Positions 1 to 64,000 of a stretch of 64,000 nucleotides of DNA are shown here, piece by piece. Where the stretch lies: NCBI GenBank assembly GCA_964017155.1, contig OZ024857.1, forward strand, positions 36,841,141 through 36,905,140, written 5' to 3'. Position numbers and translations under genes: made by a program. The notes under the pieces were generated by a model. The model was not told the origin of the DNA. It worked only from the letters and a program-made list of their open reading frames with translations, and did no database searches. Every line of letters starts with the position of its first letter. Position 1 is the first letter of the stretch. This DNA comes from Oasisia sp. SBJ-2009 (lineage: Eukaryota > Annelida > Polychaeta > Sabellida > Siboglinidae).

Positions 1-1360
1 TCTTATGTTGTCGTGCTCTTATCACATATTCTTGGTCTTTAAACTATCCACTTATGACATGTTTATTACATTTAATTGACAAGCACTTTACGTGCAATAA
101 AATAACGAGGACAGCCGGCCGTGATTCTTCTTTGATGTATATATGTGATTTTTAAAAAAGCAAAGACAAATATACAGACGTTTACAAAGTTATCAATAAA
201 TATGTACAAAGCAAAAGTGCTATATATGTATGCAAGATTCATAACCAACAACCACATATTAACTTGATTTCAACCTTATACAACACATATATTGTATCAT
301 GAAAACAATTAATTGATTACGTAACCTACCCTACATACTTGTTAAGTTTTATTAATGAATTTTGTTAAAGAATTTCATTTAGGTGATGTGCTTGATATTG
401 TTACAGTTATTTGATAAGGATGGCTTCTTGATACTGACTATTACTGACTTAGTGAGTCTCCTGACCCTATGTTGTTATTTCAATGTCATGTATTATGCCA
501 TTTATACAATCAATTCATATATAGTTTGTATTATTGTAGTAATTTTTTAACGGGTATATTGCATTATGTATTGGTCAAATAAAAACAAATTCCTCTTGAA
601 TTATATGTGAATATTTGGTACTGAAATGAAATGATACACTGTTGTTTTGTTAAATAAATGAAAAGCATTATTGAAAGTGGTCGTAAATAAGTGAGAGGTT
701 GGCTGTGACACAGCACAGGTGAGAGATGACATGTTGAGACCCCTGCAACATTTCTTCATGACCACTTAGTGAAGACAAGTGATACCGAAATGTATACACA
801 TGTAATGCATTTCCTTCATGATTACATTTGTGAAATTTAAACAAACACCCACAACCTCATGGAAGAAACAAAGGTGATGTTCTATAAAGCCGTTTGTACT
901 ATCACTCTACAGGAGCGAGGGGTGGATTACATATCGATGTCATCTGTGAAGATCATAAAGACATTCAACCAAAGTTGTCTCAGAAAGATTCTTTGTATCC
1001 TATGGAAAGATCGCCGCCCCAACGCCAGTGTATTCTTGGAGGCCAAAATAACTATAGTATTGATGCAATGATAATGCAGAACCAACTGAGCTTGGGACTG
1101 GCCTCTGTGTTAGAATGTTGCGTACCAACCGATGGGGACAGCGACTTTTCGATGACGTAGACTGGGAGATATAACGAGAAATAACTAGAATAACGGCTTA
1201 GAATGCCATTATTATATTACAAATGAAGAACAATACTGTACAAAGGTTGTCTTACAAATTATTAACTAATTAACTGAATTAATTAGCATGAATAAAATAA
1301 TAATGCAAATGTATTACTCCATTTAATGCATTTCAAAACTCTGCAAACAGTATTTTAACG
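1..1360. other. Gene-free stretch, outer part of left arm
   Basis: No recognisable gene or element. The only ORFs are short and show no coding character, although the ORF pair near 859-1160 is conserved in the right arm, as expected for a recent duplicate. Mirror position is about 49034-50393. Confidence 0.6.
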
Positions 1361-1367
1361 TTTATAT

Positions 1368-2281
1368 AAATAACAACGTTATGCCATTTTAAATTCAATT
1401 TTATTCAAATATTTATCAAAAAGAAAACGCACAAATGAGCTCATTGCTAGTTTTTCTTTAGGTCCTCCACACTCCGCAACGTCGTCGATAGAGCGTTGAC
1501 CTCTGCCGTCATAGCATTCCATCCCCTTTTCTGTCCGTATTCGACAAGGTTGATTTGAATCGGCCTTGTGACAGTTTAAAAACAATTTAAACCTTTAATG
1601 TTTTTTTTATTAAATCATGATTACAAATAATAAAGTATGCCGTGTTAGGGCCGTGGACATGCCCGCAATCGAAAGAAATCACCTCCGCGATTCTGGTGCC
1701 AATGCGAGGTTAGAAATTAACATTTTAAAAACTTAAAAAAAAAAACTTTAAATCATGATTACAAATAATAAAGTATGCCGTGTTAGGGCCGTGGACATGT
1801 CCACAGTCGAAATAAATCGCCTCCGCTGTTCTGGTGCCAATGCGAGGTAAGAAATGAACTTTTTAAAACCTTTAAAAAAATAATAAAACTTAAAATAATG
1901 ATTACAAATAATAAAGTATGCCGTGTTAGGGCCGTGAACATGTCCACAGTCGAAATAAATCGCCTCCGCTGTTCTGGTGCCAATGCGAGGTTAGAAATGA
2001 ACATTTTAAAAACGTTAAAAAAATTAATAAAACTTAAAATCATCATTACAGCTAATAAAGCATGCCGTGTTAGGCCCGCGGACATGTCCGCAATCGAAAG
2101 AAATGACCTCCGTGGTTATGGTGCCTAGGCGAGGTTAGAAATGAACATTTTAAAAACTTAAAAAAAATACAAAAACTTAAAATTATGATTACAAATAATA
2201 AAGCATGTGGTCTTAGGCCCGTGAACATGTCCGCAATCGAAAGAAATCGCCTCCGCGGTTCGCGTGCCTCTGGGAGGCGCC
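1368..2281. repeat. Repeat family R139: 240-bp head plus five 139-145 bp tandem units (left arm)
   Basis: A single-copy head (about 1368-1610) is followed by tandem units whose shared core GATTACAAATAATAAAGTATG begins near 1618, 1757, 1899, 2042 and 2187. The right-arm copy has one unit fewer, and a third, interrupted copy lies at 52430-53300. The last unit is cut by the T2 transposon. Confidence 0.85.
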
Positions 2282-2835
2282 TGTTACGGCCATTCTCGGA
2301 ATAATTGTCAATCTCGAGATTGGACGTCCGCCATCTTTGCCCGTTTCGGAATCTTTCGGAATTCCGAGATGGGTCAATCTCGGAATACTGCGTAGCATGG
2401 TAGCTTTCATATCATATGATTGGCCGTAACTGACCAGTTGCCATGGCCGGGACAGACGGACCAGTGCCTGGCATGTCGGCCGACCTGTCAACTCGGTCCT
2501 GTTCGAGACATACATCGGGCCCGATTTTTAGACAACTCGGTCCCTGTTTGGGGGCAGTCATTTCAAAATCGATAGTTTCTCGTTCCGAGTAATCTACATA
2601 CAGGTTTTATATATTTTGTAATTTTTACTTTATAAGTGGCATAATATGAATGTAATGTAAGTCGGTTTTCAAATGTCTTAATCCAAGGACCACACTAGAC
2701 ACAAGTATATGTGCATGTTCTTGCCTCATCCTTGTATGTATGTGCAAGATGACATGTATATTGAATAGTGAATAGCAACAATATCCTACATACATTAATT
2801 TATCACAAAAATGTGTGACTGTAAAGGGCAGCGTT

Positions 2836-3180
2836 CAGGATTGGCGTTGATTTAATTAAATTGATTAAATCATCGATGAAATCATTGATTTAATCAACAT
2901 GAAAAAATCAAGAAATAGATTTTTTTCAGATTATCAAAAATTTATGCTTATGTTGCGTATTACTACCAGTTGATTTAACTGTATTCTTTAGAAATGCTAA
3001 GAATGAAATGTTCAGTCTATTAGGTATATTATTATGATATGCCATACTTTTATTTATTTTCCGAATTACAAATTATTTCCTATGATTGTGAGACTGTTGA
3101 AAAAATCGAATAAATCGAATCCGATTTAATCGAAAAAAATCCGATTTATTCGAAATAATCTAGATTTTTTTCCAACCCTG
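2836..3180. mobile_element. hAT-type MITE (left arm)
   Basis: A 345-bp element starting CAGGATTGG and ending CCAACCCTG. It is flanked on both sides by the 8-bp direct repeat GCAGCGTT (2828-2835 and 3181-3188). CAGGG-type termini with 8-bp target duplications are the hallmark of hAT transposons. The interior is rich in GATTTAATC and ATCGAATAAATC motifs and has no coding capacity. Confidence 0.88.
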
Positions 3181-3269
3181 GCAGCGTTATACGACACATT
3201 TGACGTGAATGATTTTAGTTCTACGTACGTACCCTTTTTAGTATTGATCGTACATCAAAATATTATTAA

Positions 3270-4297
3270 CCTCTTGGATCCTGAACACCGAAATTTCGGG
3301 TTTTGGTTTTGTACTATAATCGCTAGATGTCACTCGTTTTTCGCAGAAACATCGTCAAATTATACCCGGATGTAGATAGAAGATTTTCCTGAAAGTTTGA
3401 CACCAAGTTTTTCTATATATATATATCAAGAAAAACGGTATTTTCTAGCAAAATCAAATCAGCAGTCGATCGTAGATGTTTCACTATTTATGTTAGCGAT
3501 GTTCATGAGCAAGAATTGCAATTGTTTAGTTAGCATGTCCGATTATTTGGATGAAAATGTGAAAAGCAGCAGCTATGTTGACAGCCGTGTTTGACATCGG
3601 CGATATTTCTCTCGATTCTGAGCTGTCAAATAATTGCGCATTAGCCACAAAATAAAACTGATTGTGATGTATCTTATCGTCCATCTTGTTTCTTGTCTGG
3701 TGTGTTGACATAAATAATAGTCTGATTATTTTCAATATCTTTTGTAGTCATGCCACAATCATTTTGATGACCATGTGTTGGCAAATATATTCTGATTTAC
3801 ACAATATAATTTTGCTATGTACTTGCATGTGCTATATTCCACATAGCACTTGTGATGGCAGTGTCATTTGCAGTATGTAATATTTCAATCCTGATTTGAG
3901 AAAAACAGAACCAACTTCCCGAGTGACATAAAACAGAACCCAGTTGATGTATGAATGTTGGATTTTGTGGTTCTCATTGACGACATATTATATATTGCAA
4001 TGATATAATAAGTGAGAAAATAATTGCTTATAATTATGGAGGAATCAACAAAACAAAACTGATTTTCATGTATATTGTCGGCCATTTTGGATTTATATAT
4101 ATGTAAATTATGTATTAATTAGTTTCAGTTAGTCATACAACAATGATGTGTATATCGGTGTATAGATAATTCCTTTCTGGTTCAGATTATATATACTTTT
4201 ATGTAATTGTGATGAATAGTTTTTACGATATGGTTCATTATGTGAAGCCATGTCTGGTCATAGTGTTGAGGCCCTCAGAAACTCAGAGCTTAAGAGG
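3270..4297. mobile_element. TTAA-flanked element, piggyBac-like (left arm)
   Basis: Both sides are flanked by TTAA (3266-3269, 4298-4301). The left end reads CCTCTTGGATCCTGA. The right end, reverse complemented, reads CCTCTTAAGCTCTGA, giving a short imperfect inverted repeat. TTAA duplication with CC(C/T)-type ends fits piggyBac; Kolobok also uses TTAA and cannot be excluded. No transposase is visible in the 1,028 bp, so it would be non-autonomous. Confidence 0.72.
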
Positions 4298-4314
4298 TTA
4301 ATCTATGTAATTTA

Positions 4315-4444
4315 CACGTGGACACGTGGTTATGATACATTAAATGGTATCATAACGCTTATAGTTCGACACGTGGAGTTGGAGAGACTTGGATTGTGAG
4401 AGTTGGTTCAGGGAAACAATTTGTACGTAGCCACGTGGCACGTG
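4315..4444. promoter_or_regulatory. Cluster of five CACGTG motifs (left arm)
   Basis: CACGTG occurs at 4315, 4323, 4370, 4432 and 4439, with an inverted repeat around TATGATAC/GTATCATA between the second and third. All five are kept in the right arm at 46073-46202. CACGTG is the canonical E-box bound by bHLH-leucine zipper factors. Whether this cluster is regulatory or just part of an old repeat is unknown. Confidence 0.35.
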
Positions 4445-5504
4445 ATTTGTACCTTTATTTGAAGTATACTTTATTGTTGTTTTATTACATTTATTATTTC
4501 GATTATATAATAAAGATTGCGCCTGACGAGTTTGATATAATGTGTTGGTTTATAATTATATTACGCCGTACTACGTAAGTTATCCTCTTAGTTGATCCAC
4601 TATATTTACTCTGCCGTTGCCTAATTATAATTCATCTAGGCAGCGGTACTACATGTGCATTAAATAAAATTAAAAAGAATTATGTATTTTGTTCAAATAC
4701 ATGATATTTACATGTTATTACCAAGGATTTCAACTGTCTTGCATGCAACACAACCCTTCGTGTATTTATCAAAGGTGACACCACTTACTACTTATTCAAA
4801 AATGACTCGGTACTTTAAATGTGTACTGGGAGACGATGTACACCACTACATGTGGCATTTTCATAGCAACTAAACACAAATAAGTTGGTATAACTTCTTT
4901 ATTTCATTAAATGGGCTATGTTAAGTCTGCATATTCTTACAAAATGCAATATTTAGGAGTTTAACTTTGGATAGCAATTTAGGCGAATGATTGATCAGTT
5001 TTAAAAACAATCGGCTGTGTGAGATTTTGTTTTCCTTTCTATTCATAATGATATCAGACAATTAATGATGCCTCCACCATTAATATTGCACGTCTAGAAA
5101 ATTAGAATAGGATAAAATATGTCAAAATAGCCAAATATGGTAACTACTTGTACATTTTAATAGACTTACACATGGAATGACTCGAGATTTGTTGACATGA
5201 CCAAATGAGGATTTAAAGGATTTAAAGGAATTATAAAGAGTTTACATCTATTACATAACAAATTACACGTACACATAATTTCTGTATACATCAGGCATTT
5301 AGAAGAACTTACAACAACAACCTTGAATAGTAAGTATGCAGTGCTGCTGATTATATTCATACAAATATTTAATAATGAAAAACAAAAGTAATTATTCTGC
5401 ATCAACATAGCTTGAAATAATTAATTTATCCACGTATGTCATAAAATAAATCCACATTTAACATGCGCATGCATGCTCACAGGTATGCTCAATAAACGAT
5501 ACAG

Positions 5505-5505
<1 letters not shown>

Positions 5506-5593
<88 letters not shown>
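5506..5593. repeat. (CA)n microsatellite (left arm)
   Basis: Near-perfect (CA)n of about 87 bp; the mirrored (GT)n in the right arm is about 72 bp, so the arms differ in length here. Confidence 0.97.
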
Positions 5594-5596
<3 letters not shown>

Positions 5597-6420
5597 TTAT
5601 ATACACATATATATATATACACAAAGAATACTACGTTATTGTAATATAATACGGGGATATATACAACACCCATTTGACTTTTATTAAATTTGTCCAACAA
5701 AAATGGGGACTAGTAATGTTTCAGGGGATGACTAACATTTCAAGATTGTCAGTGGATACAGATTTTACGTTCGGCCCCTGTTTATGCATATTGCTAGGCT
5801 AATTTAACGAGGCTAAAATTATAAGTTCTATTCGAACTCGTACATTCATGGGTATATAATAATTTATGGTCTTACCACAAATCTACATGCCATTCTAATA
5901 AACTGGCATCGTGTTTTCGAGAAATTACAGATAATTACACATACATACACTCATTGTTTGGGCTGCGGTATATTATAATTAGGAAGATATTAGTTAGGAG
6001 CTAACATACATATGTAAGGCCATCTACCGTATGCCGTGCTAAATATAGTGAATATTTTTATGTCGTAATTCAATTGCTTTACCAAATGTGGTATTACCCC
6101 AGATTTACATTTCTTTCGAATAAAGTGGCGCCAACGAACGGGCTCTTTGTTACATCCTACATATAGCAAAACGCATTATTTATATGTAAGAAGTTTTCGA
6201 TATACAGTAGTATTTACACTTTCTTGATCACGTGATAAGTATCTAATTGCATATTCCGAGATTGACCGTCCTATCTCGGAACACAATTTTTTTTTTAATC
6301 TGACTTCTTTGTTGCGGAAGTGATGCAGAATCACATGAGAATACATACACATGGATATAAGATGAAAAAAACGGTTTTAAAAGGCCGTAATAATTTAGGC
6401 CAGTCAAGTATAAGATTACC

Positions 6421-6423
6421 AAT

Positions 6424-6467
<44 letters not shown>

Positions 6468-6475
6468 TATATATA

Positions 6476-6521
<46 letters not shown>

Positions 6522-6545
6522 TATATATATATAATTATATATATA

Positions 6546-6607
<62 letters not shown>
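6421..6607. repeat. (TA)n array with ATAATTATAT interruptions (left arm)
   Basis: About 187 bp of TA repeats broken by ATAATTATAT motifs. It is preceded by a conserved 120-bp block (about 6298-6420) that also flanks the (TA)n arrays at 43727-43984 and 53514-53580, so block plus array behave as one dispersed repeat. Confidence 0.9.
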
Positions 6608-6611
<4 letters not shown>

Positions 6612-7010
6612 ATATTTATACTTACACGCTTAAAACTCCATTATCAGTTCGATTGTTTTTGCTCCTCGCGTTTCAGACTAATTTCACGAAAAAGCAAACC
6701 TACCAAGTATCCCTTGTGACATACTGGTTCGGTTTTCCACATGTTTTAATTCGTTTTTTGTTAAAACGTAAATATTATTTTAGAGGCGCCTCCTAATATA
6801 TAGTCTTTTTCATATTGAAGATTTCTACCGTACTGGTTTTATGTGGTAGACTATCTTCGCCTTATTCACGTGATAGCGCGTGATTACATGATGTCGCGAG
6901 ATCGGCCTTGACCCCCATCCAGGCAGTATAGCATCCCTCTATTTACGTTCGGTGTACACGCGTGTTTCGTATCCGACTTGCTTTTGCATTTTAACTCGTT
7001 TTTATATCAA

Positions 7011-7130
7011 ATGTCAATGCGTGGTCGCCCACGGAAATATGCCACCGACTCGGCAAAGAAAAGGGCACAAGCAGAACAGAAACGAAATCGTCCGCCCGCA
7101 AAAGTGTACATAGGCGAAGAGTTGGCCTAA
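7011..7130 (+). pseudogene. AT-hook N-terminal fragment (39 codons)
   Basis: An ATG-initiated frame of 39 codons ends at TAA. It begins with an AT-hook-like core (RGRPRKY), followed by a Lys/Arg/Gln-rich stretch and ends KVYIGEELA. This kind of basic head is common at the start of transposon-associated and uncharacterised DNA-binding proteins of animals; that family link is from memory and not proved here. A block at 13162-13211, on the other side of transposon T1, reads like a continuation (KTDAAFAKCLID). I infer one gene split by T1 and then decayed, probably the same locus as the exon blocks at 15140-17250. It could also be a chance short ORF. Confidence 0.4.
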
Positions 7131-7448
7131 GACCACATTTGCATTTTCCATAGGCGACCATTATAACGTTTCCTTCATTTCCTATTAATCTTGATCAGCT
7201 CTCTTATTTACAATTTCACAGCATGTTTACCCTCCACAGACAGAGGTTCAGTGGAAAATTCGTGAACTTTTAATACCTCGGGCTCCCACAAAGTTCATTC
7301 AAACCTTACACCCCTCCATTTCTGCTTGAGCCACCCTCGGATTGCCCCTGGTTACATCACCAAGTAAAATGACAAATGTATTAATACGCAGAAATGCACC
7401 GAATGACAGCTGTCGTAATTTGACAGCTCTGATGTCACGCTGCACAAA
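7131..7448. other. Gap between AT-hook fragment and T1
   Basis: No gene or repeat recognised. The final bases AACGT (7449-7453) are the left target duplication of T1. Confidence 0.5.
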
Positions 7449-7453
7449 AACGT

Positions 7454-8086
7454 TGTTACAACCGATAATGTAATAATCGCCCGTTAATGTAATAACTACC
7501 CGATAATGTAATAAAATCAACCGATAATGTAATAACCGCCCGTTAATGTAATAAAATCAACTGATAATGTAATAAACTTGCTACCCGATAATGTAATAAT
7601 TTTCGCCCGTTAATGTAATAAACTCCTCTTGCCTGATAATGTAATAACTTTCGCCCGTTAATGTAATAACGTACATATTTCACGTAGGACTTAGTCGTTT
7701 TCGTGGATTTCATGTTGATTTCTTGCACTTAGTCCATTTTTTTTGTCGCCTATTTCGCAATTTGTTTACTAACGGGTAGTAGTAATCTTTTTAGATTAAA
7801 TCCAATATGTTGATTCCAAACCTGAAGTTAGATTTGTCAGGTCAGGATTTTGAGTTATACATTTTCGCACCACGTTATACATTCTCGCACCATTTACGAA
7901 TGACGGTTTGCTGTAATGTTAGGGTATCTAATGCCGCAGGCTTGGTGTTCGCCGGTTCGATGCTAGTTTGAAAGCCAGGTTAAGAAATGGTTGATTAAAG
8001 AATGTTTTATTAAGGTTTTATTACGTAGTTTGTTGACACTTTCATGTCCACATATTCTCGTAAGATGTATTCTCGATCAATTTGGC
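7454..8086 (+). repeat. T1 left terminal inverted repeat
   Basis: Pairs with 12361-13021. The first about 220 bp hold ten sub-repeats in the order A B A A B A A B A B, where A is CCGATAATGTAATAA and B is CCCGTTAATGTAATAA. The same order is kept at the other end, as expected for arrayed transposase-binding sites. Confidence 0.88.
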
Positions 8087-8110
8087 CTATTTCGTCTATT
8101 TTTCATCTAT

Positions 8111-8640
<530 letters not shown>

Positions 8641-8933
8641 TTATGTCTTGGTATATGAAAAGAGAAACTAGCAGTGAGGAGAAGAATTCCCATTTTGCGA
8701 TGAGTAGCCTACTATGGCGTCCGAGTAATACCCTTGTACCCACAAGTTCGCGCTTTATGGTAGTCTACCCCAACGTCCGATCTATCTTAACAATGCCGAA
8801 TATGAGTAGTCTACAAAAAAGAGTGGACGTAGAGTACGCAGAAAAATGTGGGAACGCTTTCGGCACGTAGACGTGATAATGGAAAGACACCAAAAAAGAC
8901 CGCGGGAACGGGAACACGTGGTCGTGGTCTTGG

Positions 8934-8959
8934 GAGGCGGGAAAACATGAGTATATAAA
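8934..8959 (+). promoter_or_regulatory. Core promoter with E2F-like site and TATA box, inside T1
   Basis: GGCGGGAAAA (from about 8937), the reverse complement of the E2F consensus TTTTCCCGCC, is followed by GAGTATATAAAG near 8949. An ATG with a short open exon and a consensus donor follows 40 bp downstream. The spacing of TATA box, leader and ATG is that of a compact RNA polymerase II promoter. This is inferred from motifs only. Confidence 0.45.
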
Positions 8960-8997
8960 GATGTTGGCGGGCAATACCAGTGTTGGCGAGCTACTCC

Positions 8998-9084
8998 ATG
9001 CCTAAGGTATCTTCACGTCAGCGATGTAGGAAAGAGACCAAGTTACACGAAATAAACAAAGAGAAGAACAATTTCCATTCGAAG
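8998..9084 (+). CDS. Putative first coding exon of a T1-encoded gene
   Basis: ATG at 8998 opens 29 codons ending at a strong donor, AAG|gtgagt. The peptide starts MPKVSSRQRCRKETK and stays strongly basic, resembling a nuclear or DNA-binding N-terminus. A TATA box about 45 bp upstream supports this start. It lies wholly between the T1 inverted repeats, so it is probably transposon cargo, perhaps the start of its transposase. No domain is recognisable, and the downstream exons are uncertain because a decayed RT and microsatellites occupy the rest of the interior. It could be a captured host exon. Confidence 0.42.
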
Positions 9085-9657
9085 GTGAGTAAAATGGCGC
9101 AACGCGTCTTGCACATTTGTCGTTCATATTGAATGTTGATGTAAATCTTCTATGGAGTAGGCAGTTTCTATGTGATTGTCTATGTAGGACTTATCGCCTG
9201 TCTGTGAAAAGACCCGTGCTATCGGACAGAATCATTCCGGAGCTTCGCAAGGAAGAGTTATTTCTCTAATTTTGTTCTCGATTTATACGAACGAAATATC
9301 ACTTTCTTAGTATTGCTAGCAAACTGATTTCTAACTTGTCAGATAAGTCGGAATACTCGTTAGCTTCAAGTACCTGGATAAGTGAAACCGGGGTTGGTTA
9401 TCACACGGATTGGTTGTCATAAAGCAAGTAGTGCATCTCCTAGAAAGCGAGAACACTGCAATGATCGTTTAGTAAATATGAATCCCCATTTGTAATTTTT
9501 GTTTCCGCAACTGAATATTGAAGCGCTTGCGACATCTTTCGTTTTGTGTATGTAAAGTAAAGTATATATACGTTATTATGATTTTAGTTGTGCTTGACTA
9601 AATTGTAATATAGAATACTTACGTTATGATCAGTATTTTATAAACCGTTTTGGTTAG

Positions 9658-9748
9658 ATTCATACAATGGGTACCTATCCTATTCATGTCCAAATATGTC
9701 TTCCTGAAATGGTCTACGATTCCAACAAACATTTTATTGACGTAGCGT
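9658..9748 (+). CDS. Candidate second exon of the T1 gene
   Basis: The acceptor TTTTGGTTAG precedes an open 91-bp block that ends in a consensus donor (GCGT|gtgagt). It joins in phase to the exon ending at 9084 and reads through MGTYPIHVQICLPEMVYD without a stop. No family is recognised. Splice signals and phase are the only support. Confidence 0.28.
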
Positions 9749-9759
9749 GTGAGTAAAAT

Positions 9760-10950
9760 TGATTAATTACGCTTAACGTGACACTTTTTTATATAGCATT
9801 TAGCTACTTAATACAAATTTAGCTTAGCTTATAACATTTTGTGACAAACACACCCACATTGTGTGAGACAACCAAACAGGGTGTCGGGTAGACTCACAAA
9901 AGAGAACCTTTTTGAACAAACAAAAATACTATTTTTAATAAGGGTACATCGATATTAATATTCGTACATGAATTATAGATTGCAACTAATCTTAATAACA
10001 ATAATGCTCAAGGTAACATTTATTATAAAGAATAAAATAGGGAAAACTCGAAAAAGTATGACAACTATCCGCTGTCTGCCCTGCTTTATTAGATCAAAGC
10101 TTTGACATACGTCAGTCAGCAATTTCATTTATCTTATCTACTGAAATTTGATAGAAAACATTTCGATATTTAAATACTTATTTACATGGCACGGCAATAT
10201 GACCAATACAAATAAAGTTCGCACGCATTGTGAACATAGCAAGCAAATTGATTGGCCGTAGGACAGTTGTCTAATTTGAATAATATGACGCTAAAAGGAA
10301 ACCCTCTCAAATATTACGTGATGTATATCCCCTGAACGATGCAACATGAACTCAAAAATTATGTCTATCAAATCTTTCACCGTTCTATACTATCGCTTGC
10401 TTCGACACAAAAATATCAAACGAACTGATTCGGAAATAAACAACCAGGTTAAAGGCAATATGTTACTGAAACGCACACGTCCCGTTGGACACAACGAATA
10501 TATATATATATATATATTGGTGAATTTATAAATACCATATCAAAATATGTGTGCACAGTATCTAGATGCTGTGCATACACAAACTCTATATAATTAGTAA
10601 CACTATTTAGAGATGGGTTATTCCCAAATAAATTTATAATCTAAATATGATGCGGTACATAAACACAATATTGGCTAGAATTGCATATACGTTACTATGC
10701 ATTTTTGGATACATATTATACATCACTTAAAAAAGTGGTAACTAGACCATAATAAACGCTATTATGTCTACGTTTCCATGCGTCTAGGATATAAAATCTA
10801 GCATCCCAAATTGAACTGAATTCGCTGGCCTTCAATTCATTAATGTGATAGTAATAACACACGGATAGACATGGAATTCCCACAAATATTAGCTGGACTT
10901 TTCAAAAGCCTTTGCTACTTTGGGTTATAGGATATTACTAGACAACATAG
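9760..10950. other. T1 interior without recognisable gene
   Basis: AT-rich sequence with no convincing ORF. One short ORF (10346-10531) ends in a TA array and looks fortuitous. Confidence 0.5.
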
Positions 10951-10960
10951 TATGGCGTTA

Positions 10961-11330
10961 GTGGAGTAGTATTAAGTTTAATTAGAAATTATTTAACTAA
11001 CAAAAAGAGGTATGTTGAAGTAGAGAACGAAAAATCTGAAATACATGATAGTTCAATCGGCGTATCTCAAGGCTCGATGTTAGGCCCACTGTTATTTATT
11101 ATATACATTATTGACTTTGCCAAGGCCAGTGAACAAATTATTTTCTGTACGGTTAGGTACTCTTGATTCATTTGCAACGTAATGAACAATATCGAAACGT
11201 AGACGATGCGGTAAATACAGAACTAGGAATAGGTAATGAATGACTAAAACTTAACACTGTGTCTGATAACTTAGACAAAACTAAATACTTGGTTTCTAAA
11301 ACAGCCAGTAACATTTACTCCTCCAGTAAT
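10961..11330 (+). pseudogene. Decayed non-LTR reverse transcriptase fragment inside T1
   Basis: Broken frames still read LTNKKRYVEVENEKSEI, then GVSQGSMLGPLLFIIYI, then an LKLN...DKTKYLVS block. These match in order the fingers/palm region of non-LTR reverse transcriptases (GVPQGSxLGPLLFxIYIND; LKLNxxKTK). The catalytic Y-A-D-D region is lost and there are stops and frameshifts, so it is a fossil. Confidence 0.72.
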
Positions 11331-11435
11331 ATCGTAGGTAACGGTATTATTGATAGTGCCAATAATATATCAAATACATAGTACTTCATAATATAAAGAT
11401 TATGACATACTATATGTGTTATTTACATATATAAA

Positions 11436-11550
<115 letters not shown>

Positions 11551-12192
11551 CGTACAATAGCCGAATTACCCAGCCGTGTTTGGGGACAAAAAGCAGTCTT
11601 CCGCAATAACACCGTTTGAAAATTACAATCCCATTAATCTGTTCGGGATGGGTTCATTTATGCTATGCACAAAGTATCCTAGATAGATATCCCCTCATTC
11701 ACATAGCGCGAAACCTAATTTAACCAAACTGTGCCAAGAACAACTGTGACGAAATCAAAGTGAGTGATATGGCACAGGCAGACAGAATTACATTAAATAA
11801 CTCGGCAGTCCATCCACAATGCAAACAAGTATATTTTGCAATACTCGGTTACATTTTACATTTGTTTGCGCAATCCTTTGCCGACTAGTTCGGTATTCCG
11901 TGGTTTCGCCGGTTTACCTCTCAATTGTTCCTCAGGTTACTATTACTAATTGAGACTGACCAGAGGTGTGTTACCAATATGTTTCCTTTCTATCCCGGTA
12001 TGCTATGTTTGACATACTGCTTTCCATCGTTATTTGTGGGGCTGTTAGCTTGTTCATTGTAGTCTTATATAAAACGTATAACTCTACGAACCATCCACAT
12101 GGACCCTTTATATCACATGCACAATATCAGGCGATACATGCAAATTTAGTATAGATGTGGGTCCACAGGCAGAGAGGCGGTGTCTTTTGGTA

Positions 12193-12356
<164 letters not shown>

Positions 12357-12360
12357 TATA

Positions 12361-13021
12361 TAATTGGATCGAGACTACATCATACGAGAATTTACAGACA
12401 CGAAAGTGTCAACAAATTACATAATAAAACATTCTTTAATCAAACATTTCTTAATCTGGCTTTCAAAATAGCATTGAACAGGCAAACACCAAGCCTGCGG
12501 CATTAGATACCCTAACATTATAGCATGGAAAGGGAAATCGTCATTCGTAAATGTTGCGAGAATGTATAACGTGGTGCGAAAATGTATAATCCAACAATCT
12601 GACCTGCTGCGACGAATCTAATTTCAGGTTTGGAATCAACATATTGAATTTAATCTAAAAAAATTACTACTACTCATTAGTAAACATGACAGTATTGCGA
12701 AATATGCGACAGAAAAAAGGGCTACGTGCAAGAAATCAACATGAAAGTGCAATAAATCAACATGAAATCCACGAAAACGACTAAGTCCTACGTGAAATAT
12801 GTACGTTATTACATTAACGGGCGAAAGTTATTACATTATCAGGCAAGAGGAGTTTATTACATTAACGGGCGAAAATTATTACATTATCGGGTAGCAAGTT
12901 TATTACATTATCAGTTGATTTTATTACATTAACGGGCGGTTATTACATTATCGGTTGATTTTATTACGTTATCGGGTAGTTATTACATTAACGGGCGATT
13001 ATTACATTATCGGTTGTAACA
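12361..13021 (-). repeat. T1 right terminal inverted repeat
   Basis: Reverse complement of 7454-8086 with a few small indels, including a local duplication of a ...AAATCAACATGAAA... motif near 12733-12763. The same ten-unit sub-repeat array ends in TGTAACA at 13021. Confidence 0.88.
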
Positions 13022-13161
13022 AACGTCATTTATAATCACTCCACACTACATATGTGCTCACAGAAATCCAGACAACGTGCAAAATGCTGCTTTTATAAGG
13101 TACTCTGCGGACGTGCACATTTTGGTGGTCTTACGCCAGTTTATGGATTCAGACAAGAGTA

Positions 13162-13211
13162 ATGACCGCCATCAAAACTGATGCAGCGTTCGCCAAGTGT
13201 CTTATTGACAG
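13162..13211 (+). pseudogene. Block resembling continuation of the AT-hook gene
   Basis: The reading MTAIKTDAAFAKCLID ends at a donor-like AG|gttagt. I infer that it continues the fragment at 7011-7130, now 6 kb away because T1 lies between them. Weak evidence on its own. Confidence 0.3.
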
Positions 13212-13400
13212 GTTAGTACTCTGTTATTACTCGGCTTCAACCATTTTCACATTGTTTTAATACTGCGTGTGCCAGCTGACAAAATTGTTTTGCTATTAAA
13301 TTAGTCGACGGTATTAGGCCATTTAGGGTCATTCCGAGTGAACGCAAATAAAATTCCATAAATGTCAAAATGATAAATCATAATGGTTGCTGTCATCGAC

Positions 13401-13446
13401 GTCTAAGACTAAGTCTAAGTCTAAGACTTAGTCTTAGTCTTAGATT
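13401..13446. repeat. Palindromic CTAAGA/CTAAGT hexamer array
   Basis: CTAAG-based hexamers run about 24 bp and then switch to their reverse complement (CTTAG), making a near-perfect 46-bp hairpin. Confidence 0.85.
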
Positions 13447-13769
13447 ATTTTTGAATGGTTCAGAAAATAAATTAATACAGTACGATGAAAGCTTTGCCGC
13501 TTTGCATTTGGTAAGATTAGCAAGAATTAAAAATTTGAACGTTCTAGCTTAAATATGTTTCAAATTATGGCACTTTGACATTTGACAGCTTGTTAAAAAT
13601 AAATTTTTTTATTCACATTTCACTAGTCAATATATTCTGCAATCTTGAGCCTGTGTCAGTGAAATTGTGTTGAGATGATCTATATAATATAGAGATTACA
13701 TAAATACAATTGGAATATAAATACAGTGTACGGTTAATGTACAGCAAGTTGATACAAATCATGATTTAT

Positions 13770-14730
13770 TCAAAATATCACTCACGATAGGGTTTTCAGA
13801 CCCTGATTGTGAGCAGAATAGACGAATACGTTAGACATAAATTGTACATATTTGGTATATAAATGTGCAAATCGGAGGAATATGGCAGATCTGGTTACCT
13901 TAATTATGAATCTATAGATATGGAAAAATGGTATGTTATTATATTTGTTAAAATATGACCAACTTCCAACCCAAACATTTCAATGAGGCATAGCTTGTAT
14001 TGTCACAAAGCCTTTTCTAGGTGTAAGCTCATTCCTATAGCTCAAATAACTAGTAAGTCTCAATATCCTTCCGAGTTCCTTCACAACAAAAATGGCATAC
14101 GTCTGGGTGCCCCAATTTTTAAAATAAATTGCTCATGATATACGAGATGGTTTTCAGACATTGATTGTAAGCTAAATATGGATGGTTCAATGAACTGTTG
14201 TGTCAGTTTGATATATATGCATAACATTGTGAATTATCAGAGCAACATGACATGCCTGACTGTCTTAATTAGGAATGTACACATACCCAACGTGCTATAT
14301 TTTATATTTCTTAAAAAATTTGCAAATTAACTTCCGACCGGTCAGTGTGGATTAGAAGATATTGTTATGAAACGTTTACCGGGCATAAACCAAACCAAAC
14401 CAAACACATAAAAAACAAGTAACTCTCAATATGCTTCCAAAATTGCTTCCGTCTCTTGAAAGAAGAATGAGGACCCATTGGTACCCAAAACTTATCAATA
14501 TATCACTTACGAGCGTGTTTTCAAGCACTGATTTTCATTTAAACATACATGTTGTTAGTAATGTTTATAAATATTAGATATCTATGCATATCGGTATACA
14601 TTTTTAGGGAGTTTTGCATGTCTGTTTGTCGCATTTATGAATCTGTACATATTAAAACTGGTATAGATCTGTTTACGAGGCATAAAGCAAACATAACACA
14701 AATATCAAGTAAATTTAAAAAAAATTCTCA
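13770..14730. repeat. Diverged tandem repeat, about 360-bp unit, nearly three copies
   Basis: A GGTTTTCAGACxxTGATTGT motif recurs at about 13791, 14150 and 14517 (spacing 359 and 367). Other shared blocks, such as AGTCTCAATATCCTTCC versus ACTCTCAATATGCTTCC, recur at the same phase. Copies are roughly 65-75% alike by eye. Confidence 0.65.
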
Positions 14731-15139
14731 TACAAATATAAGTTGTATCAATTGTAATTTAGTGACAGTTCTACCATGGGTAGATTTTTTCAATTTATGT
14801 CACAGTACTTACGTGTACATGTATACTGCTTTTATCCAGTGATGGGTCCGCAGCCCAGTACTTTTTTTCAAGAATTTGCTAATATTCGTCACTACAGTGA
14901 TGACTTTGGACTGGATTGCGAATGGAATTTCTTCGTGACCAGCTATGATGATAAAAACATGTTTGATTGATTTTTAACCATTCTGGCCATTCTTATTTGT
15001 GTACACTTAACACAGCTTTTGTCAAGCTTTCAATTTTATTTTGTATTTCATTTGCAGTTCACTTTTCCAGCTGATTTTCCAAACATGTATTCTTCAATAC
15101 TTTTGCATAATATAAATTATAAAATTTATATTGTTGCAG

Positions 15140-17250
15140 AATCCCCTATGATGACGACCCAATGTGATTAGAAGCAGTTGATCCAGCTGATAAAACCTAT
15201 CAATTTGGAGATGATACACTAGAAGAGATTCGCCAGTAAATATTATGATGTATGTATGTGTTACATTAAGTAATTTTTTTAATGCAAAACTATGACACAA
15301 ACTTGTAAGTTTTGTCATGGTTTAAAGTTCTTATATAGCGCAGTATCCAATCTTTAGGATTGCTCAAAGTGCTTTTTACACTTTACTCCCTGGCAGACCT
15401 GTTCAATCGAAGACCATTTCGGCTTCTCTGGGAAGCATTCAGCCACGTGGCAATTTCGCGAAGACTGCTTGTACACAAATATTCATCACTGTTTATAGCC
15501 AGGTACTCATTCATACAGCTGAGTTAACTGGAGCAATGTAGTGTGAAAAAACTTGCCCAAGGTTTCACATGGCAGCACAGGATTTGAACCTGGGTCCTCT
15601 TATTTGACAGTCCGATACTCTACCCCTGAACCACTGCGCTAATACTAGCAACCTTTGTTTATGACCAATATTAAAGAAAAACTGTTAGTCTCACAGACTG
15701 TTACATTTCATCATGATGAAATTTCGGTAGTATGCCTACAGTGCAGTTGTGAGGAACACTAAATAGGTTTTCAGCTCACTTAGTCTTCATGGCATTAAAA
15801 TTAACTGATTTTATTCTAATATTATTTTACTTAAAACCACTAATGACCTGTTATGGTGCTGTGCAATTTAGCAAACACAATTTGCTGTGTTTTGTGGTGA
15901 AAAACTCAGATTAACAAAAATTAATTTCATTCAATATTACAAATTCACTATTCAGGGCTGTATAGTCCAAAGGACCTGAGGACCTCTTGGGCCAGTGTTG
16001 ATGATTAAAGTCCATTTTGAGGTGTTTACAGTAATGCTCACTGGTTTGGCTGTTTTATTTCAGATGCCGCAAAGACGTTGCCACTCTGCAGCCTGTTACT
16101 ACATGTGAACTTGTGCATGACATTGAAGAAATTGTGACTGATGAATACAGACGATGAAGACATGACACTGATATGACAAGAGCGGAAGACGGCACTACCA
16201 GAATGGAGGTAATCATTGGTATTTGATATTCATAAAATCTCATCATGACACAAGTAACTGCATTTTAAAGATGTTTCTTATAAACTATTCATTTTGTATA
16301 ATGGCAAGAAAGATGTTATGTTTGTTTTGATTAATTAAGTTTATAATGATGTAGGTGTGGTGTATGTTGGTTAATTATATGTTGCCATATTTTTGTTACA
16401 AACATGGAAATTAATATTACGGAAATTATACATTGAAATACCCATTACATCATATACTATAATTGGTATCAACTACATTCTGATTGGGTAGGCTGAGTAA
16501 AGTGGAATACATAACTCTATCTTTACAGAAAGCACTAATTAATGCCCACCTATGTCACTGCATTCATACAATGTTGCTGTGTTTGTGGTCATTTCATGAA
16601 TAACCAGAGAAAAATATGCCAACTATGTGATTATGGTGAAGAAACATTTAATTCATAATTACAAACTTACAACATATTCAAAATTATTCATCACTAGCCT
16701 ATGCAAAGTCAAAGGGTGTAGGCTTCCCTATGACCTGAAAATAAAACGAGTTTCAAGTGTGCGGTACTTCTGTCATTGAGTAACACAAATTCTTTATACT
16801 AATAAGTTCTGCTAGTAAAACAATTATTACAATTGTTGTCACACACACACAGCTATGCACGGTTGTAAGGTTTAACAAATTAAACCGCTTGACCAGTAAA
16901 TCATTATATATGTTAATATGCATCTAAATTGTTAGCTTAGGTATATAACAGGTCTTAGTAAGGTGTAACATATCTGGCATGTAGAGTTTACGATATGAAT
17001 ACCAAATACCAAACAATTGTATAATTGACTTTTGCTAAATGTATCATCACATAAGATATCATAAATGTCAGAGCCATGTTAATTGTCACGTTGTTTCTTG
17101 TACAGGTAGATGTGGATGCACAGAAAATGTCAGGTACCTGGCATGCAGTACCATTAAAGAGAGTGAACTCGCACAGTAATGCCATCGATATCCAAGCCGA
17201 TGAAGTTCACCAAAGAATGCCAAACCTATCTTATAGTGTTGAGAGAGGTT
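15140..17250 (+). pseudogene. Decayed multi-exon gene, three in-phase exon blocks
   Basis: Block 1 (15140-15236) follows ATTGTTGCAG and ends at a gtaaat donor. Block 2 (16064-16208) follows TTTTATTTCAG and ends at gtaatc. Block 3 starts at 17106 after TTGTACAG. Splice phases agree across all three: codons read ...DKTYQFGDDTLEEIRQ, CRKDVATLQPVTTCELVHD and VDVDAQKMSGTWHAV. Each block contains one in-frame TGA (near 15164, 16155 and 17248), which CGA-to-TGA change would produce. I do not recognise the family. It may be the 3' part of the AT-hook gene at 7011/13162, on the same strand. Confidence 0.5.
15327..15640 (-). repeat. tRNA-derived SINE, copy 1
   Basis: On the minus strand it starts AGCGCAGTGGTTCAGGGGTA (box A-like head), then a box B-like GGTTCAAATCC, a body with CCTGGCTATAAACAGTG, and a tail ending CGCTATATAAGAAC. 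Related copies lie at 22516-22823, 40621-40928 and 54747-55107. Confidence 0.82.
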
Positions 17251-17349
17251 GACCGAAGGCTCATGCCATATTTGCCAGACCATGGCACCCCCTGTTCTAC
17301 CACAAACTGCAAAGCTAGTCAGATATCACCATATTCGCATGTCAAGCAA

Positions 17350-19600
17350 TCTGCATTCTATATTGGTCTCTAGTCAGTTTGGATAACTGACTGGCCTGGA
17401 AGTCAGTGCACACTGCACACACCATCGGTACGGGGGAGTCTGTCACGGATGCAACACACAACTGAGATCTCTCGGTTGATATTCACATGACATTTGATCT
17501 GCAGCGTCTTGCACAGCCCATGGTTGTGGAATCTTGGACGGTATATAGCTTATTAACTTGTTGACCTAGTGGTGCTGTTCAGTTTCCTGTTGAGTGTTGA
17601 CCTGAAAAGAAAAGCATAATATTCAAACTCAGTAAACAAAAACTGGCATCAAGGTATTAGAGTTGTCATTATGGAGTGTTCATTGCCATAATCAATAAAT
17701 CTACAGCTGTATAACATAATATCTTATGTATGACCTAAAGCATTCCACAAAAAAGGCAGCAAGAAATGTTCGTCTACAGCAGCACGTACAGGTTAATATC
17801 TAAGCAGGGTTGTAATTTATTAGGTGTGTATTGTCATTACATGAAAGTAAAATTACCCTGCTATATTTAATTGTAAGGATGCCTTATTTTGGATATTATT
17901 ATAGAATTATTTGAATTCTCCCAAACATAGCGCATTCATATTTTCTGTTTTATTTTCAATATACAATTTTGTGTCAGGGTATGTCATGTAATAACTACTA
18001 CATATGTTATATTTGACATTGAATGGCTCAGCTGGAGGTTGTATCCATGTCAAATTGAATGTTGGAAGTGACAAAATAAGGTGGTGTTGTGATGCCAACA
18101 GTATATTTCCTTCACCAAATATTCAAACATGTCTACCTTCTTCAGAATGAATAATAATTGATTTTATAAATTTATTTCTGAGTTATCGTTATATGCTGAA
18201 TAGTTTTTTTAAAGGTGTTGGCCAAAGTCTGTGTGGACACTGGACTGGACTCACTTAGTATAACATGCATTACACAACTGCAAAGGTTATCCTAGTTTTC
18301 CATGTCCAAGATATTATGAAAATTTTAATGAAAGCAAATGTGTATTGAAATGGGCATATTAAAATATTTTGAAAATTTATACACTGTTGATTGTTAAAAT
18401 GTTTAATTCACTTGGTGTGATCAGACGTTGGCCTCTTGCAAACTACGTATCCTCCATGCATTTGTCCGACACAAGTGATTGCATTAATCTTAGTCCCTCC
18501 TCTGCCTCGTCTCACTTGCATTGTAGTGTAGCCCGTACTAATATATCATAATTCGAGTTGTATTATGCATTCATATATTGCTGTGATGAAAATATAAAGA
18601 TTAGGACAGCTGGCATATGTGAGTTGAAAGGTATCAGATATATTACAAGACTACAGCCAGGCATCACTGACCACAATGGAAACAAGGGCAAGAATGTTAT
18701 GTGTAATACTTGCATATGGTATACACTAGCTGATGGCTATAGCCTATACAAGCATTTTATGTTCAGGTTTATATTTTTTATATTGAATAAATTCATCACC
18801 ATCGTGGTTGTCATAACAATTTAACTTATGTTGCATAAAATATAATGCAAATCAACAACATCCAGCAATCATAGTAAAATGTGAGTCACAAAACACTGTT
18901 TAAATAATTGTGATAACCAACATAATTATTCGTTTGACGTTCTGTTGCACGACATAACGGATGCTCCCCACGATCAACCGGAGCCTACTGCCAAAGTTCC
19001 AAAGCCAATGATTTATCACTTCGTCCCTCACGCCATCTACTCTCCTTAGATATGTACTTTTGCAATTACATAGCTTTTTAACAAGATCCTGCGTAATCAA
19101 ATGTAATACCGGTACATATAAAATTATAAATACTGGCATTACTGCCGGCTGAGTCATGTGAGCGATGGCTGCCGGGCGATGCCGACTGTCAAACTGGTTT
19201 AACAATGTCAGACTTGTAATCTTACAAGTTAGAGAATCTGCGTCGAGTTGCTAACTGCGATAATGCACTTAAGACGTACCTTCACAGAAGAAGCATTTCG
19301 TCTTCGGAATATTCGTCATGACACGCAGATCGAAGCACGTGTCATTTGTTATTGTGCCGTAGAGGCGTAGGCTGCCGATCTCGTATAAAACACGTGACCC
19401 AAAAAGGGCAGGACGTCTACACCGGCTAATAGTTTCACCAGTTATACCCGGTGTAACGACGATTCTTTTTTGCCGAATAAAAAAAGACAAGTACGCATTT
19501 AAAAATTAAACTGACTGTGCATACTAGTTAAACTATTGATACATTACACACCAGGACATAAAAGAAAAGGATTGGCGATGGGCAAAACGAAATGATTGGA
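17350..19600. other. Gene-free stretch
   Basis: Only short ORFs without recognisable domains, and no clear repeat. The left-arm-specific segment ends at 19612. Confidence 0.5.
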
Positions 19601-19736
19601 AACCTTTAATAACGTTTAATTCTTTTAGTCATTCTGTCCTCATTATTGACATAATAGTGTGGAAATGGTTGTCTGTGGAGGAACGATTAAAGAGATCGTT
19701 GCATTCATATAGCCATGCAGCTGCGCTAAATCTCTC

Positions 19737-20265
19737 AAAAAGCTATATCAGAGCGTCACATTTATCTGAAATAATTACCATGTCGATGTGCGTTCGCTGA
19801 AAATATAGCCACAGGGTGTGCATGCACATCCCCGCACACCTGCTTCTGCTCTGGCAATAAGGATGATTTCCGCACTTATTGCCAGAGCTGCTCTGCGGAT
19901 CCTTTTTTTATCTCAATTTCTACGCCACGATCGTCTAAATCAATCAAAAAACTATATCAGAGTGTCACACTGATCTCATGTAATTACTATGTCGACGTGC
20001 GTTCGCTGAAAATATCGCCAACCGGACGTGCATGCATGTCCCCATACATTAACTTCTGCTCTCGGAATAAGGACGACTTCTTCGCTTATTGCCAGAACAG
20101 CTCTGCGGGTCTCTCTGATATCAATTTCCCCGCCAAGATCGTCCAAAACAGACACAAAGCTACATCATAGGGTCTCATTTATCTGAAGTAATTACTATGT
20201 CGCCATACATACTTGCACATCCCCTTCTGCTCACAAGGAAGATACATCTTCCCTTATAAAGACCA
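19737..20265 (-). repeat. About 220-bp tandem repeat with hairpin core (left arm)
   Basis: Two full units and a partial one, each containing CTCTGGCAATAAG...CTTATTGCCAGAGC inverted pairs and GTAATTACTATGTCGACGTGCG. The right arm (43175-43580) has about one unit fewer. A third locus is at 54020-54300, just before the C3 exon of PLPP. Confidence 0.75.
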
Positions 20266-20534
20266 TCTTGTTAATTAATATGCTCACCACAATGTCTAAG
20301 TGAGTTTAAATAGTATATATGACATAGACATCTATTTGAAGTTCTATATTTCATTAATGAAAATGTCAAGATTATTTATATTTATACTACGTGGTAATGT
20401 CCGAGTATGATACCAAAAGCATGCTCAATTATTACAAAAAAGAAATGCTCTTAGAAAAATAACAATGGATATAGTGAAATAAGATCATGGAGTCTTACAT
20501 TTTTCTATCGAGACAGCTGCATAATTATTCTTAC

Positions 20535-20592
20535 CACAAGAAACGTCATGGTGTATGCCGCAAATGAAGCATGGCCTGACGGGAACGACAAC
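20535..20592 (-). CDS. Phospholipid phosphatase exon 4, left copy (C2 motif)
   Basis: Base-identical to the right-copy exon 42847-42904. It reads LSFPSGHASFAAYTMTFLV after one shared base, flanked by TTTGCAG and GTAAGA. The PSGH histidine is the PLPP catalytic phosphate acceptor region (motif C2). No downstream exon with motif C3 is visible on this strand between here and base 1, so this copy is either completed before the window or lacks its last exons. Confidence 0.9.
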
Positions 20593-20689
20593 CTGCAAAC
20601 GACACATACCCATATGCTGCAAACACTTTGCTTTCAATATGATGCTCACATATCTTTCCCCATGTGAAGGTACCCCCAAATATGTTCTT

Positions 20690-21199
20690 CTTCTTTTTCT
20701 TCTTTGCTGTTCATCGTGTCCGATGATGACATCAGTGTAGTGTTTCGTCCGTTACATGCTTTGCTCGTTGGTGAGAGAATAGTCTAATTTGAGATTTAAA
20801 GCCTCTCTCGCAGTTGACGCAGAAGATGATAGGGGCAGAAGCATAAGGAAAGCCATGGCGTAGATTGTGATCATGTTGGTATTATTGTGATATCGTTTCT
20901 TCAATATGGCTTTTTCCTTTGTGAATGGCCTGCCTCCACTTTTGTCGATCTTTTGTATGAGTATCCCAGTGGTCTACGGTAATATGTGTAGCCTTTAGGT
21001 GTCGTTTGACTACATCTTTGTATCGCTGCCGTTGTCCACCACGAAGACGTTTCTCTTTGGCTAATTCTCCATAGAATACAGCCTTTGGTAGTCTGCTGTC
21101 ATTCATACGGATGATATGTCCAGTCCAGCGGAGTTGGGAAGCCGTTAGAGTGGCTTCTATGCTGGACACACATGTTAGCATGGTCCTGATAGAGAACAT
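20690..21199 (-). pseudogene. Non-LTR retrotransposon 3' end relic in PLPP intron 3 (left)
   Basis: A 105-codon open stretch reads RWTGHIIRMNDSRLPKAVFY, then GGQRQRYKDVVKRHLK, and ends with the RQKWR block. That is the C-terminal tail typical of RTE/Jockey-like elements. It is followed by a broken CxxC...H zinc-finger tail (FCVNCERGFKSQIGLFSHQR) and an (AAG)n-like end. Only the 3' terminus is present, so this is a 5'-truncated insertion. Same orientation as the host PLPP copy. Mirror: 42245-42760. Confidence 0.78.
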
Positions 21200-21286
21200 G
21201 TTTTTTTGAGTTGTTGAAACACATAAAATTATACTTGTCGCAAACTATATAAATTATCAGAAGAGCGATCATTGCATTTGTCTCAC

Positions 21287-21609
21287 CTCATTTGACGGTT
21301 CTTGATGTCATCTGTCCCTGTACAGACATCCTCTGTCACAAAACGTGGCCGCCCGTACTCATCTGTGCAACTAAATGTCGTGTAGTTTGGCCGACACACA
21401 GCCAAGAAATGTGGCCGCAGTCTTCCGACCATGGTTTTTGTGGTCACAGTTAGACTCAGCTCAATGGCAGCACCAAACAGGAAGATCAAAAAGACTTCAA
21501 AGAATTGTGCTCTTGATGGAGTGACAAGCAGGCGGCAAAGCTGATAGCCTCTTGCTCCGCCAGTGTTGGGGTATGTTTTGCGGACGGTAATAGGCTCAAG
21601 TATGCCAAT
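21287..21609 (-). CDS. Phospholipid phosphatase exon 3, left copy (C1 motif)
   Basis: Same 323-bp exon as 41835-42157, between TTATTCCAG and GTGAGA. It begins IGILEPITVRKTYP, contains the membrane segment FFEVFLIFLFGAAIELSL and motif C1, KTMVGRLRP, followed by RPNYTTFSC with an N-linked glycosylation sequon (NYT) in the expected extracellular loop. No coding difference from the right copy was noticed. Confidence 0.93.
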
Positions 21610-22011
21610 CTGGAATAAATGAAAGTGAACTTTTTAAATTACTACTACGCCAATCATGATGTTGCCGTATTCTTTTCTCATCAAATAGTGCAAGTAACGA
21701 GCCCTGTTGGCTTGTCCTATGTTTGGATATAATTTTATCTGCAAATCTGCAATAGTCAGCACTGATGAGTACTTGCAGAGAACAAATAAGACTTCCAACA
21801 TTGCACGAATGGAAGGAGATGTCTGAGCATCTTAGGCTGATTACTACCACGGATGACGCAGAAATAATATGGATGAAGCAGAAAAGGTTTCGGCATCATG
21901 TTAGAGTTGAATGTTATAGCATCCATACAAAATATCCACGTTCTGTTGTATGACGTACAAATGTATTGTTTATTGTTATTTTTCGACGCGTAAATGTTAA
22001 ATGAAACATAC

Positions 22012-22166
22012 CGCGAACATGTTTGACAAAAGACCCCAAAGCGCGAGCCATAGAAAAGGCACTGTCGACTCTGCGTGTGGCTTACTCAAGGTCTCATCAT
22101 CACAGTAGAATCCGCGGTGGAATGGTTTAATGTTACCAGCCAGAATGACGAAGGCTGGTAGAAGCA
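22012..22166 (-). CDS. Phospholipid phosphatase exon 2, left copy
   Basis: A 155-bp exon between ATTGCAG and GTATGT. It encodes a membrane segment (LLPAFVILAG) followed by the family's IKPFHRGFYCDDETLSKP loop and ESTVP. The left copy keeps the conserved proline of ESTVP; the right copy has serine. It starts in phase with exon 1 (one base plus two). Confidence 0.93.
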
Positions 22167-22199
22167 CTGCAATCACCAGCACATGAAGATATAGTAACA

Positions 22200-22500
22200 G
22201 ACATACAAAGATATATGCACTGATACAGATATACCCGCATTATGTACACCGTGTATCGCGCACATACCTATATACAGACATACGCCCACACATACCTACA
22301 CACATACCTACACACACTCGCGCGCGCACGCACGCACGCACGCTTAAACACATATAATACACACGCACCCACACACACATACATACATATACCTACAAAC
22401 ATATACCTATACACATATACCCACACACATATACTTACACACACGCACGCACGCACACACTCACGGCACACACATGCGCACACACTTATTAACATTAAAG
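22200..22500. repeat. Imperfect (CA)n/(CATA)n array (left arm)
   Basis: CACA, CGCACG and CATACA repeats, about 300 bp; the mirror is at 40935-41220. The paralogous intron 1/exon 2 boundary at 59548-59836 also carries a GT array in the same place, so a GT tract next to exon 2 is shared by both PLPP genes. Confidence 0.85.
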
Positions 22501-22515
22501 TAAACGTAAAGGTTA

Positions 22516-22823
22516 GTTCTTATATTGCGTAGTATCCAGGTGTGCTCGAAACGCTTTACAATTTACTCCCTGGCAGACCTGTTCCATCGAACATCATCTC
22601 GGCTTCTCTGGGAAGCATTCTGGCACGCGGCAATTAGTTCACGAAGACTATTCGTATACAAACATTCGCCACTGTCTATAGCCAGGTACTCATTCATACA
22701 GTTGAGTGAACAGGAGCAATTTAGCGTGAAATAAACTTGCCCAAGGTTTTATACGGCAGCACAGGATTCGAACCTGGTTCTCTTAGTCGAGAGTCCAATG
22801 CTTTACCCATGGGCCACTGCGCT
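22516..22823 (-). repeat. tRNA-derived SINE, copy 2 (left arm)
   Basis: Minus strand: AGCGCAGTGGCCCATGGGTA head, box B GGTTCGAATCC, body, and a tail ending ATATAAGAAC. Sits in PLPP intron 1 in the sense direction. Mirror: 40621-40928. Confidence 0.85.
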
Positions 22824-23024
22824 GCTACACTTAAGGCCAGAGTTGGAAAAATATATAATACATTTACAACAATGTGCATTAATGAAACAACTGGGACAGT
22901 GCTGAAATTGTCGGTGGTGCTGTTAAACGTAAACTAATTTTGAATATGATAATGACCGAATAAAAACACACAGTACAGAGAAGGATGGAGCAAAGTACAC
23001 CACTGTAGCGAAAAGGATGATGTA

Positions 23025-23076
<52 letters not shown>

Positions 23077-23099
23077 TGATACAGGTATATATATATAGC

Positions 23100-24515
23100 T
23101 ACCTATTCTCAATTGGGGCAGTAATTGGTCAATGTATTCCAATCTGCATATAAGAAACTTCATTCTACAGAGACTGCTCTCTTAAAAGTGCATAACGACA
23201 TCACTCTAAATATGGACAATGGTAGAGTTACTGCACTCACCTTACTTGATTTGTCAGCTGCTTTTGATACGATTAATCATTCTATTATAATGGATCGTTT
23301 GTCTGTGTGGTATGGTGTGTCTGGTATAGCGTTAAGCTGGTTTAGATCATATCTGAGTGGTAGACACCAGAGAGTTAAGATTGGGGATTGTTTTTCGTCA
23401 CCACTTAATATTTCGTGTGGTGTTCCTCAGGGGTCAGTTTTGGGACCATTACTTTTTACACTGTATACTACTCCATTGAGTCTAGTGATTAATAGGCATC
23501 ATTTGAGCCATCATCTTTATGCAGATGATACTCAAATTTATATATCATTATCCACTTCAGATGCAAGTAGTTCTTTACAGCAGCTTAGAACTTGTATTGA
23601 TGACATTTTTTGCAGGATGACTGAGAGTAGATTGAAGCTGAATGCTGATAAAACTGAGTTTCTTATTATTGGTACACACCGGCAGCGTGACAAAATTAAG
23701 ACTCTTTTTCCTATACCCTTACTTAATCAGCATGTTATGCCTGCAGTTTCGACTAGGAATTTGGGAGTAATTTTTGATGATAAATTAAATTTTAGAGAAC
23801 ACATTTCTCAAATTTGTCGAACATGTTTTTACCACATTCGTGATTTGCGGCGTATTCGTCGATATTTGCCTGTTTCTGTTGCAAAGACTATTGCAACTGC
23901 ATTAGTTACCAGTAGATTAGACTATTGTAATTCACTTTTTCATAATATTGCTATTAAGGATATCACAAAACTACAACGTGTTCAAAATTGCTTAGCAAGG
24001 GTGGTGACTAGGTCTCCACGCTTTACTCCTTCTAAGCCGCTTTTAAAGTCTCTGCATTGGCTGCCTGTCCAATATCGTATAATGTTTAAGATGTGTACCA
24101 TTACTTACCAGGCACTTTCTTCTAAGCAGCCATCGTATTTACATACTTGGCTTACTCCTATAAGAAAACCTATTCAACTTCGGTCATCTACTTCTGATTT
24201 ACTCTTTGTACCAAAGGTCAATACTAATATGGGGACCAGGGCTTTTGCTGTGGGTGCGCCTACTCTATGGAATATGCTTCCTTCTAGCGTGAAATCAGTT
24301 GAAAATATTGCTAAATTCCGTCGTCATTTAAAAACATATCTGTACAATCTGGCCTATCCACCATAGCTCCCTGGCGCATCAATCAATCTGATGACAACTT
24401 GATTTGTTTACCGACTATGAGATCGATTAATCCTTTTTGTTTTGATGCGCCTCTGACCTTGGTTTCTAAGGATATAGGCGCAATAGAAGTTAACTAATTA
24501 TTATTATTATTATAA
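23100..24515 (+). mobile_element. 5'-truncated CR1/L2-like non-LTR retrotransposon (left arm)
   Basis: Holds the 413-codon ORF 23125-24366 and about 115 bp of 3' UTR ending GGCGCAATAGAAGTTAAC and a (TTA)n tail. The endonuclease and the start of the RT are missing. It lies in PLPP intron 1, antisense to the host copy, so an intact ORF survives within an intron in both arms. Confidence 0.88.
23125..24366 (+). CDS. Reverse transcriptase C-terminal portion, 413 codons (left)
   Basis: Reads the RT blocks in order: FQSAYKKLHSTETALLKV, LLDLSAAFDTINHS, CGVPQGSVLGPLLF, then the catalytic YADD in HHLYADDTQIY, and LKLNADKTEF. The C-terminal domain is of CR1/L2 type (LHWLPVQYRIMFK; GTRAFAVGAPTLWNMLP). 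Full-length ORF2 in these clades is about 900 residues with an N-terminal endonuclease, so this is the 3' half only. The first ATG is just the first methionine after truncation, not a native start. The two arm copies differ at five residues (I/L, R/W, D/H, S/Y, W/L), all scattered, and both are stop-free. Confidence 0.93.
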   Translation: MVNVFQSAYKKLHSTETALLKVHNDITLNMDNGRVTALTLLDLSAAFDTINHSIIMDRLSVWYGVSGIALSWFRSYLSGRHQRVKIGDCFSSPLNISCGVPQGSVLGPLLFTLYTTPLSLVINRHHLSHHLYADDTQIYISLSTSDASSSLQQLRTCIDDIFCRMTESRLKLNADKTEFLIIGTHRQRDKIKTLFPIPLLNQHVMPAVSTRNLGVIFDDKLNFREHISQICRTCFYHIRDLRRIRRYLPVSVAKTIATALVTSRLDYCNSLFHNIAIKDITKLQRVQNCLARVVTRSPRFTPSKPLLKSLHWLPVQYRIMFKMCTITYQALSSKQPSYLHTWLTPIRKPIQLRSSTSDLLFVPKVNTNMGTRAFAVGAPTLWNMLPSSVKSVENIAKFRRHLKTYLYNLAYPP

Positions 24516-24519
24516 TTGA

Positions 24520-26035
24520 AATATAGATATGATTTCAATCCATATAAATTGTATGCACTTTGCCATGCATTGATTTTGTTTCATTTAGACACATTAGAGC
24601 AAACTATATATGACCTGTAAATAGTTGTTCAATCCCTTTAACAATACCTCCCACTGCGCTAGTGCTTTGTCCAGGCGGGTGGCTTAATACGATCCCTAGA
24701 ACTGTACCCTCACTGTGTTCCTGGTAGGTTTAAACATGTCGGAGAGGTCTTGTGGGGGATGGGTCAGACAAAATAAGCACCCTGGTCATACAGGTTGGTG
24801 GTTTTGTACAACACAATCATACAGAAAAGTATGTTACGAAAACAACGACGAAGTAATCAACAACAACATGGCATGACGAACTTCCAGGGCCAACGACTCA
24901 CGTGTCTGGCAGTAGGGCCTAGTGATAGCTGAAAGGAATCTATTGACACGAACATGGAAGTCTTGAACAAAGAGAAAGAACAAGACGTTTATGTTGACCC
25001 ATATACAACAAAATAATTGCACATAGACATGTCAGATATATGCTATTCCCCAAACAAAATAGATTTACATACATAGTTATGTAATGGAGCATACGCCATT
25101 GCTTCAAAACCAGAATAATGAGTATTGAAAAAAAATTAGCAGTCAGTAGCTCCCATTATGACATAAAGACGTGTCAGTAGTGACATTTTAAACATACGTC
25201 GACCTCAACTTACATATCATCTGATGTAAAAAAGTGGAGTGTGGTCGGCCTGCATTCATGTCATATATAGTTACGGATGATTTCAGCCACAATCTTCTGG
25301 TGTTACATGCAATGTATGGGATGCAAATGGGTCATTGTATTGGGATTCCCACCAGTCGTGTATTCGTCTTCAAATTGGGGCGGGTATTTGCGCTGTTGCC
25401 ACGTCTGACGCAGTAGCGACTGGCGAAGTCAGCTGCTATAATTTTGTAGTTCGACAGCGACCACTAGCATGGTTTGTTGTGAAGAACAGCCAGGTGTAAG
25501 ATAACGCAGCGCAACGACTCATGGGTTGCGTGTATGGTAGTCTATACATATATGCCTTTTTTTACAATTCTGGGAATCTCATATTTATAACGTATTGCAA
25601 GTTATATTGAAGAAATTGTTGAATGAATTCATGTATAGTTATGACATTATGTATATTCTTTACATTCCCGAAAACCATGATAGTGTATATTATCATTGGA
25701 AGCATTATCTTCATCTTAAACCAATTCAGTTGCTTGAAACATGTGGCTCAGTATGTGAATTATATCCATTTAACTTTATTATATGAGCAACTTGTCTCAT
25801 ATTGTTATTATTCTGTACTTTGTAACCCCGTGCCATAGTACAACAATTTATATGTGATAATACTAATGAATCATATAACATTTATTTTATTTTCAAATGA
25901 TAGCACACATTTTGGCCTATTTAATAAGCCAATAATATATGCATATTACATTTTATTGGAGATTTTCTTCTGTATGCTTTTCCAATTTAAGTTGGAATCC
26001 AGAGTTAACCCAATTAAATTAAAATCATCACATTT
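24520..26035. other. PLPP intron 1 sequence, no gene seen (left)
   Basis: AT-rich sequence with only short ORFs that are mirrored in the right arm because of the duplication, not because of selection. Confidence 0.55.
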
Positions 26036-26040
26036 TACCA

Positions 26041-26310
26041 AATAGCGTGGCGTCATCTGCATACATTGCAAATTTGTACATGGTTTTAGCGTGTGATACG
26101 TGGCCCAAGGAATGAACCTTGCTGGACATTATATCAGTAGAATTTGGTATTTCTTCAAGTTCTAAATATTGTTTTTAGTTAATTTAATTTTTAAATTGAA
26201 GTAGAGCAACATCGTCAATGCCAAACTAACTCATTTTGTTTAATAAAATGGTGTGGTCAATAGTATCAAATTCAAATGCACTAGAAAGATCTATGTTGTG
26301 ATTGGTTGCT
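26041..26310 (-). pseudogene. Decayed RT fragment (left arm)
   Basis: Minus strand reads AFEFDTIDHTILLNKM and, farther on, FAMYADDATLFG, separated by stops and a deletion. These are the A and C motifs of a non-LTR RT. Mirror: 37140-37420. Confidence 0.75.
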
Positions 26311-27774
26311 TGAAGTGAGCACGCGCATATTCAGACACAACAAAGTGTGGCGCTCATGTGGAAAGACGTCAGAAAGGTAGGTTTTATGTTGTATTCCTCA
26401 ATTCGCTTATGCATTGTATGTAACAAGCGACGCAGGTAGTACTTGTGAGGATCAATTATTCATCAGTCGGAAGCTACAACTGTCATCCATCGTTAAAATA
26501 TTATTCTTGTGTCCAGTCCCCAATCAGCCCCAGTCGCGCGGAGTCTCGCTGTGTATCGTGACCCACTTATTGACCCTATATCCTAATTAGGACTGGTTCG
26601 CTCAGTTCACTCTTTGATGTTTTTTGTTTTGTTCTCCTTAATCGAAGATGCTCCCGCAGTGTCAAACACACGTGGGGCGTGGCATATTAGGAGAAAACGG
26701 GTGTTCAGACACAAGGCAAATACAGGGATTCAACGTCGATTTAGTTACGTGAATGCTAAATTGGTCTAAATTCTAATGAAACCGACGGTAAGCCATATCA
26801 TAGACATAGGCATATCCAGTAGTCGCAGTTACCTACGTCCATGACTAGTATACCGCCTAGTTACCCATAACGTTACGCCAGTCCATGAAACATGTTTTTA
26901 CAGGGCTTGCACAGAGTGTGCAATAACGGTAGCCTTCTAATTTTGCACGGGGGCGATTTGGGAGTAAATTGTCTAACTAGACTACATTTTAAATAGTTGC
27001 TTTGGATTTGTACATTTATATAGATCTACGTGTACGCAAAAATGGTGTCAGTATTTAGACGATTTGCGTCGTGTATTCGTAAAACAAACGGTATTATTCC
27101 CATACTGCCCCAGGGCGAAATCGGAATCAACGGTAGCGCAATACTGCGTTTAGCTTGCTCCAACCGATTCAGAAACGGCCGGGGCATTACGGGAATTTCT
27201 AAAATGACTCGGACATAATTGTCACTTGGCCCCGCGATTCCCAAAACGCCCTCAACAAAATTACTATTGAGTAACAGGGTTGACCCACCGTTTGGGGACA
27301 TATGAAAATTAGTTTAAATATAATAAATATATAAATAGTATGCCTATATAGATCCTAGTTAGAGACGTTTCATATATTTTACTATAATGGTGACGATTAT
27401 CAAACAATATTACCATTAAACGTGTTGGCTGTTGCTGCTACCGCGGCCGTTAAAAACAAATTTCGATTCAAGGACATACGTAGCATTTTTGCCACCCACG
27501 TCATATAATACTTACTTTTCTTTAACAGAAATTACCCAAATTGCTGCTAAATACATCAATTAATAAAGATGACATATATGTATATCCATAATTGATGTTC
27601 TGTATTGCCCTTGATGTATCAGAACACTGAAAATGCACCATATGTTTCAGGGATTCAAATATGTTCCGAACTGAAAGAATGACCCAGTTACGAATCGCGC
27701 CAATGCTTCACACGCGCATCTTTTATGATCCTACTTAGACACTACTAACATGTAACATATATTCACATTCTCAC

Positions 27775-27838
27775 CTGTTACAAACATCAAGATGCCGTAC
27801 AGGATACGCAGGATTCCAGGAACAAGTTTAGAATCCAT
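27775..27838 (-). CDS. Phospholipid phosphatase exon 1, left copy
   Basis: ATG at 27838 in a good context (ACAATGG), reading MDSKLVPGILRILYGILMFV, then a split codon at the GTGAGA donor. It is the first membrane segment. Residue 21 is Thr here and Ile in the right copy. The diverged paralog uses the same start and splice phase at 58722. Confidence 0.88.
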
Positions 27839-27839
27839 T

Positions 27840-29280
27840 GTCACCTAATGTTTATATTACATTAATGGCTCATAACCTGCATGAGGCTATTTGCCGTAAT
27901 GTATTTGTTATGCTGCCCTCTAGCGGATATTATTTCTCTTCCGACGCCATCTTCTGTCCACAAGATGGCGAAACCAGCCACGTTCGACCAGAGCCTTGGA
28001 TACATAGAGTTTGGCCAATGACGTACCAATTTTTGATTGGTCGATGGATGTGTGGACGCCATTATCGGTCTCATTTGGCGCGTTTTCAAGCAGTGACCAG
28101 TGTAGCAGTTCTGCTTGGGGATGCTCCAATATCAGCAACAAATTTAAGTTATATGGATTCCCTTTTAATAAGAAAAGATTGGCAACATGAGAAAGTAATG
28201 TAAATCGTGAAGGGTGGAATGCGAAGCTAGGAATATCGAAATTGTGCGAGGTAGGTGTCGACATAATTTTACGTCGTAGCCGTAGCCGTATGATCTACTA
28301 CACTGACTGTCATTCGAAATTTCTCGTGTAAACAAACAAGGTCAAGGCATATGTTTCCATACGATGGCTAAATGCCTGTTGTTCATGTAATGATATAAAC
28401 AAGTTATACTTTGAAACTGGTCAGACTTAGAGTGAAGTACTTATAATTTTACAACACTAACAAGACCAAATACCCAAAATTGTATTATCAAGAAAAGACA
28501 CTAGCCCCGTCAAGGACAAGGTTGTGTATATCACTATCACGGATTATGTCGCAGTGAAGAATTTATACTTCTCAAAAACCGGTTTGTCTCGTTTTTAACT
28601 TTGTTACATGTTTATAGACGTTCATTTATTTGCTCGCTGTGACTGTAAAATAGACATATTGATTGATTTATTTGTTGGTTGACTATGAATTACTAGGTCT
28701 AGCCTCTAGGCCCAGGGCTAGGGCCTAGCCCTAGGCGTCGTGATTATGAATGGGGTTGGTAGAACAATCTTATTTTTCTACTTCGTTCTTTGACTTTGGT
28801 TTTGAATATGTGGCAAAGGCATAGAAGAGATACAGGAATGTATGTATAATGCTATGTTGCGAGTTTTATTAAAGTTTTATCATACAGTCTGTTAAAGGGG
28901 AACTGGCTAATTTAACTACATGTCTATACTAAATCAACAGTTCCTTTTATATATTCAGCAGTTATTCAAGCGTCTACTAAATGTAAGGGTTATTCCATGT
29001 CAAATCAATCACTCAAAACATCACCCGTCTCCAATTTTGATGACATTTAGTACAGTTGTTGGCTCATGCGAGAATATCAAAATAAAAAATAAAATACAAA
29101 AAAATCTAGGTCAAGTATCATGGAAGATATAGGTCACTGAACTGCTATTAATAAAGCTAGAGAAACAAACAACATATCATTGGAAAGCCAATAAACATGT
29201 GCATATAACTGTAATAAAATTAAAACAATAGTGTAAATAAGAATGTTGTAATTTTCAAAATGTGACCTTTAACCTCAAGT
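27840..29280. other. 5' flank of left PLPP copy
   Basis: Contains two inverted CCAAT-type motifs and a GGTACGTCATTGG (CRE-like) block within 200 bp of exon 1, mirrored at 35400-35440. Farther out is a CTAGGCCCAGGGCTAGGGCCTAG palindromic patch (28699-28725) that is shorter in the right arm. No gene recognised. Confidence 0.4.
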
Positions 29281-29289
29281 ACCCAGTAA

Positions 29290-29735
29290 ATCTATCCTCT
29301 GATTTTGCAAATATTTTGTAGACAGTATCCTATACTATTGCAGAATTATTTAACCCAATACAAACATAGCACAATCTATGATTTTGTTAATATTGTGTAC
29401 ACAGGATCAAATATTATTGCAGAAGAGTCCCTGAAAATATTAGAGTGGGCAAATAATAAGTTTCAGAGATACATCAAATTAAGTACACCCGTGGATGTAA
29501 AATTGCACCAGGATAGCATTGTATAGCCCAATACAAACATTCGGCACAATCTCTGATTTTGTTAATAGTTTGTATAGAACATCCTATACTATTGCAGAAA
29601 GGTCCCTGAAAATATTGGAGTGAGCAAATAATAATGTTCAGAGATACATTAAATTAAGCACAGCCGTGGATGAAAAACTGCACCAGGATAGCACTATATA
29701 ACCCAGTACGAACATACAGCAGTGTCTGATGTGTA
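29290..29735. repeat. 182-bp tandem repeat, about 2.4 units (left arm)
   Basis: GTCCCTGAAAATATT occurs at about 29429 and 29611, with CAATACAAACAT and GCACCAGGATAGCA also repeating at this spacing. Mirror: 33728-34173. Confidence 0.82.
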
Positions 29736-30054
29736 AACCATACATGTATTTGTGCTCACTAATTATAAATTTCATTACTTCACATTTTTCAGATCACTTC
29801 ACATATTATCTCTCAGGCTACTGAAACTGCAATCATCACACAAGAAGCTGATCAACTATCAATACAGTTCAATCTGCAATGCTTACCATTTCTTCGTATG
29901 CCACAAATCACATAACAGTACAGACAAAATTGACATGTGCATAATTTCAAATGGTCGCGTATACTTATTTTATTTCAGGCACGCTTCAAAACCAACCAAT
30001 TCGAATTACACCGCCTTGCCCTTGATGGGAAACATAAAACATTAAAACCGAATA

Positions 30055-30160
30055 CAGTCCCAAACGACCGGGACAGACCGAGACTACACCGGGGAGAACC
30101 GTGACCACACCGGGGAGCACCGTGGCCCCACCGGGGAGCACCGTGATAAACCGGCACCAA
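30055..30160. repeat. GC-rich minisatellite at inner end of left arm
   Basis: About 20-21 bp units of the type CCGGGGAGCACCGTGNCC. The arm homology stops at 30160, inside this array. Confidence 0.88.
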
Positions 30161-32467
30161 CCATGACGAAAAGTAGTGTAGCTTTAGCGGATCTTTGATA
30201 TGATGCCGTCAAATTGCCGATTATTGTACGTACTGTCATGGTCATAGAGTGAGGAGGCTGTGTGTTTTGCTGGATGCTGCTGTGTCCATTTTCGTGCCTC
30301 ATATTAGTTTGAGCGTCATTATGATTAAATATATCTCTTATATATATCGGACACTGTTAGGAAAAGGACATCTACAAATTCGCAGGATTTCTTTTAACAA
30401 ACTAAAATGAAAAAAGCAACCAGATATTTTCGAAACCCCAATGCAGTACACAGGATTTCAGTGCGCCATAAACCGTGATGGTGTTGTGAACAACCGTGAC
30501 ATTTCCTTTCGGCGAACGAAATTGCAAGCAGCTTTTCACACCAATTACCATACGAATATTAGCCAATAGCCGGCGTGATTATATTTAACCATATATATAA
30601 ATAGAACACCCCAGTAGAACAAGACTGCTTGCCAGCTATCAGTTGACACATAATACTTTGACGTTAACATGGGCTGGTGACAGCCATGCTAATGCCAGGC
30701 AGAAAGCAACTGCAGTCCCTGTTTATACATAGGACTGCACCAAATGTTCTTCACAATTATCACGCTATTTATTTACTGACATAAGTTAGCCAGTGTTGTT
30801 TAATTGGGTATAATGTGTTCAAACAGTTGCCTCACTAATATGTATGTCTGAAACAAATCAACAGGCTTATAGTGTCTCACTGTGTGAGGGGTGAGTACAG
30901 CTTAGAACTATTTAATTTGTTATTCTGTCAGATCCACAATTGTTGTGGTGTTTTACAAAAAAGGTCATTTAAAAATCAACCAACTGAAGTCCATCCTCCA
31001 ATTTCACAGATTAAAAAAACAGACCATGCAAAGTGGGTGAGAGAATAGGGAAAACAACAACAAAACAGAGCTGCCAACATTACTAACAACAACAGTAGTA
31101 GAAAAGGTAGAAAAGTAGTAATGTTAAGATAGTCAACTAACTAACAATATAGTGTTAATAGTAATAACAATAAATAAATAAAATTAGGCAAACTACAACA
31201 AAATAGCAGGGGTGGCAAAGTAATTTAACAGGTTTCCTTAAAATGACCACAGTTTCCCTTTCATGTCCCCCTAAACAGAATTAGTTTGGTAATTTCATGT
31301 ATTAGTGTTGGTCAATTTGCATATAACTGTAATGTTTTAAAACTATTAATTTCCTAAATTAATGGCAGTGTAACATAAATATGTTCGCAAAGACTATAAC
31401 CTAAGCTATATATTGTATAACCAGTGGAAAGAGACTCTGGATCCTGTTTTTTGTCGGTTGGTACAGTTGTACGCTACACAGAAAATAACCATACTTGCTA
31501 TTTCACAATGACTGTTGTAGCCAGCATGTCCCCAAATGGATTAACGTTGCTCACATCACCGATGTCTGTTTTAAGGATATTTCGTGTGTAGCTTTAAAAT
31601 GGTGGAGAGTCAGCATACCATTGTAAGGTTTACACTGACAGTTTGTTAACGGGATGATGTCTTTTTGCTGTAATTAGCAGCTACCTCAGGAACAGGTAAT
31701 AGGAACCTCACTACAAGCCATTGTACAGAGACTTGTCCTTCTTAGCTTTGATACAGTCCACTCACTGACATTAATTTAAACATATCAGACATATGCAAAG
31801 CGTCCGTTTGACAAGAAAAACTTGCAATGTTCACCTCTTTTCTATCATTATATTTCAAGTATTTTACATTATAGTGGTATCTTATAGGTAAACCTGGATA
31901 AAAAATCAAAATAAAATAGAAATAGCTTCTCTTTTATTTACAATTTTGAGAACCATTAACATATCTACATGAGAAAATAATAACATTCAGTTCACTTCAA
32001 ATAAATACATTTATTGTAGACTCAACAGAACTTGCACGTACTGATATATACACACATATATGAAAATGGGGTTCATATATTATTGTTAAACAGCATTTAA
32101 AATAAATATCGTACATATAATCATGTACATTTGTACACATTATGTATATTCTCCCCTTTGTGATGATCTGGTGTACTAGTCAGTCAATGAATCCGGGGAA
32201 CAGATCTATCTCCAAGTTTCATCGATAATGTTCCCTCTCAAACCAGTAACTCACAAGCACATGTAAAAATATGCTACAATTACTAGACATTTATAAGTAT
32301 ATCATATCTTTTAGGACACACACATTCATCAATACAAGTTGTCTTCTTATAATATAACTGACTTGGGTGAATATCTGCTGTGTATTCAAAAATGTAATAT
32401 GTCTAGTATGGAATGAATGGTTGTGTTTGAATAATTGAATTACAGTTTTATCAACAAGATCATAGTA

Positions 32468-32502
<35 letters not shown>

Positions 32503-32503
32503 T

Positions 32504-32541
<38 letters not shown>

Positions 32542-33129
32542 GTATTGCTTTAGGATAATACAATTTCATGATTTCTGAGTTGTTCTTTTGTTGAATGGAC
32601 ATAGCAGACGTCATGTTACTATTCAAATGGAAACACATAGGCTATCTAGTAACCGTAATAAGCTTTATAAGACTGAGTACAAAGTAACAGTACTTAATTA
32701 TTTGTTAACATTGCAATAACTGTTCACAAGTACGAAGAAAGAAACAACTTGCGTGAGTCTTTTCTTAAATTGTTGTAAATTAAGTATTTGTGTTATTTCA
32801 TTATGTTATGTCTAACATAATGATTTTTATTAATTTGCTAAACACACTACCTAAATTAACGAATGACAGTGGTTCTTGGAGGAAGTGTTTACGGTTTAGT
32901 TCTTCGTAACTGGAGCAAGTACCATTTATAGCATATCCATATCTTGCCAAACAAACTACGAACAACTGAAATCTACAGCGAGTAATAAAAGTCAAATGCA
33001 ATGGGATATGAGGTGAGCCTAAAACCTAAGTCCCACTGCCCCGGTTCTGGCCACGGTGTACCTCGGCAAAAATTCCAGGTGCTCCGGAGTGATCCGTGAA
33101 GATTGGGCTCATTTGTATAATTATTTCAG

Positions 33130-33173
<44 letters not shown>

Positions 33174-33302
33174 TGGTATTGCCGGTGTCGCCATGGTGTC
33201 GCCAGGTTTTGAACCCCGGATCATCCCGATGTAGCCATGGTGTCACACGGTATCACCCCGGACTCCCGGAGTGTCAAGGATATGTCAGGGTGTCGCCCCG
33301 GT
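30161..33302. other. Palindrome spacer (loop), 3,142 bp
   Basis: Single-copy sequence between the arms. It holds a TATA/CCAAT motif pair (30563-30602), AT-rich DNA, (TA)n arrays at about 32469-32541 and 33135-33172, and the outer half of the minisatellite (33172-33302). No coding exon was recognised. Confidence 0.8.
30563..30602 (+). promoter_or_regulatory. CCAAT plus TATA motif pair in the spacer
   Basis: AGCCAATAG is followed about 30 bp later by TATATATAAATAG. The first downstream ATG (30669) has only three codons. It may be the promoter of a non-coding transcript or 5' exon; motif evidence only. Confidence 0.3.
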
Positions 33303-33415
33303 TTGGTGCCGGTTTATCACGGTGCTCCCCGGTGGGGCCACGGTGCTCCCCGGTGTGGTCACGGTTCTCCCCGGTTTAGTCTCGGTCTGTCCCGGTCGTT
33401 TGGGACTGTATTCGG
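33172..33415. repeat. GC-rich minisatellite spanning the spacer/right-arm junction
   Basis: Units such as CGGTGCTCCCCGGTGNGGCCA and CCGGTGTCGCCATGGTGTCG. 33303-33415 pairs with the left arm; 33172-33302 continues the array on this side only. Confidence 0.88.
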
Positions 33416-33727
33416 TTTTAATGTTTTATGTTTCCCATCAAGGGCAAGGCGGTGTAATTCGAATTGGTTGGTTTCGAAGCGTGCCTGAAATAAAATAAGT
33501 ATACGCGACCATTTGAAATTATGCACATGTCAATTTTGTCTGTACTGTTATGTGATTTGTGGCATACGAAGAAATGGTAAGCATTGCAGATTGAACTGTA
33601 TTGATAGTTGATCAGCTTCTTGTGTGATGATTGCAGTTTCAGTAGCCTGAGAGATAATATGTGAAGTGATCTGAAAAGTGTGAAGTAATGAAATTTACAA
33701 TTAGTGAGCACAAATACATGTATGGTT

Positions 33728-34173
33728 TACACATCAGACACTGCTGTATGTTCGTACTGGGTTATATAGTGCTATCCTGGTGCAGTTTTTCATCCACGGC
33801 TGTGCTTAATTTAATGTATCTCTGAACATTATTATTTGCTCACTCCAATATTTTCAGGGACCTTTCTGCAATAGTATAGGATGTTCTATACAAACTATTA
33901 GCAAAATCAGAGATTGTGCCGAATGTTTGTATTGGGCTATACAATGCTATCCTGGTGCAATTTTACATCCACGGGTGTACTTAATTTGATGTATCTCTGA
34001 AACTTATTATTTGCCCACTCTAATATTTTCAGGGACTCTTCTGCAATAATATTTGATCCTGTGTACACAATATTAACAAAATCATAGATTGTGCTATGTT
34101 TGTAATGGGTTAAATAATTCTGCAATAGTATAGGATACTGTCTACAAAATATTTGCAAAATCAGAGGATAGAT
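33728..34173. repeat. 182-bp tandem repeat (right arm)
   Basis: Mirror of 29290-29735, with the same unit number. Confidence 0.8.
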
Positions 34174-34179
34174 TTACTG

Positions 34180-35600
34180 GGTACTTGAGGTTAAAGGTCA
34201 CATTTTGAAAATTACAACATTCTTATTTACACTATTGTTTTAATTTTATTACAGTTATATGCACATGTTTATTGGCTTTCCAATGATATGTTGTTTGTTT
34301 CTCTAGCTTTATTAATAGCAGTTCAGTGACCTATATCTTCCATGATACTTGACCTAGATTTTTTTGTATTTTATTTTTTATTTTGATATTCTCGCATGAG
34401 CCAACAACTGTACTAAATGTCATCAAAATTGGAGACGGGTGATGTTTTGAGTGATTGATTTGACATGGAATAACCCTTACATTTAGTAGACGCTTGAATA
34501 ACTGCTGAATATATAAAAGGAACTGTTGATTTAGTATAGACATGTAGTTAAATTAGCCAGTTCTCCTTTAACAGACTGTATGATAAAACTTTAATAACAC
34601 TCGCAACATAGCATTATACATACATTCCTGTATCTCCTCTATGCCTTTGCCACATATTCAAAACCAAAGTCAAAGAACGAAGTAGAAAAATAAGATTGTT
34701 CTACCAACCCCATTCATAATCACGACGCCTAGGCCCTAGCCCTAGAGGCTAGACCTAGTAATTCATAGTCAACCAACAAATAAATCAACCAATATGTCTA
34801 TTTTACAGTCACAGCGAGCAAATAAATGAACGTCTATAAACATGTAACAAAGTTAAAAACGAGACAAACCGGTTTTTGAGAAGTATAAATTCTTCACTGC
34901 GACATAATCCGTGATAGTGATATACACAACCTTGTCCTTGACGGGGCTAGTGTCTTTTCTTGATAATACAATTTTGGGTATTTGGTCTTGTTAGTGTTGT
35001 AAAATTATAAGTACTTCACTCTAAGTCTGACCAGTTTCAAAGTATAACTTGTTTATATCATTACATGAACAACAGGCATTTAGCCATCGTATGGAAACAT
35101 ATGCCTTGTTTGTTTACACGAGAAATTTCGAATGACAGTCAGTGTAGTAGATCATACGGCTACGGCTACGACGTAAAATTATGTCGACACCTACCTCGCA
35201 CAATTTCGATATTCCTAGTTTCGCATTCCACCCTTCACGATTCACATTACTTTCCCATGTTGCCAATCTTTTCTTATTAAAAGGGAATCCATATAACTTA
35301 AATTTGTTGCTGATATTGGAGCATCCCCAAGCAGAACTGCTACACTGGTCACTGCTTGAAAACGCGCCAAATGAGACCGATAATGGCGTCCACACATCCA
35401 TCGACCAATCAAAAATTGGTACGTCATTGGCCAAACTCTATGTATCCAAGGCTCTGGTCGAACGTGGCTGGTTTCGCCATCTTGTGGACAGAAGATGGCG
35501 TCGGAAGAGAAATAATATCCGCTAGAGGGCAGCATAACAAATACATTACGGCAAATAGCCTCATGCAGGTTATGAGCCATTAATGTAATATAAACATTAG
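34180..35600. other. 5' flank of right PLPP copy
   Basis: Mirror of 27840-29280. GACCAATC (about 35402) and TACGTCATTGGCC lie within 200 bp of the start codon and are candidate promoter elements. A short stretch just upstream (GAAATAATATCCGCTAGAG) is shared with the paralog at 58639-58660, so the promoter-proximal region was duplicated along with the gene. Confidence 0.4.
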
Positions 35601-35606
35601 GTGACA

Positions 35607-35670
35607 ATGGATTCTAAACTTGTTCCTGGAATCCTGCGTATCCTGTACGGCATCTTGATGTTTGTAATAG
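35607..35670 (+). CDS. Phospholipid phosphatase exon 1, right copy
   Basis: ATG at 35607 (context ACAATGG) opens MDSKLVPGILRILYGILMFV. The exon ends one base into a codon at GTGAGAATG, in phase with exon 2 at 41278. The hydrophobic segment is the expected first transmembrane helix of PLPP. Total coding length through 54679 is 259 codons, against about 280-310 for the family, so a short C-terminal tail exon is still missing. Confidence 0.9.
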
Positions 35671-37139
35671 GTGAGAATGTGAATATATGTTACATGTTAG
35701 TAGTGTCTAAGTAGGATCATAAAAGATGCGCGTGTGAAGCATTGGCGCGATTCGTAACTGGGTCATTCTTTCAGTTCGGAACATATTTGAATCCCTGAAA
35801 CATATGGTGCATTTTCAGTGTTCTGATACATCAAGGGCAATACAGAACATCAATTATGGATATACATATATGTCATCTTTATTAATTGATGTATTTAGCA
35901 GCAATTTGGGTAATTTCTGTTAAAGAAAAGTAAGTATTATATGATGTGGGTGGCAAAAATGCTACGTATGTCCTTGAATCGAAATTTGTTTTTAACGGCC
36001 GCGGTAGCAGCAACAGCCAACACGTTTAATGGTAATATTGTTTGATAATCGTCACCATTATAGTAAAATATATGAAACGTCTCTAACTAGGATCTATATA
36101 GGCATACTATTTATATATTTATTATATTTAAACTAATTTTCATATGTCCCCAAACGGTGGGTCAACCCTGTTACTCAATAGTAATTTTGTTGAGGGCGTT
36201 TTGGGAATCGCGGGGCCAAGTGACAATTATGTCCGAGTCATTTTAGAAATTCCCGTAATGCCCCGGCCGTTTCTGAATCGGTTGGAGCAAGCTAAACGCA
36301 GTATTGCGCTACCGTTGATTCCGATTTCGCCCTGGGGCAGTATGGGAATAATACCGTTTGTTTTACGAATACACGACGCAAATCGTCTAAATACTGACAC
36401 CATTTTTGCGTACACGTAGATCTATATAAATGTACAAATCCAAAGCAACTATTTAAAATGTAGTCTAGTTAGACAATTTACTCCCAAATCGCCCCCGTGC
36501 AAAATTAGAAGGCTACCGTTATTGCACACTCTGTGCAAGCCCTGTAAAAACATGTTTCATGGACTGGCGTAACGTTATGGGTAACTAGGCGGTATACTAG
36601 TCATGGACGTAGGTAACTGCGACTACTGGATATGCCTATGTCTATGATATGGCTTACCGTCGGTTTCATTAGAATTTAGACCAATTTAGCATTCACGTAA
36701 CTAAATCGACGTTGAATCCCTGTATTTGCCTTGTGTCTGAACACCCGTTTTCTCCTAATATGCCACGCCCCACGTGTGTTTGACACTGCGGGAGCATCTT
36801 CGATTAAGGAGAACAAAACAAAAAACATCAAAGAGTGAACTGAGCGAACCAGTCCTAATTAGGATATAGGGTCAATAAGTGGGTCACGATACACAGCGAG
36901 ACTCCGCGCGACTGGGGCTGATTGGGGACTGGACACAAGAATAATATTTTAACGATGGATGACAGTTGTAGCTTCCGACTGATGAATAATTGATCCTCAC
37001 AAGTACTACCTGCGTCGCTTGTTACATACAATGCATAAGCGAATTGAGGAATACAACATAAAACCTACCTTTCTGACGTCTTTCCACATGAGCGCCATAC
37101 TTTGTTGTGTCTGAATATGCGCGTGCTCACTTCAAGCAA

Positions 37140-37420
37140 CCAATCACAACATAGATCTTTCTAGTGCATTTGAATTTGATACTATTGACCACACCATTTT
37201 ATTAAACAAAATGAGCTAGTTTGGCATTGACGATGTTGCTCTACTTCAATTTAAAAATTAAAATAACTAAAAACAATATTTAGAACTTGAAGAAATACCA
37301 AATTTTACTGATATAATGTCCAGCAAGGTTCATTCCTTGGGCCACGTATCACACGCTAAAACCATGTACAAATTTGCAATGTATGCAGATGACGCCACAC
37401 TATTTGGTAAAATGTGATGA
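37140..37420 (+). pseudogene. Decayed RT fragment (right arm)
   Basis: Reads LSSAFEFDTIDHTILLNKM and FAMYADDATLFG with stops between. RT motifs A and C of a non-LTR element, in the middle of PLPP intron 1. Confidence 0.75.
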
Positions 37421-38934
37421 TTTTAATTTCATTGGGTTAACTCTGGATTCCAACTTAAATTGGAAAAAACATACAGAAGAAAATCTCCAATAAAATGTAA
37501 TATGCATATATTATTGGCTTATTAAATAGGCCAAAATGTGTGCTATCATTTGAAAATAAAATAAATGTTATATGATTCATTAGTATTATCACATATAAAT
37601 TGTTGTACTATGGCACGGGGTTACAAAGTACAGAATAATAACAATATGAGACAAGTTGCTCATATAATAAAGTTAAATGGATATAGTTCACATACTGAGC
37701 CACATGTTTCAAGCAACTGAATTGGTTTAAGATGAAGATAATGCTTCCAATGATAATATACACTATCATGGTTTTCGGGAATGTAAAGAATATACATAAT
37801 GTCATAACTATACATGAATTCATTCAACAATTTCTTCAATATAACTTGCAATACGTTATAAATATGAGATTCCCAGAATTGTAAAAAAAGGCATATATGT
37901 ATAGACTACCATACACGCAACCCATGAGTCGTTGCGCTGCGTTATCTTACACCTGGCTGTTCTTCACAACAAACCATGCTAGTGGTCGCTGTCGAACTAC
38001 AAAATTATAGCAGCTGACTTCGCCAGTCGCTACTGCGTCAGACGTGGCAACAGCGCAAATACCCGCCCCAATTTGAAGACGAATACACGACTGGTGGGAA
38101 TCCCAATACAATGACCCATTTGCATCCCATACATTGCATGTAACACCAGAAGATTGTGGCTGAAATCATCCGTAACTATATATGACATGAATGCAGGCCG
38201 ACCACACTCCACTTTTTTACATCAGATGATATGTAAGTTGAGGTCGACGTATGTTTAAAATGTCACTACTGACACGTCTTTATGTCATAATGGGAGCTAC
38301 TGACTGCTAATTTTTTTTCAATACTCATTATTCTGGTTTTGAAGCAATGGCGTATGCTCCATTACATAACTATGTATGTAAATCTATTTTGTTTGGGGAA
38401 TAGCATATATCTGACATGTCTATGTGCAATTATTTTGTTGTATATGGGTCAACATAAACGTCTTGTTCTTTCTCTTTGTTCAAGACTTCCATGTTCGTGT
38501 CAATAGATTCCTTTCAGCTATCACTAGGCCCTACTGCCAGACACGTGAGTCGTTGGCCCTGGAAGTTCGTCATGCCATGTTGTTGTTGATTACTTCGTCG
38601 TTGTTTTCGTAACATACTTTTCTGTATGATTGTGTTGTACAAAACCACCAACCTGGATGACCAGGGTGCTTATTTTGTCTGACCCATCCCCCACAAGACC
38701 TCTCCGACATGTTTAAACCTACCAGGAACACAGTGAGGGTACAGTTCTAGGGATCGTATTAAGCCACCCGCCTGGACAAAGCACTAGCGCAGTGGGAGGT
38801 ATTGTTAAAGGGATTGAACAACTATTTACAGGTCATATATAGTTTGCACTAATGTGTCTAAATGAAACAAAATCAATGCATGGCAAAGTGCATACAATTT
38901 ATATGGATTGAAATCATATCTATATTTCAATTAT

Positions 38935-40345
38935 AATAATAATAATAATTAGTTAACTTCTATTGCGCCTATATCCTTAGAAACCAAGGTCAGAGGCGCA
39001 TCAAAACAAAAAGGATTAATCGATCTCATAGTCGGTAAACAAATCAAGTTGTCATCAGATTGATTGATGCGCCAGGGAGCTATGGTGGATAGGCCAGATT
39101 GTACAGATATGTTTTTAAATGACGACGGAATTTAGCAATATTTTCAACTGATTTCACGCTAGAAGGAAGCATATTCCATAGAGTAGGCGCACCCACAGCA
39201 AAAGCCCTGGTCCCCATATTAGTATTGACCTTTGGTACAAAGAGTAAATCAGAAGTAGATGACCGAAGTTGAATAGGTTTTCTTATAGGAGTAAGCAAAG
39301 TATGTAAATACGATGGCTGCTTAGAAGAAAGTGCCTGGTAAGTAATGGTACACATCTTAAACATTATACGATATTGGACAGGCAGCCAATGCAGAGACTT
39401 TAAAAGCGGCTTAGAAGGAGTAAAGCGTGGAGACCTAGTCACCACCCTTGCTAAGCAATTTTGAACACGTTGTAGTTTTGTGATATCCTTAATAGCAATA
39501 TTATGAAAAAGTGAATTACAATAGTCTAATCTACTAGTAACTAATGCAGTTGCAATAGTCTTTGCAACATAAACAGGCAAATATCGACGAATACGCCGCA
39601 AATCACGAATGTGGTAAAAACATGTTCGACAAATTTGAGAAATGTGTTCTCTAAAATTTAATTTATGATCAAAAATTACTCCCAAATTCCTAGTCGAAAC
39701 TGCAGGCATAACATGCTGATTAAGTAAGGGTATAGGAAAAAGAGTCTTAATTTTGTCACGCTGCCGGTGTGTACCAATAATAAGAAACTCAGTTTTATCA
39801 GCATTCAGCTTCAATCTACTCTCAGTCATCCAGCAAAAAATGTCATCAATACAAGTTCTAAGCTGCTGTAAAGAACTACTTGCATCTGAAGTGGATAATG
39901 ATATATAAATTTGAGTATCATCTGCATAAAGATGATGGCTCAAATGATGCCTATTAATCACTAGACTCAATGGAGTAGTATACAGTGTAAAAAGTAATGG
40001 TCCCAAAACTGACCCCTGAGGAACACCACACGAAATATTAAGTGGTGACGAAAAACAATCCCCAATCTTAACTCTCTGGTGTCTACCACTCAGATATGAT
40101 CTAAACCAGCTTAACGCTATACCAGACACACCATACCACACAGACAAACGATCCATTAGAATAGAATGATTAATCGTATCAAAAGCAGCTGACAAATCAA
40201 GTAAGGTGAGTGCAGTAACTCTACCATTGTCCATATTTAGAGTGATGTCGTTATGCACTTTTAAGAGAGCAGTCTCTGTAGAATGAAGTTTCTTATATGC
40301 AGATTGGAATACATTGACCAATTACTGCCCCAATTGAGAATAGGT
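38935..40345 (-). mobile_element. 5'-truncated CR1/L2-like retrotransposon (right arm)
   Basis: Mirror of 23100-24515, with a stop-free 413-codon ORF (39080-40321, minus strand). The YADD catalytic motif is intact. One substitution relative to the left copy is in the palm-proximal segment (ICRM versus FCWM). Confidence 0.88.
39080..40321 (-). CDS. Reverse transcriptase C-terminal portion, 413 codons (right)
   Basis: Same domain order as the left-arm ORF: RT motif AFDTINHS, CGVPQGSVLGPLL, YADD, LKLNADK, then a CR1/L2-type C-terminus ending FRRHLKTYLYNLAY. Five residues differ between the two copies. It lacks the endonuclease and cannot be autonomous. Confidence 0.93.
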   Translation of the reverse strand: MVNVFQSAYKKLHSTETALLKVHNDITLNMDNGRVTALTLLDLSAAFDTINHSILMDRLSVWYGVSGIALSWFRSYLSGRHQRVKIGDCFSSPLNISCGVPQGSVLGPLLFTLYTTPLSLVINRHHLSHHLYADDTQIYISLSTSDASSSLQQLRTCIDDIFCWMTESRLKLNADKTEFLIIGTHRQRDKIKTLFPIPLLNQHVMPAVSTRNLGVIFDHKLNFREHISQICRTCFYHIRDLRRIRRYLPVYVAKTIATALVTSRLDYCNSLFHNIAIKDITKLQRVQNCLARVVTRSPRFTPSKPLLKSLHWLPVQYRIMFKMCTITYQALSSKQPSYLHTLLTPIRKPIQLRSSTSDLLFVPKVNTNMGTRAFAVGAPTLWNMLPSSVKSVENIAKFRRHLKTYLYNLAYPP

Positions 40346-40369
40346 AGCTATATATATATACCTGTATCA

Positions 40370-40419
<50 letters not shown>

Positions 40420-40620
40420 TACATCATCCTTTTCGCTACAGTGGTGTACTTTGCTCCATCCTTCTCTGTACTGTGTGTTTTTATTCGGTCATTATCATAT
40501 TCAAAATTAGTTTACGTTTAACAGCACCACCGACAATTTCAGCACTGTCCCAGTTGTTTCATTAATGCACATTGTTGTAAATGTATTATATATTTTTCCA
40601 ACTCTGGCCTTAAGTGTAGC

Positions 40621-40928
40621 AGCGCAGTGGCCCATGGGTAAAGCATTGGACTCTCGACTAAGAGAACCAGGTTCGAATCCTGTGCTGCCATATAAAACCT
40701 TGGGCAAGTTTATTTCACGCTAAATTGCTCCTGTTCACTCAACTGTATGAATGAGTACCTGGCTATAGACAGTGGCGAATGTTTGTATACGAATAGTCTT
40801 CGTGAACTAATTGCCGCGTGCCTGAATGCTTCCCAGAGAAGCCGAGATGATGTTCGATGGAACAGGTCTGCCAGGGAGTAAATTGTAAAGCGTTTCGAGC
40901 ACACCTGGATACTACGCAATATAAGAAC
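40621..40928 (+). repeat. tRNA-derived SINE, copy 2 (right arm)
   Basis: Starts AGCGCAGTGGCCCATGGGTA, contains box B GGTTCGAATCC, and ends CAATATAAGAAC. Sense to PLPP, in intron 1. Confidence 0.86.
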
Positions 40929-41277
40929 TAACCTTTACGTTTACTTTAATGTTAATAAGTGTGTGCGCATGTGTGTGCCGTGAGTGTGTGCGTGCGTGCG
41001 TGTGTGTAAGTATATGTGTGTGGGTATATGTGTATAGGTATATGTTTGTAGGTATATGTAGGTATGTGTGTGTGGGTGCGTGTGTATTATATGTGTTTAA
41101 GCGTGCGTGCGTGCGTGCGCGCGCGAGTGTGTGTAGGTATGTGTGTAGGTATGTGTGGGCGTATGTCTGTATATAGGTATGTGCGCGATACACGGTGTAC
41201 ATAATGCGGGTATATCTGTATCAGTGCATATATCTTTGTATGTCTGTTACTATATCTTCATGTGCTGGTGATTGCAG

Positions 41278-41432
41278 TGCTTCTGCCAGCCTTCGTCATT
41301 CTGGCTGGTAACATTAAACCATTCCACCGCGGATTCTACTGTGATGATGAGACCTTGAGTAAGCCACACGCAGAGTCGACAGTGTCTTTTCTATGGCTCG
41401 CGCTTTGGGGTCTTTTGTCAAACATGTTCGCG
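41278..41432 (+). CDS. Phospholipid phosphatase exon 2, right copy
   Basis: 155 bp between GTGATTGCAG and GTATGTTTC. It encodes the end of membrane helix 2, then IKPFHRGFYCDDETLSKP and ESTVS. The family consensus here is ESTVP; the serine replaces a conserved proline just before helix 3. The left copy and the paralog both keep proline, so the change is specific to this copy. Confidence 0.93.
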
Positions 41433-41834
41433 GTATGTTTCATTTAACATTTACGCGTCGAAAAATAACAATAAACAATACATTTGTACGTCATACAACA
41501 GAACGTGGATATTTTGTATGGATGCTATAACATTCAACTCTAACATGATGCCGAAACCTTTTCTGCTTCATCCATATTATTTCTGCGTCATCCGTGGTAG
41601 TAATCAGCCTAAGATGCTCAGACATCTCCTTCCATTCGTGCAATGTTGGAAGTCTTATTTGTTCTCTGCAAGTACTCATCAGTGCTGACTATTGCAGATT
41701 TGCAGATAAAATTATATCCAAACATAGGACAAGCCAACAGGGCTCGTTACTTGCACTATTTGATGAGAGAAGAATACGGCAACATCATGATTGGCGTAGT
41801 AGTAATTTAAAAAGTTCACTTTCATTTATTCCAG

Positions 41835-42157
41835 ATTGGCATACTTGAGCCTATTACCGTCCGCAAAACATACCCCAACACTGGCGGAGCAAGAGGCTAT
41901 CAGCTTTGCCGCCTGCTTGTCACTCCATCAAGAGCACAATTCTTTGAAGTCTTTTTGATCTTCCTGTTTGGTGCTGCCATTGAGCTGAGTCTAACTGTGA
42001 CCACAAAAACCATGGTCGGAAGACTGCGGCCACATTTCTTGGCTGTGTGTCGGCCAAACTACACGACATTTAGTTGCACAGATGAGTACGGGCGGCCACG
42101 TTTTGTGACAGAGGATGTCTGTACAGGGACAGATGACATCAAGAACCGTCAAATGAG
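41835..42157 (+). CDS. Phospholipid phosphatase exon 3, right copy (motif C1)
   Basis: PLPPs are integral membrane enzymes that remove phosphate from lysophosphatidate, phosphatidate, sphingosine-1-phosphate and related lipids, with the active site facing outside the cell or the lumen. This 323-bp exon spans residues 74-181. It has a hydrophobic helix (FFEVFLIFLFGAAIEL), motif C1 as K131-x6-R138-P139, and an N-glycosylation sequon N148-Y-T in the C1-C2 loop, as in vertebrate LPPs. Flanks are TTATTCCAG and GTGAGA. The paralog's exon 3 has exactly the same length, which supports the boundaries. Confidence 0.95.
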
Positions 42158-42244
42158 GTGAGACAAATGCAATGATCGCTCTTCTGATAATTTATATAGT
42201 TTGCGACAAGTATAATTTTATGTGTTTCAACAACTCAAAAAAAC

Positions 42245-42760
42245 ATGTTCTCTATCAGGACCATGCTAACATGTGTGTCCAGCATAGAAGCCACTCTAAC
42301 GGCTTCCCAACTCCGCTGGACTGGACATATCATCCGTATGAATGACAGCAGACTACCAAAGGCTGTATTCTATGGAGAATTAGCCAAAGAGAAACGTCTT
42401 CGTGGTGGACAACGGCTGCGATACAAAGATGTAGTCAAACGACACCTAAAGGCTACACACATTACCGTAGACCACTGGGAGACTCTTACAAAAGATCGAC
42501 AAAAGTGGAGGCAGGCCATTCACAAAGGAAAAAGCCATATTGAAGAAACGATATCACAATAATACCAACATGATCACAATCTACGCCATGGCTTATGCTT
42601 CTGCCCCTATCATCTTCTGCGTCAACTGCGAGAGAGGCTTTAAATCTCAAATTGGACTATTCTCTCACCAACGAGCAAAGCATGTAACGGACGAAACACC
42701 ACACTGATGTCATCATCGGACACGATGAACAGCAAAGAAGAAAAAGAAGAAGAACATATT
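42245..42760 (+). pseudogene. Non-LTR retrotransposon 3' end relic in PLPP intron 3 (right)
   Basis: Mirror of 20690-21199. LRWTGHIIRMNDSRLPKAVF and GGQRLRYKDVVKRHLK are the conserved C-terminal blocks. It is followed by the broken FCVNCERGF...H zinc-finger tail and an AAAGAAGAA end. It is truncated at its 5' end. Confidence 0.78.
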
Positions 42761-42846
42761 TGGGGGTACCTTCACATGGGGAAAGATAGGTGAGCATCAG
42801 ATTGAAAGCAAAGTGTTTGCAGCATATGTGTATGTGTCGTTTGCAG

Positions 42847-42904
42847 GTTGTCGTTCCCGTCAGGCCATGCTTCATTTGCGGCATACACCATGACGTTTCT
42901 TGTG
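42847..42904 (+). CDS. Phospholipid phosphatase exon 4, right copy (motif C2)
   Basis: 58 bp between CGTTTGCAG and GTAAGA. Joined to exon 3 it gives RLSFPSGHASFAAYTMTFLV. PSGH (residues 185-188) is motif C2, whose histidine is the nucleophile of the family. Joined to the block at 54503 it reads on as FYLQARM, the expected family sequence, so the 11.6 kb intron 4 is well supported. Confidence 0.94.
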
Positions 42905-43174
42905 GTAAGAATAATTATGCAGCTGTCTCGATAGAAAAATGTAAGACTCCATGATCTTATTTCACTATATCCATTGTTATTTTTCTAAGAGCATTTCTTT
43001 TTTGTAATAATTGAGCATGCTTTTGGTATCATACTCGGACATTACCACGTAGTATAAATATAAATAATCTTGACATTTTCATTAATGAAATATAGAACTT
43101 CAAATAGATGTCTATGTCATATATACTATTTAAACTCACTTAGACATTGTGGTGAGCATATTAATTAACAAGAT

Positions 43175-43580
43175 GGTCTTTATAAGGGAGGATGTATCTT
43201 CCTTGTGAGCAGAAGGGGATGTGCAAGTATGTATGGCGACATAGTAATTACTTCAGATAAATGAGACCCTATGATGTAGCTTTGTGTCTGTTTTGGACGA
43301 TCTTGGCGGGGAAATTGATATCAGAGAGACCCGCAGAGCTGTTCTGGCAATAAGCGAAGAAGTCGTCCTTATTCCGAGAACAGAAGTTAATGTATGGGGA
43401 CATGCATGCACGTCGGGTTGGCGATATTTTCAGCGAACGCACGTCGACATAGTAATTAGATGAGATCAGTGTGACACTCTGATATAGTTTTTTGATTGAT
43501 TTAGACGATCGTGGCATAGAAATTGAGATAAAAATTGGTAATTATTTCAGATAAATGTGACGCTCTGATATAGCTTTTTG
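43175..43580 (+). repeat. About 220-bp hairpin-core repeat (right arm)
   Basis: Mirror of 19737-20265 but one unit shorter. Confidence 0.75.
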
Positions 43581-43726
43581 AGAGATTTAGCGCAGCTGCA
43601 TGGCTATATGAATGCAACGATCTCTTTAATCGTTCCTCCACAGACAACCATTTCCACACTATTATGTCAATAATGAGGACAGAATGACTAAAAGAATTAA
43701 ACGTTAAGCGTGTAAGTATAAATATG

Positions 43727-43729
43727 TAC

Positions 43730-43793
<64 letters not shown>

Positions 43794-43827
43794 TATATAT
43801 ATATATAATTATATATATATATATATA

Positions 43828-43917
<90 letters not shown>

Positions 43918-43942
43918 TATTATATATATATAATTATATATA

Positions 43943-43984
<42 letters not shown>
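43727..43984. repeat. (TA)n array (right arm)
   Basis: About 254 bp of TA with ATAATTATAT breaks; the left-arm mirror is about 187 bp. Confidence 0.95.
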
Positions 43985-43987
<3 letters not shown>

Positions 43988-44943
43988 TAATCTTATACTT
44001 AACTGGCCTAAATTATTACGGCCTTTTAAAACCGTTTTTTCATCTTATATCCATGTGTATGTATTCTCAATGTGATTCTGCATCACTTCCGGTACAAAGA
44101 AGTCAGATTAAAAAAAAATTGTGTGTTAGAGCAAATTAAAGACGTAAATATCGCTAACTTTCTGCGGCAAATATGGCGCGAACTGTAGGCGCTGTTACGT
44201 CCAGTCTCGGGATAAAGTCAATCTCGAGATTGGACGTCCGCCATCTTTGCCCGTTTCGGAATTCCGAGATAGGACGGTCAATCTCGGAATATGCAATTAG
44301 ATACTTATCACGTGATCAAGAAAGTGTAAATACTACTGTATATCGAAAACTTCTTACATATAAATAATGCGTTTTGCTATATGTAGGATGTAACAAAGAT
44401 CCCGTTCGTTGGCGCCACTTTATTCGAAAGAAATGTAAATCTGGGGTAATACCACATTTGATAAAGCAATTGAATTACGACATAAAAATATTCACTATAT
44501 TTAGCACGGCATACGGTAGATGGCCTTACATATGTATGTTAGCTCCTAAATAATATCTTCCTAATTATAATATACCGCAGCCCAAACAATGAGTGTATGT
44601 ATGTGTAAGTATCTGTAATTTCTCGAAAACACGATGCCAGTTTATTAGAATGGCATGTAGATTTGTGGTAAGACCATAAATTATTATATACCCATGAATG
44701 TACGAGTTCGAATAGAACTTATAATTTTAGCCTCGTTAAATTAGCCTAGCAATATGCATAAACAGGGGCCGAACGTAAAATCTGTATCCACTGGCAATCT
44801 TGAAATGTTAGTCATCCCCTGAAAAATTACTAGTCCCCATTTTTGTTGGACAAATTTAATAAAAGTCAAATGGGTGTTGTATATATCCCCGTATTATATT
44901 ACAATAACGTAGTATTGTTTGTGTATATATATGTGTGTATATA

Positions 44944-44948
<5 letters not shown>

Positions 44949-45020
<72 letters not shown>
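44949..45020. repeat. (GT)n microsatellite (right arm)
   Basis: About 72 bp of pure GT. Confidence 0.97.
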
Positions 45021-45022
<2 letters not shown>

Positions 45023-46072
45023 CTGTATCGTTTATTGAGCATACCTGTGAGCATGCATGCGCATGTTAAATGTGGATTTATTTTATGACATACGTGGATA
45101 AATTAATTATTTCAAGCTATGTTGATGCAGAATAATTACTTTTGTTTTTCATTATTAAATATTTGTGTGAATATAATCAGCAGCACTGCATACTTACTAT
45201 TCAAGGTTGTTGTTGTAGGTTCTTCTAAATGCCTGATGTATACTGAAATTATGTGTACGTGTAATTTGTTATGTAATAGATTATAATTCCTTTAAATCCT
45301 TTAAATCCTCATTTGGTCATGTCAACAAATCTCGAGTCATTCCATGTGTAAGTCTATTAAAATGTACAAGTAGTTACCATATTTGGCTATTTTGACATAT
45401 TTTATCCTATTCTAATTTTCTAGACGTGCAATATTAATGGTGGAGGCATCATTAATTGTCTGATATCATTATGAATAGAAAGGAAAACAAAATCTCACAC
45501 AGCCGATTGTTTTTAAAACTGATCAATCATTCGCCTAAATTGCTATCCAAAGTTAAACTCCTAAATATTGCATTTTGTAAGAATATGCAGACTTAACATA
45601 GCCCATTTAATGAAATAAAGAAGTTATACCAACTTATTTGTGTTTAGTTGCTATGAAAATGCCACATGTAGTGGTGTACATCTTCTCCCAGTACACATTT
45701 AAAGTACCGAGTCATTTTTGAATAAGTAGTAAGTGGTGTCACCTTTGATAAATACACGAAGGGTTGTGTTGCATGCAAGACAGTTGAAATCCTTGGTAAT
45801 AACATGTAAATATCATGTATTTGAACAAAATACATAATTCTTTTTAATTTTATTTAATACACATATAGTACCGCTGCCTAGATGAATTATAATTAGGCAA
45901 CGGCAGAGTAAATATAGTGGATCAACTAAGAGGATAACTTACGTAGTACGGCGTAATATAATTATAAACCAACACATTATATCAAACTCGTCAGGCGCAA
46001 TCTTTATTATATAATCGAAATAATAAATGTAATAAAACAACAATAAAGTATACTTCAAATAAAGGTACAAAT

Positions 46073-46202
46073 CACGTGCCACGTGGCTACGTACAAATTG
46101 TTTCCCTGAACCAACTCTCACAATCCAAGTCTCTCCAACTCCACGTGTCGAACAATAAGCGTTATGATACCATTTAATTTATCATAACCACGTGTCCACG
46201 TG
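46073..46202. promoter_or_regulatory. Cluster of five CACGTG motifs (right arm)
   Basis: Mirror of 4315-4444; all five motifs are retained. Confidence 0.35.
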
Positions 46203-46219
46203 TAAATTACATAGATTAA

Positions 46220-47243
46220 CCTCTTAAGCTCTGAGTTTCTGAGGGCCTCAACACTATGACCAGACATGGCTTCACATAATGAACCATATCGTAAAAACTG
46301 TTCATCACAATTACATAAAAGTATATATAATCTGAACCAGAAAGGAATTATCTATACACCGATATACACATCATTGTTGTATGACTAACTGAAACTAATT
46401 AATACATAATTTACATATATAAAAATCCAAAATGGCCGACAATATACATGAAAATCAGTTTTGTTTTGTTGATTCCTCCATAATTATAAGCAATTATTTT
46501 CTCACTTATTATATCATTGCAATATATAATATGTCGTCAATGAGAACCACAAAATCTAACATTCATACATCAACTGGGTTCTCTTTTATGTCACTCAGGA
46601 AGTTGGTTCTGTTTTTCTCAAATCAGGATTGAAATATTACATACTGCAAATGACACTGCCATCACAAGTGCTATGTGGAATATAGCACATGCAAGTACAT
46701 AGCAAAATTATATTGTGTAAATCAGAATACATTTGCCAACACATGGTCATCAAAATGATTGTGGCATGACTACAAAAGATATTGAAAATAATCAGAATAT
46801 TATTTATGTCAACACACCAGACAAGAAACAAGATGGACGATAAGATACATCACCATAAGTTTTATTTTGTGGCTAATGCGCAATTATTTGACAGCTCAGA
46901 ATCGAGAGAAATATCGCCGATGTCAAACACGGCTGTCAACATAGCTGCTGCTTTTCACATTTTCATCCAAATAATCGGACATGCTAACTAAACAATTGCA
47001 ATTCTTGCTCATGAACATCGCTAACATAAATAGTGAAACATCTACGATCGACTGCTGATTTGATTTTGCTAGAAAGTACCGTTTTTCTTGATATATATAT
47101 GCAAACTTGGTGTCAAACTTTCAGGAAAATCTTCTATCTACATCCGGGTATAATTTGACGATGTTTCTGCGAAAAACGAGTGACATCTAGCGATAATAGT
47201 ACAAAACCGAAACCCGAAATTTCGGTGTTCAGGATCCAAGAGG
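46220..47243. mobile_element. TTAA-flanked element, piggyBac-like (right arm)
   Basis: TTAA at 46216-46219 and 47244-47247; ends CCTCTTAAGCTCTGA and its imperfect inverse. Mirror of 3270-4297. Confidence 0.72.
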
Positions 47244-47332
47244 TTAATAATATTTTTATGTACGATCAATACTAAAAAGGGTACGTACGTAGAACTAAAA
47301 TCATTCATGTCAAATTTGTCGTATAACGCTGC

Positions 47333-47682
47333 CAGGGTTGGAAAAAAATCTAGATTATTTCGAATAAATCGGATTTTTTTCGATTAAATCGGATTGTTTC
47401 GTTTAATTCGATTTATTCGATTTTTTTCAACAGTCTCACAATCATACGAAATAATTTGTAATTCGGAAAATAAATAAAAGTATGGCATATCATAATAATA
47501 TACCTAATAGACTGAACATTTCATTCTTAGCATTTCTAAAGAATACAGTTAAATCAACACGCAACATAAGCATAAATGTTTGATAATCTGAAAAAAAATC
47601 AATTTCTTGATTTTTTCATGTTGATTAAATCAATGATTTCATCGATGATTTAATCAATTTAATTAAATCAACGCCAATCCTG
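47333..47682. mobile_element. hAT-type MITE (right arm)
   Basis: 350 bp, CAGGGTTGG...CCAATCCTG, flanked by AACGCTGC on both sides (47325-47332, 47683-47690). Confidence 0.88.
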
Positions 47683-48255
47683 AACGCTGCCCTTTACAGT
47701 CACACATTTTTGTGATAAATTAATGTATGTAGGATATTGTTGCTATTCACTATTCAATATACATGTCATCTTGCACATACATACAAGGATGAGGCAAGAA
47801 CATGCACATATACTTGTGTCTAGTGTGGTCCTTGGATTAAGACATTTGAAAACCGACTTACATTACATTCATATTATGCCACTTATAAAGTAAAAATTAC
47901 AAAATATATAAAACCTGTATGTAGATTACTCGGAACGAGAAACTATCGATTTTGAAATGAAAACATCCCAAACAGGGACCGAGTTGTCTAAAAATCGGGC
48001 CCGATGTATGTCTCGAACAGGACCGAGTTGACAGGTCGGCCGACATGCCAGGCACTGGTCCGTCTGTCCCGGCCATGGCAACTGGTCAGTTACGGCCAAT
48101 CATATGAGACTAATCATATGAAAGCTACCATGCTACGCAGTATTCCGAGATTGACCGTCCCATCTCGGAATTCCGAAAGATTCCGAAACGGGCAAAGATG
48201 GCGGACGTCCAATCTCGAGATTGACAATTATTCCGAGACTGGACGTAACAGGCGC

Positions 48256-49030
48256 CTCCCAGAGGCACGCGAACCGCGGAGGCGATTTTTTTCGATTGCG
48301 GACATGTTCACGGGCCTAAGACCGCATGCTTTATTATTTGTAATAATAATTTTAAGTTTTTGTATTTTTTTTTAGTTTTTAAAATGTTCATTTCTAACCT
48401 CGCATAGGCACCATAACCACGGAGGTCATTTCTTTCGATTGCGGACATGTCCGCGGGCCTAACACGGCATGCTTTATTAGCTGTAATGATGATTTTATGT
48501 TTTATTAATTTTTTTAACGTTTTTAAAATGTTCATTTCTAACCTCGCATTGGCACCAAAACAGCGGAGGCGATTTATTTCGACTGTGGACATGTTCACGG
48601 CCCTAACACGGCATACTTTATTATTTGTAATCATTATTTTAAGTTTTATTATTTTTTTAAAGGTTTTAAAAAGTTCATTTCTAACCTCGCATTGGCACCA
48701 GAATCAAGGAGGTGATTTCTTTCGATTGCGGGCATGTCCACGGCCCTAACACGGCATACTTTATTATTTGTAATCATGATTTAATAAAAAAACATTAAAG
48801 GTTTAAATTGTTTTTAAACTGTCACAAAGCCGATTCAAATCAACCTTGTCGAACAGGGACAGAAAAGGGGATGGAATGCTATGACGGCAGAGGTCAACGC
48901 TCTATCGACGACGTTGCGGAGTGTGGAGGACCTAAAGAAAAACTAGCAATGAGCTCATTTGTGCGTTTTCTTTTTGATAAATATTTGAATAAAATTGAAT
49001 TTAAAATGGCATAACGTTGTTATTTATATA
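48256..49030. repeat. R139 repeat, head plus four tandem units (right arm)
   Basis: Mirror of 1368-2281 with one fewer 139-bp unit. Confidence 0.85.
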
Positions 49031-50393
49031 AACGTTAAAATACTGTTTGCAGAGTTTTGAAATGCATTAAATGGAGTAATACATTTGCATTATTATTTTA
49101 TTCATGCTAATTAATTCAGTTAATTAGTTAATCATTTGTAAGACAAGCTTTGTACAGTATTGTTCTTCATTTGTAATATAATAATGGCATTCTAAGCCTT
49201 TATTCTAGTTATTTCTCGGTATATCTCCCAGTCTACGTCATCGAAAAGTCGCTGTCCCCATCGGTTGGTACGCAACATTCTAACACAGAGGCCAGTCCCA
49301 AGCTCAGTTGGTTCTGCATTATCATTGCATCAATACTATAGTTATTTTGGCCTCCAAGAATACACTGGCGTTGGGGCGGCGATCTTCCCATAGGATACAA
49401 AGAATCTTTCTGAGACAACTTTGGTTGAATGTCTTTATGATCTTCACAGATGACATCGATATGTAATCCACCCCTCGCTCCTGTAGAGTGATAGTACAAA
49501 CGGCTTTATAGAACATCACCTTTGTTTCTTCCATGAGGTTGTGGGTGTTTGTTTAAATTTCACAAATGTAATCATGAAGGAAATGCATTACATGTGTATA
49601 CATTTCGGTATCACTTGTCTTCACTAAGTGGTCATGAAGAAATGTTGCAGGGGTCTCAACATGTCATCTCTCACCTGTGCTGTGTTACAGCCAACCTCTC
49701 ACTTATTTACGACCACTTTCAATAATGCTTTTCATTTACTTAACAAAACAACAGTGTATCATTTCATTTCAGTACCAAATATTCACATATAATTCAAGAG
49801 AAATTTGTTTTTATTTGACCAATACATAATGCAATATACCCGTTAAAAAAATTACTACAATAATACAAACTATATATGAATTGATTGTATAAATGGCATA
49901 ATATATGACATTGAAATAACAACATAGGGTCAGGAGACTCACTAAGTCAGTAATAGTCAATATCAAGAAGCCATCCTTATCAAATAACTGTAACAATATC
50001 AAGCACATCACCTAAATGAAATTCTTTAACAAAATTCATTAATAAAACTTAACAAGTATATAGGGTAGGTTACATAATCAATTAATTGTTTTCATGATAC
50101 AATATATGTGTTGTATAAGGTTGAAATCAAGTTAATATGTGGTTGTTGGTTATGAATCTTGCATACATATATAGCACTTTTGCTTTGTACATATTTATTG
50201 ATAACTTTGTAAACGTCTGTATATTTGTCTTTGCTTTTTAAAATATCACATATATACATCAAAGAAGAATCACGGCCGGCTGTCCTCGTTATTTTATTGC
50301 ACGTAAAGTGCTTGTCAATTAAATGTAATAAACATGTCATAAGTGGATAGTTTAAAGACCAAGAATATGTGATAAGAGCACGACAACACAAGA

Positions 50394-51290
50394 ATGAGTT
50401 CGTTTCGTAGGATCATGTGATCAGTGTAGCATGTTTTATGCCTAACATATCGCGCACTTGGATTTCTGCCAAATAAAATGAGTATGTTTTGTAGGATCAT
50501 GTGATCGGTTCGCGGCAAGAAAACGCGGGTCATTTCTGCATAATGTCACGTGGATAGTTAAAATACAAAGAACACGTGATCAGTGCACGACAACACAAAA
50601 ACACAGTACGTTTGGTATGATCATGTGATCGGTCCGCGACAATAAAACGCGGTTCATTTATACATAATTTAAGAACACGTGATCAGTACATATGTAGAAA
50701 AAGTAGATGAAGTTAGGGACGACATAAGAAGTAAAAATTGGTTTAAGGGACTTTGACAGTAGGCTGTGAAGGCTGTTTTTAACGTGCGAAAAACTGCTTT
50801 TAGGGGAGCCTCCGTTATCTCGTGCAACTTAAGATCAAATACAAGGGAAATATATCATTGCCATTGGCATTGGTTATCAAAATTATTGCAACATTCTATT
50901 CACAATTGCTTACAATGAAATATAATTCAAAAATGTAAACGATGAAATACCAATTAAAACAATGTTGCATGTAGATGTCACAGGCATAAGAAATGTATTT
51001 TTGCCGTTATAAATTGAGAAATTACACAGATTTAATCAAGGTGTACGGGGGAGATGATGTAGAAATGGCCCGCATTTTCTTGCCGCGAACCGATCACATG
51101 GTCTTACAAAACATACTCATTTTAGTTGGCAGGAATCCAACTGCGCGATATGTTAGGCGGGTAAAACATGTTACACTGTAACGTAATCGGATGTGAAATT
51201 ACATATAACATGGGCGTTTGCCATATGAAATCAGTTCGTATAAGGCACGCCTTTGAACAACTTCATTGAGTCACAGAGAGAAGCAAAAAG
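50394..51290. repeat. Diverged direct and inverted repeats beyond the right arm
   Basis: A unit with ATCATGTGATCGGT(C/T)CGCG and AACACGTGATCAGT recurs in direct orientation near 50340-50430, 50470-50530 and 50560-50690. 51063-51180 is an inverted copy of about 50400-50525. No gene seen. Confidence 0.7.
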
Positions 51291-51305
51291 ACACTGTTTA
51301 GAACA

Positions 51306-52239
51306 ATGGCCGGTAGACCAGCAGCACCAGTACAATTTCTGCCTCCCAACGCTGTTCTCGTTCCAGCGGCTGTTGCACAAGAGAAACTCGGGCCATTCCA
51401 GTTGCGCTTAATGCTTGACGACGACGTTCATCCACAGATTGCATGGCTTGCTGCACAAGGGTTGTTAAAAAACAGTTTCGACTGCCCTCGTTGCGCAATC
51501 CCATGCAGTTTCGTCGCATAACATGACACCCAGGAGGGATGGCGGTGGAAGTGTCGTCGATGTCATCAGAGACACGGTGTGCGAGAAGGCTCTTTTTTCA
51601 AGAGCAAGGTTCCCCTAGGGAAACTGGTTTGGTTTATGTTCTCATGGGCCACTGAGATTCCGCTAAAGCCTACACCATGTTACCTGGCAACTGACGCTAT
51701 CGCCAAGAACAGCCGTGGACTGGGGGAACTTTGTGAGGGATATCTGTGCGCAAGATGTGCGACTAAACCCGCGACAGCTGGGAGGTTTCGACAACAATGG
51801 CCAGCCCATTGTTGTTGAAATCGACGAGTCGTATTTCTTTCGCCGGAAGTTCAACAGAGGGCGACGAGTCAACGGCCTGTGGGTTTTTGCTGCCATAGAA
51901 AGGGACAGCGGGCGCTGCATGATGGAGGTTGTGCCCGACAGAACAGCACAAACACTGCAGCCACTGATCCAACAATGGTGTCTCCCGGGCACCCACATCA
52001 TTTCCGATGGTTGGGCTGCTTATAACAACCTGTCGCAGCTGAACGGGGGTGTGTATCTTCGTGACGTAGTGGTACACCAGGAGAACTTCGTCGATGTACA
52101 CCCGGAGATACACACTCAAAACGTGGAGAATATGTGGATGCGGGCAAAACGCAAGTGTTACGTACAATATGAACATACAGTACATGCAACTACATTAATT
52201 GAAGGAAACATATGTAAATACATTTATATTTTTTTTTAA
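51306..52239 (+). pseudogene. Merlin-type (IS1016/ISXO2-like) transposase, broken
   Basis: A zinc-ribbon N-terminus (FDCPRCAIPC...WKCRRCHQRH) and GVREGSFFKSKVPLGK lie in one frame, interrupted by a TAA at 51519-51521. The DDE domain follows in the +1 frame from about 51715: VEIDESYFFRRKFNRGR, WVFAAIERDSGR, HIISDGWAAYNNL and NVENMWMRAKRK. These are the catalytic aspartates and final E/N-rich block of the ISXO2-like fold used by Merlin transposons. One stop and one frameshift inactivate it. Inverted termini could not be identified with confidence. Confidence 0.9.
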
Positions 52240-52429
52240 TCTGCTTATCCAATGATGTGTAGCATGTACGGACTGGGACTCTTTTAGAAACGCGTCTAAC
52301 GACATTCATGCAGATATGCAGATACTGTGACATCATACATAAGCTTCTGCCAGGATCTGTGTATTCCCCAAAAGAGTGTGAAAGTGTTCGGCAACGATAA
52401 GCCCTGGTTCACCAAAAACCTGAACATTT

Positions 52430-53300
52430 AATTATATAAATAACAACGTTATGCCATTTTAAATTCAATTTTATTCAAATATTTATCAAAAGAAAACACA
52501 CAAATGAGCTCATTGGTAGTTTTTCTTTAGGTCCTCCACACTCCGCAACGTCGTCGATAGAGCGTTGACCTCTGCCGTCACAGCATTCCATCCCCTTTTC
52601 TGTCCCTGTTCGACAAGATTGATTTGAATCGGCCTTGCGACAGTTTTGTTTATAAAAAATAAATAAACCTTTAATGTTTTTTTTATTAAATCATGATTAC
52701 AAATAATAAAATATGCCGTGTTAGGGCCGTGAACATGTCCACAATCGAAAGAAATCGCCTCCGTTGTTTTGGTGCCAATGCGAGGTTAGAAATTAACTTT
52801 TTAAAAACATTACAAAAATAACAAAACTTAAAATCATGATTACAAATAATAAAGCATGCGGTCTTAGGCCCGCGGACATGTCCACACTCGAAAGAAATCA
52901 TCTGAGACAGCTGCATGCAGACATTAGAACGTTTCTCGCAATTATATAACCTGTCACAGGGTTTGGGAGGGCTGGCGGGAAGCCCCCATGCACATATCAA
53001 AAGAACATCTGCAATGGTGATAAATTTAAAGTTAGTATAATCTAATCAATTTGACATTATCTCAGCAGAACTATAATGATAGCAACTGATATACGCCCTC
53101 TAGCTCATGTGCATACCAGTTATTCATGTCCAGACTCGAAAGAAATCACCTCCGTGGTTATGGTGCCTATGCGAGGTTAGAAATGAACATTTAAAAAACT
53201 TTAAAAAAAATAACAAAACTTAAAATCATGATTACAAATAATAAAGCATGCGGTCTTAGGCCCGTGAACATGTCCGCAATCGAAAGAAATCGCCTACAGC
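52430..53300. repeat. R139 repeat, third locus, interrupted
   Basis: The head (about 52436-52640) and tandem units (52690-52905 and 53125-53300) are separated by about 220 bp of unrelated DNA. T2 is absent: the last unit passes directly into CGCCATATTTGCCGCAGAAAG, the sequence found just outside T2 in the right arm. Confidence 0.82.
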
Positions 53301-53359
53301 TCGCGCCATATTTGCCGCAGAAAGTTAACGATATTTATGTCTTTAAATTGCTCTAAAAC

Positions 53360-53508
53360 ACAAATTAAATTTTTTTAATCTGACTTCTTCGTACCGGAAG
53401 TGATGCAGAATCACATTGAGAATACATACACATGGATATAAGGTGAAAAAAAACGGTTTTAAAAGGCCGTAATAATTTAGGCCAGTTAAGTATAAGATTA
53501 CCTATTTT

Positions 53509-53580
<72 letters not shown>
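53360..53580. repeat. Dispersed block plus (TA)n, third copy
   Basis: AATCTGACTTCTT, AAGTGATGCAGAATCACAT and GGCCGTAATAATTTAGGCC, then (TA)n; same order as at 6298-6607 and 43727-44120. Confidence 0.85.
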
Positions 53581-53582
<2 letters not shown>

Positions 53583-54019
53583 GACATACAAGTAATTGTT
53601 TAATAAAAAATAACAGGCATAATATGCAATCTGTATAGCCAAGTTGACTCATGCTTCACCATGCATGGTTTATTCCACTTTCTGAAGTCTAATTCACGAA
53701 CATAGTGGAGTTAGGATGATAACTTGGATCTAGTGCGAGTGGTGACCAAGATGAGCAGAGGTCCAACCTGCAAGGTAGACCAACTCGGACTATAGGATAA
53801 CTCGTTTGAAAAGCGCCTTTATTATGCCTATTGTTGTAGAATATATATGGCCCCGTCCAGTGCAAAATCCAGGCTACGCCACTGTTTGACAGCGAATGTT
53901 AACCCTGTGCTGACCTCAGACCAACGTAATCAGACACGTTCACAGCCGTCCTTGGCGCTGTCCCCGACTTCCAGCTCTACACTTGCCGCTCACAGTAGCC
54001 TATTGTCCTTTGTCTTATT

Positions 54020-54300
54020 GCCAGAGCAGCTCTGGCAATAAGGATGACTTCTGCGCTCTTTGCCTGAGCTGTTCTGGTGATCTCTCTCATCTCAATTTCC
54101 CGGCCAAGATCGTTTAATTCACTCACAAAACTAGACCAGAGCGTCATATTTATCTGAAGTAATTACTATGTCGACGTGCGTGTGCTGACAATATCGCCAA
54201 CCGGACGTGCATGCATATCCCCACACATCCACTTCTGCTTTGGCAATAAGGACGACATCCGCGCTTATTGCCAGAGCTGCTCTAACGATAGCCTAAGCCA
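54020..54300 (+). repeat. About 220-bp hairpin-core repeat, third locus
   Basis: TTGCCAGAGC/GCTCTGGCAA inverted pairs and GTAATTACTATGTCGACGTGCG as in the arm copies. Lies 200 bp before the PLPP C3 exon. Confidence 0.75.
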
Positions 54301-54502
54301 ACTGTTTTACCAAAATGTCTGGGTCATCGTAAATTGTGGTTCGGTGAATTGCCCGTTAATTAATTCCCGGCCAAGCTGTTTCAATGTCAAGGAACAGACA
54401 ACAGGTGCGAAGCCTAAAAGAGGACACTCCTTATCATATGAACATAATATTATTGTGTATATCAATTCAGGATTTTCCTATGTTTGTCGTGTGTCTTGCT
54501 AG

Positions 54503-54679
54503 TTTTACCTGCAAGCGAGAATGACCCGTCCACAGCTCTATCACCTCAAGGCAGTGCTGCAGGTAGCAGCAGTGTGGATAGCAATTTGTGTGAGTGTTTC
54601 GAGAATCTCTGACTACATGCATAACTGGAGTGACACGCTGGGAGGAGCGGTATTTGGAATTGGTGTTGCTGTGTTTGTG
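54503..54679 (+). CDS. Phospholipid phosphatase exon 5 (motif C3)
   Basis: 177 bp between GTCTTGCTAG and GTGAGT, phase 0 at both ends. It begins FYLQARMTRPQLYHLK, then a membrane helix, motif C3 as S233-R234-x5-H240-x3-D244 (SRISDYMHNWSD), and a final hydrophobic segment. C3 supplies the histidine and aspartate that complete the catalytic triad. It joins in phase to exon 4 of the right copy (42904). It lies outside the palindrome, so the left copy has no matching exon in this window. The true start includes TTTTACCTGCAAGCGAGA upstream of the first ATG. Confidence 0.93.
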
Positions 54680-54746
54680 GTGAGTACTGTGTTCACTGTC
54701 TGTTGTGTCTATGTTATTCCTTACATATAAACAAAAGTAAAGGCAA

Positions 54747-55107
54747 GTTCTTATATAGCGCAGTATCCAGCCCTCAGGACCGTTCAAAGCGCTTTACACT
54801 TTACTTCCCTGACAGACCTGTTCACTCAGACACCATCTCGGCTTCTCTGGGAAGCATCCAGCCATGTGCTACAATTAATGCACGAAGGCTGCTCCTACAC
54901 ATAGCCACCACTGTCTATGGTCAGGTACTCATTTATACAGCTGAGTGAACTGGAGCAATGTATAATATAAATAACTTGCTCAAGGTTTTAACACCGCAGC
55001 AAAGAGTTTAAAATCAATTGATCTTAAACTCTTTGACCGCAGCACAAGATTCGGAGCCGGGTTCTCGTAGTCGAGGGTCCGAAACTCTACCCCTGAGCCA
55101 TTGCGCT
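54747..55107 (-). repeat. tRNA-derived SINE, copy 3, with a 35-bp hairpin insert
   Basis: Same SINE family, diverged (box B region GGAGCC). It is interrupted at 55002-55036 by a small palindrome flanked by CCGCAGCA on both sides. Confidence 0.8.
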
Positions 55108-55109
55108 CT

Positions 55110-56600
55110 ACTGGACAGCTCTTACATATATGTTGTCTGAAGTCATGATCAGACAGGTGTGGATTTTGGTATAATTGGGACCACTGGCGTTGTTTGTGTG
55201 TTTCTGTCACTAATGGACCCATACGGGTAGTTAACAAATAAAACAGTTGAGTAAAAAGCCTTAATTTAAGTCGGTTTGACAATACTGTGAATTTGTAATT
55301 ATTAATGAAATGTTTTTTTGGTAAATCATAGTCACTGCCTAGTGTCTTCACAATAATTATATAATTGGCATTTTCGCTGGTTATTTATACCAGTTGGCCA
55401 GAACTACAGCCAAACTGTGTGAATGCAGTAATATAACGGATCATTAGTGGTTTCAGTCAAGATGGTGGTGTCTGGCACTCTGCCAGTCGAGTTATCAGAA
55501 TGCAATTGATACCAATAACGTGTATATTTCACTCTAAATAGTCACCTACAAGCGACAATATATCTTCACATATATCTTCAGCAATATTTCACCAACAGTT
55601 AATTTTCCATAAATTCAGTTGTATTTATTCTGATGTTCATTTAATTATCTTTAAAATGGTGTGCCTATATTCAGCTATCTATGCCGTTTACAGGCATCAA
55701 ATGGGTTATTGACTCAGCTCCAGTCAAGGGTCAATTGTATCTTAGTCAAGAGTCGGTGCAACAATAGCAGGCAGAGGATGTCCAGCTCCATTAGCGGGTG
55801 GGGAGAAGTCAAGGTATAGAGAGGGGTCTCTAGTATTCAGCCTGCAGCTGTACCTCCAGGCGTAAACAGGTAAATTACGACCATTTTTGAAATCCCATAA
55901 TATGCCCTACAAAAGACCATGCAAAAATGCATTTCTTCTACAAAATTACACTACACCAAGATGTGTTTACGCAAAGTTATTTAAAAAAAGTAACTAAACT
56001 GTTTTTGTTTAATAGACAAACTGTTATTTTTAACAGGTTTTAGGCACTGAAGGACCTCAGGGGCTTTTGTAATGATTCAATCTAACTTAGATTGCTCTTG
56101 CATTGTGGCTCTACTCTAAGATATGTCTATAAAAATGTGAACATTAGATCTTCAATGGTTTCTGAGATGTGACTGCTAATTGCAGACGCAGAGTGATGCC
56201 ATAAGTCCGTTGAATCTTCGACAGAAAGGATAAAAACAGTAAACGCATATAATAGTATAAATACATGGGAAACAATTTTATTCATACCTCCCTATTCATC
56301 TATTCAACATTGTATGGTCCATAGAAACATTCATTTTATTAAGCTTCTCATACAAAACTTGATAAAGTTAAAAAGTAAAGCCTGAAATGTGAAGAATGAA
56401 TCCTTGTGAAGTGTGCTGAAATGGGAAAATATGTCACTAAAATCAGAAAATAGAGGAAACTCTCAAATTATTTACCGATAGAGTGAAACTAAATCTAACA
56501 AATATGTGGCTGAATTGTGGGTGTAAAATATTCTACCGGAATCAGCATAATAAATGCTAGATCAATAAATGCATTTAAAAATCATGCAACTACACAAATG
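55110..56600. other. Gene-free stretch after PLPP exon 5
   Basis: AT-rich; no exon or repeat recognised. Confidence 0.5.
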
Positions 56601-56766
56601 ATGTTCTACTAAGATGGTATATTATGACTATGAACAACCACTAACTGTTAAAAAAAACTACGAAGTTTCGATGATAGCTTATGAAAATCTGATCATTGAG
56701 GAACCATGTGTGTTCTGTGATTGTAATCGATCTAAGGTATCCTCCGACAATCCTTCCCTGTTTCAG

Positions 56767-57054
56767 ACGAAGTTCACATTGGCTCTTCCCATGTATCCTA
56801 CTCAGACTGTCAGCTCTGAAGGAGAGATGGAACAGGACATTGAAACTGACAGCAGTTCATCGAGTGACTCATATTCCGTCCGTAAACACAAGAACACCAG
56901 ACGAATAAAAAAAAGACAGCGGATATTCAAAATGGATGCTCAGGTCGAATACTTTCGAAATTATGAAACATTGATCACACAGTTAACCAAGTACGACAAT
57001 TTATGCACACATTTTGCATACAATTTAAAGGGTTATCCAAATTTTGCAAGATAA
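56767..57054 (+). CDS. Candidate terminal exon of PLPP (cytoplasmic tail)
   Basis: The pyrimidine-rich acceptor CCTTCCCTGTTTCAG precedes a 95-codon open block to TAA, in phase 0 as needed after exon 5. It begins TKFTLALPMYPTQTVSS, then an acidic/serine run and a Lys/Arg cluster, a composition that suits a cytosolic tail. It is longer than usual for PLPP tails. An alternative in-phase terminal exon is 57471-57548 (25 codons, starting LDNPQKDVRSR, after TTTTATTTGCAG). Neither can be chosen without RNA evidence. Confidence 0.3.
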   Translation, partial: TKFTLALPMYPTQTVSSEGEMEQDIETDSSSSSDSYSVRKHKNTRRIKKRQRIFKMDAQVEYFRNYETLITQLTKYDNLCTHFAYNLKGYPNFAR

Positions 57055-57059
57055 TACTG

Positions 57060-58600
57060 ATCATTCACAAGTAATTATTTTAATAAATATTTACCACATA
57101 ATGTTTTTACAAAAACGAATACTTGTTTCCGTATTAGGTTTACCTTGCTGTAAGGTCACACACTTCAGGCAGTACTCTTGTGGCATCTGCAAAGATATTA
57201 ATAATTATATTAATGTGTCTCATTTCCAGTGATCTATTTAACCATGCACATGTTTTAGGCCGTATTCGTGGACGGAGCAAGTGAGACATTTGGCCGGCTC
57301 GCCCCGCCCCCGAATGTGGATTTATTTTATACTTCTCCTTGTGGTCTATCATTGGAAAAAAGCTAAATCCTAAGCCGCCTGTTTCTCGATTTGGAACAAG
57401 GTCCAGAGAGCCAGAAAAGCTTCAGAGCAAGTAGAGGCAGAGTTAATTGACATCATACTTTTATTTGCAGCTCGATAATCCCCAAAAAGATGTCAGGAGC
57501 AGAACGGCGATGTCTACATCAACTGTGCCGATTAGAAAGATACGATAAGCCGCGATTGCCTCTGGAAAATGACAACAAAATGGTGTAGTCCTGACACATT
57601 CAGTTGCATGGTCAGGCAGTTTCACGAGGGCATGCAAGCTCAGGTTTTCTCTCCGTTGCCTTCCCAGTTATCAACCGCGTAAATCAAGGGTGTGTGTTTG
57701 GACCTACTCTCTTCAGCACGATGTTCCCGTCTTCAGTGAGGGCAATGATGGTATCTTACGTATCTACATCACACGTCTAATGATTCAACGTGAGAAGATT
57801 TCAAGCGATGATACAGGCGTTGCAGTATGTTGCCGATCTTTGATGAATGTGCTATTTATTAACAGCAGATCTGAGCAACTAATGCTAAATAACGTGGACT
57901 GATTCTTCAATCTATAATTAATTTAGTAATTTATACATGTGACAACTTCAGCATAATCATTAGCACCGCATGCATATGTATATTCTTGCATAAAACTGTA
58001 ATAACTAGATATATGAGCGTAAATGAAGTATTCTCCTAAGCTTAATTTACAGCAGCATGATTTTGCGGCCCTTGCTAATGCATAATAATAGATGTACCCG
58101 CATAAATGTCTACAAATTGATTAAATCAACATGCATACGTTACTGTGTACATAAAACATTATGCAAAGACGAATTAATAAAAGGTGCTACTAATATGATG
58201 TTATGCAGCAAATCCTTTACAAATGATACTTTATGCATTGTAGTTCCTCATTTAGCCCCTTTTGGTAGTGATTTCGGATCATATCATACCATATCATACC
58301 ATATAAATTATTTCACTTCGTTCTAAATAAAGTGTTAATTTGAACATTTTATAATTAAAACGTTTAGACAATTACGACCCACTACCTTGAAGGGCTAGAT
58401 GGGAGAGTATTGTTAAACTGGAGTTACTGTATTCCATGCAACTATGCATAAATCGAGCCATTCTGCATTTGAATTGGCAAACAATCTGCTAAAAGTGGCA
58501 CCATATTAACACGTCTCCCGCGAAGATCTGTACTGTTGAATCACACTTTATTTCGCATCAGTATTTTTCACAACAGTGTAGCAGTCGAGCGATTATGACT
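57060..58600. other. Intergenic stretch between PLPP and its paralog
   Basis: No gene recognised, apart from the alternative tail exon noted at 57471-57548. Confidence 0.5.
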
Positions 58601-58721
58601 AGCTTTGGCCATCTGGCGGATAGAGGATGGCATCGGAATAGAAATAATATCCGCTAGAGCGCAGCGTAACAAACACAATACGTCACACATGCCATTAAGG
58701 TAATACAAACAGCAGGTGATA

Positions 58722-58770
58722 ATGGATTGTAGACTGCGAATTCTGATCGATTGCTTGTCACTTTTAATAG
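58722..58770 (+). CDS. PLPP paralog B, exon 1
   Basis: ATG at 58722 reads MDCRLRILIDCLSLLI and ends one base into a codon at GTAAGG. Same MD start and phase as exon 1 of the duplicated gene but five codons shorter. The 80 bp upstream align with the right-copy leader (shared GAAATAATATCCGCTAGAG), which supports a tandem duplication. Confidence 0.82.
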
Positions 58771-58779
58771 GTAAGGCGT

Positions 58780-59540
58780 GAAATACCTTATATGTTAATA
58801 ATTAATGTCCTAGAAAGAGCATGGCATAAGAGGTGCACATGTGTGAAAAGTTCAATTTAAGCTGATGTTTGGACACTAGATAATTTCACATCAGTTAGTA
58901 TAGTGCTGAAAAACCTAGTTTGCAAATGTAAAGTGGATGACAGTTATCAAGATAAAAAAATCTACTTTAAACTAATAATGTTGATTTCTCGCGAAAACCG
59001 CCATCATTGTTGAATAAACATCACCAAAGAAGAACCAACGAGTGGAAGAGGAACAATGCAAATAGTAACTGAAATAGATTAGCGATTTGGAGCGCTTCCA
59101 CAACGATGTAAATCGCGGATATATTTATTTTAAAAAGATGCATTATGGGAGGTTAAAAAAATTGAAACTGGAGGACGAATCATAAACTGGAGATTTGGTC
59201 TCACGCGCGGGAGGGCGGCAGATGGGTGCGAAAAGCGGGAGGCTGCCGCATAAAGCGGGAGACTTAACAGGTGTGTGAATTATATCTGTAATAAATGTTT
59301 CTTCTTTGTAACAGGCTGTAAATTAAGGATTTGGATAGGATCTAGTCAAACTAAATGCGTAATATGGCGGCGCCCAGTGGTCGATGATATCCTCTTGGTC
59401 ACATATCTTCTAAACGGTAAGTTCTTATGTATGCTTGGGCAATGGGTGTTCAGCCGTTACACCATTGATTGAACTCATTCCAAAATAATATAATCTAACC
59501 TTTTAGTCATTTAAATCAAAAGAATCACCAAAGATAATAA
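58780..59540. other. Intron 1 of PLPP paralog B
   Basis: No gene. A GC-rich patch with repeated GCGGGAG (59208-59262) stands out from the AT-rich background. Confidence 0.5.
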
Positions 59541-59547
59541 AATCGTG

Positions 59548-59551
59548 TGTC

Positions 59552-59627
<76 letters not shown>

Positions 59628-59836
59628 TGTGTGTGTCTGTGTGTGTGTGTCTGTGTGTGTGTCTGTGTGTGTATGTGTGTGTATGTGTGTGTCTGTCTGT
59701 GTGTGTTTGTGTCTGTGTGTGTCTGTGTGTGTCTGTGTGTGCGTGCGTGCGTGTGTGTATATGTGATTGTGTCCCTGTGTGCGTGTGTTTGTGTGTGAGT
59801 GTGTGTGAGTGTGTGTGCGTGTGTCTGTGTGTGAAC
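59548..59836. repeat. (GT)n array with CTGT and GTAT variants
   Basis: About 290 bp ending just before exon 2 of paralog B, matching the position of the CA/GT array next to exon 2 in the other PLPP gene. Confidence 0.95.
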
Positions 59837-59865
59837 TCTATGTCCTCATGTGCTGGTGCTTGCAG

Positions 59866-60020
59866 TGATTCTACCATTCGTCATCATTCTGGCCACTGAA
59901 ATGAAGCCAGTCCAGCGTGGATTCTGTTGTTACGACGAGAGCTTGAGTAAGCCGTACACACCGTCGACAGTGCCCTTTTGTACGGTCATGTTTTTTGGTG
60001 TTTTGCTAAACATTGGCATG
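59866..60020 (+). CDS. PLPP paralog B, exon 2
   Basis: 155 bp, identical in length and phase to the other copies. Reads [23 protein letters not shown], then PSTVP with the conserved proline, then a hydrophobic helix. Flanks are GCTTGCAG and GTATGT. Confidence 0.92.
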
Positions 60021-60339
60021 GTATGTTTCATTTAGCATTTATGTATCTAAAAATAAAAAATACATTGCACTATAGAGTGCGGATATTTTGTATGTATGCA
60101 ACATGATGTTCACGCCCTATATGATTCAACCACATTATTTCTGTGTCACCGAAACCCGGCAGGTGTGATTGTAAGTCTTGGTGGACAGCTCACCTGGAAG
60201 AAGGAAAGACCCACGAACAAACCGCACTATAGGGCAGCGTTGCAATGGCTATGATGTCCCAATTTATTATGAATGGCACGGTTACCGAGGGACCCCGGCC
60301 ATGGTGACAAATCGGGGAAGTCTGTGTGGATCATCCCGC

Positions 60340-62790
60340 CGGCAGCGACCCAGATGTGATGTCCGGAGGGGAAGTCTCAATGTGGGTGGATACCACTAGA
60401 GGTGGTGAACATGATGAACGAGGAAGCTAGAGATGTCGTGTATATAAGAGACGAAATGGAAGGGTGACCGAGCAAGGGTATTGGATGGAGAGTGTAAGAT
60501 GCTACACGCAGGTGGAGATGGAAGGAGTAATAGGGTGGGCATCATAGTAATAGAGACGTTGTGAGAGTAGAAATGTGGTAATGAGAGAAAACAGCTGGTT
60601 TTGCAGCATGTCCATATATGGGCTTCAAACAGGAAGGGCAGAGGGAGAGAAAAGGGCGTTCAGAGAAGAGATACAGAAAATTGTGGGTGAGGTGGAAGCA
60701 CATGTGATGTTATGCATAGCGGGTGATTTCAATGACTACAAGCCCCTCGTTTTCGTTATTCGTATGCAGAAGAAGGCGAAGGTAAAAAGTGTGGGGCGAA
60801 ATACAACTAAATGGTGGAAATGTCACGGGACACGGCCAGTGCTTACTGAAATACAGTGGCATCTGAGATTGGGAAACTACGACCAACGATAAGAACGGTG
60901 GAAGAAAAGAAATTCTTTAAAGATGCATTTAATGGATTAACGAAGGAGCTGTGCGGCAGGCCGTCTGGTAAGAGAGGAAGTGCCTCGAAGAGCAAGAACC
61001 AGACATGGTGGATTGAGGACGTAGCTCAAGCAATCAGTCAGAGAAATGAGAGATGTATGAAAGGAGATGGAAGTGATGTGATCAAAGAGAATGGCGGACA
61101 ACCTGATGTGGCAATGCAACACCTGTACGGACAGAAAAAGAAGAAAGTTAGGAGAGCTGTGGATAAAGCAAAGAGAGAGATGGAAGAGGAGCTATATAGA
61201 AAGCTCGATGAAGATAGTGGAAAGAAAATGATCTCTAAGATGGCTCATGAGATGGATGAGGATAGCAAGGACGTGAAAGCTGGAACAGTGATAAAACACA
61301 AGTGCGGAAAGCTAGTGACAGAGAGGTCAGAGGTGCTACAGGTATGGGATGAGTACTTCAAGACTTTGTTTAATCAAATGGAAAAGACAGAACTGGATCT
61401 ACCTAGTGCAGCTGAATGAGAACTAAGGGTGGATGAGACCAGGGATGATGAGATAGAGGAGCAATGAAGAAGATGAAAAACGGTAGGGCGGCAGGCAGTG
61501 ATGACTTGCGAATACAGATGCTGGCGGTGGCTGAGCAGGATATAATATGGTGGACAAAACAAAAAAGATTGCTGAAAACCTGCACGAGAGAGGGGAAGAT
61601 CACAGAGGGGTGTAGAACGGAGTGTTTGTCCCAGTATGGAAAAGAAAGGGAGACACACATGACCCTGGAATATATATAGGTATTACCTTGCTAAGCCATA
61701 CGTTGAAGTTGCTGGAAAGAATCCTGGATGGCAGAATAACAGCAAAACTGGTGTGATGTTTGCCTTAAGACAGAATTCATAGACCTGGAGAAAGTATATG
61801 ATACTATACCGAGAGAAATGGCAATGGCGACACTGAGGTGGATGGGGGTCCCAGAGGAAGCGGTCAGGATGGTGTTGTGTGGGCCGGGAGTGTCAGGAGA
61901 ATTCAAACTAGATGTTGGCCTTGTTGTTTATCGCTGTGGTGGAACTTATATATAGAATGATTGGTATGAAAGAGATACTCCGGAAACTATTCTAGGCAAA
62001 TGACCTGGCAGTAGTAGGGCAGGGGGACGCACATCTCGAAGAACAGCTGATAGAGTGGAAAGAAATTATGTTCAGCAGATTCGGGCTGAGAGTACGTTTC
62101 GAGAAAACGACGTAATGTGGGTGGGGCAATGAAAGAAAGAGAGAGCTGGAAATACACCTGGATACGAAGGGATGGCAATTTGGACACCGAAATTCGCAGG
62201 AGGATTAGTTTTGATTACCTGGGTGGAGCGATATGAGGGAATGGGAATTTGGACACGGAAATTCGCAGGAGTATTACACCAGGGGCGAACGCTTGGAAGA
62301 AAAGATTATGGAAGACAAAGGATATCTCCTAAACTGAAAGGAAAGGTGTCCATCCAGGCATACATGTACAGGTAAAGGCGTTGGGACGAACAGAGACCCA
62401 ATAGGAGAAGGTGCGGGTTTGCGAAAAGAACTGGATAAAGAGGATCGTGGGAGTTAAGAGAGCTGACAATAGAAGAATGAATAAACTGAGAGTGGAGTTG
62501 GAGTGAAGGAAAGCTTAAAGACGAAATTTGCGAAAAGTAGGTTGAAATGGGCCGGTCATGAGGAAAGAATGGGAGATGAAAATTGGCAAAAGAGAGCAGA
62601 TGCCCAGAAAGTAGAGAGAAAATGGAGGCGAGGAATACCGAGAACGCGTTCGGAGGACTGCATAAATACAGATCTGGAAAGAGTAAAAGGAGATTGGAGA
62701 ACAACTGCAAAAGATAGGAGTTGGAGACTGTTGATAGATAAAGTAGCGAGAAAACAGCGAGGAAAGACAAGACGTCAGTAGCCATGGCTA
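60340..62790 (+). pseudogene. Decayed RTE-like non-LTR retrotransposon in paralog B intron 2
   Basis: Broken frames show the RTE order. Endonuclease: VNMMNEEARDVVYIRDEMEG, then MSIYGLQTGRAEGEKRAF and CIAGDFNDY. Linker: TWWIEDVAQAI and VWDEYFKTLFNQ. RT start: MKKMKNGRAAGSDDLRIQ and LEYIGITLLSHTLKLLE. C-terminus: RLKWAGHEERMGDENWQKR and VKGDWRTTAKDRSWR. At least five frameshifts or stops; the YADD region is not recognisable. Nearly full length, sense to the host gene. It is more GC-rich than its surroundings. Confidence 0.85.
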
Positions 62791-62794
62791 GCCT

Positions 62795-63500
62795 CACCCT
62801 TGACGACAGGGACAACAAGAGGTGAACAACTGTATGTGAATATTTAGTAATTTAAAAAAATCAAATAAAATCTTGAGAATAATGCTCGATTTTTTGTACA
62901 GCAAGATAACATACTATGCAGTGTTTCTCCTGAGTAACATTATAAGCGATGTGGTAGGGTGGGCTGAGCGAGCTCCGAGTGCGCACAACACGGTTCTGGG
63001 GAGCATGGAAATGCTTTTTTTAAATTAACTTCAAAATAGTGCATTCTGAAAGGTGTCTTAACATATTCACTGGCATATAAAGAGGAATTAAGTGCATAAC
63101 TACAAGGTAGCCGGACGTAAACGGACGGACGGCAAGAAATACCGATGAGGTGGTAATTCTGGCATATTATTAGCGAGGTGGCTTAGAAAAACAGCTAGGT
63201 GGCCCAACTCGCATATAGCAGGGGAAACACTCCTATGGACATTTACATTAGTTGTTTACTATCATTTTAATATTGCAAATATGTTTTATTGCGAACTCTC
63301 ATCATTATTTGTATATGCAAAATTTGTGTTGGTACACGGTGTACTATTTCATGTCATGTCAGTGCTGACAATCACAAAAATCTAAAAACTTGTAGATATA
63401 GCCAAAACAATATGGTATGCCAACAAGTCTCGTTACTTGCATTAGTCGCAGTGAGGCGAATACTGGGTGCTGATGTGGTGATTATTTAAATGTACACTGT
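62795..63500. other. Rest of paralog B intron 2
   Basis: No gene or repeat recognised. Confidence 0.5.
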
Positions 63501-63512
63501 CATCTATTCCAG

Positions 63513-63835
63513 ATTGCTATGTGTGAGCCAGTTGCCGTCCGTGAAGAAAGTGTCAAGAAAAACTATCAGTTTTGGAGCCATGTTTGGAGCCAGTTTGTCC
63601 CTCCAGAAAGAGTAAATTTCTGTGAAGTTTGTTTGATCTTCCTGTTTGGCGTTGCCATTGAGCAAAGTCTAACTGATTCCCTAAAATTCGCAATCGGAAG
63701 ACTGCGGCCCCATTTCTTGGATGTGTGTCGGCCAAACTACGCAACAGTTAGTTGTACGGATGAACAGGGACAGCCACGGTATGTGACAGAGGATGTTTGT
63801 ACAGAAACTGACTTCATAAAGTCACTGAATATAAG
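63513..63835 (+). CDS. PLPP paralog B, exon 3 (motif C1)
   Basis: 323 bp between TCTATTCCAG and GTGAGA, exactly the length of the homologous exons. Contains the helix [20 protein letters not shown] and motif C1 KFAIGRLRP. The loop reads RPNYATVSC, so the NYT glycosylation sequon of the other gene is absent. The gene continues past the window; motifs C2 and C3 are not seen, so activity cannot be judged. Divergence from the palindrome copies is large (roughly 60-65% of residues shared by eye). Confidence 0.92.
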
Positions 63836-63865
63836 GTGAGAATGAGTCAGTGATTGTTCCTCTGC

Positions 63866-64000
63866 ATACATACATACATACATACATACATGCATGCATG
63901 CATGCATGCATGCTTGCATACATAGATACATACATACATACATACATACATACATACATACATACATACACACAAACAAAATGCATACATACATATATAT
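63866..64000. repeat. (CATA)n/(CATG)n array at window end
   Basis: Tetranucleotide repeats in intron 3 of paralog B, running to the window end. Confidence 0.95.

Follow-up and report, generated by a model that had tools for sequence, protein, structure and literature searches.

Does the long inverted repeat in this stretch of the Oasisia sp. SBJ-2009 genome, which carries a phospholipid phosphatase (PLPP) gene in each arm, record a genuine duplication, or was it created when two haplotypes were joined in opposite orientations during assembly? We analyzed the 64,000-nucleotide window (i.e., the whole stretch, 36841141-36905140 of the contig), with a further 100 kb of the same contig fetched on each side, and we searched the 764-Mb assembly of 33 contigs. 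All coordinates are positions in the window, 1 being its first letter, with negative values and values above 64000 falling in the flanks of the same contig.

Extent and gene content of the arms

Self-BLAST of the window readily delineates the inverted repeat. In the inner pairing, 33303-43534 matches 30160-19905 in inverted orientation over 10,257 columns at 99.25% identity. In the outer pairing, 44262-48784 matches 6281-1748 at 97.2%, and the outermost pairing within the window matches 48255-50393 to 2134-1 at 96.2%. Kilobase-long matches at such identity are far beyond chance expectation. When the flanks are included, the pairing continues as 48255-65456 with 2134 to -15101 and is followed by pieces that reach 66685 and -19966, these outermost pieces including left-only stretches of ~2.4 kb and ~1.3 kb. 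The left arm (minus strand) occupies 1-30160 of the window and the right arm (plus strand) 33303-64000, both continuing into the flanks as just described, and the loop between them (30161-33302, plus strand) is 3,142 bp long. The original prediction of arms of at least 17 kb around a 3.1-kb loop is thus borne out, with an unchanged loop and with arms that are larger (33303-66685 and 30160 to -19966). Its outer ends have the right coordinates but correspond to the left arm meeting the window edge rather than to the ends of the arms. The whole structure spans ~87 kb, with arms of ~33-50 kb, and is a palindrome on a single contig, its long, highly similar inverted arms being separated by a short spacer, with no N bases within or between the arms.

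Each arm contains the six exons of a PLPP gene, gene A, together with the first exons of a second gene, gene B. The exon borders of gene A are our own reading of the sequence, made without transcripts. Right-arm gene A (plus strand; 35607-35670, 41278-41432, 41835-42157, 42847-42904, 54503-54679, and 56767-57054) yields a 354-aa model with a PAP2 domain (PF01569, E 1e-25). In the left-arm model (minus strand; 27775-27838, 22012-22166, 21287-21609, and 20535-20592, with exons 5 and 6 at -4274 to -4098 and -6650 to -6362), the last exon is one base longer, which causes a frameshift, and the protein ends at 292 aa, past the phosphatase domain. Exons 1-4, which had been predicted in both arms, are indeed present, but the full count is six, exons 5 and 6 lying outside the range considered earlier. 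The active site of PAP2 proteins is formed by three motifs, KxxxxxxRP, PSGH, and SRxxxxxH. All three are found in gene A, in exons 3, 4, and 5, which identifies it as a PLPP gene. The best of 1056 protein matches is from Lamellibrachia satsuma, with 50% identity over 98%. The phosphatase domain is retained in both A copies, which are divergently oriented. Up to codon 285 the copies differ at six codons, with four amino acid changes and two silent ones (counted by eye), which is too few to speak on selection.

Genes A and B are members of a local PLPP cluster. Of 48 candidates scored in the genome, 11 are PAP2 matches, and nine of these lie on this contig, spread over no more than 191 kb, with two belonging to a single gene. 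Eight of these nine are on the minus strand, the only one on the plus strand being right-arm gene A. In an exon-3 tree of the cluster, in which rows are 37% filled, the left and right copies join each other, and the neighboring gene g155 groups with a protein of the tubeworm Lamellibrachia at 99/97. The 5' part of gene B in the right arm (plus strand) comprises a candidate exon 1 at 58722, an open frame with exon 3 at 63474-63836, and exon 4 at ~64821. Exon 5 of gene B was detected on the left alone, outside the arm at -25404, and is followed by further exons on the same strand.

One difference between the arms is a 13-kb stretch present only on the left (~6621-19609), in intron 4 of gene A. 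Its borders share 3 bp (TTA). Since they have no terminal inverted repeat, a single transposon insertion is disfavored, and we prefer to read the difference as what may be a deletion in the right arm. The 13-kb left-arm indel noted originally may therefore not be an insertion on the left. Within the stretch lies an element (7453-13022) with inverted ends of ~650 bp (7453-8082 and 12362-13022), 86.8% identical and made of TTATTACATTATCGG-like repeats.

Several other sequences are mirrored between the arms. A 143-bp tandem repeat at 1612-2268 has its counterpart at 48277-48782, with ~4.6 copies on the left vs. ~3.5 on the right. An IS1595-type transposase frame (DDE_Tnp_IS1595, E 2.6e-18) occurs at 51667-52236 (plus strand) and, mirrored, at about -1844 to -1230. 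An open reverse-transcriptase frame of 413 aa lies at 23125-24363 (plus strand) and, mirrored, at 39083-40321 (minus strand), the left-arm copy matching RVT_1 with an E value of 1.8e-23. Rfam gave no matches within the window.

The junction at the center

The loop is not unique sequence. Among the 40 places scored out of 1,779 candidates in the genome, 16 others match it at 91-97% identity over 3,140 or more of its 3,142 bases. The loop and the adjoining right arm form one copy of this dispersed repeat (30157-35015, plus strand), which passes through 33302/33303 unbroken. All three repeat copies that we fetched likewise run across this boundary into right-arm sequence, and the unbroken sequence at the junction site was read directly in two other copies. 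The 3' end of the repeat is uncertain, one copy matching the window to 35152 and again to 35456. At its 5' end, the copy in the loop lacks the first ~416 bp, all three fetched copies starting upstream of 30157. This missing part was not found within 100 kb, where only a 156-base match at 75% was seen, nor was a displaced 5' part found at the outer end of either arm. Comparison with the repeat copies also delimits the mirrored part of the repeat in the left arm (28436-30160, minus strand).

The inversion junction thus falls inside the dispersed repeat, at 30157-30160, where the four bases CCAA are common to the left-arm end and the repeat. Such a microhomology is a feature of fold-back or template-switch junctions, even if 4 bp alone could be due to chance. 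A 23-base pattern spanning the junction has a single occurrence genome-wide. Two transposon-based explanations were rejected. The loop is not a transposon that entered an already complete palindrome, because the repeat passes 33302/33303 in 3/3 fetched copies, and a foldback-type transposon is not the cause, the repeat being devoid of inverted ends and the arms reaching far beyond it.

Divergence between the arms and their outer ends

After masking, in which columns near gaps, simple repeats, and the stretch 44124-44270 were dropped, the arms differ at 241/29,787 sites. Divergence is 0.49% in the inner block (50/10170) and 0.97% in the outer block (191/19617). Without masking, the counts are 54/10403 and 297/21159, and a microsatellite border misaligned near 44.1-44.3 kb inflates the second of these. 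These values correct the identity of about 98-99% originally estimated by eye, the raw figures being 99.25% in the inner pairing and 97.2% and 96.2% in the outer ones. Fold-back chimeras, in which a single molecule is copied back on itself during sequencing or amplification, also have short-microhomology centers like the one described above. Nevertheless, we regard such an artifact as close to negligible here, since the arms differ at these 241 masked sites and by the 13-kb indel, and each carries changes of its own. Indeed, when the 12 sites at which the arms differ within the dispersed repeat were compared with the outgroup copies, five changes were assigned to the left arm and five to the right, leaving two unassigned. 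Within this repeat, the arms are 0.7% apart vs. 1.1-2.2% from the three other copies. This agrees with the very recent duplication that had been proposed, the same repeat copy being present in both arms.

The same proposal had left room for ongoing gene conversion, of which we found a weak sign only. The inner block is half as diverged as the outer one (Fisher P = 5.9e-6), and divergence is uneven along the outer block (P = 0.009). However, it is not uneven along the inner block (P = 0.16), and the best change-point (42417, reached in 0/300 permutations) does not coincide with the 13-kb difference but lies 1.3 kb away. The step, as read from these counts, might hint at conversion near the loop, but regional rate differences would also explain it. 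Moreover, since the shared repeat copy is only 1.1-2.2% from other copies, the arm pair is young in any case. That the likeness of the arms is due to gene conversion between them is accordingly, in our view, highly doubtful. We also think it improbable that the locus is an annelid gene palindrome whose PLPP copies are homogenized by conversion near the loop, limited by the 13-kb heterology, and whose loop flips via recombination between the arms.

A more serious alternative is that two haplotypes of one locus were joined in opposite orientation via the dispersed repeat. Heterozygosity could give a divergence of 0.5-1%, which is the range seen here, so that the arm divergence could equally be heterozygosity and counts against the duplication reading. 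The assembly contains two 100% matches to gene A exon 3 and no more, and the private changes are evenly divided between the arms (5/5), both of which fit a mis-join. In addition, scaffolding errors are described as a source of artificial palindromes (PMC7953838).

The outer ends argue the other way. A mis-join predicts mirrored flanks, and no mirrored run exists between the outer flanks, where minus-strand matches other than the arm ends are only 71-285 bp long at 74-86%. Homology of the right arm stops exactly where a 175-bp long terminal repeat (LTR) starts (66686), the partner LTR ending at 71921, and a mis-join would need a second break at this point. In the 71922-73500 segment that follows, the first 15 matches listed against the left flank consist of simple repeat only. 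Exon 5 of right-arm gene B was not found past the LTR element, although a run of 2,500 N (73501-76000), the sole N run within 100 kb, could hide gene B exons. Both ends of this run fall on multiples of 500 counted from the start of the window, and it may be either a withheld stretch or a scaffold gap. With flanks that are not mirrored, a right-arm gene B that stops at the LTR, arms without N, and a center made of an N-free microhomology junction, the haplotype mis-join raised in the original prediction is disfavored, and we consider it rather unlikely.

The LTR element itself is informative. In the left arm the LTR site is unoccupied, and the bases flanking the element in the right arm differ (GTGAC vs. 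CGTGC). The two LTRs differ at 7/175 sites, whereas the arms are 0.8% apart (P about 0.0006), and the pair is therefore too diverged for a single insertion after the duplication. Taken at the level of sequence, these features suggest that the right arm lost its outer end when two LTR elements recombined.

Proposed origin and polarity of the duplication

The reading that we favor, and hold to be quite probable, is that of a real, young inverted segmental duplication within the PLPP cluster, which arose by fold-back or template switching and was later trimmed by LTR recombination. DNA synthesis through the dispersed repeat would have folded back or switched template at the 4-bp microhomology, and the stretch that holds genes A and B would have been copied in reverse, leaving the 3.1-kb asymmetric loop. 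Alternatively, a perfect palindrome might have formed first and lost its center later by deletion at a microhomology. In either case, the right arm could then have lost its outer end, and with it the last gene B exons, when an LTR element there recombined with another copy.

The left arm is probably the original and the right arm the added copy, since all remaining PAP2 genes in the cluster have minus-strand orientation. The contiguity of the loop with the right arm would point the opposite way. Because of it, an original left arm requires either a later flip of the loop by recombination between the arms or a deletion of the center. If the left arm did come first, the lost outer end of the right arm would have held the missing 416 bp.

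Similar structures are known. In palindrome P8 of the human Y chromosome (VCY), two arms of 38.0 and 37.4 kb, each carrying a single gene copy, flank a 3.4-kb spacer (PMC6790999), dimensions to which the ~33-50-kb arms and 3.1-kb loop described here are close. For P8, which belongs to a sex chromosome, gene conversion is documented as the process that maintains the likeness of the arms (PMC6790999), whereas at the present locus conversion is at most hinted at. Inverted copy-number variants are attributed to ODIRA or other template switching, and in yeast secondary microhomology junctions raise spacers to 1.1-34.9 kb (PMC10766186). The locus resembles these variants in its inverted copies, microhomology junction, and kilobase spacer, and it is on the yeast junctions described there that a later deletion of the center is modeled (PMC10766186). 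ODIRA, in contrast, starts from an inverted triplication (PMC10766186), and here only two arm copies are seen. An ODIRA product was rejected because the third copy is missing, 54000-56000 (99-100%) and exon 3 (100%) being found in two places only. Among invertebrates, the palindromes reported in Folsomia candida and Adineta vaga also consist of inverted duplicated genes on one scaffold. They were detected as synteny blocks of several genes, and the Dscam2 palindrome of Folsomia has a synonymous rate of 0.2 (PMC5490193, PMC7953838). In contrast to what is described for these, the copies here are almost the same in sequence, and the junction can be placed at single-base resolution.

A literature search covering titles and abstract openings found no description of this locus or of a PLPP palindrome. 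The locus looks like one more instance of an already described type of DNA duplication, real rather than an assembly error. If it is real, the junction, the probable LTR trimming, and the neighboring cluster can all be read, which makes the order of palindrome making and erosion testable in a natural animal genome, and a lipid-phosphatase cluster is seen gaining an inverted copy. Direct duplications are also found in the right flank, outside the window. Three tandem copies of a ~2.65-kb unit, ~99% identical and with long simple repeats, occupy 92060-100272 inside the PLPP cluster, and at ~107535-109015 one PLPP gene has a tandem duplication of its fifth exon (~700 bp, 97.6%).
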